Shown here piece by piece: positions 1-64,000 of a stretch of DNA of 64,000 nt. Position numbers and translations under genes: made by a program. The stretch lies in contig OX031068.1 of NCBI GenBank assembly GCA_943736015.1, forward strand, positions 25,366,296 through 25,430,295. The letters are read 5' to 3'. Each line of letters starts with the position of its first letter. Position 1 is the stretch's first letter. The DNA comes from Tridacna crocea (taxonomy: Eukaryota; Mollusca; Bivalvia; Cardiida; Cardiidae). Below the pieces are notes generated by a model, which was not told the origin of the DNA, made no database searches, and worked only from the letters and a program-made list of their open reading frames with translations.

Positions 1-77
1 TCAGTCACCTTTATTTTGTCGTCTGCAAATGCTTTCAATTTGGACAAGTCTAAAATTTTCGTGTGGTAAAGAGTTAA
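1..77 (+). mobile_element. Family A MITE, right end only
   Basis: The right third of a family A element, cut by the window edge. It holds the GTCGTCTGCAAATGCTTTC subterminal block and ends GGTAAAGAGTTAA. Its terminal TTAA (74-77) is also the left TTAA of the next copy. Confidence 0.85.
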
Positions 78-302
78 CCCATGTTACCAAACTATCCCTG
101 GTTTTTAAGACCCTGAGATAGAAGCCTTTTGAAAACATTGTGGCAAAAGGAGAAAATGCTGGCAACCAGCATTTTTTCCATTTCCCACAATGTTTTCTAC
201 CCTGCTGGGAAAAAAAATCAATTTTTAAGTTCTGTTTATTTTGTTGTCTGTAAGTGCTTTCAATATGGACATGGCTTAAATTTTGTGTTTGGTAAAGATT
301 AA
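74..302 (+). mobile_element. Family A MITE, full length
   Basis: Full copy abutting the previous one with a single TTAA between them. The palindrome is intact apart from one-base differences in the arms, for example GGCAAAAGG on the left against CATTTCCC on the right. Confidence 0.85.
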
Positions 303-337
303 CCCTTATGCTGCTAATGGTTACTCAAAGATCACTT

Positions 338-872
338 TGCCAAGCCCCAATAGATCAGTCGGTACAGACTTGAGAACAGAGGTATCCAGTTCTCTCACTG
401 GCTGAGCCAGTTTTCTTTCCAAGGATTAACTCTTTACCAAACGACAATATTTTAGGCTTGTCCAAATCAAAAGCATTTGCAGACGACAAAATGAAAGCGA
501 CTGAAAATTTAACATTTGTTTTGTGAAGGGTAGAAAACATTGTGGGAAAAGGAGAAAATGCTGGTTACCAGCATTTTCTCCTATTCCCACAATGTTTTCT
601 AAAGGCTTCTTTCTCAGGGGCGTCAAAAGTAGGGATTGTGTGGTAATGGGTTAATGGTAGTCATTGTGGCAGGATTCATTCCTCTCTCACCACTGATCGT
701 AGTTTTGATGATGATTTTGTGGGAAAGCAGCCAGTGGCTTAGATAGAATATTGTGCAGAGTACTGGTAACAGAAACTTCAGGGAAGCATGGATAGGTGCA
801 CTGGCTGCCACGATATAGCTGAAATAATGTTGAAAACGGCATTAAACACCATACAATCAGTCAAGGATCATT
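338..872 (+). mobile_element. tRNA-derived SINE (family S1) split by a MITE
   Basis: The head at 338-370 carries a degenerate pol III A box (TAGATCAGTCGGTA). The body resumes at 655 with GGTAGTCATTGTGGCAGG, GTGGGAAAGCAGCCAGTGG and GAAATAATGTTGAAAACGG, all shared with the copy at 48380-48715. A family A MITE at 426-654 interrupts it at the TTAA in GGATTAATGGTAG; the uninterrupted copy at 21286 reads GGATTGATGGTAG here, so the target is visible. Confidence 0.75.
426..654 (-). mobile_element. Family A MITE inside a SINE
   Basis: Complete reverse copy with TTAA on both sides and an intact palindrome. It sits in the body of an S1 SINE, so it is younger than that SINE insertion. Confidence 0.92.
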
Positions 873-891
873 CACAGACAGGGTAGAACAA

Positions 892-954
892 GATCAGATT
901 GTACAGATCATGCTCTCTGACCTTGGATCTACACTATCTGACAAAAAAATAATG
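892..954. repeat. Short GATCAGA palindrome element, degenerate
   Basis: Reads CAAGATCAGATTGTACAG, then GACCTTGGATCTACACT: a worn copy of the dispersed 50-60 bp inverted repeat best seen at 62053-62110. Confidence 0.5.
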
Positions 955-1018
955 TATCACCCAAAAAATAATATTGCAAGAACATTTTGGATTTATTCTT
1001 TGGGCTTGAAATGCTCAT

Positions 1019-1258
1019 TTAACTTTTTTGAAGGTTATCCCTTTTGCAGATAAGTCCTGGCTCTGATGTTGAAGGCCTTTGAAAACACTGTGGAAAAAGG
1101 AGAAAATGCTCATAATGAGCATTTTCTCTTTTTTTCCCACAGTGTTTTCCTTCCCTTACAAATACAAATACCACCTTATAACCCACTCTAAATTTGTTGT
1201 CAGCAAAATCTTTCTATTTCAGCTGACCCAAATTACCTCAAAAAGAACTATGTGTTAA
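1019..1258 (+). mobile_element. Family A MITE, diverged
   Basis: TTAA on both sides and a recognisable palindrome whose centre is rebuilt to TGCTCATAATGAGCA, closer to family B. The subterminal blocks are strongly diverged, so this is one of the older copies. Confidence 0.55.
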
Positions 1259-1364
1259 TTACTGTGTGAGGTCACATTTTATTAAGTATAATTTGAATAA
1301 AAAAATTGGTATGATCTATGTAATCAAATCTAATGCATCTGGCAAAATGGCAGGCTAACATGGG

Positions 1365-1592
1365 TTAACCCTTTACTCCATAGATACTCGTTTTTACGCA
1401 TTGCTTATAGGAGCCTTTGGAAAACATTGTGGCAAAAGGTGAAATTGCTCGTGACGAGCAATTTCACCTTTTGCCACAATGTTTTCTAAACTATCAAAAG
1501 GTGTCATATACACATGAGAAACAGCTTCATCCTTGCTGTTATTTAGGGTCAATTTAAGATACCATAGAAATGCATATGGGGTAAAGGGTTAA
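1365..1592 (-). mobile_element. Family B MITE, full length
   Basis: Family B shares the TTAACCCTTTACYCC ends and the GAAAACATTGTGGCAAAAGG stem with family A, but the stem continues GTGAAATTGCTCG and closes on TCGTGACGA. The subterminal DNA differs: one side carries ATAGATACTC and GCATTGCT, the other GTGTCATATACACA, CTTGCTGTTATTTAGGGTCA and CCATAGAAATGC. All B copies here are full length and close to each other in sequence, so B looks younger than most of A. + for this family means the CCCCATAAGGCATT end is on the left. Confidence 0.92.
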
Positions 1593-1736
1593 AACTTTAT
1601 CCTTCTTGCAAATTTTCTGCTGACAGTAACTGTTTAGTGTGTGGGTTGTGATGGGTCATAACTCTTTGACAGCTCTAGATGTGAGAAATTTTCAGTATTT
1701 TATCGCATTTTACATCCCAACAGACGCAAGTACTAA

Positions 1737-1952
1737 AGACACTGAAGAACTGTCCAAAATGAAAGTACAATTACTTGCAGACGACAAAATAAATGATTTG
1801 AAAATTGAAATGTTTCAGGAATAGTAGAAAACCTTGTGGGAAAAGGAGAAAATGCTGGTTTCCAGCATTTTCTCCTTTTCCCACAATGTTTTCTATTTAG
1901 GCCTACTTTCCCAGGGTTGTTAAAAGTCGGGATTGTTTGGTAACAAAGTTGA
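1737..1952 (-). mobile_element. Family A MITE, left end eroded
   Basis: The palindrome is intact (1825-1893). The left end is eroded beyond TGTCCAAAATGAAAG and the right end reads GGTAACAAAGTTGA. Confidence 0.75.
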
Positions 1953-2411
1953 AAAAACCATCCCTGTCAAAATTTGGATAATCAGCACAGTAATTCATGA
2001 ATAGATATAAACAGATCGTGATAAATAGATAAAACTTAATCCCTATGAGCAATTTCTCCTTTTGCCAAAATGTTTTTAGAGAGAGTCTGGTTAAAGATGA
2101 AAAATTTTGTCTGTATTGGGTATTGTGTTTATGGATGTGTATGGTTGCTGAGACTAAATTGTTTTGCTGACAGAGGAATATGAAAAAATGTAAATATTCA
2201 GTTGCGTAATGGTGGAAGATTCTCGAGTTATAAAATTCTGCTGAGTTATGGTGTTTTCTGTGTTTACAAATCGGTGATTTCTTTTTTTGTGTGGATCTCG
2301 GGGTTTTCTTTGTGATAGATTGATGTATTTTGGAATATTATGCAGTGAGACTTGGTATATGATCAGTACTTTTGTCAAACTTGAAAATCCTGTATCATAC
2401 AGTGCAGAGTT
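1953..2411. other. Unassigned spacer
   Basis: AT-rich DNA with stops in all frames. A short piece near 2043 (GAGCAATTTCTCCTTTTGCC) resembles one palindrome arm. Nothing else recognised. Confidence 0.5.
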
Positions 2412-2475
2412 TTAACAACCCATAAGAAAAGCCTTAGAAAACATTGTGGGAAAATAAGAAATTGGTGGAAATAGC
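2412..2475 (+). mobile_element. Family A MITE fragment
   Basis: TTAACAACCCATAAG followed by GCCTTAGAAAACATTGTGGG: the left end and left arm only. A degenerate S1 SINE core follows within 30 bp, and GGTAGCCAGCATTTTAT near 2637 looks like the other arm. The SINE may therefore have inserted into this MITE. Confidence 0.5.
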
Positions 2476-2494
2476 ATCCAAACTCTGTTTGAAA

Positions 2495-2600
2495 ATATTA
2501 TGATGGTTATATTGATAGAATTCTTTCCTCTTTGATTGATGAGTGTTTTAACTGTTGTTTGGGAAAGCAGCAAATCATGGCTTTGAAATAACTGGATATC
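2495..2600 (+). mobile_element. S1 SINE core, degenerate
   Basis: GATGGTTATATTGATAGAATTC and GGGAAAGCAGCAAATCATGG match the SINE body seen at 655-735 and 48480-48600. Confidence 0.45.
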
Positions 2601-2668
2601 TGCAATGCCTTCTACTCGTGTAAAAGGCAAAATTTTGGTAGCCAGCATTTTATACTAAACCCAACTTT

Positions 2669-2897
2669 TTAACCCATTAGCACACAATCCCTACTTTTGA
2701 TGCCCCTGAGAAAGAAGCCTTCAGAAAACATTGTGGGAAAAGGAGAAAATGCTGGTAACCAGCATTTTCTCCTTTTCCCACAATGTTTTCTACCCTTCAC
2801 AAAACATATTTCAAATTTCCAGTCACTTTTATTTTGTTGTCTGCAAATGCTTTGGATTTGGCCCAGTCTAAAATATTGTTGTTTGGTAATGGGTTAA
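2669..2897 (+). mobile_element. Family A MITE, full length (reference copy)
   Basis: Structure, left to right: TTAA; end CCCATTAGCACACAATCCC; subterminal block TTTTGATGCCCCTGAGAAAG; palindrome from GAAAACATTGTGGG (about 2726) to CCCACAATGTTTTC (about 2792), arms about 33 nt around one central base in GCTGGTAACCAGC; block with GTCACTTTTATTTTGTTGTC and TGCAAATGCTTTGGATTTGG; end GTTTGGTAATGGG; TTAA. The two ends form a terminal inverted repeat of about 17 bp. TTAA duplication and CCCTTTRCC-type ends are typical of piggyBac-derived MITEs. There is no coding capacity. Confidence 0.95.
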
Positions 2898-3224
2898 CAG
2901 TAATTTCCACTATTTCAGCCACATTTGACTTGTTGATAATGCAGTTGCTTTGAATTTAGACTAGCTGAAAATGTTCTGGTATGGTAGACTGTGAAACAAA
3001 TTATGATGCACAACATTTTGTCAAAAGAGTATTCCGTCGAAATCCATGTATGTTTCAAAATACTGCTTGCTAAATTCCTAAATTTATTTCATGAAAAGCT
3101 CTATTACGGAAAAAAGGATTAGAGGCAGTTTGTCTGGGTTAGGGCTAGGGATCTTTTTTGATGAGTCACATGATTTTCAACAAAATGCTGTGGATCCAAG
3201 ACAGTTTTACCCCTGTATCATGAT
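2898..3224. other. Unassigned spacer
   Basis: No open frame of note and no repeat that I could match within the window. Confidence 0.5.
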
Positions 3225-3452
3225 TTAATTTATTACCAAATGACAAAATTTTAGCTTATCCAAATCAGAAGGATTTGCAGATGACAACAAAATGAAAGTG
3301 ACTGAAAATTTGAAATTTTTGTGAGGGTTTGAAAACATGGTGGGAAAAGGAGAAAATACTGGTTACCAGCATTTTCTCCTTTTCCCACAATGTTTTCAAA
3401 AGGCTTCTTTCGTACGGTTGGCAAAAGTAGGGATTGTGTAGTAATGGGTTAG
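3225..3452 (-). mobile_element. Family A MITE, full length
   Basis: Intact palindrome. TTAA on the left, TTAG on the right, so one target base has decayed. Confidence 0.88.
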
Positions 3453-3574
3453 AGTTTTTTTTTGGAAAGGGTAAACCAAAAATTTGCACAAATAATGGCA
3501 CTATAAATATTATTATATCATTGTAGCCATTTATTCAAGCCTGGATGAAGATGATAATTACTAGATAACAACAT

Positions 3575-3786
3575 TTAACTATGCTACATAATCCGGACGT
3601 TTGACAACTATGAAACAGCTAGAAGAACTAATCGGGAAACATTGCAGGAAAAGAAGAAAATGCTGGTAACCAGCATTTACTCCATTTCACCAAAATGTTT
3701 TCTATCCTTCTAACAAAAATACCACCATTTAGGCATCATTTAGTCTGTCGTTTGCAAATCTTTTCAATGTGGACCAGTCCAGACTT
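3575..3786 (+). mobile_element. Family A MITE, right end lost
   Basis: TTAA, an eroded left block, then GAAAATGCTGGTAACCAGC with several arm mismatches. At about 3786 it runs into the inner part of a reverse copy, so its own right end is missing. Confidence 0.7.
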
Positions 3787-3915
3787 GTCCAATTTGAAAG
3801 CATTGCAGGGGACAAGTTACTGATTTAAATAAAGAATTTTTTTTTAGAGAAGGTAGAAAGCATTGTTGGAAAAGAAGAAGAATACTGGTTACCAACATTA
3901 TACTCCTTTCAAAGT
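3787..3915 (-). mobile_element. Family A MITE fragment
   Basis: Inner left block (CAATTTGAAAGCATTGCAGG) and a degraded palindrome (GGTTACCAACATTATACTCC); both termini missing. Confidence 0.6.
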
Positions 3916-4049
3916 CAGTAAAACCACTAAAGTAAATTTACTGTTTCAAAGCTGCTGCAAATTCAGCATAGATTAAACTGTCTCTGAATGCGACCTAGGT
4001 CTTTGACGGGTCCTTCCATGTACAAAGACAATGGCAAAAAAAAAATGGT

Positions 4050-4277
4050 TTAACTCATTACCATACGACAATATTGTCGGTTTGTCCAAATCCAAGGCAT
4101 TTGCACACCACAAACTAAAAGTGATTGAAAATTTAAATTTGTTTTTTGAAGGGTAGAAAACAATGTGGGAAAAGGAGAAAATGCTGATTACCAGCATTTT
4201 CTCCTTTTCCCACAATGTTTTCTAAAGGCTTCTTTCTCAGGGTCGTCAAAACTAGGGATTGTGTGGTAATGGGTTAA
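4050..4277 (-). mobile_element. Family A MITE, full length
   Basis: Both TTAA sites present and the palindrome intact, with centre GCTGATTACCAGC. Confidence 0.92.
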
Positions 4278-4547
4278 TTACTTGTTATTGTTTCCCAAAA
4301 TAGACACAAAATGGTTGCTAGACATGATAAATTTTGTCATTTTTTTTAAGAGATTTACATGTTACAAACAACTAGAAAGAATTCTTGGTGATGAAACATC
4401 TAACGCTTTGTCCTTGGTTATGTATATCACTAAAAATAAGTGTATTTTACTTCAGCACAGATTGAAGCGACGAAAAGATATACACTGCAGTGCTGTAGCG
4501 TCCTATTCCAAAGATTCATGATGGACATAAAAATTTGTGGTGCACAA
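4278..4547. other. Unassigned spacer
   Basis: A 79-codon plus-strand frame (4282-4521) opens here, but it has AT-driven composition, no splice context and no recognisable motif. I do not call it. Confidence 0.4.
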
Positions 4548-4776
4548 TTAACCCTTTACCACACGAGAAAAATTTAGACTGGTTCAAATTGAAAGCATTT
4601 GCAGACAACAAAATAAAGGTGACTGAAAAATTGAAATTTATTCTGGGAAGGGTAGAAAACACTGTGGGAAAAGGAGAAAATGCTGGTTACCAGCATTTTC
4701 TCCTTTTCCTACAGTGTTTTCTAAAGGCTTCTTTCTCAGGGGCGTCAAAAGTAGGGATTGTGTGGTAATGGGTTAA
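4548..4776 (-). mobile_element. Family A MITE, full length
   Basis: TTAA both sides. The arms read GAAAACACTGTGGG and CCTACAGTGTTTTC. This ACACTGT variant recurs at 6118, 8289 and 28310 and marks a young subfamily with high mutual identity. Confidence 0.93.
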
Positions 4777-5475
4777 GGTTCAGATGTGAAAAGAAGGATC
4801 TTAAACATCTCGTTGTTGAGTTGTTTAGACTAAGGCTACTATCACAGCATGGTGGGCAGTGTGGGTCGAAGATCTGACTGCATATTTTATGATCTACACC
4901 ATCCCTGAAACTGGAGTTTGAAAGACTTACAACTACATTTTTGGAATAGATGAAAAGCTGTGTTAGGTGTCTGGTTCTTCTGTTCCACCATATTGTTTTG
5001 TCTTTTCAAAGACAAAGTTCATCAGTATTACCACATTTGATTTGACCTTTAAATTTTTCCACAAAGGGCAAGCAAGAAATCTTGCTTGTTAGACAATTTC
5101 TTGCACCATACTGCAAAAGTTTGACTTGCAAATGATAGATCCTTGTAATAGAAACTTGGCATTCGGAGGCACTTTTTAGTATCTTTTATCACATTTGAAA
5201 GTAAAATCAAGAATTGATCAGCATGCTTTTGACGATTGGTTCATGTTTTTAACGGTAGAATAAAGTGAATATTCTTCATTTGCAGTTCTTCCAGTCTTTG
5301 AAAGTTTTTTGTCTGGTAATTGGATTAAAGGGAGGTAATAAGCATTATTTGATCGGTACATTGGAGGGAATTGATTTTACAGTTTGTATTATTGCTTTTA
5401 ATTTTTTATTCATCCAATAAACAAAAGACGGTTGTGTGTTGCCAGCAATTATTACTGCTTTTCTTACAGCCCTTT
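4777..5475. other. Unassigned spacer
   Basis: Holds one worn GATCAGACTGCA-type palindrome (about 4865-4908) and an AAGGGAGGTAATA motif near 5329. No coding signal. Confidence 0.45.
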
Positions 5476-5707
5476 CACCCTTTACCAAATGGTACAATTT
5501 TGGAGTAGTCCAAATTGAAAGTCTGTGCAGACAATAAAATTAATTAATAAAGAGATTCAGATAATTTGATTTATGTGACTCAAAAATTGAAGTTTGTTTG
5601 GGGAAGGACAGTAAAAATTGTAGGAAAAGGAGAAAATGCTGGTAACCAGCATTTTCTCTTATCCTCACAATGTTTTCAGCTGGCTTCTCCTTCAGGTAAA
5701 GCCTTAA
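5476..5707 (-). mobile_element. Family A MITE with inverted core
   Basis: The outer blocks are reverse (CCAAATTGAAAGTCTG on the left), but the palindrome centre is GGTAACC, the forward form. This is the clearest exception to the centre/orientation rule. The right end is cut short and merges with the next copy at TTAA 5704-5707. Confidence 0.75.
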
Positions 5708-5932
5708 CCGTTTACTCCACAGATACTCATTTCTACGCATTGCTTGTAAGAGCCTTTGGAAAACATTGTGGCAAAAGGTGAAATTGCTCGTGATGAGCAA
5801 TTTCACCTTTTGTCACAATGTTTTCCATGCTATCTAAAGGTATCATATACACATAAGAAATGGCTTCATCCTTGCTGTTATTTAGGGTCAGTTAGAGATA
5901 CCATAGAAATCCCTTATGGGGTAAAGGGTTAA
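5704..5932 (-). mobile_element. Family B MITE, full length
   Basis: Abuts the family A copy to its left through one shared TTAA. The palindrome is intact apart from one right-arm change (TTTTGTCAC). Confidence 0.92.
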
Positions 5933-5983
5933 TGAGGATACCTTCATTGAACCACTACTTTTCTTTTCAAATATGAATCCTTA

Positions 5984-6045
5984 GGCTGGATCAAGATCAG
6001 ACTAAATGGAATGTGTAGCCTGATCTTTGATTGATCTACACTGTT
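5984..6045. repeat. Short GATCAGACTG palindrome element
   Basis: AAGATCAGACTAAATGG then GCCTGATCTTTGATTGATC: a moderately preserved copy of the dispersed inverted repeat. Confidence 0.6.
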
Positions 6046-6117
6046 CAGCGAGATGTTTCTCCCAAAAATATGATAAAGCAGCATTTAAGTCGTGTACTAT
6101 CAACATGAGGGGATCAT

Positions 6118-6346
6118 TTAACCCATTACCACACAATCCCTACTTTTGACGCCCCTGAGAAAGAAGCCTTTTGAAAACACTGTGGGAAAAGGAGAAAATG
6201 CTGGTAACCAGCATTTTCTCCTTTTCCCACAGTGTTTTCTACCCTTCCCAGAACAAATTTCAATTTTTCAGTCACCTTTATTTTGTCGTCTGCAAATGCT
6301 TTGAATTTGGACCGGTCTAAAATTTTGTCGTGTGGTAAAGAGTTAA
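6118..6346 (+). mobile_element. Family A MITE, full length
   Basis: TTAA both sides and perfect palindrome arms of the ACACTGTGGG subfamily, centre GGTAACC. Confidence 0.94.
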
Positions 6347-6821
6347 GTTATTCAGCAGGATAAGTGGTAAATACTGCAGGGACATGAAGAGTGGCTGAAA
6401 AGCATTATTGCTCCTGTTCCCTCATTTTTTTCAAAACTTGTCTGTTAAAGGAAAATTAAGCATAGCAAAACCTTTTTTGTGTGGAAATGTATCTCTGACA
6501 TTTTCCAGAAAGTTGCAGTCATGTGTTGTAAGCGGCTCCGACTTCATGGAACAGCTGTGTGAATCAATATTCTAGACCCAATATTTGTACATTTATCATC
6601 ATTTTGTGCAGACAGTTTGGTTTTCCTGTTGCACACAAATTCAATATTTACTCCATCATAGACCAGATTGTGTTGTTTGTTTTATTTATTTGCATGCTTT
6701 GCCCTTGGAGTTCCAATCAGGACTTCATTTTGTCTGTGCATGATTTAGCGTCAAGATCAGACTGTGTAGAATGAAGAATGTGATCTCGTTATCTTTGAGA
6801 TTTTTTGAACATAAACATTCT
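6347..6821. other. Unassigned spacer with one short palindrome
   Basis: A degenerate GATCAGACTG copy lies at about 6746-6797 (GTCAAGATCAGACTGTG). The 71-codon frame at 6559 is hydrophobic and AT-driven; not called. Confidence 0.45.
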
Positions 6822-6970
6822 TTAAGTCTTTACCAAACAACCTATGTTTGGACTGGCCCAAATCAAAACCATTTGCAGAAGACAAAAATTTATTGCTGCT
6901 AAAATGATGGATTCTGTCTTGGATAGGGTAGAAAACATTGCGCGAAAAGGAGAAAATGCTGGTTATCAGT
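6822..6970 (-). mobile_element. Family A MITE, truncated in the palindrome
   Basis: Left end, left blocks and one palindrome arm are present. The sequence leaves the family just past GCTGGTTATCAG. Confidence 0.75.
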
Positions 6971-7397
6971 TCCTCTAAAGAGTGATGTGTTGTTTTTTGT
7001 ATCAGTTGAACTAAGGTAAAAGTGGGTGTTTGGGTCGGGTCTATAAATAGCCTGTGTAAAATTTGAATTTGACTTTGTAATACTTGTTTTGACCTCTCAA
7101 TCAAAATGTGGAAAGGATTGGGCAGTTTGAGGACCAGAATATCATCCCACCGCTGTCCTTATAATATTCTCAAAGATCTGACAGTTACCACACTATGTGC
7201 AGTTGCATCTTGATTTTTTTTTTGTCACCAAAAGGGTTACTGTGGGTTACTGTGCAGGGAAAGCATAAATGAAAATGTTTATCGTGACCCTACCGAAGGT
7301 GTAACAATACAGTGTCTTCTATGTTATGAATGGGTATGTATATAATTATAGATTAAGTCTGTCACGATGTTCGAAAATTGATACCAGGTGTACTTCT
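6971..7397. other. Unassigned spacer
   Basis: Nothing recognised. Confidence 0.45.
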
Positions 7398-7614
7398 TTA
7401 ACCATTGACCTATTATAAGAACCCTGGGATAAACGCTTTTTGAACATTGTGGGAAAAGAAGAGAATGCTGGTAACCAGCATTCTCTTCTTTTCCCACAAT
7501 GTTGTTCTACTCTTTGAAAAATTATTAATTTGAACCACTTTGAAATTTTAATTGCAAATATTTTTATCATACTGGTATAACAATGTAGAACTTTGTTATG
7601 TGGTCAAGGGTGAA
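7398..7614 (+). mobile_element. Family A MITE, diverged
   Basis: TTAA on the left. The palindrome has compensated changes on both arms (AAAAGAAGAGAATGC with GCATTCTCTTCTTTT), so it is still perfect although the element is otherwise diverged. The right end reads GGTCAAGGGTGAA. Confidence 0.85.
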
Positions 7615-8288
7615 TGAACTGAAACTTGACCCCTGAGTCTATAGGTCTTATTTAGCCCATACTGTTCATCCAACCCAATTACTTTGATACTCAAATATGT
7701 TTTTGATGCTTCTGTTATATTTCATTTCACCATAAATGTATATGAAGATGTTTCTGAGTTGGTCAGTTCTGAAAGCAATGGATGTGTTGGTTCTGAGTTA
7801 GATGTGGTACCAGTTTTGGCAGGAGTGTATTTGCAAAAGCAACTACAGTCCTAACATACTGTTAGTGTTTCAGAGTTGTAGTTCTTTTTGGGCCAATTTA
7901 TGTCCTCAAACCAGATACCTTAATGCACACACTTGCACTTTGTCACTGTGTGCTTGTGATTGTAGCTTTTCAGGTTCTCTGGATGTTTCAGGTTGCTTTG
8001 AACCACCTGATTTAACGACAAATTCAACCATTTCTTGCACAAAAATCTTTGCATTGCAATGATTCTACCTGGCATCATGTTTACTACAACACAGTATGAT
8101 TGCCAGCTGAGCCATCTGAGAGAATCAGAGAGGTTATTAGCTGTTTTTGAAGAAAAGGTCAAGCTAATTTTGTAGCCACAGCATTCTGTGTTGTTGTAGT
8201 CATAGCTGCAGGGTCCAAAAAATCCACTTGTCGGCTCATCCTGACTAGTAAAAATTTGATGAGGGCAAGTGGATTATCCTTCTTTGTC
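7615..8288. other. Unassigned spacer
   Basis: An 86-codon frame at 7802-8062 on + is Cys-rich but has no splice-site context or motif. CCACTTGTCGGCTCATCC near 8224 and GAGGGCAAGTGGATTATCC near 8260 form a weak inverted repeat. No firm call. Confidence 0.4.
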
Positions 8289-8516
8289 TTAACTCATTAC
8301 CACACGAAAAAATTTTAGACTGGTCCAAATTGAAACAGTTGCAGACGACAAAATAAAGGTGACTGAAAAATTGAAATTTGTTCTGGGAAGGGTAGAAAAC
8401 ACTGTGGGAAAAGGAGAAAATGCTGGTTACCAGCATTTTCTCCTTTTCCTACAGTGTTTTCAAAAGGCTTCTTTCTTAGGGGCGTCAAAAGTAGGGATTG
8501 TGTGGTAATGGGTTAA
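8289..8516 (-). mobile_element. Family A MITE, full length
   Basis: TTAA both sides; ACACTGTGGG subfamily, intact palindrome. Confidence 0.93.
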
Positions 8517-8853
8517 CTGTAGGACAAGTGCAAAATGGCAGGAGAGCAAGTAAGAATTCTACAATTTTTTGGACCCTGCTTCGTGCAAAATATTTGACCT
8601 ATTAATACCAATTATTACTGAAAATTTTTACTTCAAACTTGGACTAGTTGTTGGCTTTCAATAAAGGAATCAAGCAAAAGGAGCAGATAACCATCAAAAT
8701 ATTTTGGGCAAAATTATGCCCCTTCTTTGAAGTAGAATTTTCACTAATAAACAACTGGAGCCATGCATTGACTCCCATAATCTCTTGTTTTCCAGTTGCA
8801 ACTACCTCGTGTGAGAGGCCTTGCAAAGCGTAATAGTCTGTGCTGTCAGAGTG
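8517..8853. other. Unassigned spacer
   Basis: Two 60-codon frames overlap on opposite strands here; neither shows coding features. Confidence 0.4.
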
Positions 8854-9084
8854 TTAACCCTTTACCGCACAAAGCAGACTTTTAATGATCCTGGGAAAGA
8901 TGCATTTTGAAAACAGTATGGGAAAAGGAGAAAATGCAGGTAACCGGTGTTTTCTCTTATCCCACAATGTTTTCTACTCAATCAAAGAAAAATTGCTTCA
9001 GCGAGCCACACTGAAATTGTCGTCTGCATAAGTATGCTTTCAATTTGGACAAAGCTAGAATTATGTTGTCTGGAAAAGGGTTAA
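8854..9084 (+). mobile_element. Family A MITE, full length
   Basis: TTAA both sides. The palindrome is worn (GGTAACCGGTG at the centre), so it is an older copy. Confidence 0.87.
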
Positions 9085-9138
9085 TGTAGCACAGTGTAGA
9101 TGTAGATGTCCCAAAAATGAGAAGAAATAGAGCACCAT

Positions 9139-9366
9139 TTATCTCTTTACCAAACAACAAAATTTTAGACCAGTCCAAATTCAAAGCACTTGCAGATGAC
9201 ACAATAAATGTGACTCAAAAATTGAAATTTATTTTGGTAAGGGTAGAAAACCGTCTAGGAAAAGGAGAAAATGCTGGTTACCAGTGTTTTCTCATTTTCC
9301 CACAAAGTTTTAAAAGCTTTCTTTTTCAGGGTCATTAAAAGTGGGGATTGTGCGGTAACGAGTTAA
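9139..9366 (-). mobile_element. Family A MITE, full length
   Basis: TTAT on the left and TTAA on the right; palindrome with a few mismatches. Confidence 0.87.
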
Positions 9367-9514
9367 ACACGCATGAGTGTAGGGCACATTATTGTCAACA
9401 AAAAATATAATGCCCCAGTGTAAAGTACATCTTGAAGTCACTCATGACTTCAAATTAGGTTTTGTAATCAAAGAAAAAATGTTAAAAATGAAACCCAAGG
9501 ACTACTTGTCATAG

Positions 9515-9743
9515 TTAACTCTTTACCACACGAGAAAATTTTAGACTGGTCCAAATTGAAAGCATTTGCGGACGACAAAATAAAGGTGACTGAAAAATAG
9601 AAATTTGTTCAGGGAAGGATAGAAAACACTGTGGGAAAAGGAGAAAATGCTGGTTACCAGCATTTTCTCCTTTTCCTACAATGTTTTCTAAAGGCTTCTT
9701 TCACAGGGGCGTCAAAAGTAGGGATTGTGTGGTAATGGGTTAA
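9515..9743 (-). mobile_element. Family A MITE, full length
   Basis: TTAA both sides, young subfamily, near-perfect palindrome. Confidence 0.93.
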
Positions 9744-9792
9744 TGTTTTCTAGTTTTGCTGAGTAAAGAAAAGCTCCCACAAGACTAACATT

Positions 9793-10022
9793 TTAATTGA
9801 CCTTTTATCACACAGTCCCACATTTTAATGACTATACAAAAGAAAGCTCTTGAATACTTTGTGGGAAAAGGAGAAAATACCGGCATCCAGCATTTTATTC
9901 TTTTCTGACTGTGTTTTCCACCCATCCCAAAACCATTTTCAATTATTGAGACATGTTTATTTTGTCGTCTGCATATTCTGTTGATGTGGATTAGTCTAAG
10001 AGTTGTCATTTAAGTGTTGATT
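9793..10022 (+). mobile_element. Family A MITE, diverged
   Basis: TTAA on the left; the right end is worn to GTCATTTAAGTGTTGATT. The palindrome has several unpaired changes. Confidence 0.78.
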
Positions 10023-10089
10023 CATTTCCAGACAACAGAATTTTCCTCTAAAGGCCAAATTACGAAAGCAATGTTCTGATAAAGAATTA

Positions 10090-10314
10090 TTAATGCTTTA
10101 CAAAATGACAAAATTTTAGACTTGTCCAAAATGACAGTGTTTGCAGATGACATTACAAAATTTAATGTGACTGAAAAAATGAAATTCGTTTTGAGCAGTA
10201 TCTAAAACATTGTGGGAAAAGGAGAAAATGTTGGTTACCAGCATTTTCTCATTTTCCCACAAAGCATTTTTTCTCATGGTCGTTAAAAGTCACTTTTATA
10301 TGTTAAATTGTTAA
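10090..10314 (-). mobile_element. Family A MITE
   Basis: TTAA both sides. The right arm is shortened and joins directly to the ATTTTTTCTCATGGTCG block. Confidence 0.82.
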
Positions 10315-10379
10315 TATAGCTCAAGTGATAGGATTTGTCTATGAAAATGTAGAATACATTGAAGGATAACAAAAATTGC

Positions 10380-10475
10380 TGGTCGCAGGTATGTTTGTCA
10401 ACTGAGGCTGTGGGGTTCTGTGTGAGTGTCCTTGGGCATGAATCTTCAGGCACTTGGCCTAACACTAGTGAAACC
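10380..10475 (+). mobile_element. SINE tail fragment
   Basis: GTGTGAGTGTCCTTGGGCA is shared with 42763-42780, where it lies 3' of a pol III B-box-like stretch. Confidence 0.4.
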
Positions 10476-10663
10476 TTGAACACACATGAAAAAGTGATCT
10501 GTAATGCCTTGATATGACTAGTATATTGTCTAATAATGTCTGTCAAACAAAGCTCCTCATGGACATTTTTAGAAAGTAGGTGAGTTTAATTACCTTTTAA
10601 GTTAAATTAGCAACAAAGGCAAAGATTTTATAGATATATACTCATGTAAATGATTGAGGCAGG

Positions 10664-11108
10664 GCCGTAGGAATAGGGGGGGGGGGGCCCCCCCCCCCCC
10701 CCCCCCATAATTTGATCATCAACAAAATGACTGTGTCAGTGTTTAGCCAAGTATTGCTAGACAATCGTCATATATAAAGAAATGAAATAATAGTTCAAAG
10801 TAGCTTTCTGACGGTAGATACTCTGATAGAAAATTTCAAACGAATTAAAATAGTTCTAAGGTAACGGCGGCAAGCCACAGAAATTTTTCATCTACTTTTG
10901 GTATCTGACAGACACAAAACAATTTCTGACGTCATACTTCATTCAGTGTGATTTTATGCTTTATTTTTTCTCCAAATCTCATAATTCACCACATTGTTGA
11001 ACAAATTTCCTTCTGTTTGGACCCTAGTATGAGTAGATTGGTTATTTCCCACTACCTAACCTAATGCAATTATAGGCAAAATCTGGACTAGCCGATTCTG
11101 AAAATTTT

Positions 11109-11143
<35 letters not shown>

Positions 11144-11150
11144 CTCAAAT
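10664..11150. repeat. Block bounded by poly-G/poly-C tracts
   Basis: The left edge is GGGCCGTAGGAATA followed by a G run fused directly to a C run of nearly 20. The right edge is TTGGCG followed by about 30 C. About 420 bp of AT-rich, non-coding DNA lies between. It looks like one dispersed element with homopolymer ends; run lengths are unreliable in any assembly. Confidence 0.45.
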
Positions 11151-11520
11151 TGCTTCCTGTGAGGCAAAAGGAGAAATTGATCCTTGGCCACAATGTTTCA
11201 AAAATCTGGTCGGCTTTAGAGATGATAAAACCTACCTTCAGGGGGTACTAAGTTACATTTAAGGAACTGGCTTTTGTGTGAAATTAGTTTTTCGGGGCAT
11301 GTGGTTTTATTGGCAAAAGGAAACATGTGCTGGCAATTACCCTACTAGCCTAGTTTTTTAAATCTCCCGAATGTCACTCACTGTTTGGCTGAGTTGGCAG
11401 AATTTTGGTTTCTCAGTTTAGACAGCTTGAGATTTTTTCTCAAGACTCCCCTCCTACACACCCCTGGCTCTGAAAAAACTCTTTCACTGTTTTATCTTTT
11501 CATTGACAAAAATTCAATCC
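11151..11520. other. Unassigned spacer
   Basis: GGCAAAAGGAGAAATTGATC near 11163 recalls a B-type palindrome arm; otherwise nothing recognised. Confidence 0.4.
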
Positions 11521-11746
11521 TTAGCTCGTGACCAAGTGACAAATTTTAGACTAGTCCATATTGAAAGCATTTGCAGGCGACAAAATAGAAGTGACCGAAA
11601 ATTTTGAATTTGTTTTATGAAGGGTAGAAAACATTGTGGGAAAAGGAGAGAATGCTGGTTACCAGCATTTTCTCCTTTACCTCAATGTTTTCTAAAGCTT
11701 TTTTTCCAGGATGGTTTAAAGTCGGGATTGTGTGGTAAAGAGTTAA
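11521..11746 (-). mobile_element. Family A MITE, full length
   Basis: TTAG on the left, TTAA on the right, palindrome nearly intact. Confidence 0.88.
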
Positions 11747-11957
11747 TGCTTTCTACTATGCCAAACAAAATTTACTATTAAAATCAGGAAGAAAGAAAGG
11801 TTTTGAAAACATTGCCATTGTGGTAACAAGCACTGCTCCACAATGTTTTCCACCCTTCCCAAGATTAATTTCAGTTTTACATACATCTATATTGTTGTCT
11901 GCACATATATTTTCCATTTTAGAAAAGTTTAAAATTTTGTTGCTTGGTAAAGAATTG
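11743..11957 (+). mobile_element. Family A MITE, abutting
   Basis: Shares TTAA 11743-11746 with the copy on its left. The palindrome core is reduced to a short remnant (GTGGTAACAAGCACTGCTCCAC). Right target TTGA. Confidence 0.75.
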
Positions 11958-12053
11958 ACCAGATAGAAAAAATTTAGATTTTTCATAAGTTTATATAGCA
12001 TTTGAGATGAAATTAATGCAACCAAATGCAACCAAAGTGACAAAATTTGTCTA

Positions 12054-12279
12054 TTAACCCTTTACCCCATAAGGCATTTCTATGGTATCTCTAATTGACC
12101 CTAAATAACAGTAAGCATGAAGCCATTTCTTATGTGTATATGACACCTTTTGATAGTGTGGAAAACATTGTGGCAAAAGGTGAAATTGCTCATCATGAGC
12201 AATTTCACCTTTTGCCACAATGTTTTCCAAAGGCTTCTAGCAATGTGAAGAAATGAGTAACTATGGAGTAAAGCGTTAA
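12054..12279 (+). mobile_element. Family B MITE, full length
   Basis: TTAA both sides, perfect palindrome with centre GCTCATCATGAGC. Confidence 0.93.
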
Positions 12280-12300
12280 AGCAATCACTCCTTTTCCATG

Positions 12301-12668
12301 GTGTTTACATTATCTCCCGCTAGATGGCATTCTAAAAATACTCAACTGTCTGATATGGGCATCCTGGGTACAGAGCCGAACCACTTTCCTACGCGACAAC
12401 TGTTGCTTTGAATTTAAAACAAAAGAAGGTTTACCCAATAAAACGCTACCTCGTGCAATTCACTCAACTATGATCACCAGTTTAGAGAAATCTGTTGCTA
12501 AAGCAGGTCTCATTTCTCCTCAAACGTATTGATACGTAAAAGCTGTTTTCAGCATTGCTACTTTATAGAGCGTAACATTACAGTCAGTCCGCTTCCGGGG
12601 CTAGTAGTGATGCGTCATATAGGACAGTCGAATCTTCGAAGAATATAACATGCGCAGACAACGGTGGT
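12301..12668 (+). repeat. Dispersed repeat D, copy 1
   Basis: Aligns along its whole length with 17881-18261: shared blocks ATCTCCYGCTAGATGGC, GGGCATCCTGGGTACAGA, ACCACTTTCCTA, TAAAACKCTACCTCGTG and CATGCGCAGACAACGG. No terminal inverted repeat or coding frame is visible. Class unknown. Confidence 0.7.
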
Positions 12669-12834
12669 GTTTAAAAGGACTTCTTTGTCTTTTTGTAAGA
12701 TCTTTGCAATTGCATTGACACACTGGTTGTTTATCTAAGAGTGCCACAAGGGAGAAATGCTTTACACTTTACCAGATGCAATATTCATGCAGCTTGGCTG
12801 GAGATGCATTTTTGTTCTATATGAAGTTGCTTGT

Positions 12835-13083
12835 TTATCTCATTACCATACAACACAATTTAAGATAAATCCAAAGCATTTGTAAATGACAAAAGAAATA
12901 TGGCTCAAAAATGAAATTTGTTGTGGGAAGGGTTGGAAATATTGTGGGAAAAGGAGAAAATGCTGGTAACCAGCATTTTCTCCTTTTGCCACAATGTTTT
13001 CTACTTGTTCAAAGCCAAGTTTCAATTTATGAGTCATTTATTTTGTAGTCTGCAAATGATTTCAATTTGGACAAATTTGCCAG
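12835..13083. mobile_element. Family A MITE, double-right-half dimer
   Basis: Both sides of the palindrome carry the same half: AAATCCAAAGCATTTGTAAATGAC on the left is the inverse of GTCTGCAAATGATTTC plus TTTGGA on the right. An ordinary copy has two different halves. It therefore looks like a recombinant of two opposite copies joined at the palindrome. Confidence 0.7.
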
Positions 13084-13807
13084 AAAATAGGCAGGGGCTT
13101 TATCAATAAATATGTCCTTTTTTGACCACAGGGGCCATTAAAAAAAACTTGACGGCATTTTTGACCAATAACAAATCTCTATCCATTCATTTGTTATCAG
13201 TACCAAAAAAGTAGGTCAAACTTAACCAGCTCGTTCAGCTACGCAGAACAATACAAGCAATTTATCCTTTCTTTGCATATTTTCAAAGGTCATCTGCCAA
13301 AAACAAAAATAATAGATAATGAGTGTAAGGATTCTTCATAATTTTGGCCTGTCTCCTTCCATGGTGTCTAGACAGTATTGATAAATATTCATTTCTGAGA
13401 AGATTTAACAACCTTTAAGTCTATCTGTCCTTATTGAACATTGGTAAGGAGAGTATTACAGGCTAAAACATAGACCTTTGCACTTTGCAACAAAGAGATA
13501 TATGCTTCTACTCAGGGTCCAATTCAGACCAATGACCTCCTTAGTTTCAAACACCATATAATACTGAGCTACCATCTTTCAATCAGGAAAGAACTAAAAA
13601 TTAATCAAGATTGTAAATGCATCCTGCACATACAAAATACATGTTCTTTTGGATAAAATAAGCATAAGACCTGTAGTCTTACCAAACAGCATGATGAAAT
13701 GAAATTTGGCCATTGACTGATTTAGCTGTTGGAGATGAGATCTTTATGGGATTAATATCCTTTTCTTAGATTTGGTCCATTCATTCTGTGCATCACTGTA
13801 TGAGCCA
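13084..13807. other. Unassigned spacer
   Basis: One of the longest stretches free of identified repeats. Stops in all frames, no splice-framed exon seen. Confidence 0.5.
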
Positions 13808-13978
13808 TTTACCTCTTACCATGCAATACCAAGTTTCAGGAATCCTTCTGAAGAAAGCTTGAAGGAAGATTGTAGGAAAATGCTGGTTCCTAACATTTTC
13901 TCTACTTCCCACAATGTTTTCTAACATATTGAAGTTAGGTCCCATCATTTGAGCCACATCTAATTTATCATAATTTTG
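13808..13978 (+). mobile_element. Family A MITE, right end lost
   Basis: Left end, worn palindrome (GGTTCCTAACATTTTCTC) and part of the right block. Confidence 0.65.
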
Positions 13979-14001
13979 TTGAAATAAATTTTTATCTTTC
14001 A

Positions 14002-14028
14002 CCCCCCCCCCCCCCCCCCCCCCCCAAA
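14002..14028. repeat. Poly-C tract
   Basis: An uninterrupted run of more than 20 C followed by A, directly before a Helentron-like element. Run length should be treated as approximate. Confidence 0.8.
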
Positions 14029-14040
14029 AAAAATCTATTT

Positions 14041-15273
14041 TTAGCTCCACTGGCCAAAGGCCAGCGGGCTTATGTCATGGCCCGGTGTCTGTCGTGCGTC
14101 TGTCCGTCTGTGCGTGCATGCGTGCGTTAACTTTTATTTCAAACATCTTCTTCTCTGAAACTACCCATCCAATTTTGACGAAACTTCACAGAAATGATCC
14201 TGCCATGGTCCTTTTCAGAATTCCTTGAAAGAATTGTATTCCTTCAAAAACTCTGGTTGCCATGGCAACAAAACTGAAAAATATTGAAAATTTTTTGGCA
14301 TGTAGCTTTATCTAGTGGACCTCTACCAAGTTCCTTCAAATAATAGCCCTGGGGTCAAAATTGGCCCCACCCCGGGGGTCACAAGTTTTATATGGGCTTA
14401 TATAGGGAAAACTTTAAAATCCCTTTGGTACCTAGCCATAGGGCCTAGGGCTACCAAATTTGGCATGTAGCTTTATCTAGTAGACTTCTACCCAGAGTGC
14501 CCAAATGATAGCCCAGAGGTCAAATTTGGCCCGGCCCCGGGAGTCACAAGTTTTATATGGGCTTATATAGTGAAAACTTTAAAAATCTTTTCGTAGCAAG
14601 CCATAAGGCCTAGGGCTACTCAATTTTGCATCTAGCTTTATCAAGTAGTTGTCTACAAAAGGTGCCCAAATTGTAGCCTTGGGGTCAAATTTGGTCCTGT
14701 CCTGGGGGTCACAAGTTTTACATGGGCTCATAATGGGAATTTTTTAAAAATCTACTTGTAACTAGCCATAAGGCCTAGGGCTATCAAATTTTGCATGTAG
14801 CTTTATCTAGTGGGCCTCTACCAGGAAGGCCCAAATTATAGCTTTAGGGTCAAGTTTGTCCCCACACCAGGGGTCACAAGTTTTACATGGGCTTTTGTGG
14901 TGAAAACTTTCTAATTCATCTTGTTACTAACCATAATAAAGACTAAGGACCACTAAATTTAGCCCTGTCTCATGGATTTTATGTTTTACAGGGCCTTTTA
15001 TTGAGAAAACTTTGAAAATCTTCTTGTTTATAACCACACATTCTAGACCTGTATTATTTGGTATGGGGCTTTATCTTGTAGACCTCCACCAGGATTCAAG
15101 TAATTATAGCTTTGTGGTCAAAATTAAATTTGCCCAGGGATCACAACTTTTTTGTAGGTTTTTATGGAAAAATGATTCTAATCATGTCCTCAAGTTTGAA
15201 ACCAGTTGGCCAAATAATGTAATGTTTGGCTTGTAGTGTTTTTACGAATTAGCCAGTGGAGCGATACAGGGCA
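14041..15273 (+). mobile_element. Helentron-like element H1, copy 1, 3' end clipped
   Basis: Starts TAGCTCCACTGGCCAAAGG, has a TCTGTCCGTCTGTGCG tract, then tandem units of 165 bp (GGCCTAGGGCTACYMAATTT at 14442, 14607, 14772). It ends at AGCCAGTGGAGCGATACAGGG, the inverse of the 5' end. The last part of the 3' hairpin and TCTTGTT are missing. No protein coding. Confidence 0.75.
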
Positions 15274-15415
15274 ATCCAGTACAGCCATGAGTGAAAATAT
15301 TACCAATGATATTCACTCAATGAAATAAATTTCGATCTTTCACCTGGGGTGTGCCACGAGTGAAAATATTACAGATGGTGGTCACGCGATGAAATAAATT
15401 TTGATCTTGCACTGA
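15274..15415 (+). repeat. Two-unit tandem repeat, about 65 bp
   Basis: GAGTGAAAATATTAC...GAAATAAATTTYGATCTT is repeated twice. The end of the unit also precedes the element at 13979-14000 (GAAATAAATTTTTATCTTTC), so H1 probably inserted into this array. Confidence 0.6.
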
Positions 15416-15459
15416 AAAAAATAATATCCTCTATTTATCATCATGTAAACACAGGTTTT

Positions 15460-15960
15460 TAGCTCACCTGAGCACAACATTCTGAAAGGGAGCTTTTAGG
15501 ATCCCCCGGTGTCTGTCGTCTGTCATGCGTCATCAACAATTCTTTAAACATCAACTCCTCCTAAACCGCTGGGCCAATTTGGACCAAACTTGGCTGGAAT
15601 GTTCCTTGGGAGGACCTCTTTAAGAATTGTTCACAGAATTTGATTCAGTCAAATGGCAATCAAATGGAATTTTTTAGCAAATTCTTTAAAAATCTTCTTC
15701 TCTGAAACCACTGGCCAGATTTTAAAATAATTTCACAGAGATGTTCTTTGGGTGACCGTTTTCAAATCTTGTTGGTGAAATTTTGATTCGTCAAGAAACA
15801 TGGCTCTGGTGAATGGGGGCTACTTGCACAATATGGACATGAAGAAATTCTTGAAAATTCTTCTTCTCTGAAACTGCTGGTCAGATTTTAAAACAATTTC
15901 ACAGAAATGTTCTTTGAATGACTCTTTTCAAAAATTGTTCAGGAAATTACATGCACCTAG
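15460..15960 (+). mobile_element. Helentron-like element H3, 5' part
   Basis: Starts TAGCTCACCTGAGCACAAC. Matches 57549-58000 in CATCAACTCCTCCTAAACC and in the GAATGGGGGCTACTTGCAC internal units. It fades out near 15960 with no 3' terminus. Confidence 0.7.
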
Positions 15961-16036
15961 TTAAGCTCCTGTTCAGTTTTGCAACAGTTCACTGTTGCAG
16001 TTGTTCTGGTGAAATTCTGAAATACATGTATGTCTA

Positions 16037-16149
16037 AAAGGATAGAAAGAATTGTGGGTAATAGACTCAAAGCATTTTGCAGACAGCATAAAATGACTGT
16101 ATATCAAAAAATGAAACTAAAGTTATCAGGATTGTTGGTAAAGGATTAA
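16037..16149 (-). mobile_element. Family A MITE remnant
   Basis: GGATAGAAAGAATTGTGGG, AAAGCATTTTGCAGACAGC and GGTAAAGGATTAA are family A blocks, but rearranged and without the palindrome. Confidence 0.4.
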
Positions 16150-16582
16150 TATTAGTGAATCCCCAAACTGCTGCAGAGAAAAAATATAAAATTCCAGCCA
16201 TTGGTAAGAAATTCCTCTATTGCTATTTCAATAACCTTTCCACTAGTAATGGAAAACTCATGGTATCAGACAGTGCAGATCTAACATAAGAATGCACATT
16301 GTATGCAATCCGATACAAAGAGTTACATTGTTTGCAAAACCACATCCAGTCATCCTTAGCAGTCTAAGGGTAAAGAGTTCACCTGCAATCTGTTTCCTGT
16401 ATTCAACAGGTAGGCATAGGTAGAGATAATGAGAACTCATAAGCCAGATCAGCTTACCTGGTGTGTTAGTCTTCTAACTGGGTCTTAAAGTGCTTCTGTG
16501 AGTCATCCGGGAAGTGTCTTGTCTGGGCTTCTGTGTGTAAAGTGGTTTCTCCCCATCCTGCCAAATAAATAAAATAAAACTT
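16150..16582. other. Unassigned spacer
   Basis: No repeat or exon recognised. Confidence 0.45.
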
Positions 16583-16805
16583 TTAACTCGTTACCAGACG
16601 ACAATATTTTAGGCTTGTCCAAATGGAAAGCATTTCCAGACGACAAAATAAATATGACTGAAAATTTGAAGTTTGTTTTATGAAGGGTAGAAAACATTGT
16701 GGGAAAAGGAGAAAATGCTGGTTACCAGCATTTTCTCCTTTTCCCACAATGTTTTCTAAAGGCTTCTTTCTCAGGGGCGTCAAAAGTAGGGATTGTGTGG
16801 GTTAA
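16583..16805 (-). mobile_element. Family A MITE, full length
   Basis: TTAA both sides, perfect palindrome. A few bases are missing just inside the right end (GTGTGGGTTAA). Confidence 0.92.
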
Positions 16806-16828
16806 ACTTATTTCGTCTTGTCAGATAG

Positions 16829-16880
16829 TTTAGATCCAATGTCAGACTGCACATTCTGTGCTGTCTGATCTTGATACTAC
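16829..16880. repeat. Short GATCAGACTGCAC palindrome element
   Basis: TAGATCCAATGTCAGACTGCACA, then TGTGCTGTCTGATCTTGATAC: a clear inverted repeat with arms over 20 nt. Confidence 0.75.
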
Positions 16881-16920
16881 TAACCGCAAAGCTCTTCAAG
16901 TTGCACTTAGCAGCCAAAGG

Positions 16921-17150
16921 TTAACAATTTACCATAATTATAATCCCATGATTCTTAGACCAATAAAGCTTCTAAGTCAGCAGTGTGGGAAAAAGGAGAA
17001 AATGTGCTAACTAGCATTTTCTCCTTTTTCTACAATTTTTCCTTCTCCTTTTAAAATCAACTTTGATCATCAGCTTTGATCATTTCAACCACACTGAATT
17101 TACCACCTGTAAATGTGAACAATTAGGCGTGGCTTGATGTGTGGTAAGTC
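16921..17150 (+). mobile_element. Family A MITE, diverged
   Basis: TTAA on the left; palindrome still pairs (GAAAATGTGCTAACTAGCATTTTC). The right end is ill-defined. Confidence 0.7.
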
Positions 17151-17180
17151 TGTGAGGTAGTCTTACAATGAGTTAAGAGT

Positions 17181-17412
17181 CTGACCCTTTACCCCGTAAG
17201 GCATTGCTATGGTATCTGTAATTGACCCTATAAAGTAACAGCAAGGATGAAGCCGTTTCTTATGTGTATATGACCCCTTTTGATAGTGTAGAAAACATTG
17301 TGGCAAAAGATAAAATTGCTAGTCACGAGCAATTTCACCTTTTGCCACAATGTTTTCCAAAGGCTCCTGCATCCAATGTGTAGAAATGAGTATCTATGGA
17401 GTAAAGGGTTAA
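17181..17412 (+). mobile_element. Family B MITE
   Basis: The left target is decayed (TGACCC), the right one is TTAA. Palindrome centre GCTAGTCACGAGC. First of three abutting elements. Confidence 0.88.
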
Positions 17413-17597
17413 ACATTTACTGTAAGATGCTGACTTCTGGGCAAGAAGCCTATCGAGAATATTACAGTAAGGAAAGGAGAAAATACTGGTTACCATTTAA
17501 CTCTGTTAAAGAAAAGTTGCACCATTTTAGTCAAATTGAAATTGCTGTCTGCAATTGCTTTCAATTTGGACAAGGCTACGATTTCATTGTCTGTTAA
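17409..17597 (+). mobile_element. Family A MITE, one arm deleted
   Basis: Shares TTAA with both neighbours. The left arm runs to GGTTACCATTTAACTC and the right arm is gone. Confidence 0.78.
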
Positions 17598-17804
17598 CCC
17601 TTTACCAGACAATCCCTAACTTTTGACGCCCCTGAGAAAGAAGCCTTTAGAAAACATTGAAGGAAAAGGAGAAAATGCTGGTAACCACAATGTTTTCTAC
17701 TCTTCACAAAACAAATTTCAAATTTTCAGTCACTTTTATTTTGATGTCTGCAAATGCTTTCAATTTAGACAAGTCTATAATTTTGTCATTTGGAAATGAG
17801 TTAA
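17594..17804 (+). mobile_element. Family A MITE, right arm deleted at centre
   Basis: Intact ends. The palindrome jumps from GCTGGTAACC straight to ACAATGTTTTC, a deletion of about 19 nt. The reverse copy at 50505 shows almost the same junction. Confidence 0.9.
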
Positions 17805-17880
17805 AGTGTTAACTCTGTCCTTTCAGACTCATCTATACTGGACCAAAGGCAATCAGCTTTGAAGACTCTAATATAATTTG

Positions 17881-18261
17881 TTGTTTTTGAAATGGTTAAT
17901 GAGCATTATCTCCTGCTAGATGGCGTTCTATAAATACACATGTATGTTATCAAATTTGGGCATCCTGGGTACAGAACTGAACCACTTTCCTATGAGACAA
18001 CTGTTACTTTGAATTTCAAACTAAAATAAACATTTACTCAATAAAACTCTACCTCGTGGGATTCACTCGGCTATGATCAGCAGTTTAGAGAAATCTGGTG
18101 CTAAAACAGGCCAGATTTTTCCTCAAACATATTGATAAAAACCATTTTCTCCATTGCTACTTTATAGCTTGTATTACTAGAGTCTACCTGATATCGAGGC
18201 TAGTGATGCGTCCTATAAGACAGGTCGAATCTTCAAAGAATTTGACATGCGCAGACAACGG
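17881..18261 (+). repeat. Dispersed repeat D, copy 2
   Basis: Second copy of the 370-bp repeat at 12301-12668, same orientation, perhaps 80-85 percent alike by eye. Confidence 0.7.
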
Positions 18262-18311
18262 GTTAATGAGGCACAGGATTACAGCATGAAATGAAAGTGT
18301 TGTCCATAAAG

Positions 18312-18534
18312 TATAACTCATAACCAAATGGCAAAATTTTAGGTTTATCCAAATCGAAAGCAGACGAAAAATAAAAGTGACTGAAAATTTGAAATTTGTT
18401 TAGTGAATGGTAGAAAACACTGTGTAAAAAGGAGAAAATGCTAGTAACCAGCATTTTCTATTTTTCTCACAATATTTTCTAAAGGCTTCTTTCTCAATTT
18501 TGTCAAAAGTAAGGATTGTGTGGTAATGGTTTGA
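18312..18534 (-). mobile_element. Family A MITE, diverged
   Basis: Left end ATAACTCATAACC, right end TTTGATG. Palindrome mostly retained, with forward-type centre (GCTAGTAACCAGC), another centre/orientation mismatch. Confidence 0.8.
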
Positions 18535-18977
18535 TGATATTTTGTTACCTGGTTCCAAGAGGAATTAGGTACTTTAGCCCCCAGTCGCTTTTAGGGAGAA
18601 TCTGATTCATGGAAACACAGTTACAGATCATACCATGCATAGATGTAACTTCTATTACGCACACCACGCAAGTGCATTATGTAAAAAAATCGAGAATAAG
18701 TCGTAGGTTGTCTCTTTTCGCGTATTTTTCGGTTTGGACCTTTTCTAAAACAGCCAAGATCAGAAATATCTTGATATTACGGCTCCAATTCCATTTGGCT
18801 GATTCCTAATTGCTCTCATCACCTGCCTCAAAAATGGCCATTTTCGGTGTGTGTATAATTTACTTTTTCCTGGTTACGCCTATGTCATGGTCTCTGAGGA
18901 ACTGACTCTTTTTACAAAGAAATCTATAATTTATAGGATGAAGGCCCCATACAAATCTGTAAGATGAGGAAATTGTA
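18535..18977. other. Unassigned spacer
   Basis: A 66-codon frame at 18609 shows no motif. No repeat recognised. Confidence 0.4.
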
Positions 18978-19045
18978 GGTTTACTTCAAAAACCTCGTAA
19001 CTACAGCTTGTAATAAGCTGTAGTTACGGGTTTTCGAAGTAAACC
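18978..19045. repeat. Isolated 68-nt hairpin
   Basis: GGTTTACTTCAAAAACCTCG pairs with CGGGTTTTCGAAGTAAACC, and the stem continues TAACTACAGCTT/AAGCTGTAGTTA to a 5-nt loop. Arms of about 31 nt have only two mismatches. It is unrelated to the MITE palindromes and appears once in the window. Confidence 0.8.
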
Positions 19046-19079
19046 CACAAAAACTATATTGCTGTGCTTACCAATTACT

Positions 19080-19218
19080 GGCTTTGTCTCTTTTTCTGAT
19101 ATGTTTTCTACTCTTTCGTAGACAGACAATTCCATCATTTGAGCCATGAATGATTTTTTGGCCATCATACTTTTGATGTGGTCAAGTCTAACATTTTATG
19201 TAAAGTGTGCAAAGAGTT
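19080..19218 (+). mobile_element. Family A MITE, right half, degenerate
   Basis: TGTTTTCTACTCTTTC, CATCATTTGAGCCATG, GGTCAAGTCTAACATT and GCAAAGAGTTA follow family A order without the left half. Confidence 0.5.
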
Positions 19219-19433
19219 ATCTTTGGTCAATTTTGATAGGGAATTAACCACCAAGACACAGTTACAGACTTAGGTGTAATCTCTAAGGACTTAACACAGA
19301 TAAGATGTAGATAAAGCTGAGATAACCCTATTAAATGTCAAGATCAGCTTCTATGATAAAGGATTAAGAGGGGTGGCATCTTTACAAGATTATTGAGTCT
19401 GATAACATAGTATTAAGACTTAGCAATCCTTAC

Positions 19434-19649
19434 CATTGTATGCCAGTATCTGCACATTCTTTGTAGAGTATTCTAAGTACTTTATTCCAAGTTCTTGGAA
19501 CACTTGGAGTTTTATACATAACTTTCCTGAGAGAGTCACTAGTAATCACTGCTGAAGGCATATAACATCTTCCACTCTTTGTATAGTCATTAAGATCACA
19601 TGTCCAGATTGGCCAGTCAAATATTGTATAATATTTTATTTCACTGTTA
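19434..19649 (-). CDS. Candidate internal coding exon, function unknown
   Basis: The minus strand is open for about 72 residues (EIKYYTIFDWPIWTCDLN... to ...ECADTGIQ) between an acceptor-like CCCAATAACAG (exon from 19649) and a good donor ATG|GTAAGG (intron from 19433). Residue use is balanced, with several Trp, Tyr, Cys and charged residues, unlike the repeat shadows around it, and no repeat overlaps it. I do not recognise the family. Phase: one base completes a split codon at the 5' side and two bases are left over at the 3' side. A MULE-like element starts some 40 bp upstream, inside the presumed intron. A chance frame with chance splice sites remains possible. Confidence 0.4.
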
Positions 19650-19691
19650 TTGGGATTTTTTCTTTTCAATTGTTATTGTCTCCTGCCGAAG

Positions 19692-20056
19692 CATCCTCGG
19701 ATACCCCGGGGTCTCCCTATTTGCTACGCTACAAATAGACCCCTGGGACAATTGATTGAATTTCCCTCGCTATGCCGCTGGCCGAATGCTGGCTTTTCAT
19801 TGGTTCCATCATCATTTTGTGATGGGCGAGTGGACTGTACGCTATGACGTTTCGTATCGATTTTCGGCGGCTCGCTGTACCACTGGCCGAATGCTCGCTT
19901 TTCATTGGTTCCATCATCATTTTGTGATGGGCGAGTGGACTGTACGCTATGACGTTTCGTATTGATTTTCGGCGGCTGATTCAAAGTTTTATTAGTCAAT
20001 TGTCCCAGGGTCGATGTAGCGTAGCAAATAGGGAGACCTCGGGGTATCCGAGGATG
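19692..20056. mobile_element. MULE-like TIR element M1, long form
   Basis: Inverted ends of about 62 bp starting CATCCTCGGATACCCCG (right end as its complement), flanked by a perfect 9-bp duplication CTGCCGAAG (19683-19691 and 20057-20065). Inside, a 105-bp unit beginning CTGGCCGAATGCT is tandemly duplicated (19778 and 19883). The 128-codon minus frame here is a product of that duplication. 9-bp duplications and long TIRs point to Mutator-like MITEs. Confidence 0.88.
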
Positions 20057-20344
20057 CTGCCGAAGGCTGAGGGATATAGTTTGGCATTTTCCATCCATCC
20101 ATTGGTCCATCTTTCTGCGGTCGCCTGGGACAATATCACCAATACCACTGGGAGAATTTTGAGGTATGCCATGGTGTACATTTTTTTAAAAAGTCTGTAC
20201 TGGTTGGGGATGTAATTTCAACAAAATTGCTTGTTTAAGACAATAAGAAAAATGTTATTGCAATTGGCCGTTTGCATTGTACAGGTGACTCAATGGGCTA
20301 AGTCAATGTCGCTTGATCAGTGGATTATCATTTGTAGAACACAT

Positions 20345-20473
20345 ATTAAAACATTGAAAGGAGCACATACTGGTAATCATAACATTTTCTTCTTTTCTCA
20401 CTGTTTCGAACCCTTTTAAAGGCAAATCCATCATTTGACCTGCATTCATTTTGTGTTCCGAAAATGCTGTAAG
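20345..20473 (+). mobile_element. Family A MITE remnant cut by a TIR element
   Basis: ACTGGTAATCATAACATTTTC, CATCATTTGACCTGC and TCATTTTGTGTTCCGAAAATGC are family A blocks, interrupted by M3 at 20474. Confidence 0.5.
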
Positions 20474-20878
20474 AATCTTCGCGAGCTGAGCTTACGATCA
20501 ATACGTGGATCTTACCTTGGCTGATTAAGCCCGATTTCGAGATTCCTGCGATGCGCCCTATATTGGATGCTGGTTATTACCCCCCCCCTTTACATCATAT
20601 TTCTAAAAGCAAATGATATATCGTTTTACAAACCTTTTACAAATACACATGAAGCGATTATCAGACATCCACCTGGGTATCCATGTTTACCTTCTATTTG
20701 AAAGGTAGCGACCTTGTTCTATTTTTATCAAAGATGAAATGCTAGGAGCGATTTCATTCATTGCAGCTAGAGCTGGCTGCATGCATTGAAAAAGCATATC
20801 GGGTGAATGTAAAAATCAAGCTTGATCCGCCAAGGGTAAAGTAACATAGTGAATCATCAGTCTTGGCTTGCGAAGATG
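20474..20878 (-). mobile_element. MULE-like TIR element M3, copy 1
   Basis: Right end CTTGGCTTGCGAAGATG, left end AATCTTCGCGAGC. Inverse of 43808-44171 through CATGAAGCGATTA, CACCTGGGTATCCATG and the C-run before TTTACATCATATTTC. I see no convincing target duplication (left TGCTGTAAG, right AGATTAGCC). Confidence 0.75.
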
Positions 20879-20887
20879 AGATTAGCC

Positions 20888-21220
20888 TTGTATTTTATTT
20901 ATTTGTAAAGAGTCAAGGGGTTTTCCCTGCTGACTCAGGTAATTGATCTGTGATGTAAACCTGCCAACATCAAACTTAATAAGATGCTTAGTTAAGCTTA
21001 TAGCAACAAATAAATGTAATTAACATGGTTGTTTCATCAGTTATGAAAGACTAAAGTCATTACAAGTTCAAGGTAAAGGGGGGACATGCACCGATGAAGC
21101 ACACAATTTCCAGCCAAAAGCTCTTAAGTTTACATTCCCAGGTTGGGTGTCATTTCTCCATAGAATCTTTGTCAGTCGGTAACTTAGTACAGATAACTGT
21201 CCCCAAAGGCGATATATTAT
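20888..21220. other. Unassigned spacer
   Basis: Nothing recognised. Confidence 0.4.
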
Positions 21221-21290
21221 GGTGTACAGTAAATGTCCGAATATGAAAAAGATAACCGTAGCGTCTCATTATTGAGACTAGTTGGTAACT
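21221..21290 (+). repeat. Short dispersed repeat E, copy 1
   Basis: CAGTAAATGTCCGAATATG and GTCTCATTATTGAGACTA recur at 45558-45625. The second block is itself a palindrome. Confidence 0.6.
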
Positions 21291-21548
21291 TACAAGGGTT
21301 GAAACAAGGGGTCCTGAGTCATGGCTTCCAATCCCCAGTTTGACCAATTGATTTCCAAGGATTGATGGTAGTCATTGGGATAGAATTCATTTCATTCTCA
21401 CCACTGGTCTTTGTTTCAACAATGGGTAAGGAAGAAAGCTGTAAGTAGCTTTGAAGAATACTGTGCAAAGTACTGATATATCTTACTCCAGGAAAGCTTG
21501 GATGTTTTGCACTGGTCGTGTTTAAAATGGTATTAAACAACCATACAA
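21286..21548 (+). mobile_element. S1 SINE, diverged, without MITE
   Basis: CCAAGGATTGATGGTAGTCATTGGG, CTCACCACTGGTC, GAATACTGTGCAAAGTACTG and AAAATGGTATTAAACAACC match the SINE body. It supplies the unoccupied site for the MITE in the copy at 338-872. Confidence 0.65.
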
Positions 21549-21574
21549 ACAAAAACACAAAATTATAGACACTT

Positions 21575-21745
21575 TATGTCTCCCACCCAACTAGTGGTGA
21601 ACTGGTAAAGAAACCTAGAAGCCGTATGATTATGTATAGTACCATACAGTGGGATGTTTAGGAACCAAGGGTTCTAATGGAAGAACACCTTGGTTAGTGC
21701 ACCTGCACTTCTTTGTATCAGACTCTTTTTCTCTCCAGCACTCCA
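21575..21745 (+). mobile_element. S2 SINE, 3' part
   Basis: CCCAACTAGTGGTGAACTGG, TTTAGGAACCAAGG and TTTTTCTCTCCAGCACTCC align with 51860-52027. Confidence 0.6.
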
Positions 21746-21930
21746 TGCCAAGTTTGATTTGTTCATAGAGGGACTTAAATTCTACGCATTACTGTCAAGC
21801 GCAAGGTTTTTTTTTCAGAATATTTTGGGGAATGGTCTACAGTGTAGAACTTGGTTATCATGTTCTGATGTGTACATGATCTTGATTTATGTTGTTAAAT
21901 TGTCAGGAAGGGAGGAAGCAACGTTATCTT

Positions 21931-22100
21931 TTACCAAATGATTATTTGCTGTGTAAACCTGAAGAAAAGGCCTCTTTGAAAAAAATAGTAGGAGAAAATG
22001 CTATAAACCTAAGCATTCTCTCTTTTTTCAAGAATGTTCTACACCTCCCAGAGACAAATCCCATCCCTCAAGGCACATTTGATTTGTTATCTACTAGTGC
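21931..22100 (+). mobile_element. Family A MITE, diverged
   Basis: TTACCAAATGATTATTTG, then a worn palindrome (GGAGAAAATGCTATAAACC, AGCATTCTCTC), then CAGAGACAAATCCCATCC. Right end missing. Confidence 0.55.
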
Positions 22101-22118
22101 TATATGATACTGAGTCCA

Positions 22119-22318
22119 GGGTCTGTATTCACCAACCTGATTCTCAAGAATGTTCTTTGTCTTATTCTCCACAATTTCCTAAATTTGGAAATAACACAAC
22201 TCCTGATTGGCTAAACCATTTGGTTTAGCCAGTCAGAAGTTGTATTATTTTCAAATTTAGAAAATCTCGAAGAATAAGGCTGAGAATATTCTTAGGAATG
22301 GTTGGTGAATATGAACCC
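22119..22318. mobile_element. Foldback element F, copy 1
   Basis: A nearly complete 200-bp inverted repeat: ends GTCTGTATTCACCA and TGGTGAATATGAAC, centre CTAAACCATTTGGTTTAG. Same family as 49604-49801. CCAGG on both sides may be a 5-bp target duplication if the element is taken as starting at GTCTG. Confidence 0.75.
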
Positions 22319-22565
22319 AGGATTTTGTTCCCTGGCAAAGAGTGAGTGTAATAAGGTTTGCAAATCTAATATCAGTTTTTGTCTGTTAACCGACAAATAA
22401 TTAATGAATAGGTCTGAGGTATTTTGATAATTTTTCCTGCCTTGAAGGTTTTCTTCAAGAGAGTTACAGTGTTCTGTCAAGTTCTTTATCAGTTAATGAA
22501 AAACAAGTGCCCTTAATGTGGCAATTGTGCAGTTATCCAGATGTACTTGCATTTTATATGTTTTG

Positions 22566-22665
22566 TAAACCCCCAAATTTCAGAAGCACTCCTCTGCAAG
22601 TTCTCAGAGACTGTTTTATAACATCACTTCTGTCAGATTTACAGTGATACTAATAAGTAGTTATT
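22566..22665 (+). repeat. Dispersed repeat G, copy 1
   Basis: GTAAACCCCCAAATTTCAG, CTCAGAGACTGTTTTATA and TGTCAGATTTACAGTGATA recur at 23307-23410. Confidence 0.65.
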
Positions 22666-23042
22666 CCTTTCTACCCCAAGTGAATTTGCTTCCAACCATT
22701 TTGAAAGCTCGTGTGATGAACATGAATAATTAAAAATATTTAAGGTTGAATACATTAATATATTATGGAGTAATTACATGTAATTGTTCCTTTTCCCAAA
22801 CTTCCTATACTTGTTATGATTCAAAGAAGTATTTTAAATCTTGCAACCTACAACAAAATTGCAGTGGACCATTTTAAAAATAAAGTAATGTCCAGTATAG
22901 ATTTATAATTGATTGATTTAAGGTTCAGTGTATAAAAACTGGTTAAGATAATTATTAGTGCAAAATGAGATTTATGTTACATTGCAAGATAACTCCTTTT
23001 CCAACACTGTTTCAGATACTCACTGGTATGCTGGTAAGTGAC
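22666..23042. other. Unassigned AT-rich spacer
   Basis: No repeat or exon recognised. Confidence 0.45.
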
Positions 23043-23267
23043 TTAACTCTAATTGGACAACACAATTTTTCATACTGAAAGAATTTTAAGACAATATCAT
23101 GCTGTTGTGTGGCTCAAACTACAAAATTTTTGAAGAAAGTGTAGAAAAAATTTCCTGACAAAGGGGAGAAAATGCTGGTAGCTAACATTTTCTCTTTTTC
23201 CGACAATGCTTTCAAAACCTGCTAGCATAGGGTTGTCAAAACACAGGATTATGTTGTTACGGATTGA
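23043..23267 (-). mobile_element. Family A MITE, old
   Basis: TTAA left, TTGA right; palindrome GGTAGCTAACATTTTCTC with many mismatches. Confidence 0.7.
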
Positions 23268-23306
23268 GTGCAGTTTTTTAGATTCACTTGCTTTTATGCA
23301 TATGCG

Positions 23307-23410
23307 GTAAACCCCCTAAATTTAAGAAGCACTCCCATGCAATTTTCTCAGAACTGTTTTATATCATCTTTCCTGTCAGATTTACAGTGATATAAGTATT
23401 AACCTCGATC
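23307..23410 (+). repeat. Dispersed repeat G, copy 2
   Basis: Direct second copy of 22566-22665, 740 bp downstream and separated from it by a family A MITE. Confidence 0.65.
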
Positions 23411-23485
23411 AACTATGTAACCCTTTACGGAACAATTTTGTATTGTAATGATCATGATGTAGGTATTTTACACCCATTGTTGATT

Positions 23486-23681
23486 CTAACTTCTTATCAA
23501 ACAACATAATTTTAGACTAGTCCATATGGGAAGCATTTGCAGACAACAAAATTAATGTGACTCAAAAATTGAAATTTGTTTCGGGAAAGGAAAAAAACCA
23601 TGTGGGAAAAGGAGAAAATGCTGGTTACCAGGCTTCTTTTTTAGGGTTGTGAAAACCAGGGGTTATTTGGGAAATAGTTAA
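23486..23681 (-). mobile_element. Family A MITE, right arm deleted
   Basis: The sequence goes from GCTGGTTACCA straight to GGCTTCTTTTTTAGGG, losing the entire right arm. Right TTAA shared with the next copy. Confidence 0.83.
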
Positions 23682-23904
23682 CCTTTTACCAAACAATCCC
23701 TGGTTTTTATGACTCTATGGTAGAAGCCTTTTGAAAACATTGTGGGAAAAGGGAAAAAATGCTGGTAACCAGCATTTTGTCCTTTTCCCACAGTGTTTTC
23801 TACATTGCTGGAAATAAACTTCAATTTTTAAGTAATGTTTATTTTGTTGTCTGCAAATGCTTTCAATTTGGACAAGTCTAAAATTTTGTTTGGTAAAGAG
23901 TTAA
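23678..23904 (+). mobile_element. Family A MITE, full length
   Basis: TTAA both sides, near-perfect palindrome. Confidence 0.92.
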
Positions 23905-24158
23905 GCAGTCCAAAATTCAGTCATTGTAACTCCTTAATGGCTTTGAAGCAGATGACTTTGAGAGCTGACCCTTGTTACATAGACAATTCTGAGCTATATA
24001 ATGTCATACAGAATAGTACGCTGTAGTAGTAACTTTCTTGATGCTTGTAATTAATTCGAGCAGTGTGACAAAACTTGATATCACACGAGACCGAAGAAAG
24101 TTGAGCTCAGTGTCAAACTTTTCTTACACATTGAGAAGATGCAACAATGCAGAAGTAT

Positions 24159-24283
24159 TTAACCCTACCCCACACAATTCGGAATTTGGAAGAAAAGGTC
24201 TTGAAAACACATTCATATTTTTGTCTTCAAAAGCTTTGAATTTTGACAAGTCAAAGGTTTTTTTTCATTTGTTGAAGGATTAA
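24159..24283 (+). mobile_element. Family A MITE, palindrome lost
   Basis: TTAACCCTACCCCACACAATTC joined to TTTTGTCTTCAAAAGCTTTG and the right end: 125 bp without the core. First of three abutting elements. Confidence 0.75.
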
Positions 24284-24507
24284 CTCTTTCCCAAACGACA
24301 AATTTTGGACTCTTCCAAATCAAAAGAGTTTGCTGACGACAATTTTAAATTTGGAGAAAATGGCAGAAAGTTCTCAAAAAGGGTAGAAAACACTGTAGGA
24401 AAAGGAGAAATTGCTCGTTACGAGCAATTTCTCCATTTCCCACTGTGTTTTCAAAAAACTTTTACTGCAGACACATAAAAACCAGGGCTTGTTCGGTGAA
24501 GGGTTAA
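24280..24507 (-). mobile_element. Family C MITE, full length
   Basis: Stem GAAAACACTGTAGGAAAAGG continuing GAGAAATTGCTCG, centre GCTCGTTACGAGC; ends TTAACTCTTTCCCAAACGAC and GGTGAAGGGTTAA. Subterminal DNA includes GGACTCTTCCAAATC and CAGGGCTTGTTCGG. Family C is intermediate: A-like termini and stem base, B-like centre. + for this family means the AAGCCCTGGTTTTTAC end is on the left. Confidence 0.88.
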
Positions 24508-24730
24508 CTCTTTACCAAACAATGAAATTTTAGACTGTCCATATTGACAGCACTAATGGAGATGACAATTTTAGATGGGCTCAAAACAAGGAAATTATAT
24601 CAGAAAGAGTAGAAAACATTGCTGGAAAAGGAGAAGATGCTGGTTACCAGCATTTTCTCCTTTTCCCATAATGTTTTCAACTGGTTTTCTTCTTCAGGGT
24701 GGTTAAAACTCGGTATTGTGTGGCAGAGTC
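24504..24730 (-). mobile_element. Family A MITE
   Basis: Shares its left TTAA with the family C copy. Palindrome nearly intact; right end GTGGCAGAGTCAAG is decayed. Confidence 0.83.
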
Positions 24731-24947
24731 AAGACCTAATAGAGACTGAGGAGGCACTTAGACTGTGCCAGTAGAAATGAAAAAAAAAAGCAAGAAATGG
24801 GGAAAAAAAAGTCAAGATTTTGAGTAGGATAAAAATATTTTCAAGCTTTCTCCAGCTAAGTTGTAGAACCAATAGTAAAAATCCAAATTTTGCTATTTCA
24901 AACATATTTTTTTTGGTGGGAGAGGGGCTGTACATATGCCCTTTATG

Positions 24948-25009
24948 GACAGTGCAGATCAAAGATGAGTCTGCACATTCTGTGCAGTCCATCTTGACCT
25001 TCACAGACT
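24948..25009. repeat. Short GATCAGACTGCAC palindrome element
   Basis: GTGCAGATCAAAGATGAGTC, GCACATTCTGTGC, then CAGTCCATCTTGACCTTCAC. Confidence 0.7.
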
Positions 25010-25021
25010 ACAAAAGATGAG

Positions 25022-25617
25022 TTGAGTCGCGTAACAGTCGTAAGGGTCGAAAAAAAAAGTCAAAGATTTTCGGCAAGATGTTTCTTTTATGATTGTGGAT
25101 GATGATAGGTGAGATTTCCAGTTCATGGACTGTTTATCTAGACACAGTACCTCCTTCAGCAGACTTTTTTTGCCTTGTAGATGATGGCTTTTTGAAAAAA
25201 ATTGTGGTAAAAAGAGAAATTGCTACCAAGAAGCTATTTCTGCAATGGCTACAACATTTTCACATGGAATCATGTTTTTAACCTTCACTCGGGTTGGTTA
25301 TGGGTTATATGCATTGATATCATCTGCTGCAAAAATCTGTTGCCGAGGTAATGAATGAAGCAAACATTAATCATATTCAGTGTTTACATTTCTCAGAGAG
25401 ATTGTGCAATCAAAAAAGTGCCATTTGTACAGGTTTTTATACCTTGGTGGTCCTCTTCTAGCACGTCATCAATCATCCAAAAGTGCAAAAAGTATCACTT
25501 GTAGATAGCATTTGAATACGTACCATGCTCTAGAAAAAGGGAGTTTAATTTATAATTATCAGTTGTCGGTCATAACAAGCAACTCATTGCATAATGATGG
25601 ATCAAAAAATGTTTTTC
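25022..25617. other. Unassigned spacer
   Basis: At 25190-25265 TTGAAAAAAATTGTGGTAAAAAGAG and GCAATGGCTACAACATTTTC look like worn B-type arms. Nothing else recognised. Confidence 0.4.
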
Positions 25618-25734
25618 TTAACCCTTTGCTACACAATCCCGACTTTTAAAACTCCTATGAAAGAAGCCTTTTGAAAACATTGTGGGAAAAGGAGAAAATG
25701 TTGGTAAAAATTTGGTGGAATGGTAAAGAGTTAA
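25618..25734 (+). mobile_element. Family A MITE, internal deletion
   Basis: TTAA both sides but only 117 bp: left half up to GAAAATGTTGGTAAAAATTTGG, then directly the right end. Confidence 0.85.
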
Positions 25735-26467
25735 AGGATGTAATTTCACCATCAAGCAGAAGAAAACATGGGAATTCATAGGAGTACCAGCATTGACAAC
25801 ATTGATTCCTTTTCCCATGTTCTTGAAAGTTTTGTTCTTGTGCATGGCTATAACATTATTGTTTTCAAAGGATGAATTTTAACCTTGCTTAAGCCATTAA
25901 TATTCTTTCCAAAGTTTCTACATAGATTAGTCCAGCAACAAAAAGGACCAAATTAGTAGATTGGTATGAAAGAAAGTCTTTATGAACGGAAAGCTTGTTC
26001 CCTGATGTTTAAGATCAGGGAATATATTGCAAAAACATTTACTTGAAGTGATCGATATCAAAACTGTATATCAACTATACCAATCTTGACTCTTAGCTCT
26101 GCCTTACACTTCCCCAAATGAATGTGCTTGATCATTTTTAAAACATTATCGTTAAAGCTGCATAAAAGTTGCAAATTACTCAGAATGGATATTTTTGCTG
26201 ATAGAAATGTTTGCAAATTCAAGACACTCATTAGTAATTGATGATATATATATCTGGTGAAATATACAAACAAAAATGTTTGTGAATATTTCAAATTGGC
26301 AAAATCACAAATTGTTCACATTGCAAAATTTCCACTTATGCAGTATGTAGTGGATAAAGTGTCAGAGCTGATCATTGATTTGTTGGGTACCAAACAAGGT
26401 TTTTTTTTGTTTTATGAAGCCCTTCCTTGAAAGACAAACCAGTCTTTGTTCTAATATTAGGACTTTT
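25735..26467. other. Unassigned AT-rich spacer
   Basis: No repeat copy or exon recognised across this stretch. Confidence 0.45.
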
Positions 26468-26905
26468 GTAGCCCTTTACAGGAGGGAGAAATTTTACGCT
26501 TGTCCATTTTGAAAGCTTTAATTTGGCTTAACTCATTTCCACACAATCCTTAATTTTGACACCCCTAGAAAAGAAGCCTTTTGAAAACATTATAGGAAAA
26601 GGAAAAAAATGCTGGTAACCAGCATTTTCTCCTTTTCCCACAATGTTTTCTACTTGTCACAAAGCAGTTTTTTTGTTTTCAGTTACTTTTATTTTGTGGT
26701 CTGCAAATGCTTTCAATTTGGGCAAGCCTAAATAGTGTCATTTAGTAACGAGTTAAATGATGGCATTTTTGTACAAAGGGTAAGAAAACATTTGTTAAAA
26801 AAAAGGAGATGCAGGTGACCAGCATTTTCTCCTTTTCCTACAATGTTTTCAAATGTTTTATACCCTCAGAGTTGTTAAAACATTGGATTGTTTGGCAAGG
26901 GTTGA
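26468..26905 (-). mobile_element. Old family A MITE split by a younger one
   Basis: GCCCTTTACAGGAGGG to GCTTTAATTTGGC is the left part and 26757-26905 the palindrome and right end (TTTGGCAAGGGTTGA). The element at 26528-26756 lies between at TTAA. Confidence 0.72.
26528..26756 (+). mobile_element. Family A MITE nested in another
   Basis: TTAA both sides, good palindrome. Orientation opposite to its host element. Confidence 0.9.
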
Positions 26906-26989
26906 TATATAGCCCACCTGCAGACGAATTACTTTTGAAGAGGGATGATGGAGGGGACAACCATAGAAAACACTTTGGCAAAATTATAG

Positions 26990-27055
26990 CTAGTGTAGAT
27001 CATCATTGTGCCATGCAGTCTGATCTTGATACAGTACACTTGTATCTGCAAAATG
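26990..27055. repeat. Short GATCAGACTGCA palindrome element
   Basis: GTGTAGATCATCATTGTGCC and GCAGTCTGATCTTGATACAG. Confidence 0.55.
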
Positions 27056-27187
27056 GCTAAAAATTGCTCTTTGATCTTGCATGGAAAGAATCTAGATTTC
27101 TGGTTTGTGTAACAATCTCCGAAAGAAAGTAAACTGCCACAATGCTGAAGTTGAGCTCAAATTCAACCTTTTGTTATCCTTATTCTT

Positions 27188-27395
27188 TTGCCAAATAATC
27201 AGATGTATTTACCACCCTTTAGAAGATAATTGACAGAAAACATAGTTGAAAACAGAATAAAAGTGGCTACCAACATTTACTTAATTAACCTCAGTGTTTT
27301 CTACCTTTATCAGTTACTATTCTTACTTTTTAGCCTGCAGAATGCTTTGAACATGTAACTATGGGCAGGGTCTAAAATCTTCTGTAATGGTGAGA
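27188..27395 (+). mobile_element. Family A MITE, heavily decayed
   Basis: TTTTGCCAAATAATCAG, a remnant palindrome with mismatched arms (GGCTACCAACATTTAC) and GCCTGCAGAATGCTTTGAAC in correct order. Confidence 0.5.
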
Positions 27396-28038
27396 CATCC
27401 AAGTTGTTTGTTGTTGTAAAAAGTATTGTTAGAATTCTGAGTCAAAGAAAGTAAGGTTTTTCTCTACCCATAATTAAAGGCTTTTTTTTCTTCTTTAGTA
27501 TGTAGTATGTGAACTTTACTACCTCCTCAACTGAAGAGTATGGCATCAACTGACTTATCAATCTTCTTTGTTGAAGAGTGGAGAAAGGTTAAATTGTCTA
27601 GAATATGGCTGTTAAACATTATAGAACATAATTGCACAGTGGGTGGTAAATCTGTTTGATTACTTCACCCTTGAAATGCTAAACACAGCTTATTTTTTCT
27701 TGTACAGACTGTGTCAATCAGTCACACCAAAGTATGTTGGAAGTTATTTCTCCAATCTACATTGCTCAACTTTTCCAGTGTTATTCTGACCATAACAAAG
27801 TCGTAAAGTTAAAGTAGAATCTTGATCTCTTATACTGTATGAAAATATCTATTTCTTAAGAAAAGTTGGGAATTTGGCACTCCTAGAGTTAACTTTTAGG
27901 CTGCTGAGAGTGATTTAATGAGCTTTTATGGACAGCAACAATCTAGATCACTTGTACAGAATGTGAAGCCTGGTATTGAATCTACACTGCTGTATATGTT
28001 TGATGCCTAAAGAATTAAAAGATTTCAAGTTTTGGGCT
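27396..28038. other. Unassigned spacer with one short palindrome
   Basis: A weak GATCAGACTG copy at about 27930-27990 (CTAGATCACTTGTACAG...GAATCTACACTGC). No coding signal. Confidence 0.4.
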
Positions 28039-28233
28039 TTAACCCATTACCACACAATCCCTACTTTCGACGACCCTGAGAAAGAAGCCTTTGGAAAACA
28101 TTTTCTCCCTTTCCCACAATGTTTTCTACCCTTCACAAAACAAATTTCAAATTTTCTGTCACTTTTATTTTGTCGTCTGCAAATGCTTTCAATTCGGACA
28201 AGCCTAAAATATTATCGTTTGGTAAAGGGTTAA
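28039..28233 (+). mobile_element. Family A MITE, left arm deleted
   Basis: GGAAAACATT joins directly to TTCTCCCTTTCCCACAATG: one arm lost at a CATT microhomology. Ends intact. Confidence 0.9.
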
Positions 28234-28309
28234 AACTGTTGCTTGAACATTTCCATTTAGTTTATTTAGCAGTTTATAACGGTTAAACCTTACCAAATGA
28301 TCCCATGTA

Positions 28310-28538
28310 TTAACTCTTTACCACACGACAAAATTTTAGACTGGTCCAAATTGAAAGCATTTGCAGACGACAAAATAAAGGTGACTGAAAAATTGAAATT
28401 TGATCTGGGAAGGGTAGAAAACACTGTGGGAAAAGGAGAAAATGCTGGTTACCAGCATTTTCTCCTTTTCCTACAGTGTTTTCTAAAGGCTTCTTTCTCA
28501 GGGGCGTCAAAAGTAGGGATTGTGTGGTAATGGGTTAA
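28310..28538 (-). mobile_element. Family A MITE, nested
   Basis: TTAA both sides, perfect ACACTGTGGG-type palindrome: the young subfamily again, here inside an old copy. Confidence 0.94.
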
Positions 28539-28586
28539 TGACCCTCAGGGAAAGATCTTTCGATAACATTGTTGGAATAGGAGAAT

Positions 28587-28815
28587 TTAACCCTTTACCC
28601 CATAAGGCATTTCTATGCTATCTCTAATTGACCCTAAATAACAGCAAGGATGAAGCTGTTTCTTATGTGTATATGACACCTTTTGATAGCATAGAAAACA
28701 TTGTGGTAAAAGGTGAAATTGGTTGTCATGAGCAATTTCACCTTTTGCCACATTGTTTTCCAAAGGCTCCTTCAAGCAATGCGTAGAAATGAGTATCTGT
28801 GGAGTAAAGGGTTAA
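28587..28815 (+). mobile_element. Family B MITE, nested
   Basis: TTAA both sides. Inserted in the palindrome arm of the old element, just after GGAATAGGAGAAT. Confidence 0.93.
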
Positions 28816-29152
28816 ATGTTTACAACATTGTTTTCTCATTTTCCAACATTTTTTTTCCCCTTTCAAAGGTACCATAATTCCATCATTTGCTTCACATTTA
28901 ATTTGTTGTTGTCAAGTACTTCTAATTTATACAAGTACATGATTTATTAAATTTTGTCATTTAGCAAAAGGGTTAACCTGTCATGCTGCTTTCTTGAAAG
29001 TTCCAAATTGAAATCACATGGTAATAAGTCAGAGTATAGCATTATGGAAATAGAAGTTGGATTAGAACAAAATAAAAAACGTAATGAGAAAACTGGAGGA
29101 AATAGTAACTGTTGGTTATGACCAGTTTTTGTATCCCGATGGTAATTACTCT

Positions 29153-29381
29153 TTAACCCTTTACCAAACGACAAAATTTTAGACTGGTTCAAATTGAAAG
29201 CATTTGCAGATGACAAAATATACGTAACTCAAAAGTTGAAATTTGTTTCCAGCTGGGTAGAAAACATTGTGGGAAAAGGAGAAAATGCTGGTTACCAGCA
29301 TTTTCTCCTTTTCCCACAATGTTTTCAAAAGCTTTCCTTCTCAGGGTCGTAAAAAGTAGGGATTGTGTGGTAAAGAGTTAA
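29153..29381 (-). mobile_element. Family A MITE, full length
   Basis: TTAA both sides, perfect palindrome of the ACATTGTGGG type. Confidence 0.94.
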
Positions 29382-29500
29382 ACCCCCTAATCACATAATC
29401 AGAAGTCTTAACTTTTGAAAGCATTGTGGAAAAAGGAGAAATTATTGGTTACCAGAATTTTTTCCTTTTTCTCCCACTGTTTTCAAAAGCCTTGCTCCAC
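29378..29500 (+). mobile_element. Family A MITE, right end lost
   Basis: Shares TTAA 29378-29381. Left block, then worn palindrome GAAATTATTGGTTACCAG; the family is lost after GTTTTCAAAAGCC. Confidence 0.6.
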
Positions 29501-29741
29501 ATGAATCTGAAATCAAGAGAAGATAGAACTGAGTTAGTCTGATTAGTGCATCATCTGATGAAACTCAATCCCAGTAGACAGCTTTGAAAAAATGCTGATA
29601 ACATTTCCAACATTTTTCACTGCAAGAAGCGAAAGGTTGCTTGAATGAGGAAATTGATTGAGATAAAAGTACTTTTTCATTATTTTGAAAAAGGATGGGC
29701 TAGTCTGTCTGAAACCAGGTATTTACCTATCATATCCTCAT

Positions 29742-29870
29742 TTAACTCTTTACCATACAATCCCTAGTTTTGATTACTCCAAGAAAAAAGCCATTGGAAA
29801 ACATTTTAAGAAAAGGAGAAAATGCTTCTTTGAGTTTTGATAAGTTTAAAATTTGTTGTGTGTTCAAGGT
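29742..29870 (+). mobile_element. Family A MITE, core deleted
   Basis: Left half to GGAGAAAATGC, then directly TTTGAGTTTTGATAAG; about 100 bp missing. Confidence 0.7.
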
Positions 29871-29887
29871 ATAAAGACATTTTCAGA

Positions 29888-30086
29888 CTAACACTTGCCA
29901 CTTGCCATGTCCAAATTGCAGATGACAAAAGTTACTCAAACCATAGAATTGTCTCTCATATGGTAGAAAATATTGTGGGACAAGGAGAAAATGCTGGTTA
30001 CTAGCATTTTCTCGTTTTCCCATAATGTTTTCAAAGCCATCTTTCTCAGTGTTGTTAAAAGTCGGTATAGTACGGTAATAGTTTAA
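29888..30086 (-). mobile_element. Family A MITE, left end eroded
   Basis: Palindrome with paired substitutions (GGTTACTAGC). Right TTAA shared with the next copy. Confidence 0.78.
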
Positions 30087-30310
30087 CTCTTTACCAAACG
30101 ACAAAATTTTAGACTCGTCCAAATTGAAAGCATTTGCAGACAACAAGATAAACATAACTCAAAAATTGAAACTTGACTTTTGTAGAGTAGAAAACATCAG
30201 GAAAAAGGAGAAAATGCTGGTTACCAGTGTTTTCTCCTTTTCCCACAATGTTTTCGAAAGCTTTCTTTCACAGGATCGTTAAAAGTTGGGATTGAGGGGC
30301 AAAGAGTTAA
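30083..30310 (-). mobile_element. Family A MITE, full length
   Basis: TTAA both sides; left stem base shortened (GAAAACATCAGG). Confidence 0.9.
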
Positions 30311-30490
30311 TTGATTATGCTGTACTAAACTTAGTTTGATGAGTGCAAGTGAGAAATATGTCATGAATGACTATGGATTCATTAGACAATATAGATAGAG
30401 ATCAGACTTTGCATAGACCTTGCTTCTGTAGTGTATTTATCAGTCATTGTAAACACTTTACCGCGCAACAAAAATTTGAGATAGATCAAT

Positions 30491-30719
30491 TTAATCCATT
30501 ACCACTCAATCCCTACTTTTGAAACCCCTGAGAAAGAAGCCTTTTGAAAACACTGTAGGAAAAGGAGAAAATTCTGGTAACCAGCATTTTCTCCTTTTCC
30601 CACAGCGTTTTCTACCCTTCCCAGAACAAATTCCAATTTTTCAGCCACCTTTAATATGTCATCTGCAAATGCTTTCAATTTGGTCTAGTCCAAAAATTTG
30701 TCGTTTGGGAAAGCGTTAA
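30491..30719 (+). mobile_element. Family A MITE, nested
   Basis: TTAA both sides, ACACTGTAGG-type palindrome with few mismatches. Confidence 0.92.
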
Positions 30720-30888
30720 ACATTTCCAATGGACATAGTAAATGCCTCATTTACTTGTAGCACAAGTAATGGGATTTGGAAATCACCACTGGAAAAGAAG
30801 AAAATGCTGGTTACGGGCATTTTCTCCTTTTCCCTCAGTGTTTTCTAAAGCTTTCTTTCTGAGGGTCATTAAAGGTTCGGATTTGTTT

Positions 30889-32337
30889 TTAGCTCCACTG
30901 GCCGAAGGCCAGCGGGCTTATGCCATGGCCCGGTGTCCGTCGTGCGTCCGTCCGTCCGTCTGTGCGTGCGTCTGTCCGTCCGTGCGTGCGTTAACTTTTA
31001 TTTCAAACATCTTCTTCTCTGAAACTACCCATCCAATTTTGATGAAACTTCACAGAAATGATCCTTCCATGGTCCTCTTCAGAATTCCTTGAAAGAATTT
31101 TATTCCTTCAAAAACTCTGGTTGCCATGGCAACAAAACTGAAAAATATTGAAAATTTTTAAAAATCTTCTTCTCTGAAACCATAAGGCCTAGGGCTACCA
31201 AATTTGGCATGTAGCTTTATCTAGTGGACCTCTACCAAATTCCTTCAAATAATAGCCCTGGGGTCAAAATTGGCCCCGCCCTGGGGGTCACAAGTTTTAT
31301 ATGGGCTTATATAGGGAAAACTTTAAAATCCTTCTGGTACCTAGCCATAGGGCCTAGGGCTACCAAATTTGGCATGTAGCTTTATCTAATAGACCTCTAC
31401 CCAGGGTGCCCAAATGATAGCCCAGAGGTCAAATTTGGCCCGGCCCTGGGGGTCACAAGTTTTATATGGGCTTGTATAGTGAAAACTATAAAAATCTGTT
31501 CGTACCAAGCTATAAGGCCTAGGGCTACTCAATTTTGCATCTAGCTTTATCAAGTGGTTGTCTACCAAAGGTGCCCAAATTGTAGCCCTGGGGTCAAATT
31601 TGGTCCTGTCCTGGGGGTCACAAGTTTTATATGGGCTTATATAGTGAAAACTATAAGAATCTGTTCATACCAAGCCATAAGGCCTAGGGCTACTCTATTT
31701 TGCATCTAGCTTTATCAAGTGGTTGTCTACCAAAGGTGCCCAAATTGTAGCCCTGGGGTCAAATTTGGTCCTGTCCTAGGGGTCACAAGTTTTACATGGG
31801 CTCATATTGGGAATTTTTTAAAAATCTACTTGTACCTAGCCATAAGGCCTAGGGCTACCAAATTTTGCATGTAGCTTTATTTAGTGGGCCTCTACCAAGA
31901 GGGCCCATATTATATCCTTAGGGTCAAGTTTGTCCCCACACCAGTGGTCACAAGTTTTACATGGGCTTGTGTGGTGATAACTTTCTAAGTCATCTTGTTA
32001 CTAACCATAATAAAGACTATGACCACTAAATTTAGCCCTGTCTCATGGGTTTTATGTTTTACAGGGAAAACTTTGAAAATCTTCTTGTTTATAACCACAC
32101 ATTCTAAACCTGTATTATTTGGTATGGTGCTTTATCTTGTAGACTTCCACCAGGATTCAAGTAATTATAGCTTTGTGGTCAAAACTGGATTTGCCCAGGG
32201 GTCACAACTTTTTTGTGGAAAAAAATTGTATGCCTTCAAGTTAGAAACCAGTTGGCCAAATAATGTAATGTTTGGCTTGTAGTGTTTTTACGAATTAGCC
32301 AGTGGAGCGATACAGGGCCATCATGGCCCTCTTGTTT
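30889..32337 (+). mobile_element. Helentron-like element H1, copy 2, complete ends
   Basis: Starts TAGCTCCACTGGCCGAAGG. Ends AGCCAGTGGAGCGATACA, then the hairpin GGGCCATCATGGCCC, then TCTTGTTT. The 5' GCTCCACTGGC and the 3' GCCAGTGGAGC are inverse but lie asymmetrically (at the very 5' end, but about 30 bp inside the 3' end). Between them: a TCCG/TGCG tract and about seven degenerate 165-bp units containing GGCCTAGGGCTACCAAATTT and GGGGTCACAAGTTTTA. The geometry matches Helentron-derived non-autonomous elements. No ORF. Confidence 0.82.
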
Positions 32338-32384
32338 AAAGAGTTGAACCAGATTTTATTGTATTATTCTTTCATTCCTATTTG

Positions 32385-32587
32385 TTAATTATTTACCAAA
32401 CAATCAGCTGTTGTATGAATCTAGGAAGGGGAGAAATGCTGATAACCAGCATTTTCTCCTTTTAGTTCGATATTTTCCTTCTTTTTAAAGACAAATCACA
32501 TCAATTGTGTCACAATTATGTCATTTGTCATCTCCAGACATTATTGATTGTAAGCAGTCTAAAATTTTGTTGTTTGTAAAGAGTTAA
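32385..32587 (+). mobile_element. Family A MITE
   Basis: TTAA both sides; palindrome GAAATGCTGATAACCAGCATTTTC retained, stem base lost. Confidence 0.8.
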
Positions 32588-33190
32588 ATCGCAGTATTGT
32601 TTTCTTCCTTTTTACTGCAGAAAATGTGGATCTCAGGTTGGGTATATTTAATGTTTTCGTCCTACATTGAATATGTCTGACATAGTATACTTTGGCGGTG
32701 TGCGATCTTGCTTATTGACAAATCTAGGGTGACTGTCGTATTATTGGTAGATAAAAATCGAACAGATGAAGTTGGTAGTGTTACTATTTATAAACTGGCA
32801 TGGGGTTTTCCCAGAGAGGAGTCAACTTTATATAACCTGAAGGCGTAGACAGAGTCTATCTAGGTAGGCTGGGCCTGTTATGCTAATTTGTATCTCATGA
32901 ATATCAATTTGTAGATGGTGTTGTGGTAAATTCTCATCGGTCTGTTGAGTGTTTCATAACTGAATAGATGGAAATGTTTTAAAGTTTTGGGTTGTTTTGA
33001 ATGAAGTTCAGGTAGGCTTGTGGTCCAGATAGTTGAAATTCTTGATGTAAATGTGGATTTATATAAGTTTTGAGTTTAAAATTGTGGATGTAAAATTAAT
33101 ACTGTTGATTATAACCTATATGTTGTTGTTTTCTGTAAAATAATGTGTGCTCATGCAGTTATGGATGTATTTGGAGATAGAAGTGTTATG
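32588..33190. other. Unassigned spacer
   Basis: No repeat or exon recognised. Confidence 0.45.
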
Positions 33191-33230
33191 GCAAAGTGGC
33201 GGTCTCTCACTTCAGAGGTCCTGGGTTCAA
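33191..33230 (+). mobile_element. tRNA-like SINE head cut by a MITE
   Basis: GTGGCGGTCTCTCACTTCAGAGG followed by CCTGGGTTCAA; the MITE's right flank continues ATCC, giving a B-box-like GGGTTCAAATCC across the insertion. Confidence 0.4.
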
Positions 33231-33470
33231 CTCATTACCAAACAACAATATTTTAGACTTGTCCAAATCTATAGCATCTGCAGATAACCAAAAAAAAAGA
33301 ACCACCAAAAAAAAAAGAGTGACTGAAAATTTGAAATTTGTTTTGTGAACAGTAGAAAACATTGTGGAAAAAGGAGAAAATGTTACCAGCATTTTCTCCT
33401 TTTCCACAATGTTTTCTAAAGGCTTCTTTCTCAGGATGTCAAAAGTAGTAATTGTTTGGTAATGGTTTAA
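33226..33470 (-). mobile_element. Family A MITE in a B-box-like site
   Basis: The right side is TTAA, the left side now TTCAA. The A-rich insert AACCAAAAAAAAAGAACC enlarges the left block, which produces the longest open frame in the window (132 codons, spurious). Centre shortened to TGTTACCAGC. Confidence 0.83.
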
Positions 33471-33695
33471 ATCCAGTGAGAAGAGAGTCGACCTGTGGAA
33501 CTTCAAACATTGTGAAGCAAGTACTGGTTTGATTTCCAGGAAGCATAGATAGTGATTTAATATAGGTTGTTGAACTTGTTTTAGATGTGATTGGAAGTAT
33601 ATCAAGTTCTTTACTAGAGAATCTTAGGTTTTAAGCCTTAATTATCTGTACTAAAGCACTAATCTACTAAGCACAACTTGAGGAGCTTTTGGGAC

Positions 33696-33750
33696 CAGTG
33701 TAGATTAAGATCAGACTGCACAGAATGTGTTGCTTGATCTTGAATCTATT
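33696..33750. repeat. Short GATCAGACTGCAC palindrome element
   Basis: GTGTAGATTAAGATCAGACTG, CACAGAATGTG, TTGCTTGATCTTGAATCTA. Confidence 0.75.
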
Positions 33751-33825
33751 TTGTTTGATTATGGAAATAATTTTCTCCAAAAAATAACTTTCAAATACCC
33801 ATATTCTATTGTAAGAGCCGTATAA

Positions 33826-33891
33826 TGAGTTGTCATTTGCAAATACTGTCAATTTGGAACTGTCTGGAGTTGTTTTATTTGATTAAGTTGA
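33826..33891 (+). mobile_element. Family A MITE right-end remnant
   Basis: GTTGTCATTTGCAAATACTG, CAATTTGGAACTGTCTGG and TTTTATTTGATTAAG follow the right-half order. Confidence 0.5.
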
Positions 33892-34116
33892 TTAACCCTT
33901 TCCTAAACAAGCCCTGGTTTTTACATGTCTGCAAAATAAGTCTTGAAAATACTGTGGGAAAAGGAGAAATTGCTCTAACGAGCAATTTCTCCTTTTCCCA
34001 CAGTGTTTTCTACCCTTTCTGAAAGCTTTCACTCATTTTCATCAAGTTTAGAATTGTTGTCTGCAAACTCTTTCAGTTTGGAAGAGTCTAAAATTTGTCA
34101 TTTGGGAAAGAGTTAA
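33892..34116 (+). mobile_element. Family C MITE, full length
   Basis: TTAACCCTTTCCTAAACAAG on the left, TTGGGAAAGAGTTAA on the right. Centre GCTCTAACGAGC (one base short of palindromic). Confidence 0.9.
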
Positions 34117-34341
34117 CCCATTACTATACAATACCTACTTACAACGCCCCTGAGAAAGAAGCCTTTAGAAAACATTGTGGGAAAAGGAGAAAATGCTGGT
34201 AACCAGCATTTTCTCCTTTTCCCTCAACGTTTTCTACCCTTCACAAAACAAATTTCAAATTTTCAGTCACTTTTATCTTGTCGTCTGCAAATGCTTTCGA
34301 TTTGGATAAGCCTAAAATATTGTCGTTTGGTGATGAGTTAA
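34113..34341 (+). mobile_element. Family A MITE, full length
   Basis: Abuts the family C copy through one TTAA. Palindrome near-perfect. Confidence 0.92.
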
Positions 34342-34598
34342 GAGATCATACAGACAGTGCTATCATCAGATTTAGAGCAACATGTGGCACATAATTTACT
34401 GCCTATACTGAGTTCTCTTTACCCACACAGTTGAGCACTTTGTATGTATTTTGGCATAAGCAGAAATGACTTAACTGCATTCAGCTTTTTCTTTTGCCAC
34501 ATTGTTTTCACACAAGGTTATGTACCTTCATGCATGTTGATAAGAAAGATAATTATTGTCTGCTGCTGATTTTGTGCAGGAGATAATGACTAACAAGC

Positions 34599-34819
34599 TT
34601 ATCCCTTTACCAGATGACAAAATTTTAGCCTTGTCCAAATATTGAAAGCATTTGCAGATGACCTTTTCAGTGTGGCTCCAATGGTGCAATTTTTCTTTGA
34701 TAGTGAAGAAAGTATTTTTGGAAAAAGTTGGTTACTAGGATTTTTCTCCTTTTCCCACATTTTTATCAAAAAAGCCTTTATCCTAGGGTTGTTAAAAGTG
34801 GGCAATGTGCTGTGAAAGG
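34599..34819 (-). mobile_element. Family A MITE, diverged
   Basis: CCCTTTACCAGATGACAAAATTT at the left; palindrome worn (GGTTACTAGGATTTTTC). Confidence 0.7.
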
Positions 34820-35308
34820 TATGTTTGAACTAAGAATATCTTGTGTAATATCGAACAAAGAAAATGTGTCTGTTACAAGCCATACAGGCTTAGGCAGAGA
34901 TGCATTCATATTTTCAGTTGTTCCTGCAGACAATGAAGGTCAAGATCAGATTGCAGAAACATGAAGCCCAGAGCTTTAGATAGAGGCAGTGATTTTGATT
35001 TCAAAATTGAATATATTATTCTCCACTGAACTCATTGTGTATGGGTACTCATTAGAATTGTCTTATTGAGACAATTCCAATCAGTACACACAACATAATG
35101 GTTTGGAAGAGAAATAAAAGGTTTAGAACGCCATCACTCTCTTATCTGGACCTTGGCATGAAGCCTGATAATTGTTCTATGCATAAGTTACTGAGCCACT
35201 TGATTCTTGTCAAAATGGCCTTGAAGATGCTACATGTAGGTTTGTGTTTATGGCTTGAAAATAATTATAATGATTTATGTAGTTATTAGTGAATATAAAT
35301 GTTAACTG
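34820..35308. other. Spacer with two small inverted repeats
   Basis: A weak GATCAGA-type copy at about 34930-34975, and a separate palindrome at 35044-35087 (GTACTCATTAGAATTGTC with GACAATTCCAATCAGTAC). The latter is echoed at 52671-52716. Confidence 0.45.
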
Positions 35309-35534
35309 TTGAATCCTTTACCAATCAGTCACATGTTCTGATGAAGCTAGAAGGCTTCTGAAACCATCAAGATAAAAGACAAGAGTGGTCGTAACCAGCA
35401 CTTTCTCCTTTTATCGCAATGTTGTCTACCCTTTTATGGACAAATCCAATTCTTTGTCCCTCATTGGTCGACTGCAAATACTGTGAAAATGGCATTTTCA
35501 GTTTATGATTTTGTCCCACAATAAGAAGGTAAAC
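35309..35534 (+). mobile_element. Family A MITE, diverged
   Basis: GAATCCTTTACCAATCAGTC left; palindrome GTCGTAACCAGCACTTTC with mismatches; right end AAGAAGGTAAAC. Confidence 0.65.
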
Positions 35535-35759
35535 CTTTCCAACACATAATCCTGATCATTTTAACAACCTATAGGAAGGGGCTTTTTGAAGACATTTTTG
35601 TAAAATTATGTAATGCTGATTAAATAAGCATTTTGTGCTTTTACTCACAATGTTTTTTACACTCTTTAATACCTTCAGTTCATTTTCTATCAGTTTAATT
35701 GTCTGTAGATACTTTCCGTCTAGACTGGTCTGAAATTTTGTCTAGTGGTAAAGGATTAA
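35530..35759 (+). mobile_element. Family A MITE, diverged, abutting
   Basis: Begins where the previous copy ends (GTAAACCTTTCC); right TTAA. Palindrome reduced (ATGCTGATTAAATAAGCATTTTG). Confidence 0.7.
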
Positions 35760-35916
35760 GCATTACAATAAACAGTGATCTATTGGAAATTTGAAGAGAC
35801 TGGGAACACGAGGGTGAATCTTTCATTGTCGGTGCATAACAGTGATGTGGCATTCCCTACGGCTTTGTATGCCATAGATTTTTGTCTTGCTCAGAAATCA
35901 TATTGAACGTGTGTAA

Positions 35917-36181
35917 TATACAACTGTCACCAATGAAGTGGTATGTCGTGGCCGGAGTGACATAATTATGATCAAACAGATGAAGTGTGGTGCTGATTGG
36001 GAAGCATATGATCCAGCCTCGACTGTTATGTGTAGTGTTTGTATTGAGGAATACACGGGGTATGTAGCCCCAGGGTACGGAACGAATGGATATGCACAGA
36101 CTGGATATAACGGTTATGGATATAACAATAACATGTATACGAATGGATATAACATGGGATATAGCAGAGGTGATTTAACAG
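35917..36181 (+). CDS. Candidate Gly/Tyr/Asn-rich exon, function unknown
   Basis: Open frame of about 88 codons ending at a donor ACAG|GTACAGTAAAG (intron from 36182). The N-terminal part (MKCGADWEAYDPASTVMC SVCIEEYTG) has three Cys. From about 36057 it is a GY repeat stretch (APGYGTNGYAQTGYNGYGYN and a similar tail) typical of prion-like or structural-matrix low-complexity segments. The acceptor is unclear: ATCAAACAG (to 35977), TTATGTGTAG (to 36034) and GTATTGAG (to 36048) are all possible. MITEs lie on both sides but do not overlap. The codons spell GGN/TAY rather than a simple DNA repeat, which argues for selection. Partner exons were not found. Confidence 0.38.
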
Positions 36182-36202
36182 GTACAGTAAAGTTTGTTTG
36201 AT

Positions 36203-36407
36203 ACTAATTCTTTATCACACAATCCGGACTTTTAGCAACCTTGAGAAAGAAGGCCTGTGAAAACATTGTTAATCAGCATTTTCTCCTTTTCCATCATTGT
36301 TTTCTTTCCTTTCAAAAGGCAGTTGTCCTGATTTGTGCAACTTTTATCATCTGCAAAATGCTTACAATTTGGAGAAGTCTAAAACTTTGTTGTGTGGTTA
36401 AGAGTTG
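36203..36407 (+). mobile_element. Family A MITE, one arm deleted
   Basis: GAAAACATTGTT joins AATCAGCATTTTCTCC: most of the left arm is gone. Starts about 20 bp after the candidate donor site. Confidence 0.8.
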
Positions 36408-36683
36408 GCTAATTACCTAAAGAAATATGACTGTATTGTTTACTTAACTTATAGTAAAAGAAGGGCATTGATTGATATATTTAATGGTGATTTAGGCTTT
36501 CAAAGCCATAGCTTTGAAGTATTTCATCAGCTGATATTCATGAAAAATACGCTATGCCTTTAGAGATCCTAACTTAGGATCTCTAGAATGTGAATCCTAC
36601 ACCTTCATAACAGAGCCATACAGGACTCAGTGGCCTTTTAAATACATTTCGCTGCATTAACTTATACCACTGCAAAACAAACA

Positions 36684-36822
36684 TTTTCGGGGTTATACTG
36701 GAATCGGCCTGTCTGTCTGTTTGTCTGTCCCTGTGTCTGTGTACAAATAATTGCCTGTGTCTGTCAAAGCACTGGTGGGGGTATTACGTTGCATTCAGTG
36801 ACAGCTCTATAGTTTCTCCTGT
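36684..36822 (+). mobile_element. TCTG-tract element fragment
   Basis: TTCGGGGTTATACTGGAATC, then a CTGTCTGTCTG tract, GTCAAAGCACTGGTGGGGG and AGTGACAGCTCTATAGTTT. It has the plan of the Helentron-like families (pyrimidine tract near the 5' end, short 3' terminus) but is a separate, truncated family. Confidence 0.4.
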
Positions 36823-36946
36823 ATCATCATTAGCTCAGCTATGTTTCAAAGAAAATGACCAGTTGTTGTCATAGCTATGGCATCAAAGTTGTGATGGTTG
36901 TGTAAAATTTTTTACATTTCATAATATCTCTGTTATTAGTGAAGAA

Positions 36947-37204
36947 CTTCCTCGTATACCCCAGGGTCTCCCTATTTGCTACGCTACATCGACCCCTGGG
37001 ACAATTAATTGAATTTCCCTCGCTTTACCGCTGGCCGAATGCTGGCTTTTCATTGGTTCCATTATCATTTTGTGATGGGCGAGTGGACTGTATGCTATGA
37101 CGTTTCGTATCGATTTTCGGCGGCTGATTCAAAGTTTTATCAGTCAATTGTCCCAGGGTCGATGTAGCATAGCAAATAGGGAGACCCCAGGGTATCCGAG
37201 GATG
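36947..37204. mobile_element. MULE-like TIR element M1, short form
   Basis: Same inverted ends as 19692-20056 without the internal 105-bp duplication. Perfect 9-bp duplication AGTGAAGAA (36938-36946, 37205-37213). The left tip reads CTTCCTCG instead of CATCCTCG. Confidence 0.9.
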
Positions 37205-37486
37205 AGTGAAGAATATTTACTTCAAATGTGGATGAGTTGTTTATTATCGAAAGATAGTAAAGATATTTGTGATACATTTATGTCCCTTGTTCACTTAAAA
37301 TTTAACTTAAAATCTAGCACCCTCAGCTGAGTGTTGACATCCTCTATACTTACACAATTATACCGAACAATAGTCGTTCTATGAGAAAGAAAGAGAATTG
37401 TATTTGTAGAAATCAGGCTTATGACACACCAAGCAAAAATAGTTTGACAAAAGAATGAACAGCTGTTTGACTCTTTTCTTTATTTT

Positions 37487-38758
37487 TATGCTCCCCGAAG
37501 GGCGCGCATATAGTCGCTGCTTCGTCTGTCCGTCCGTCTGTCCGTCCGTCCTTCCGTCCGTCCGTCCGTCCGTCCGTCCGTCCGTCCGTCCGTCCGTCCG
37601 TCCGTCCGAAGCGATTTCTCCACAACCCTTGGACCAAATTGGATGAAACTTCATATATGAACTCCTTGGGGTTATGCGCCGATATACTTTTCCCGGATTT
37701 TCAATTTGACCCCATGCCATGGAAAACAGGGGCTTAATGCAAAATTGCAATTTTTACCCATGTCTCATTCAGTTTTTGTCAGAATATCATGAAACTTCAT
37801 GGTTATATTGTTTATGGAAAGTCCTAGCATATGCCCTTGCTATTTTTAATCTGGGCATTTTTTAAGTTGATGTTCTGTCATGGAAAAAGGGGGCTTCTTG
37901 CAAGATTCCAATTTTTACTAATATTTCATTCAGTTTTGGTCAAAATTTCATTAAATTTCATGGTTATATTGTTTTTTAAGAGTTTCACCATGTGCTCTTG
38001 TTTCTTTATCTATGTGTTTTTCAATTTGACGCTCTGTCATGGAAAAAGGGGGTTTCTTGTAAACTGAAAAAGGGGCCCTAATGCAAAATTGCAATTTTTA
38101 CTAATATCTTGTTCAGTTTTTGTCGACATTTCATGGTTATATCTTGTTTTACAAGTTTCAACATGTGCCCTTTGTTTTTGCAATCTGTGAATTATTAATG
38201 TGCAAATACGTCTTTCCTGCTTTCTCAAATTAAGGCTGCATCACGGAAAAAGGGGACTTCATGGAAAAAATTGTTTTTCACTAGGTTCTCCTTTATCAGT
38301 GCTCAAACCTTTGTGAAATTTCAAATCTGAACTTGTTGGAACGTTGCCCAGGTACCTCTCTTCCTTTTTCTCAATTTCAGGCTGCGTCTCGGAAAAAGGG
38401 GGCTTCATGTAAAAAATTGTTTCATGTAATATTTAATACATGACTGCTCAAAATTTTATGAAATTTTGAATTTTTAATTATTATTAAAAAATGCCACAAA
38501 CCACACACCCGTTGTATTTATTGCAATGATTCAATACTGTCTTATGGGAAAAGGAGGCTTAAAGGGGGCTTATTGGGCTTATTGTCCTCTACAAGTTTAT
38601 GTTGGCTATCTCTAAGATAGTACTTGCCTTTTCACCTCAAATTTTGGGGGGCATAAACAGGTTCTTCTAGGATAAAAGAAGTGAATTTATATAAATTTCT
38701 TATATTTTATGACAAGCACTTGTTCGGGGAGCATAACCCGTCTCTGACGGCTCTTGTT
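37487..38758 (+). mobile_element. Helentron-like element H2, copy 1
   Basis: Starts TATGCTCCCCGAAGGGCG; near the end CTTGTTCGGGGAGCATAA (inverse of the start), then hairpin CCGTCTCTGACGG and CTCTTGTT. A TCCG tract at about 37516-37608 and internal units of about 160 bp (CATGGAAAAAGGGGGCTTC at 37718, 37879, 38038). Translating the TCCG tract gives a Thr-Asp-Gly-Arg repeat frame that is not a gene. Confidence 0.82.
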
Positions 38759-39277
38759 CACTTTGTTTTCCATATGAGTAATGCAGCAGAGGTATTAACA
38801 TGTTTGCATGTTGGGGAAAAGGCCTGTAAAATGTGCTTGAGATTTTAGCTAAATTCTTTTGCAATTAACAATTATTAGTATCGGTAAGTCACTCAAAAGG
38901 AAGGCAGTAATGAATATTCTGTGGAGAGAAAATTTCAATTATACAATACAGACATTTATTTATAAGAGTAAAGAATCATTGCTTTCAGAAAGTAGTATCA
39001 CTTTTGAGTGTCCTTTGGTAAGGCATTGCTTGATCCCACCCTAGAAGTAGAACTGGTAAAACCAAGAGAACATATGAATAATTATATAGAGGGAGTTTCT
39101 GTGATATGCCAGTTACTGAAACACTGTTGAATGGTGCATGGAAAACTAATCAAATGAGCACCATTGCTTTGTGTAATAATGTCATTAGGACAGAATAATG
39201 TCATGGGGACACACAAACATATCATTTGAGTGGAAACATATGTGACATCATTTTGACAGATGTTATTTTTTACAAGC
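38759..39277. other. Unassigned spacer
   Basis: Nothing recognised. Confidence 0.4.
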
Positions 39278-39509
39278 AATACTCTTTACCAAACAAACAG
39301 GGATTTTAACAAACCCTCAAAAGAAGAATTTTGAAAACATTGTAGGAAAAAAGGAAGAAATACTGTTAACCAGCATTCTCTACTTTTTTTTCCACAAAGT
39401 TTTCTTACTTTCTAAATGTATTTCACTTTACAAGTCAAATTTATTTTTAAGTCTGAAAATGATTTTGATTCTGGTAAGTCTAATGTTTTGTCGTGTGGTA
39501 AAAGGTTAA
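39278..39509 (+). mobile_element. Family A MITE, diverged
   Basis: ACTCTTTACCAAACAAACAG left, palindrome with several changes, right TTAA. First of three abutting copies. Confidence 0.75.
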
Positions 39510-39708
39510 CTCTTCACCAAACAACAAAAATTGGATTACCAATTTGAAACATTTGCAGATGACAACATCAGTGTAGCTACACAGATGATTTCTGTCTTTC
39601 CACTATGAAAGGAGAAAAAGAAGGTTACCTGCATATTTCCTTTTACCACTATATTTTTTCAAGAACTTTGTTCTTCAGGGACAAAGGGAAAGTAAAGCCT
39701 AGAGTTAA
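39506..39708 (-). mobile_element. Family A MITE, diverged
   Basis: Shares TTAA with both neighbours; palindrome degraded. Confidence 0.7.
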
Positions 39709-39900
39709 CTCTTTACCACATTTCAGAATTGTTCACTTGATCAGACTGAAGGCACATGTAGACAACAAACTGAAAGAAACTCTAATGGTAATTTCTGTCT
39801 TTGGTAGGGTTGACAACATGGTAGGAAAAGGAGAAATTGCTGGTTTGCAGCATTTTCCCTTTTTCACACAATGATTTTATATGCCTTCTATATAACTTAA
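39705..39900 (-). mobile_element. Family A MITE, diverged
   Basis: TTAACTCTTTACCACATTTC left; palindrome GAAATTGCTGGTTTGCAGC retained in the centre. Confidence 0.7.
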
Positions 39901-40024
39901 TATTGTGAGGACTGTTACCATTGTAGTCAGAAAGAAATGGAATGGCCATTTTCTCCAAGTACAGAACAAAGGGCTATTGCATTTTCAAAGCTTTTTATTC
40001 AGAATATTTAGCAAAGAAATGGAT

Positions 40025-40080
40025 GGTATAGATCCAAGACCAGACTGCACTTTCTTTGTAGTCTGATCTTGATCAACATT
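40025..40080. repeat. Short GATCAGACTGCAC palindrome element
   Basis: TAGATCCAAGACCAGACTGC and GTAGTCTGATCTTGATC around ACTTTCTTT. Confidence 0.72.
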
Positions 40081-40324
40081 GCACCACTAGGTGTTGATTA
40101 TATCAAGGACTAAAGAATGCTTGGCACTGTGAGGTAAAGAGCTTAGGGTTTAGTTCAGTCTAGATGTCGATGATTAAATAAACAAAAAAATTCCTCACTG
40201 ACATTCCAAAAAGAGCAAAAAAAAACCAGTTGCTGTGAATATTCTTTTGCTTTTATGTATAACTTTGTCCCTACAGATAAAAAACTTGACGGGTTCTTTT
40301 CTAAGGTGTCTTCAAAAGTATTTT

Positions 40325-41594
40325 TATGCTCCCCGAAGGGCGAGCATATAGTCGCCGCTTCGTCTGTCCGTCCGTCTGTCCGTCCTTCCATCCGTCCGTC
40401 CTTCCATCCGTCCGTTCTTCCGTCCGTCTCTCCGTCTGTCCGTCCGAAGCCATTTCTCCACAACCCTTGGACCAAATTGGATGAAACTTCATATATGAAC
40501 TCCTTAGGGTAATGCGCTGATATACTTTTCCCGGATTTTCAATTTGACCCCGTGCCATGGAAAAAAGGGGCTTAATGCAAAATTGCAATTTTTACCAATA
40601 TCTCATTCTGTTTTTGTCAGAATATCATGAAACTTCATGGTTATATTGTTTATGGAAAGTTTTAGCATGTGCCCTTGCTATTTTTTATCTGGGCATTTTT
40701 AAGTTGACGTTCTGTCATGGAAAAAGGGGGCTTCTTGCAAAATTCCAATTTTTACTAATATTTCATTCAGTTTTGGTCAAAATTTCATTAAACTTCATGG
40801 TTATATTGTTTTTTCAAAGTTTCACCATGTGCTCTTGTTTCTTATCTATGTGTTTTTTCAATTTGACCCTCTGTCATGGAAAAAGGGGGTTTCTTGTAAA
40901 AAAAAAAAAGGGGCCCTAATGCAAAATTGCAATTTTTACTAATACTTGTTCAGTTTTTATCAACATTTCATGGTTATATCTTGTTTTACAAGTTTCAACA
41001 TGTGCCCTTTGTTTTTGCAATCTATGAATTATTAATACGCAAATACGTCTTTCCTGGTTTCTCAAATTAAGGCTGCATCACGGAAAAAGGGGACTTCATG
41101 GAAAAAATTGTTTTTCACTAGGTTCTCCTTTATCAGTGCTCAAAACTTTGTGAAATTTCAAATCTGAACTTGTTAGAACGTTGCCCAGGTACCTCTCTTC
41201 CTTTTTCTCAATTTCAGGCTGCGTCTTGGAAAAAGGGGGCTGGGGAGCTTCATGTAAAAAATTGTTTCATGTAATATTTAATACATGACTGCTCAAAATT
41301 TTATGAAATTTCGAATTTTGAATTATTATTAAAAAATGCCACAAACCACACACCCATTGTATTTATTGCAATGATCCAATATTGTCTTATGGGAAAAGGG
41401 GGCTTAAAGGGGGCTTATTGTCCTGTACAAGTTTGTGTTGGCTATCTCTAAGATAGTATTTGCCTTTTCACTTCAAATTTTTGGGGGCATGAACAGGTTC
41501 TTCTGGGATAAAAGAAGTAAATTTATATTAGTGTCTTATATTTTATGACAAGCACTTGTTCGGGGAGCATAACCCGTCTCTGACGGCTCTTGTT
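40325..41594 (+). mobile_element. Helentron-like element H2, copy 2
   Basis: Same length and order as 37487-38758, differing only by scattered substitutions, small indels and TCCG tract length. By eye over 93 percent alike. Ends CTCTTGTT. One of the two younger large insertions in the window. Confidence 0.85.
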
Positions 41595-41689
41595 TTAAAT
41601 ATTTTTGTATTGATCGAACCTTTTCTAATTTGATGCTTCCAATTTTACTAGAATGTTTTTAAAGTTGTTCAAGCAATTTATAATCTGAT

Positions 41690-41835
41690 ATAATCCTATG
41701 CCACAGGCCCAAATTTCTCCCAGATGGATGATGGCTTCTAGAAAACATCGTGGAAAAAGGTGAAAATATTGATAACCAGATTTTTTCGTATTTTTTTCAC
41801 AATATTTTCCCTCCATTTACATACTCAAGATACGG
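41690..41835 (+). mobile_element. Family A MITE fragment
   Basis: GCTTCTAGAAAACATCGTGG and a decayed palindrome (ATTGATAACCAGATTTTTTC). Confidence 0.5.
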
Positions 41836-41935
41836 CAGCCTTCACTGTGATATGATTAATTTTCTCTTGAAAGCAGAGTACAAACGCTATTTTCATCAAT
41901 CATGATTGAGGCAACATCTGATTTGTTTTCTGAAA

Positions 41936-42162
41936 TAGCCCTTTCCCAAACAAGCCCTTGTTTTTACGTGTCTGCAGTACAAGTCTTTTGCAAACAATGT
42001 GGGAAAAGGAGAAATTGCTCATAACGAGCAATTTCTCCCTTTCCCACAGTGTTTTCTGCCCGTTCAGATATTTTTCTGCCATTGTTATGAAAGTTGAAAT
42101 TGTCGTCTGCAAACTCTTTCAGTTTGGAAGAGTCTAAAATTTGTCGTTTGGGAAAGGGATAG
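41936..42162 (+). mobile_element. Family C MITE, full length
   Basis: CCCTTTCCCAAACAAGCCC left, CGTTTGGGAAAGGGATAG right; palindrome centre GCTCATAACGAGC. Confidence 0.88.
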
Positions 42163-42188
42163 TATTGGTGATGCTGAAAGTATCAGTA

Positions 42189-42416
42189 TTAACTCTGTTC
42201 CAAACAATCCTGGGTTTTCATGACTCATGGAAAGAAGACCTTTGAAAACATTGTGGGAAAAGGAGAGAATTGCTGGTTGTCAGCATTTTCTCCTTTTTCC
42301 CTCAATGTTTTCTATCCTATCAGAGAACTTAAACTCATTGGTATCAATTCTGAATTAGTCCTCTGCGGATGTTTTGAATTTGAACAGTCTAAAATTTGCT
42401 TTTAGGGAAGGGTTGA
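42189..42416 (+). mobile_element. Family A MITE, C-like right end
   Basis: TTAA left, TTGA right. The right half (GCTTTTAGGGAAGGGTTGA, TTTGAACAGTCTAAAATTTG) leans to family C, the left half to family A. Confidence 0.8.
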
Positions 42417-42699
42417 AATGAAGTAATGTAAGTAAGAGCGAAACTTCAAACTATATTACACTGTAACGGAAATTAGGCTAGATAAAAAAAAACCTTGAGG
42501 GTAAAACAGTACATATTAATTTTATCGGTTGTATTGTATGTATACACGTCAGCAATAATATGAATATCATGTAGGATAGCTTGGCCTTTACTATAACTGA
42601 ACCAATTATTGACCATATGGCCAGCTGGAAGTGAATACTGACCTCGTTTTGACCATTTTCTTGTTACATATCACACATATTCACATGGATGTGGCTTTG
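42417..42699. other. Unassigned spacer
   Basis: Nothing recognised. Confidence 0.4.
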
Positions 42700-42800
42700 T
42701 TCTTGTAATATGAAAGTTCTTGGTTCAAGCCCAGCTTGTGGTGCTGGCTGGATTTATGTGTGGGAGTGTCCTTGGGCAATGCACTGCAGAGCCCCTACTA
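42700..42800 (+). mobile_element. SINE fragment with B-box-like stretch
   Basis: CTTGGTTCAAGCCCAGC fits a pol III B box; GGGAGTGTCCTTGGGCA is shared with 10410-10436. Confidence 0.45.
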
Positions 42801-43478
42801 AGAATATTTGAAACTCCATTAAATCTTTACCACACAATCCTGACTTAACGACTCTTAGGAAGAAATTACGGAAAAAGGAGAAAATGCTGGTAATCAGCAT
42901 TTTCTCCTTTTGCCACAATGTTTTCTACCCTTTCCAAATCAAATTTCAATTTTCGATTCACATTTATTTTGTCGTCTGCAAATGCTATCAATGTGGACTA
43001 ATCCAAAATTTTGTTGTTTAGTAAAAAGTTAACATGTGAACCTTAGCATTAAATTTTACTCGTTATCACACAGCTTTTTGCCCCTGCTTTGAATATGTAA
43101 AACTACATTATCACATCATTCACGTGAATCTTGGCATTAAAATTTACCCGCTATCACACAGTTTTTTGCTGCGGCTTAAAATATATGAAACTCCATTAAC
43201 ATGTGAATCTTGGCATTCAGTTTTACTCGGTATCACACAGCTTTTTGCCCCTGCTTAGAATATGTGAAACTCCATTAACACATGAATCTTAGCATTAAAT
43301 TTTACTCATTAAAACAGCTTTTTGCCCCTGCTTGGAATATGTGAAACTCCATTAACACATGAATCTTAGCATTAAATTTTACTCGTTAAAACAGCTTTTT
43401 GCCCCTGCTTGGAATATGTGAAACTCCATTAACACATGAATCTTAGCATTAAATTTTACTCCTTTATCACTCAGCTTT
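42790..43478 (+). repeat. 78-bp tandem repeat array with inserted MITE
   Basis: About six units of 77-79 bp with GAATCTTRGCATTAAATTTTAC, CAGCTTTTTGCCCCTGCTT and GTGAAACTCCATTAAC (the last at about 43187, 43266, 43343, 43420). A family A MITE occupies the TTAA of the first unit. Confidence 0.88.
42819..43032 (+). mobile_element. Family A MITE inside the tandem array
   Basis: Flanks are AACTCCA-TTAA and TTAA-CATGTGAA. The unoccupied units read AACTCCATTAACATGTGAA, so the insertion duplicated exactly TTAA. Left stem base shortened, palindrome intact. Confidence 0.95.
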
Positions 43479-43599
43479 TTTAATGTCATTGAAAGTATCA
43501 ATTTCCTATCTTTGATATGGTCCCCCTTTGTACCCATCGCAGTCATTATGTCGCTAAATCATATTAAATAAGGTAATGGAATGGATTTATAGGCTTCTG

Positions 43600-43655
43600 C
43601 AGGTGGTATAATTCACGATCAGACTGCCTAAAATTTCGATGGACCATACATTAAC
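43600..43655. repeat. Half of a GATCAGACTGC element
   Basis: CACGATCAGACTGCCTAAAATTTC; the second arm is not preserved. Confidence 0.4.
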
Positions 43656-43807
43656 ACATTATCACTGAAAGTAATATTGGTACTTTTATACATTATAAAT
43701 AAATTTGGTCTGCATTTTGACTCCCAAATATAATTCTGGCATCTACTGGGCCTTTAACTATAAATATTTAAATCAGATGGCAGAGATTTTACTTACAAGT
43801 CTAAATG

Positions 43808-44171
43808 CATCTTGCAAGCCAAGGCCGACGTCATTCACTACGCTACTCTACCCTTGGCAGATCGAGCTTGATTTTTACATTCACCCCATAAGCTTTTTCA
43901 TTGGATGCAGCCAACTCGTAGCATTTCATCTTTGATAAAAAAAGAACATGGTCTCTACCTTTCGAATAGAAGGTAAACATGGAAACCCACATGGATGTCT
44001 GCTAATCGCTTCATGTGTATTCGTAAGTGGTTTGTAATACGATATTTCATTTGCTTTTAGAAATATGATGTAAAGGGGGGTAATAACCAGCATTCAATAG
44101 AGGACGCATTGCAGGAATCTTGAAATCAGACTCAATCAGCCAAGGTAAGATAACTTTGGCTCGCGAAGATG
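43808..44171 (+). mobile_element. MULE-like TIR element M3, copy 2
   Basis: Starts CATCTTGCAAGCCAAGG, ends CTTTGGCTCGCGAAGATG. Flanks GTCTAAATG (43799-43807) and ATCTAAATG (44172-44180) match at 8 of 9. Inverse copy of 20474-20878. Confidence 0.83.
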
Positions 44172-44289
44172 ATCTAAATGAAGAGGACAAGAAGACCACC
44201 ATGTAAATGTTTCAGATAATTGTCAAATGATAAGTTTGATTTGACATACAGTGTTGGGAGAGACAATGCTTTAATCGTTAGTACACACT

Positions 44290-44766
44290 CCTGAGTTTTA
44301 ATTTGAAAAAATTCCAACGAAGAGAATGGGAAAAGTAGCCATTTCAAGTTGAAAACTTCCATTTCTTGTTTATGCGATAAAGTCTTCATTTGTGGTCAGA
44401 TTTCTGTGAAACTTGCACAGTTTGTTTATCTCATCAATAGCTTTAACCCTATTGATTTTGAAAAAAATCTGACAAACAGTATGGGAAAAGTAGCCATTTC
44501 AAATCGAACAATTTCATTGCCTGTTTACATAGTAAAGTATTTATTTGTGATCAGATTTTATGAATTTGTCAGCTTGTTTATCCCATCAATAGCTTTTTAA
44601 CCCTGTTGAGTTTGAAAAAATTTACAGTAATGGAAAAGTAGCCATTTTGAGTTGAAAATGTCAATTTTTTTGTCTTTTTGCGCAATGAATTCCTATGTAC
44701 GCTTTATTTAAAAGCAAACTCTCTGCCAGTAGAGCATATTCAGGCCCTTCAGGGCCTTCTGGTTTA
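44290..44766 (+). mobile_element. Tandem units ending in a Helentron-like hairpin terminus
   Basis: About 2.5 units of 149-155 bp starting TGGGAAAAGTAGCCATTTC (44327, 44482, 44631), with TTGTTTATCYCATCAATAGC. The tail is GCCAGTAGAGCATATTC, then AGGCCCTTCAGGGCCT (perfect hairpin), then TCTGGTTT. The 5' end is missing. Confidence 0.6.
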
Positions 44767-44806
44767 ATTTGGTGAGATGTAAAAATTCTAAATACCCACC
44801 TTTAAT
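44767..44806 (+). repeat. 40-bp direct repeat, copy 1
   Basis: TTTGGTGAGATGTAAAAATTC and CTAAATACCCACCTTTAAT recur at 46167-46206, almost exactly 1.4 kb away. Confidence 0.65.
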
Positions 44807-45557
44807 AATCTTTCAATTTAAATGCTGAACATAAGAGAAAACCATGCATTTCATCTGTTACTTGAGTTATTTACATTCCTGAAAACACTCAAAATGTCGC
44901 CGCACATGATAAATTGCACATGATAAATTTCGTCAGTGTTTTTTTTTTCCCCAGATTTACATGTTATAAACAACTTCAGATACTGGAACAAATTGACCTG
45001 AAATTGATCTTTATGCAAAGAATAATTAAAGAGTAAATGTTAATATCTTCGGGTATGAACAGACATCCAGAAATTCTGTTAGCGGTTAATGTTGGGTTTG
45101 ACCCATGGTCAAAATATGAGAGCTTTTGCGGGTGACATGGATCAAGATGGAAATTGCATCTTATATCTATGCCACCGGCCACGTATTACAAATTCAAACC
45201 AACAAAATAATGTTTATTTCAGGTATTTTCAGTATTCTTTAAAGACATGATAAATATATTAGCTGTATAGAGAGTTAAAAATCATGCACAAAGTTCCGAT
45301 GCAGACCACATTAGCAGAAGCTAAGTTTGGGCAATAATTCAAGCGTGTAATATTTGGTAAGAGAGGTCATCTATGTCATGTCAATTTTTTGAGTAATACA
45401 AGTTTTTTAGGTAATGAAAGGTTTACTAATTTGTCTTTGGTGATGTTGATTACTTAAATTTAAATGCATTTCAATGCAGTACAGATAAACTGACGACACT
45501 GAAAGGCATTAAAGCACTTTATCTTTGGTACTTGAAAATTTACAATGGACTTGAGCC

Positions 45558-45625
45558 GGTATGATGCCCAGTAAATGTCCAAATATGGAAAAAATCACTG
45601 TACCGTCTCATTATTGAGACTACCT
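45558..45625 (+). repeat. Short dispersed repeat E, copy 2
   Basis: CCCAGTAAATGTCCAAATATG and CCGTCTCATTATTGAGACTA, as at 21221-21290. Confidence 0.6.
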
Positions 45626-45629
45626 GCAG

Positions 45630-46165
45630 AAGTAGCTTCAACACAAATGTTTTCAATTTAAAGGTGGCTCTTCAGATTTTGGGACGAAAATTTTACGAAA
45701 ATGCCAAAAAATCATCTGTATACTCCCATAGCCTTTTAATTTGCGTTCATAAAACCCCAGCAGTCGAAAACCATCCAATAACATGACAAAATTAGAGATT
45801 TATTAGGACCAGGTTGACACCAATGGGAGACATGTTCTATTTTGAAATTATCAGTTCTCTCATTTAAATACAGGAAAACACAGACAAAGCTTCAAAAATC
45901 CGTCAGAAGAAGACATGGAAAATAATTATTACATGATTGTTATGTAATGGAATTTGAGTGTTATTAGTCACGCACCAGTCACTTGGCATTCCCACAATGC
46001 TTTATTGATTTTGGGCACGAAATCTAAAAATAGCTTAAGAGGCTACGTAGCCTTTTAAGGGAATACCATCAAAAAAATTTTTTTTTGTAATTTTTTTATT
46101 CTTAATTATTAATGATTTGTATGTTTTTTTCATATAAATTTCAATAATGTATATTTTTTTTCAAT
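45630..46165. other. Unassigned spacer
   Basis: AAAGGTGGCTCTTCAGATTTTG at 45659 opens a stretch with normal complexity but no long frame. Ends in a T-rich run. Not assignable. Confidence 0.4.
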
Positions 46166-46166
46166 T

Positions 46167-46290
46167 TGGTGTGATGTGAAAATTCTAAATACCCACCTTT
46201 AATTTGGACTTGTCAAAAATTTTGTCTTTTGGTAAAAAGCTGAAATATTTTTCTTAAGGCTGTGAAAACAGCATTATTTGGTTAAGGGTA
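46167..46290 (+). repeat. Direct repeat copy 2 plus MITE end fragments
   Basis: After CTAAATACCCACCTTTAAT the sequence becomes a family A right end (TTTGGACTTGTCAAAAATTTTG, TTTGGTAAAAAGCTGA) and then another (TTATTTGGTTAAGGG). Confidence 0.5.
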
Positions 46291-46373
46291 AAAAATTTTC
46301 TAAGTAATACTATTGTCTTTCATTTGTTTAAAGGTAGTTAGTTTAAAGATGGTTAATTTTAATCACAATATTA

Positions 46374-46376
<3 letters not shown>

Positions 46377-46408
<32 letters not shown>
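46377..46408 (+). repeat. TG microsatellite
   Basis: About 15 TG units. The apparent poly-Val-Cys frame across it is an artefact. Confidence 0.9.
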
Positions 46409-46411
<3 letters not shown>

Positions 46412-46985
46412 AGTGACTATGTAATTACATTCTTGTCAGCCAAAAAAGATTGTCTTGAAAAGTTATGTTTAAAAGTCAAGGAAACTGACCTTTTAAAAAA
46501 ATGCAGACTGTAGATAAAATAGCTAGATACTTTTCTACATTTGAGTGAACCTAAAATTGGGTCATCTGAAGAGATATTATATGGTGTATTTGACCTGAAT
46601 ATGACAATTTAAATACCTAATACATCATCAGGCTGTATGTTTCCTCTCACTTTATGATTATGCCCTTGTCTTTACTGTAGAATCAAAGGTCGAAAGCTGT
46701 GTATGTTTGTTGCTGAAAACTGACGTAAATTTTCACACATACTAGCAAGGTTATTGACCAACTTCATGGATATGTAACTAGTCGCTCTATGTACAACTCG
46801 AGACTGTTGGTGGCACCTATGTTACTTTCTGTTATTCCAACAGTGTTGGGGGATTTGATTGCTAAAAACTCATTTCATTGTTACAATATGGTAGTGGCAG
46901 CTTGGACGCTGTATTTTGGGCTTCTTGGGTAGTATTGATGAGTGCAGATGATTCACAACTATTATGTCACTAAATATTTGTTCTT
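46409..46985. other. Unassigned spacer
   Basis: No repeat or exon recognised. Confidence 0.45.
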
Positions 46986-46989
46986 GAAA

Positions 46990-47098
46990 GGCAAAAAAAT
47001 ATAATTGGACATAAGAAAAATTGCTGGTTACCAACATTTTCTCCTTGTCTCATTATATTTTCAAAAACTCTCACTCATGTCGTTAAAAGTCAGTTAAA
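46990..47098 (-). mobile_element. Family A MITE fragment
   Basis: AAAAATTGCTGGTTACCAAC, ATTTTCTCCTTGTCTC and TGTCGTTAAAAGTCAG; no termini. Confidence 0.5.
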
Positions 47099-47936
47099 AT
47101 TAGATTTTAGACAAAGGAAATACTGTGGTACATGAAATTGAAATATGTCACTTCATTGGTCAGGAGTTCCAAAATATGTTATAATGGAACCGATGAAATG
47201 CTCATCTAAATCATGACATCAAGATTTTGTTTGCAAACTATCCAACTACATACTGATTAAGCATTTGTAATCAAAGCACAGTTGATTCATGTCTTAAAGT
47301 GCCGTTTCTCAAGACAATAGTTTCAGTCACTTGGGGTGCTATATTACTCAGTGGTTGTGGTGGTAGATAGATGTCTGCTTCTAACTTTGATGGTGGTCAG
47401 ATAGATGTCTGTTGCAAACTTTGACTAAATTATGGAAAGTTTTGCTAGTGTTCAAAAACTATTGACAATTGTATTGAATACATATAAAATTATGTACATG
47501 TATGAAAAGTTTGATAACTCACTACAAAACTAGGTTTGTCAATCCATATGGGCTTAGTGTCTAAATGTTGGTAAGAATAATCTAAATATAGGTTAAGATA
47601 AACTTAGTGTCTAAATATAGATTGATATGAATTTACTGTCTAAATATAGAAAAAAACAGGGCATGTCTAAATACATGTATATAGATAATTACAGGTACTT
47701 AATTGTTGCTGACAAGATCAACATTACAGTAGACTGATCTTGGATTGATACAGACAAAAACATCTTTGAAATTGCAAAAAACTTCTTGATGACTGCAAAC
47801 CTTCATTAAACCCTGTACAAAATGTGCAGTCTAAACTTTGATCTACCTTGTCACATGCAGTAAATATTCTAGACCAGAGCAATTTTGAAATTGGGATTAT
47901 TTGGGTATTTTGTCTAGACTTCAAGGGTCTGTTTAG
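47099..47936. other. Unassigned spacer with short palindrome copies
   Basis: A TCTAAATATAG motif recurs at 47581-47655. Worn GATCAGACTG arms at about 47715-47760 and 47823-47850. The 66-codon minus frame at 47724-47924 is not convincing. Confidence 0.4.
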
Positions 47937-48166
47937 TTAACTCCTGAACAAATGACAAAATTTTGGACTAGTTCACATTGAAAGCATTTGCTGATGACAA
48001 AATGAATGTGAATCAAAAATTGAAATTTGATATGGAAAGAGTAGAAAACATGGCGGGATAACGAGAAAATGCTGGTTACCAGCATTTTCTCTTTTTCCCA
48101 CAATATTTTTTTAAAGGCTTTTTTTTTCTCAGGGTCGTTAAAAGTCGGGATTGTGTGGTGAAGAAT
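47937..48166 (-). mobile_element. Family A MITE
   Basis: TTAA left; right end GTGTGGTGAAGAATCA worn; palindrome nearly intact with a long T run in the right block. Confidence 0.88.
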
Positions 48167-48379
48167 CATTTAGCCACTCTTAGGGATTATAACAGGGACA
48201 TGGACAAATGTTTTGTGTTGACTTCCTTGTTTATATGGTAAGTTTTGCTTTGATCAGAGCCAAAACAAACAGAAAACATTTGAGCCGTGGTTTCTGAAAA
48301 GGGGGATGTATTGCATCTGCGAAAAGTATGAACCCAGGGTCGAAACTTTTCGCTGTTGGTCAGTACTGTGTACTGTTCA

Positions 48380-48715
48380 GCCAAGCCTTGATAGCTCAGT
48401 TGGTAGCATGCAGAACTTGAGCAGGGAGTGGGGGGGGAGTGGGGGGGGGCGTCATGGGTTTGACCCTTGGCTTGGCCAGTTTCTTTGGAGGATTGATGAT
48501 AGTCATTGCAATAAGATCCATTCCTCACCCACCACCGACCATTGTCTTGACCTTTGTCTTGACCATGGTTATGTGGGAAAGCAGCCAGTGACTTGGAAAG
48601 AAAATTATTGGAAGTAGTGGTAAAAGAGACTCAAGAAAAGCATGGATAGCTGCACTAGCAGCTGGGATATAACTGAAATAATGTTGAAAATGGTATTTAA
48701 CACCAAGCAATCAAT
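48380..48715 (+). mobile_element. tRNA-derived SINE S1, best copy
   Basis: A tRNA-like head of about 100 bp with A box TAGCTCAGTTGGTAG and B box GGGTTTGACCC; G-rich insertions in the middle rule out a working tRNA. Then a body with GATGATAGTCATTGCAATAAG, GTGGGAAAGCAGCCAGTGAC and AAAGCATGGATAGCTGCAC, and a tail GGTATTTAACACCAAGCAATC. It defines the family for the copies at 338, 2495, 21286, 53070 and 55785. Confidence 0.82.
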
Positions 48716-49110
48716 TCCCTATCTCAGTGAGAGGGTTTGAGTTAAATGGATGGACTAATTAGCACTGACATAATTAGTTTTGTGTAATTAGTACACAGGT
48801 GTTCTTTCTGACTGACTTGTAACCCAGTACACTTTGCCCAGTAAATTTTAGACTTGTAATCTAAACTATTATGAAGCTTCTTTTCAAAAGCTTTTGTCTT
48901 TGCTGCGGTTAAAAGAGTTGAAACTGTTGTGCAAAGGGATAGACCCTAACAGGGTTAAATAAAGGGCCAAATAAAGCCCACAGATATGTGAAGTCTGGAC
49001 CTACCTAATCGCAGTTTCATGGTTGCTCCTCTGCAGTCGTATCGTGATCTGCTGTGGATGCAGAAGCAACTGTACTTGTGAAATTCAGTTACCTTTTTTA
49101 TCTCACAATA
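48716..49110. other. Unassigned spacer
   Basis: Near 48840-48960 a few blocks (AAATTTTAGACTTGTAATC, GCTGCGGTTAAAAGAG) recall family A without a palindrome. Otherwise nothing. Confidence 0.4.
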
Positions 49111-49280
49111 TTAAGTTTTAATTCCAATGAAATAGAATGCTTTTGGAAACATTGTGGGGAAAAAGGAGAAAATGCTGGGAACCAGCATTTTCTCCTTTTT
49201 TCCGACCATGTTTTCTATCTTAAAAAACATGTCTTCTATAAATGCTGTCAATGTAGTGTAAAACTTACGGTTAAAGTTAA
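49111..49280 (+). mobile_element. Family A MITE, diverged
   Basis: Palindrome GGAGAAAATGCTGGGAACC with its pairing arm; both ends worn, right TTAA at 49277. Confidence 0.62.
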
Positions 49281-49316
49281 GAGTGTGAACCTTTCACAGC
49301 TGTAGTTGATTTGCGG

Positions 49317-49380
49317 GCAGTGTAGATTAATACCAGGCAGCACAAAGTGTGCAGCCTGATCTCTTATCAACACTGTCTGC
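49317..49380. repeat. Short GATCAGACTGCAC palindrome element
   Basis: GCAGTGTAGATTAATACCAGG, CAGCACAAAGTGTGCAGCC, TGATCTCTTATCAACACTG. Confidence 0.7.
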
Positions 49381-49603
49381 TTAGTTAAACACTGTAGGTA
49401 AGAACAACTCTGTGACATTGTGATTGTTTGGCATTTATTTTCAGATTGAAAGTATCTTTTTGGATTATCCCGCGTTTTAAGGGTGAAGGCAGGGTGATGT
49501 GGAAGTCTGTGCAAGTAGACAGGTCAACATTTTTTGTGTCTATGTCTGTCTGGGGGCTAGGTCATAAAAGTGAAGATTTTTTTGAGAAACAGCTTACAGA
49601 CCT

Positions 49604-49801
49604 GGGCCTGTATTCACCACACATTCTTATGAATGTTCTCTGTCTTATTCTGCAGAATTTTCTATATTTGAAAGTAACACACCATCTGATTGGCTTAACC
49701 AAATTTTTTAGCCAATCAAAAGTTGTGTTACTTTCAAACTTTGAACATCTTGAAGAATAAGACTAAGAATAGTCTTAAAAATGGTAGATGAATACAGGCC
49801 C
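49604..49801. mobile_element. Foldback element F, copy 2
   Basis: Ends GGCCTGTATTCACCAC and GATGAATACAGGCC, centre TTAACCAAATTTTTTAGCC. Aligns with 22119-22318 throughout. Confidence 0.75.
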
Positions 49802-49813
49802 TGATATAGAGGA

Positions 49814-50048
49814 TAACTCTTCTTCAGGATTTAAACGTTGACAATATTTTTGACCTGTCCAAATTGAAAGGATTTGCAGACAAGTATTTCATTGTGGCTC
49901 AAATGATTTGATTTTCTTGTTAGGATGAAAAACATTGTGGAAATAGGAGAAAATGCAGGTTGCCAGCATTTTCACCTTTTTCTACAATGTTTTTGAAAGG
50001 CCTCTTGCACTGGGTCATTAAAACTCAGGGTTGTTTTGAAAACAGTTC
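49814..50048 (-). mobile_element. Family A MITE, diverged
   Basis: Palindrome GAAAATGCAGGTTGCCAGC; both ends worn. First of three abutting elements. Confidence 0.72.
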
Positions 50049-50246
50049 ATTCTTTTACCATACAATCCTGTGCTTGAATGACCTAAATGCAAGAGGCTCT
50101 TTGGAAACATTGTGAGAGAAGAAAATGCCAGTAACCAGTGTTAATTTTTTCCTGCCTTTGAAGCAATGCTATTCTGTCCTGTTAATTACTCAAATCTCAA
50201 ATTTCAAGTCACGTTTAATCTGGGTTCTGCAGAAGATTAGAGTTAA
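50045..50246 (+). mobile_element. Family A MITE, diverged
   Basis: TTCTTTTACCATACAATCC left; degraded palindrome (GCCAGTAACCAGTG); right TTAA shared with a family B copy. Confidence 0.7.
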
Positions 50247-50471
50247 GCCTTTACTCCATTGATACTCATTTCTGAACATAGCTTGTAGGAGCCTTCTGCA
50301 AACATTGTGGCAAAAGGTGAAATTTCTCATGACAAGCAATTTCACCTTTTGTCACAATGTTTTCTATGCTATCAAAATGTGTCATATACTCATAAGAAAA
50401 AGCCTCATCCTTGCTGTTATTCAGGGTCAATTAGAGATACCATAGAAATGCCTTATGGGGTAAGGGGTTAA
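50243..50471 (-). mobile_element. Family B MITE, full length
   Basis: TTAA both sides. Palindrome with slight changes (TTTCTCATGACAAGCAATTTC). Confidence 0.9.
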
Positions 50472-50504
50472 AAAAGTATTAATATTTTCACTTTCTCTGA
50501 ATCA

Positions 50505-50720
50505 TTAGTTCATTACCAGCCGATAATACTTTTTTAGGCTTACCCAAATCAAAAGCATTTGCAGACTACAAAAAATAAAAGTGACTGAAAATTTGAAATT
50601 TGTTTTGTGAATGGTAGAAAATTTTGTGGGAAAAGGAGAAAATGCTGGTTACCCACAATGTTTTCCAAAAGCTTCTTTCTCAGGGTCGTCAAAAGTAGAG
50701 ATTGTGTAGTAATGGGTTAA
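50505..50720 (-). mobile_element. Family A MITE, right arm deleted at centre
   Basis: GCTGGTTACC joins CACAATGTTTTCC, almost the same junction as in the forward copy at 17594. Right TTAA shared with the next copy. Confidence 0.88.
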
Positions 50721-50946
50721 ATCTTTACCACACACCAACACTTTGGACCAGTTCAAATTGAAAGCACTTGCAGATGAGAAAATAAACATGACTCAAGTCT
50801 CTGAATTTGTTTTGGGAAGGTCAATAGAAAACATTTTGGGAAAATGAGGAAATGCTGGTTACCAACATTTTCCCATGATGTTTTGGAAAGAGCTAGGCTT
50901 CTTTCTGAGGGTTGTTTGAATTCATCATTGTGTGGTAAAGGGTTAA
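50717..50946 (-). mobile_element. Family A MITE
   Basis: TTAA both sides; right arm shortened (GGTTACCAACATTTTCCC). Confidence 0.85.
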
Positions 50947-51089
50947 GTCTATGACTAATGTTATGACTAATGCACTCTTCCTATGCACTTTTGTTCATTT
51001 CAAAATGCATTTTTAGGGGGAATTTATAATTGTAAAAAGCCATCGCTATAAACTTTTATCTGAAAAAAAATCAGACAGATAATGATGCA

Positions 51090-51249
51090 TTAACTCAATA
51101 CCAAACGACAACATTTTTGACTTGTCCAAATTGAAAGCCTTTGCAGACAACAAAATGAATCTGACTTTAAAACTGAAATTCCTTTTGGGAGGGGTAGAAA
51201 ACATTGTGGGAAAAGGATAAAATGCTGGTTACCTTTGGTAAAGAATTAA
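51090..51249 (-). mobile_element. Family A MITE, right half deleted
   Basis: Goes from GCTGGTTACC directly to TTTGGTAAAGAATTAA: right arm and right block lost, the end kept. Confidence 0.87.
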
Positions 51250-51254
51250 TACCA

Positions 51255-51550
51255 CCATTCCACTAGGCAGCAATCTATGGCGCTCTCACAGCACTGTAGA
51301 TCGCCATGCAGAGTGCCAAGAACGCTAACAGATCTTTAATGGATCTTCAGGATCGCCAAGATCACCATCAGTCCACTCCCTTTGCATAAAGATCCTTGGA
51401 GATCTGTGGCAGTCTGTTCAGAATACCGTCACATCACTACTTACTCGCTTAAATTGCTAACGAAACGCAAACTTGAATGAAAACATCTTAACTGGGCCGC
51501 TATCGGAGCGCGACATGTTCGCCAGTATGTCGGTCATCAAGCTCCTATGT
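51255..51550. other. GC-richer unassigned block
   Basis: Rich in GATC, GATCTT and CGCCA words related to the adjoining 32-bp repeat, but not in register. No frame of note. Confidence 0.4.
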
Positions 51551-51709
51551 GATCCGATGAGATACAGTGGCGCTCTTTTGCGATCAACTGGCGATATGAG
51601 AGCACACTGACACGATCAAGTGGCAATCTGATAGCTCTCTGATACGATCAAGTGGTGATATGATGGCAGTACGTTATGATCAAGTGGTGATACGATTGTG
51701 CTCTGATCG
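51551..51709 (+). repeat. 32-bp tandem repeat, about five units
   Basis: GATCAASTGGYGATATGA starts at 51582, 51614, 51646 and 51678 with a variable second half; a diverged unit precedes at 51551. Further related words (GATCGCCAGCGG) occur at 52232. Confidence 0.8.
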
Positions 51710-51771
51710 CACTCTTGTGGGATTATATAAATGATCGTCGAGTGTCTGTCTTGGCTATCATCATTTCAGGG

Positions 51772-52071
51772 CAGTTACAGTAAACAGCTGGACTATCAAT
51801 CCTGAGGCCTAAGGTTTGATTCCCGGCCAAACTAAGATCTTTCTTAGACACCTTGTGTTTCCCATCCAATTAGTGGTGAACTGGTTTGCAACCAAGAGGT
51901 AGCCACGTACATCAGTGCTTCACACCGGGCAGGTTAAGGAACCAAGGTCTATTCGAATAAGATTTTCTTGTATCCAATCCTTTCTCTCTAACAATCTATA
52001 CCATATAGAGCATGGAGGGACCTTAGTCATTCTACAAACGCATCATATCATCAGTTCGCATTTGGAAACCA
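51772..52071 (+). mobile_element. S2 SINE
   Basis: B-box-like GGTTTGATTCCCGGCC at 51813, then CCAATTAGTGGTGAACTGG, GGTTAAGGAACCAAGG and TCTCTAACAATCTATACC, matching 21575-21745. It splits the GATC-rich region into two. Confidence 0.6.
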
Positions 52072-52304
52072 CCAGGTGTAGGTAGAATTAATTCTTTGGT
52101 CAAAAGTTTTAACTACAGTGTGGTCAGGTTGCTAAAGGAACAAAAACAGGTTGTATGTCGCAACTCCTAGGAAGGCTACAATAGTGACCATGTACAGCTC
52201 GATCACTATCGAATCTCAGTGTTGTTACTTGATCGCCAGCGGAGCGTCATCTGGTTGTTATCTGAGCGGGAGGGTCCTAATAATCACCAATTGGGCAGCG
52301 ATCC

Positions 52305-52330
52305 GAGGCGTGGTCTAGTGGAACGGGGGT
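52305..52330 (+). mobile_element. tRNA-like SINE head cut by a MITE
   Basis: GGCGTGGTCTAGTGGAACG fits a pol III A box; the rest is interrupted by the MITE that begins at 52330. Confidence 0.4.
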
Positions 52331-52562
52331 ATAATCCAATACCAAACAATCCCTGGTTTTTACAACTCTATGATGGAAGCCTTTTGAAAAGATTGTGGGA
52401 AAAGGAGAAAAAGCTGGAAACCAGCATTTTCTCCTTTTCCCCACAAATTTTTTCCCACCCTGCAATAAACAAATTTCCACTTTTTGAGTTGTCTATTTTG
52501 TCGTCTGAGAGTGCTTTCAGTTTAGACCAGTCTAGAATTTTGTCTTTTGGTAAAGAAGTTAT
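52330..52562 (+). mobile_element. Family A MITE, full length
   Basis: Left TATAATCC, right TTAT; palindrome GAAAAAGCTGGAAACCAGC with few changes. Confidence 0.87.
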
Positions 52563-52670
52563 AGTGCCAATCTGTCACAAGCTTGGTTAGAAACTATATC
52601 AGTCTAGCTTCAGATAAGAGGGAGTGATGGTATACCAAAGTCATCATTTCTCTTTGAAACCCTATGTTGT

Positions 52671-52716
52671 GGGTACTCATTAGAAACATGTTGATGAGAC
52701 TGTTCTAATGAGGACC
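52671..52716. repeat. Small inverted repeat, copy 2
   Basis: GGGTACTCATTAGAAACATG pairs with TTCTAATGAGGACCC; related to 35044-35087. Confidence 0.55.
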
Positions 52717-52743
52717 CCCAGCTTGGGGTTTAGTGGAGAATAT

Positions 52744-52974
52744 TTGACCCTTTACCACACATTGATGACTTTTCAAGACTCCGAAGAAAAAAGCTTTTTG
52801 AAAACATGGTGGGAAAAGGAGAAAATGCTGGTAATCAGAATTTTGTCCTTTTCCCACAAAGTTTTCTACCCTATCAAAGCAAACTTGCATCATTTGAGCC
52901 AGTATGAAATTGTCATTTGAAAATGCTTTCAATTTGGGTACTGTCTAAAACTTTGCCATGTGGTAAAGGGTTGA
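52744..52974 (+). mobile_element. Family A MITE flanked by TTGA
   Basis: TTGACCCTTTACCACAC left and GGTAAAGGGTTGA right: TTGA on both sides rather than TTAA. Palindrome GGTAATCAGAATTTTGTC slightly worn. Confidence 0.88.
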
Positions 52975-53069
52975 TATTGTCAATTTTGAAATCAGAGTCA
53001 CTCCCCTCCAGCAGGACTTCTGATACATGTTCAGGGCTTGAAACCTAGGAACAAAATAATGGTGTGAAG

Positions 53070-53160
53070 CCCAGTTTGATAGTCATTGCAACAGGGTTCG
53101 TTTCTCACTTACCTCAGATTATTGCTTCAAGCTTGACCACAAAATACTGACCAAGGATAG
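53070..53160 (+). mobile_element. S1 SINE fragment
   Basis: CCAGTTTGATAGTCATTGC, ACAGGGTTCGTTTCTCACTTACC. An H1 element follows at 53184. Confidence 0.5.
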
Positions 53161-53183
53161 ATGAAAGCCATTACACCATTCAT

Positions 53184-53981
53184 TAGCTCCAGCTGGCTTA
53201 TGTCATGGCCTGGTGTCTGTCGTGCATGCGTCTGTCCGTACATTAACTTTTATTTCAAACATCTTATTCTCTGAAACTACCCATCCAAATTTAATGAAAC
53301 TTCACAGAAATGATCCTTCCATGGTCCTCTTTAGAATTTCTTGAAAGAATTTGATTCCATTTAAAAACTATAGTTGCCATGGCAACAAAACTGAAAAAAA
53401 AAAACAACATTTTCAAAAATCTTCTCTGAAACCACAAGGCCCACTGGGCTACTCAGTTTGGCATGTAGCTTTATCTAATGGACCTTTGATAAGTTTCTTC
53501 ATATTATGGGCCTGGGGTCAAAATTGGCTCCATTCCAGGGATCACAAGTTTAACATGGGTTTCAAAATATAGTCACTTCAATTTTAACATTAATCAAGGG
53601 AAATAACTCCATTTATAAAGGATAAAGTTTGTTACTATTTACCTCTTTAAATTATCAAACTGCAGTGATACATGATATTGGTGCTAGATATTAAGTTTAT
53701 TGATAGAAAATATTCTGTTTTCAGGGAGAGTGATGCATTTTGATGCTAATAGTTATGCTCACATGAATGGAATATTAAATTCATAGTAATTTTTTCTGTC
53801 AATCAGGTGTTTTTTCCTAGAACTTTACTTTTCATGCCAATGAATTAACCTGCTTGTATTGCCTGACAGTGTTCATTGTTTTTGAAGGCCCTCTTTTTCA
53901 GGGTCATGAACACTTCAATTTGTGTGGTAAAGGGTTAAAAAGCCAGTAGAGTGATACAGAGCCATCATGGCTCTCTTGTTT
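53184..53981 (+). mobile_element. Helentron-like element H1b, short copy
   Basis: Starts TAGCTCCAGCTGGC; keeps one 165-bp unit, then the 3' body with AATCAAGGGAAATAACTCC and AATTAACCTGCTTGTATTGCC. Ends AGCCAGTAGAGTGATACA, hairpin GAGCCATCATGGCTC, TCTTGTTT. It carries a captured family A right end (CAATTTGTGTGGTAAAGGGTTAA, split by normal copies' end) at about 53890-53937. Confidence 0.8.
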
Positions 53982-54003
53982 CTTCATAACCACTGCACAT
54001 TGT

Positions 54004-55682
54004 TAGCTCCACTGGCCAAAGGCCAGCGGGCTTATGTCATGGCCCGTTGTCCGTCGTCCGTCCGTCCGTCCGTCCGTCCGTCCGTGCGTCCGTCCGTCCG
54101 TCCGTGCGTTAACTTTTTCTTTAAACATCTTCTTCTCTGAAACTACCCATCCAATTTTGATGAAACTTCACAGAAATGATCCTGCCATGGTCCTCTTCAG
54201 AATTTCTTGAAAGAATTTAATTCCTTCAAAAACTCTGGTTGCCATGGCAACAGAACTGAAAAATTTTGAAAATCTTTGAAAATCTTCTTGTCTGAAACCG
54301 TAAGGCCTAGAGCTACCAAATTTGGCATGTAGCTTTATCTAGTGGACCTCTACCAAGTTTCTTCAAATTATAGCCCTGGGGTCAAAATTGGCCCCGCCCC
54401 GGGGGTCACAAGTTTTACATGGGCTTATTTAGGGAGAACTTTAAAACTCCTCTTCTACCTAGGCATAGGGCCTAGGTCTACCAAATTTGGGATGTTGTTT
54501 CATTTAGTGGACCTCTACCAAGAGTGTCTAAATTATAGCCCTGGGGTCAAAATTGGCCCCGCCCCGGGGGTAACAAGTTTTACATGGGCTTGTATAGGGA
54601 AAACTTCAAAATTCTTCTTCCACCTAGCCATAGGGCCTAGGGCTACCAAATTTGGCATGTAGCTTTATCTAGTGGACCTCTACCAAGGGTTTCCAACTTA
54701 TAGCTCAGGGGTCAAATTTGGCCCAGCCCTGGGGGGTAACAAATTTTACATGGGCTTATATAGGGAAAACTTTCAAAATCTTGTCGCACCTAGCTATAAG
54801 GACTAGGGCTATCAAATTTTGCACGTAGCTTTATCTAGGGGGTCTCTACCAAGGGTGCCCAAAAGTATAGCCCTGGGGTCAAATTTAGCCCCCATCACAG
54901 GAGATCACAAGTTTTGCATTGGATTATATAGGGAAACTTTAATAATCTACTTGTACATAGCCATAAGGCCTAGGGCTACCAAAATTTGCATGTAGCTTTA
55001 TCTAATGGGATTCTACCAAGAAGGCCAAAATTTTTACTTTGTGGGGTCAAGTTTGACCCTATCCCAGGGGTCACAAGTTTTACATAGGCTTTATAAACCT
55101 GTCTCATGGGTCACATATTTTGCAGGGCCTTTCATTGAGCAAACTTGTTGTACAGGGCTTTTTATATGGCAAGATTCAAAAATCTTCGTGTTTATAACCA
55201 CACATTCTAGTTTCATATTGTAGGTCTGGGGTCAAAATTGGCTCCATCCAGGGATCACAAGTTTAACATGGGCCTCACTTTAATTTATACATTAATCAAG
55301 GGAAATAACTCTTTTTTATGAAAGATAAAGTTTGGTACTATTTACCTCCCTTGATTATCAAACTGCATTGATACATGATTGGTGCTAGACATTAAGTTTT
55401 TTGATAGAAAATATTCTGTTTTCAAGTGTTATTCATTTTTTTGATGCTAATAGTTATGCTCACATGAGGTGAATAATAAATTCAGAGTAAGGTTTCTATC
55501 ATTCAGCTTATTTTTCCAAGGATTTTACCTTTCATGCTAATGAATTAACCTGCTTGTACTGCCTGACAGCCTTCATTGTTTTTGAAGGCCCTCTTTTTCA
55601 TGGTCATGAATACTTCAATTTGTGTGGTAAAGGGTTAAAAAGCCAGTGGAGCGATACAGGGCCATCATGGCCCTCTTGTTTT
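54004..55682 (+). mobile_element. Helentron-like element H1b, long copy
   Basis: Starts TAGCTCCACTGGCCAAAGG, TCCG tract at 54057-54108, about five 165-bp units, and the same 3' body as 53565-53981, including the captured MITE end (about 55585-55636). Ends GGGCCATCATGGCCC then TCTTGTTT. Separated from the previous copy by only 22 bp. The 106-codon frame at 54342 reads through two tandem units and is not a gene. Confidence 0.83.
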
Positions 55683-55770
55683 TAACTCTTTACCAGGCAA
55701 CAAAATTTTAGCCCTGTCCAAATTGAAAGCATTTGCAGACAACATTATCAATGTTTTTGAGAAAAATTGG
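55682..55770 (-). mobile_element. Family A MITE, truncated
   Basis: TTAACTCTTTACCAGGCAAC to CAACATTATCAATG, then lost against SINE sequence. Confidence 0.65.
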
Positions 55771-55784
55771 ACAACATTGGACGG

Positions 55785-55893
55785 TGGAGTGGAAAGAATA
55801 TTGTCCAAAGTACTTGTTACAAAAGCTAGAGGAAAGCATTGACAATGTGCACTAGCTGTAGTGATAACCCTGAAGTAATTTTGTAACAGACAT
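55785..55893 (+). mobile_element. S1 SINE 3' part
   Basis: GGAAAGAATATTGTCCAAAGTAC, GAGGAAAGCATTGACAATGTGC and TTTTGTAACAGACATTTAAC. The tail TTAA hosts the next MITE; TACAATGAATC beyond it continues the SINE tail. Confidence 0.6.
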
Positions 55894-56122
55894 TTAACAC
55901 ATTACCACACAATCCCCACTTTTGACAAGGCAGAGAAAGATGCCTTTAGAAAACATTGTTGGAAAAGGAGAAAATGTTGGTATCCAGCATTTTCCCCTTT
56001 TCCCACAGTGTTCTCTACCCTTCACAAAACAAATTTTGAATTTTCAATCACTTTTATTTTGTCGTCTGCAAATGCTTTTGATTTGGACAAGCCTAAAATA
56101 TTGTCATTTGATAATGAGTTAA
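55894..56122 (+). mobile_element. Family A MITE in a SINE tail
   Basis: TTAA both sides; palindrome GAAAATGTTGGTATCCAGC slightly worn. Confidence 0.9.
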
Positions 56123-56484
56123 TACAATGAATCTAGATCAATGGAAAAGCAAATTTATACTGCCTTAAAAAATTGATATTGAAAAAAAGTTCCAGGTGCT
56201 GCATCCAGGAATTTTTTATGTCTGAAACAGAAAAATATCATTCTGATGGATTCCCAGAGGATTTTTTTTTTCCTGAAGACTTTTTCACATGTGTTACATA
56301 TTTTCAGAAAAAAAGGTTTATTTATGCAATTTATGCTATTACTTTTTGTAATGTCTCAATTAAGGGAGGTAATTTATTGTTTCTATTGAATTGCATTTTT
56401 GTTGGACTGTTCACTAAACAACATTTTTTTTTTGCTGGCAATAAAGTAAGCAACGCTCAAACATTTAGATTCACTTCTTGAATG
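56123..56484. other. Unassigned low-complexity spacer
   Basis: A 102-codon plus frame at 56173-56481 is Phe/Lys/Asn-rich and follows T-run composition; includes AATTAAGGGAGGTAATTTATTG. I do not call it coding. Confidence 0.4.
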
Positions 56485-56511
56485 ACAAAAACATTATGGG
56501 ATAAATAGAAC

Positions 56512-57046
56512 CATCTTCGCAGACCAAGGATACTAACTCCACTTTGTTCGTTATGTACCTTGGCCGCTCGCCTCTTTAAAAATCGAAACACCCGCTGCGC
56601 CACCTGTCGAATATCACGAGTTGCGTAACCTTTGCTGATGTTATTTCTGACAAATCAAAATGCTCGTAATAAAATTGGTTGGTTATGCATCAAATATGGC
56701 TGCGCTTTCGGATTCATCACACCAAAACAAGACGAACAGACGCAATCATTTGGCTATGGAACCCGTCCTAATACTTCACATAATTGATCGTAAACAAAAA
56801 AAACCTCACTAAATATCGATTGTCTACTCTTTTTTGGCAGATTTCGTCACAAACACGACAACTTTCGTTTTTGATGGGCGCCGCCATTATTGTTTTCTGT
56901 TCTGCGAAAGATTTCTTGTTACGGATGGTTTGATTGGACGCGATAGGTTTTGATCGCATCCAATGAAAAGGCGCAGCGGGAGCTTCGATTTTTAAAGAGG
57001 CGAGCGGCCAAGGGTACTACCCTAGTATCCTTGGCTTGCGAAGATG
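56512..57046. mobile_element. MULE-like TIR element M2
   Basis: 535 bp. Left end CATCTTCGCAGACCAAGG, right end CCTTGGCTTGCGAAGATG. The inverted repeat resumes after a few bases as CTTGGCCGCTCGCCTC plus TTTAAAAATCGAA. Perfect 9-bp duplication AAATAGAAC (56503-56511, 57047-57055). No transposase frame. Confidence 0.88.
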
Positions 57047-57055
57047 AAATAGAAC

Positions 57056-57148
57056 ATGCCTTTTAGAAGAATTTTCTCCTTTCCCGCAATATTTTCAAAA
57101 GTTGTCTCCTTCAAGGTGAGAAAAACTTGGGGTTGGTGAAGGATGAAG
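57056..57148 (-). mobile_element. Family A MITE right half, host of M2
   Basis: TAGAAGAATTTTCTCCTTTC, CAATATTTTCAAAAGTTG and GTGAGAAAAACTTGGGG. The matching left part (AAAAACATTATGGGATAAATAG, about 56485-56510) lies on the other side of M2. Confidence 0.6.
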
Positions 57149-57470
57149 GATGAGGTTATTAACAATACTATTCTGTATTTTGGCAATTTGAATAATGAAA
57201 TAATTGCTAAATGGTTTTTCTGTAGGAATGGAGAATAAATTGGAGGAAATAGAATTGGATTGTAGGAAATTCTGTATTCTATAAGGGCCATTGATGAATA
57301 CAGATGGATTTGGCAAGGTATTAGATTTGTATACAAAAAATACTGTTTAGTAGGCTCGAATTTTTAGCTAGGCTGTTTGTTTGAGAAAGTCAAAGTACCA
57401 TCATAGCCTTGTCTTTTGTTTCATGAGATCAAGTTGTTATTAAAAAACTTGGACATTTCAAGATGCTCAA
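57149..57470. other. Unassigned spacer
   Basis: Frames of 104 and 73 codons on the minus strand overlap each other; neither has coding character. Confidence 0.4.
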
Positions 57471-57487
57471 AATGATGAGATCTTTCT

Positions 57488-57548
57488 TTGAAAGTTGTTC
57501 GGGAGGAAATGCTGGTTACTAGCATCTTCTTTTTTTCCCCGCTATTTT
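57488..57548. mobile_element. Family A MITE palindrome remnant
   Basis: AGGAAATGCTGGTTACTAGC followed by TCTTCTTTTTTTCCCC; an H3 element starts at once. Confidence 0.5.
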
Positions 57549-58606
57549 TAGCTCACCTGAGCACAACGTGCTCAAGGGGAGCTTTTAGGGTCACTGGGTG
57601 TCCGTCGTCCGTCGTGCGTCGTCTGTCGTTCGTCGTGCGTCGTCAACAATTCTTTAAACATCAACTCCTCCTAAACCACTGGGCCAATTTGGACCAAACT
57701 TGGCAGGAATGTTCCTTGGGAGGTCCTCTTTAAAAATTGTTCACAGAATTTGATTCCGTCAAAAACTCCGGTTGCCATGGCAACCAAATGGAATTTTTTA
57801 GCAAATTCTTTAAAAATCTTCTCCTCTGAAACCGCTGGTCGGATTTTGAAATAATTTCACAGATATGTTCCTTGTGTGACCCTTTTCAAAAATTGTTCGT
57901 GAAATTTTGATCCGTCAAAAATTGTGGCTCTGGTGAATGGGGGCTACTTGCTCTATATAGAAGTGAAGGAATTCTTAAAAAATCTTCTTCTCTGAAACCG
58001 CTGGTCGGATTTTGAAATAATTTCACAGATATGTTCCTTGGGTGACCCTTTTCAAAAATTGTTCGTGAAATTTTGATCCGTCAAAAAATGTGGCTCTGGT
58101 GAATGGGGGCTACTTGCACTATACAGCAATGAAGGAATTCTTAAAAAATCTTCTTCTCTGAAACCGCTGGTCAGATTTTGAAATAATTTCACAGAATTGT
58201 TCCTTGGGTGACCCTTTTCAAAAATTGTCCGCAAAATTTTGATCCGTCAAGAAACATGGCTCTGGTGAATGGGGGCTACTTGCACTATAGGGAAATGAGG
58301 AAATTCTTAAAAAAATCTTTTCTCTGAAACCGCTTGTCAGATTTTGAAATAATTTCCCAGGGATGTTCCTTGGGTGACCCTTTTCAAAAATTGTTCACAA
58401 AATTTTGATCCGTCAAGAAACATGGCTCTGGTGAATGGGGGCTACTTGCACAAAAGGGAAATGAAGAAATTCTTAAAAATTCTTCTTCTCTGAAACGGCT
58501 GGACAGATTTTGAAATGATTTCACAGAGATGATCATTGGGTGACCTTTGTCAAAAACTGTTCACAAAATTTTGATCCGTCGAGAAACAGGGCTCTGGTGA
58601 ATGGGG
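57549..58606 (+). mobile_element. Helentron-like element H3, 3' end lost
   Basis: Starts TAGCTCACCTGAGCACAACG, has a CGTCGTGCGTCG tract, then units of exactly 166 bp (GGCTCTGGTGAATGGGGGC at 57927, 58093, 58259, 58425, 58591). It stops abruptly at GGGGGCTACCCC, where a TTCATGAA-rich block begins. Confidence 0.8.
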
Positions 58607-59100
58607 GCTACCCCCTGTGTCGTGTTTATGAATTCTTCATGAACATTTCATGAAAACAACATGAAGTGTTCATGAGTTGAATTCATGAATACTTCATGAA
58701 TAAGAAGTGAACAGAAAATGAGACAAATTCATGAAAAAATCGTGAAATGATGGTTCATGAATTGTTCATGAAGGATAAAATGCATAAAACATTCATAATT
58801 CAAGAACACATACAAGTTCTTAAAAAAATCATGAATGAAGCATTGGTTTATCTTCATGAAAAATTCATGAATTTTTTATGAACATACATTTTTCATGAAG
58901 TTTTCATGCATTTTTTTATTCATAAATTCAATGTCTCATTTTCTGTTCACTTCTTCTTCATGAATTCTTCATGAATTAATATTCTTGAAATTTCATGAAT
59001 ATTGTCTAGTAGAGTATTCATGAATACTTCATGAAAACAAGTAGTTTTTAAATTGGTCAAATTCATGAATACTTCATGAATATGAGGCAAGCTGAAGATG
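58607..59100. repeat. TTCATGAA-rich foldback block
   Basis: More than 20 occurrences of TCATGAA in about 450 bp. Embedded is a long inverted repeat: AAGAAGTGAACAGAAAATG and neighbours (about 58703-58727) with CATTTTCTGTTCACTTCTT (about 58935-58955), both flanked by TTCATGAATTC-like words. No coding. Confidence 0.75.
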
Positions 59101-59327
59101 TGCAAAATGCATTAAAATCTCATGAAATGTGGATTGATTGAATTGTGTTTTACGCTGTTTTCAACAGTATTTCAGGCATGAAATAGAGATTCAAGAACAA
59201 TTCATACAGTAGAATATTTCCTTTTTTAATTTATAGTGATAGTGACCATTATGGCCTAACTGACCATGGTCTAACTGAAACTGCTCATTGATCTAACACA
59301 AAAATACAACTAGAGCGGTCACTGAAT

Positions 59328-59615
59328 GTGATTTGAATTTTTTCTTCAGTTTCCTCTTCATGGGACTTATAAGCAGCTCACTTTGTTCTTCTCCACCTTC
59401 TTCATAGGAGTGTTTAAAACTTGGGATTGTTTGGTTACCATCAAATCGGACTGTAAGATTTATCTTCATCTGTATTCTCATTTTTCCTGAATTTTTTCTT
59501 TATTAACTGGATTTTCTCCGTCATCTGTTTTTTCTAAAATCTGTGAATTTTTTCTTCAGTTTCCTCTTCATGGGGCTTATTAGCAGCTCATTTGTTCTTC
59601 TCTACCTTTTTGTCA
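59328..59615 (+). repeat. Direct repeat of about 70 bp, two copies
   Basis: GAATTTTTTCTTCAGTTTCC and CTCTTCATGGGRCTTATWAGC occur at 59333 and 59546. Between them lies a MITE-like piece (AAAACTTGGGATTGTTTGG). Confidence 0.65.
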
Positions 59616-59875
59616 TGTTTGAGCAGATTCAGTAAGCCTTTAGTATTCCTGGTTCTATGTCACAAATTTGCGACCAAGAGTGGACTCTTCACAACTGCAC
59701 TGTAAAAATCAAATTAAAACAGTGATTCGTTTGTTTGAATTTGAAGTCAAGTCTGATATGTACAACTCTTACAATATGTGAGTCAACTTCATGCAACGTT
59801 TGTTGAGGTTGCACCTAGTAAAAATAAGCCCCCCCCCTTTTGGCTGCCATGGTTTAAAAAAAAATCAGACAATTT
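59616..59875. other. Unassigned spacer
   Basis: Nothing recognised apart from a short C run near 59830. Confidence 0.4.
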
Positions 59876-60082
59876 CTAACCCTTAACCAAACAATCCCTG
59901 AGATAGAAGCCTCTGGAAAACATTGTGGGAAAAGGAGAAAATACTGGTTACCATCATTTTCTCCTTTTCCCAATGTTTTCTACCCTGCTGGAAACAAGTT
60001 TCAGTGTTAGAGTTCCATTTAATTTGTGTGCAAGTGCTTCAATTTGGACATCTAATATTTCCTTGTTTGGTAACTAGTTTAA
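59876..60082 (+). mobile_element. Family A MITE
   Basis: CTAACCCTTAACCAAACAATCCC left; the TTTTTATGACTC block is missing; palindrome mildly worn; right TTAA shared with a family B copy. Confidence 0.85.
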
Positions 60083-60316
60083 CCCTTTACTCCATAGATA
60101 CTCATTTTTACGCGTTGCTTGTAGGAGTCTTTAGAAAACATTACGGCAGAAGGTGAAATTGCTCGCGAGTCATGACGAGCAATTCCACCTTTTGTCGCAA
60201 TGTTTTCTATGCTATCAAAAGGTGTCATATACACATAAGAAATGGTGTCATCCTTGCTGTTATTTAGGGTCAATTAGAGATACCATAGAAATACCTTATG
60301 GGGTAAAGCCGGTTAA
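60079..60316 (-). mobile_element. Family B MITE, expanded centre
   Basis: TTAA both sides. The centre reads GCTCGCGAGTCATGACGAGC, longer than in other B copies, as if a few bases were re-copied at the hairpin tip. Confidence 0.9.
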
Positions 60317-61344
60317 AAGGGTTCACAACAGTATTTAGTGAACTACAAAATCATTTCAAAATCTGGCGATTGGTTACAGAGAATGATTTTTAATATTTTA
60401 CAGGTTCCCTTGTTCTACCCATTGTCCAATCAGCCACTTCAAATTGCCTTTTCAGTTTTTTTATTGATTGTAAGCAATAGATTTACATAAGTATCTTAAT
60501 ATAACGGACCTTTTTGCTGCAAATTTTCAATATGGATTGCTTTACCCCTGGATGGGAACCATTAGTGCTATACCCTCTAATATGAAATCTTACTCACAGA
60601 TTTTTAGCCTAGGGGCAAGTGAACATTTGATTTAAAAAATTAGTGGGAATACCGATCTTATGTACACAGACTTCTTAGAATGAAGTGGAAAGAAAAACTT
60701 GCAGCCCTGGCATGCATTCATTTTTATAACTGTTAAATAAACAACAAAAGTTAGAGACTCAATCATGTTCCAGACATTTGCAGAAATCTAAATTTAGTCA
60801 TTTTTTTTTGTCTATTTACTTCTTCTCTGATATTTTGTTTATTAAGTGCTTATGCTGTAAAACAAGAAGGTCCAACCTCCATTCTTTCCGCATCCTCATC
60901 TAATCCATTGGTTGTTACATATTTTCATTCCAAATGCGACCACAGTTTTTCGTAATTTTTATACTGATAATGCTTTAAACATGAATTTGTGTACACCATG
61001 TTATTTACTCTTGAAATCCATCATAAAAAATGAAAAGATAGTTTTAAGTGCCCCTGATGATCAGTCGATGTTTGAAAAATTTTGTCAACTGTCTATCAAA
61101 TGTTTCAGGAAAAAAAAAAACTATTAAAATATAGATAAATGATGATTCATGCTTACCATAGTCCTATCTTATCCTCTCCACATGTTCAGATGCCTCTAAC
61201 TCATTCTCCATCAAGACAACATTGACGAAATCTTGTAAATATGCACCTTTCTCTGTTACATAATCTTAATCTGAAATAAATGCATACAACTATATCTTGG
61301 CTGTGACAACGTAGCCTTTGCTTGTATATTGTATCAAGCTGGTG
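60317..61344. other. Longest unassigned stretch
   Basis: About 1 kb without an identified repeat. A 71-codon plus frame (60912-61127; ...MNLCTPCYLLLKSIIKNEK... then ...PDDQSMFEKFCQLSIKCF...) follows a pyrimidine-rich ACCACAG acceptor-like site and ends at a stop, so it could be a terminal exon. Evidence is thin and I leave it uncalled. Confidence 0.4.
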
Positions 61345-61480
61345 CATCGGTCGACACAATTGCAGACAAAAAATTAAAACTGTCTCAAAATTGGTTTTTA
61401 CCTTTGGAAGGGTACAAGCATTTTCTTCTTTTTCCGCAATGTATTCATAAGCCTATAAATAATGTCTAGGTTGTTAAATC
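61345..61480 (-). mobile_element. Family A MITE, decayed
   Basis: AATTGCAGACAAAAAATTAAAAC, GGAAGGGTACAAGC and ATTTTCTTCTTTTTCCGCAATG. Confidence 0.5.
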
Positions 61481-61584
61481 TGGAAACTGATTAGTGTAGA
61501 AATAAATGAAATGTAATTTTCAGGCAGAAAAAAATGGCAAAAATGTGGCTTCTTTTATCTTGTTTTGGTAAAAATATGGACATA

Positions 61585-61632
61585 GTTGATTTAAGATCAG
61601 ACTGCACTTACTTTTAGTCTGATCTTTGTTTA
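61585..61632. repeat. Short GATCAGACTGCAC palindrome element
   Basis: TTAAGATCAGACTGCACTTAC pairs with TAGTCTGATCTTTGTTTAC. Confidence 0.68.
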
Positions 61633-61644
61633 CTTTTACAACAA

Positions 61645-61819
61645 AAATTACTTTACCAAAGGACAAAAATTTTAGACTGGTCCAATATGAAAGCACTACC
61701 AGACGACAAAATAAACGTAACTCAAAAATTGACATTTGTTACCAGCAGGTTAGAAAACATTGTGAGAAAAGGAGAAGATGCTGGGTCGTCAAAGTCGGGA
61801 CTGTGTGGTAAAGGTTTAA
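61645..61819 (-). mobile_element. Family A MITE, right arm deleted
   Basis: Left part normal; GAGAAGATGCTGG joins GTCGTCAAAGTCGGG directly. Right TTAA present. Confidence 0.83.
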
Positions 61820-62052
61820 TCAAAATATTTACCCCAATAAATGAGACTTGCAAGTTACTGGAATCCAATGTATTAGCAAGTCATTATGATCTGAGCCAGT
61901 CGCTCGCTCGCTCTTCATCCATAAATGTCTGTGACAGGTGTTGAAACAACCCCGTTTGTGTGAAATTTACACTAGCAAGAATGACATGGCAATCAAACAA
62001 CACTTGTATTTCTTACTAGTTTGCTAAGCCTGACTCACTGATCGTTTAAAGC

Positions 62053-62110
62053 TAGTGTAGGTTATGATCAGACTGCACAGAACGTGCAATCTGATCTTAG
62101 ATCTACACTC
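62053..62110. repeat. Short GATCAGACTGCAC palindrome element (best copy)
   Basis: AGTGTAGGTTATGATCAGAC, TGCACAGAACGTGCAA, TCTGATCTTAGATCTACACT: arms of about 26 nt around GAAC, few mismatches. Reference for the dispersed family. Confidence 0.85.
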
Positions 62111-62379
62111 TCAAAGGAAGTATTATCATTCCCTAAAAAATACGTTAAAAACAACTAAATTTGAATTTTTCTATCGGTTTGAGTTTCATTTCACCCATTA
62201 AGCAGGAAAGGGGGTAAATAAAATACTTAGAAGATAAAAGGAAAAAGGTTTTAAAGTTGACATCTTGAATTTATATTTCCAACATGAACTTTGGTACGAT
62301 TTCTCCAGAGAATTGGTTCCAAATCAAATTGGGGTGATAACTCCAGGGGGCGAATACTTACACCAAGAAATCCACTTAC

Positions 62380-62611
62380 AGTTTTTGTAGTCCGCTATTA
62401 GAGCTTGATAAACAATTCCATTAAATCTCGTCGATGTCCTGTCTCCTTCCATCGGTGTTTGCAACAGCCAAGCATTTTCTTGGGTCCAAATCGTCAGGAA
62501 ATGTATTCGAAAGTTCTGTTTCTTTGCTACGACAGGACCCGCTTCGAGTTTGAACACATGGTAAATGTCGGAAATTGCCGAAACTTTCCGAGGTAATTTC
62601 TTTAATTTCAT
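62380..62611 (-). CDS. Candidate first coding exon, function unknown
   Basis: On the minus strand ATG (62611-62609) opens a frame of 77 codons plus one base to a strong donor ACT|GTAAGTGG (intron from 62379). A second donor, GT|GTAAGT, lies 18 bp on (intron from 62361) in the same phase and would add six residues. The protein begins MKLKKLPRKVSAISDIYHVF and continues with LTIWTQENAWLLQTP and GDRTSTRFNGIVYQALIADY: balanced, with no low complexity. The basic start is not a signal peptide. No repeat overlaps it. The satellite begins 200 bp upstream, so the promoter must be short or satellite-embedded. The family is not recognised. Its phase does not fit the exon candidate at 19434 directly, so other exons would be needed if both belong together. 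Confidence 0.5.
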
Positions 62612-62816
62612 TTCGAAAGGAATGCCGTGAAAATGTGAATTAATACGAGATTTCTATCGAAAAAAATGATACAAACACTAAGAGAAGTTTAACAGGTGCA
62701 AAATATGATCTGTTTGAAACGGTTCTTTCAGTCAAGTTTCGGAAATACCTGATCACATTAGGTGGAACCCGCATATTGGCTAAAAACAATATCCGGTGTA
62801 ATGGGGTCTTACTATT

Positions 62817-64000
62817 TACCCCGGGACACCCTTGGACACCCCGGGACACCCCGGGACGCATTGTATATTTTGTATAAAGTCGTTTATGCTATTCTATATT
62901 ATAGATTGTCATTAACTTAAGTTAACATAACATTTCCCTGTTGTAGAAGATGCAAATTCTACATTTATGCAGAACCTACATAGTGCATGGCACGAGTCAG
63001 TGTTGCCCCGGGACAATTTTTAAGAAAAGCATTCATAACTTTGTTGACACAGATTCATGCTGCGCACTATGTAGGTTCGTTATAATTCTATAATTTGTAT
63101 TCTCTACCGTGGGAAGTGTTATATATACTTAAATACGTATAATTGAATGGTAGGTTATCATACAGAAAAAAATTATGTGATTTTCTATTTTTTTTTAGAA
63201 GGCCAAGCATGTAAATACAGTACCCCGGGACACCCTTCAACACCCTGGGACACCTTTTATATGGTCCAAAGTCATTCTCTGGTAAATGATATGTGTACTT
63301 AAAAAGGTATAATTCAATGCAATGGTGATTTATCATACAGAAAAAAATTAAGTGATTTCCTCACAATTTTTAGAGAGTCAAGCGTGTAAATACAGTACCC
63401 CGGGACACCCGTCGACACCGCGGGACGCCTTATATGCGGTCTAAAGTCATTTTCTACTGGGGAGAAAATGATATATATACTTAAAAAGATATAATGAAAT
63501 GGTTATTTAAATTATCATACAGAAAAAAAAGTGATTTCCTAACAACTTTTAGTGTGTCAAGCGTGTAAATACAGTACCCCGGGACACCCTTCGTCACCCT
63601 CGACAGCTTACATATAGTTCCAAGTCATTCTCTACTGGGGGAAAATGATATATATACTTAAAAAGGTATAATCCAATGGTAATTTATCAAACAGAAAAAA
63701 ATTAAGTGATTTCCTAACAAGTTTTAGTGCGTCAAGCGTGTAAATGCAGTACCCCGGGACACCCTTCGACACCCCGGGAATATTATATGTATTAAAGGGT
63801 CAAGCGTGTAAATACAGTACCACGGGACACCCATCGACACCCCGGGACGCCTTATATATGGTCTAAAGTCATTCTCTACTGGGGGAAATGGCATATGTAC
63901 TTAAAAAAGGTATAATTTAATGGCAATTTATCATACAGAAAAAAAAAATAAGTGTTTTCCAAACAATTTTTATTGCGTCAAGCGTGTAAATACAGTACCC
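62817..64000. repeat. Satellite array, 175-179 bp monomers, runs off the window
   Basis: TACCCCGGGACACCC starts units at 63221, 63396, 63575, 63750 and 63996. A short unit of 69 bp begins at 63750 (next start 63819). Degenerate units lie at 62817 and about 63005. Each monomer has a GC-rich box with CCCCGGGACACC repeated after 10-15 bp, and an AT-rich part with ATATACTTAAAAAGGTATAAT, TTATCATACAGAAAAAAA and GCGTCAAGCGTGTAAATAC. No protein coding. Confidence 0.9.

Follow-up and report, generated by a model that had tools for sequence, protein, structure and literature searches.

An abundant TTAA-bounded MITE lineage in Tridacna crocea with subfamily changes matched on both arms of its internal palindrome

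A 64,000-base stretch of Tridacna crocea DNA (the window) is densely filled with copies of a palindromic, TTAA-bounded MITE lineage, which raises the question of when, and by what, the two arms of the palindrome are kept alike.

One element lineage and its subfamilies

We searched the window with five subfamily consensi and one general profile (E<1e-3) and found one element lineage at 104 non-overlapping loci, copies or fragments; the same profile search of the reversed, uncomplemented window, used as a control, gave 0 matches. A 27-base pattern from the core, allowing up to 3 mismatches, was matched 97 times, compared to a mean of 0.00 in 100 shuffles. The 104 loci make up 29.4% of the window (30.3% with all matches), and the element accounts for 31.4% of positions 1-61819. 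Thus, the extreme density of a TTAA MITE group described in an earlier note on this DNA was confirmed and its estimate of a quarter to a third of the sequence was right, while its 85 to 90 copies were a slight undercount. Copies were found, as it had stated, in both orientations (53 plus, 51 minus) and at all stages of decay, with a divergence of 0.4% to 43% from the nearest of the five consensi over 67 aligned copies. More than 150 model bases were covered in 76 of the 104 loci. Both ends were present in 47, and 66 of the 94 extrapolated ends of these copies carried an exact TTAA (both ends in 28 of the 47). Copy density was higher in the first half of the window (65 versus 39, p 0.011). The window is AT-rich (GC 33-39% in 4-kb steps) and holds 475 TTAA in its 64,000 bases.

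The consensi A1, A2, E, C and B have a common TTAA-bounded layout of 229 bp (228 bp in C), in which a left flank of 55 bp is followed by a core palindrome of 67 bp and a right flank of 107 bp (106 bp in C). The TIRs are ~18 bp long with 1-3 mismatches, and the core consists of 33-nt arms around one central base. Perfect cores folded as a single strand leave a 3-nt loop, and DNA folds of six cores gave -29.6 to -38.0 kcal/mol (z -10.7 to -14.9). A perfect A1 core at 16690..16756 (minus strand, within the element at 16584-16800), in which two 33-nt arms pair at 33 of 33 positions around one central base, gave -37.2 kcal/mol (z -14.45). Complete copies include the best A2 copy at 28310..28538 (minus strand, 229 bp, TTAA at both ends, model positions 1-229, core 28417-28483), which differs by 0.4% from the A2 consensus, and an A1 copy at 426..654 (minus strand, model positions 1-229, core 533-599), which differs by 3.1% from the A1 consensus. 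An independent mobile palindrome was ruled out, as 88 of the 89 core loci lie inside element loci.

A tree built from the flanks only recovered the subfamilies as clades: A1 with 12 rows and support 90, A2 with 6 and 89, E with 5 and 85, C with 3 and 97, and B with 7 and 99. This tree and its alignment comprised 67 of the 89 core loci, the other 22 being left out, and many rows were weakly placed (47 of 64 inner branches below 80). One copy, e29417, was grouped with A1 by the tree but left out of the A1 consensus. The families A, B and C of the earlier note are subfamilies of one 229-bp lineage, with B as the outlier. The left flank of B shows 58% ungapped identity to that of A1 (at most 37% at other offsets) and its right flank 42% (at most 35%). 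Without the TIR, the right flank of B reached a mean of 37% identity to the other four consensi, versus 27% when shuffled (p 0.007), which makes its common descent with them likely, though not certain. We do not maintain that element length has been strictly kept: some 5.8 indels are expected between A1 and B, yet the homology of the B right flank is weak.

Class and insertion pattern

The ends of the lineage are of the TTAACCCWTTACC type. The ten consensus ends begin after TTAA with CCC (five), CTC (four) or CAC (one); the left ends of A1 and A2 read CCCATT, the right ends of A1, A2, E and C start with CTC, and the left end of E with CAC. The strict piggyBac end motif, quoted as CC[C/T]T in the available text of PMC2872659, is present at 3 of the 10 (C left and both ends of B), and the same source gives a CCCATT end, like the left ends of A1 and A2, for the coral piggyBac element AmiPB4. 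A TTAA target site duplication, as in piggyBac-type MITEs, is seen here at the 66 of 94 exact ends. The assignment to the piggyBac type from TTAA and CCCTTTRCC-type ends, proposed earlier, is thus partly supported: TTAA and ends starting with C fit it, whereas the strict motif is found at 3 of the 10 ends; piggyBac-type is the best label for these sequences, though not a proven one. Kolobok elements and T2-MITEs also combine TTAA duplication with long-lived MITE subfamilies, as here (portions of PMC9587614 and PMC6004289). However, Kolobok ends are given as 5'-RR..YY-3' (PMC9587614, in part), a rule that the ten consensus ends do not fit, as all start with C and 0 of 10 with a purine. No transposase was found in the 20 scanned of the 168 window ORFs (>=55 aa, <35% element), with no match at the curated cut-off.

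We observed 13 abutting pairs of copies (7 direct, 6 inverted) with mixed subfamilies, and 8 of the 13 retain an intact common TTAA. The C copy at 33892..34116 (plus strand, core 33945-34010) has its TTAA at 34113-34116 in common with the next element, an A1 copy at 34113..34341 (plus strand; model match, ends read). Another C copy, at 24281..24506 (minus strand), is abutted on both sides (24204-24281 and 24504-24728), and the E copy at 23679..23903 (plus strand) has a TTAA in common with the element at 23487-23680. In a rough simulation, random use of TTAA predicted 21 abutting pairs (14-29), more than the 13 observed, so that no attraction to MITE DNA is needed and the preference for such DNA suggested by the earlier note was not supported. 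The terminal TTAAs of A1, A2 and B are the natural targets in these elements, since their consensi contain no internal TTAA. Multimers arising from circles, as described for KolobokP, were also considered and rejected; because the 13 pairs are both direct and inverted and mix subfamilies, one-by-one insertion is simpler. One nest was seen, at 28535..28972, where a B copy (28588-28814, minus strand) lies between two plus-strand fragments, 28535-28585 and 28831-28972, of an old copy; the evidence is model continuity, as the two fragments cover model positions 29-79 and 97-226. A 117-bp derivative at 25618..25734 (plus strand), with TTAA at both ends, contains the left flank and left arm and then the right end only. 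Repeated waves of amplification, also proposed before, are consistent with the spread of divergence from 0.4% to more than 40%, but part of this divergence is probably older than insertion, as many copies have flanks much more diverged than expected from their arm mismatch.

Matched changes in the core palindrome

Comparisons between consensi showed differences at 0-12 of 67 sites (0-18%) in the core and at 10-85 of 161-162 (6-53%) in the flanks. The core was the less diverged part in all 10 consensus pairs (p<0.01 in 8 of 10), for example at 9/67 versus 85/162 sites between A1 and B. Columns invariant over the five consensi number 54 of 67 in the core, 25 of 55 in the left flank and 35 of 107 in the right flank; the outermost end letters are also conserved. 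Within families, too, the core changed less (78/2117 differences versus 394/5089 in the flanks), and this holds for singletons and outside CG/CA/TG sites. Core conservation may thus be due to a low mutation rate. We favour, as a reading that is not proven, private branches that include time spent mobile, because of copies like 1827, with 31% flank divergence and 2/33 core pairs mismatched, and 7443, with 45% and 0/30. The latter is the strongly diverged copy at 7402..7613 (plus strand, core 7443-7503), which carries two matched changes of its own, G20A and A24G.

We then counted changes in arm pairs in 62 of the 89 core loci, leaving out 27 with fewer than 26 comparable pairs. In columns 8, 14, 21, 26, 31 and 32, 48 changes were matched on both arms (shuffled mean 10.8, largest 20) and 60 were unmatched, although these six columns, which distinguish subfamilies, were picked with the data in view, and the shuffle takes no account of shared descent. 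In the remaining 27 columns, 6 changes were matched and 210 unmatched (216 in total), with a shuffled mean of 5.1 matched. Thus, the arms were not corrected during decay, since private matched changes are no commoner than chance, and arm correction at that stage was rejected. These counts also bear on the possibility that mutation alone makes the arms alike, by template switching in replication or repair and without selection for structure. According to one proposal (PMC8794818, in part), such switching both generates matched stems and preserves them, and the two matched changes of copy 7443 are of the kind it would leave; against it, 210 unmatched changes were found with 6 matched where 5.1 were expected, and homogenization alone leaves the low core change unexplained. 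We therefore consider it improbable, with the reservation that a correction tied to transposition would survive the decay test.

A position-blind rule, which takes majority changes in 11 flank-tree clades, gave 7 matched and 6 unmatched changes, compared to 6 and 210 for private changes (p 4e-7), an odds difference of about 40-fold between clade-level and private changes; the clade count counts twice those changes that are common by descent (T8C in A2 and C, A26T in B and C). The six unmatched clade changes are G12A, which A2 has fixed on the left arm, G31 in B, which is matched in 4 of 7 copies and so falls below the threshold of the rule, and four that belong to old clades with long branches. 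Of the five main changes, G14C, A21T, A26T and G31C flip the base pair and T8C is a transition. In B, pair 32 forms a CpG, and its change may reflect CpG decay there. The matched changes can be seen in single copies. The complete A2 copy at 6118..6346 (plus strand) has a perfectly palindromic core (6173-6239) with pair 8 changed on both arms, and the complete B copy at 1365..1592 (plus strand, model positions 2-228 at 1366-1591, core 1420-1486) shows no arm mismatch and four matched changes (G14C, A21T, A26T and G31C). A B copy at 12055..12278 (minus strand, core 12161-12227) has five, again without arm mismatch. A separate covariation counter, applied to 15 hand-picked cores (12 distinct), found 8 pairs changed on both sides, a number reached in 5 of 500 shuffles, and a covariation score of 0.207 (0 of 500 shuffles; at most 0.042 in slid versions); further pair types in these cores showed no excess (15 versus 14.7 shuffled).

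Since decay leaves the arms unmatched, we conclude that matching was set while lineages were active, and that it arises in mobile lineages and not during decay. An ordinary old MITE family, in which the palindrome is a low-mutation leftover and the matched differences come from few founders, would fit the core divergence within families, which is half that of the flanks, as well as the small number of distinct matched positions. A low mutation rate cannot match changes, however, nor does it produce the 40-fold difference in odds, and we regard this explanation as the least probable of all.

Pairing in mobile lineages and known systems

Three routes could lead to matching in active lineages: selection on pairing, selection on two symmetric protein sites, or correction tied to transposition. 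We favour, at a probability of about 0.48, that in this long-lived, non-autonomous, piggyBac-type TTAA lineage selection acting in cis on a base-paired DNA structure kept the palindrome matched while lineages were mobile. A piggyBac-type transposase, supplied in trans, would cut and paste the element at TTAA; the palindrome would act in cis by aiding assembly of the transposition complex, most likely in the form of a DNA hairpin or cruciform, and after the death of a copy its arms would decay independently. A structure is favoured because pairing is kept where the letters vary and because consensus arms match better in the core than in the TIRs (mismatches at 2/165 core pairs versus 12/90 TIR pairs, p 1e-4). 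Counting against it, the matched positions are few (five or six) and some are common by descent, and the position-blind clade changes are nearly even; the latter led us to put less weight on structure and more on binding sites in duplex DNA.

In that alternative, the palindrome consists of protein-binding half sites, symmetric changes track the specificity of the transposase, and no hairpin forms. Indeed, dimers of the piggyBac and piggyBat transposases use their cysteine-rich domains to bind short palindromes close to the ends (PMC11707139, in part). Its best argument is that the two B ends have changed together, so that matched change is not peculiar to the palindrome. Nevertheless, the 33-nt arms exceed the 14-bp and 19-bp palindromes in the available text of PMC11707139, and the core is matched at variable positions, whereas the TIR arms, which are necessarily transposase-bound, carry the mismatches given above. 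Binding to duplex sites thus appears rather unlikely, though it deserves serious weight. The hairpin might instead be selected as RNA, through small RNAs or altered transcripts, and both the stable DNA fold and the compensated pairs, the usual sign of an RNA stem, speak for this. However, no Rfam match at gathering scores was found in the window (Rfam and tRNA scans were both empty), the main changes are, in four of five cases, pair flips and not G-U steps, a microRNA precursor would normally have a loop longer than 3 nt, and a non-autonomous DNA element would presumably need an effect in cis; a role as RNA is very unlikely. Returning to base-paired DNA, the matched shape suggests, without proof, that it helps the element to move. 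More generally, an internal hairpin or cruciform of a eukaryotic cut-and-paste element might be a cis-acting transposition signal that is kept by compensatory evolution and read for shape and sequence by a transposase or host factor, a proposal that we advance tentatively and with more doubt than belief.

Exact pattern scans of viral contigs and prokaryote genomes, in which animal DNA is not expected, gave no relatives of the element; six of its sequence strings had no occurrence in the literature searched, and no comparable palindrome case was seen among the papers listed by topic. The closest known system is CMITE of Acropora corals, which, according to the consulted portion of PMC2872659, is likewise linked to piggyBac-like elements and resembles the present lineage in its TTAA duplications, mostly CCC-type ends, uniform size, abutting copies and an internal region better conserved between families than the TIRs. 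CMITE is ~100 bp long, in contrast to 229 bp here (PMC2872659, in part). Its internal 60-mer folds no better than shuffles (z -0.65), unlike the cores described above, and its internal sequence matches the five consensi no better than chance (best local scores 8.5-12; shuffled means ~9, maxima 14-16). The same portion of PMC2872659 contains no matched-change analysis, and the new point here is the palindrome, with subfamily changes matched on both arms and single-copy changes unmatched, a pattern absent from the earlier note. Internal DNA also affects the mobility of mPing and Stowaway MITEs, a likeness to our proposal, although these belong to other superfamilies (PMC9921582, in part); the words 'palindrom', 'hairpin' and 'secondary structure' have 0 occurrences in the main text of PMC9921582.

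Finally, the piggyBac-like Ifp2, MER75, MER85 and Looper combine a TTAA target with subterminal or inner inverted repeats, as here, but in the available text of a preprint (PMC12324416) these repeats lie near the ends and are short (searched for at 5-15 nt; 19 bp for the STIRs of Ifp2), whereas the repeat described here is internal with 33-nt arms. The authors of that text raise the possibility of hairpin or cruciform recognition by PGBD5; in their gel shift, probes in B form gave no band, and folded probes, they write, are yet to be tried (PMC12324416). Recognition of hairpins or cruciforms by piggyBac-type transposases is thus a question raised in 2025 (PMC12324416, in part), and the MITE lineage described here offers natural test substrates for it: its changes are matched in mobile lineages but unmatched in the decay of single copies, and its dead copies provide an internal control by which selection can be told apart from arm correction.

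Copy density along the window

Copies of the 229-bp TTAA MITE were denser in the first half of the window, where 65 of the 104 were found. TTAA sites outside the elements did not follow this distribution and were not denser in the first half, with 5.9-7.2 per kb there compared to 6.6-10.2 per kb in the second half.

Variant copies and a separate palindrome

The outlier subfamily B was represented by seven copies in the window (1365-1592, 5705-5931, 12055-12278, 17183-17411, 28588-28814, 50244-50470 and 60080-60308). In its consensus, the inner part of both terminal inverted repeats reads CCATA, while subfamily A1 has different letters there. Judging from these inner parts, it is as if B had been mobilised by a transposase of different specificity. 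We also observed a 117-bp derivative of the element with TTAA at each end (25618-25734), which retains the left flank and left arm, but in which the right arm is missing together with the greater part of the right flank. A separate palindrome lies at 49604-49801, its 95-nt arms being 78% complementary and separated by an 8-nt spacer.

Microsatellites and tandem arrays

Two CGTC microsatellites, at 37400-37700 and at 40230-40901, the latter followed by a 160-bp tandem array, have flanks sharing 93% identity. Tandem arrays of 165-166-bp units, each with a related preceding flank, were found at 14000-14936, 30935-31968, 54049-55020 and 57600-58611. These flanks are 75-92% identical across 187-299 bases, and three of them have GTCC-type microsatellites. 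The units of the first three arrays apparently form a single family, as judged by eye, whereas that of the array at 57803 differs from them despite its nearly equal length. The four loci look like a single mobile element whose arrays are exchangeable.
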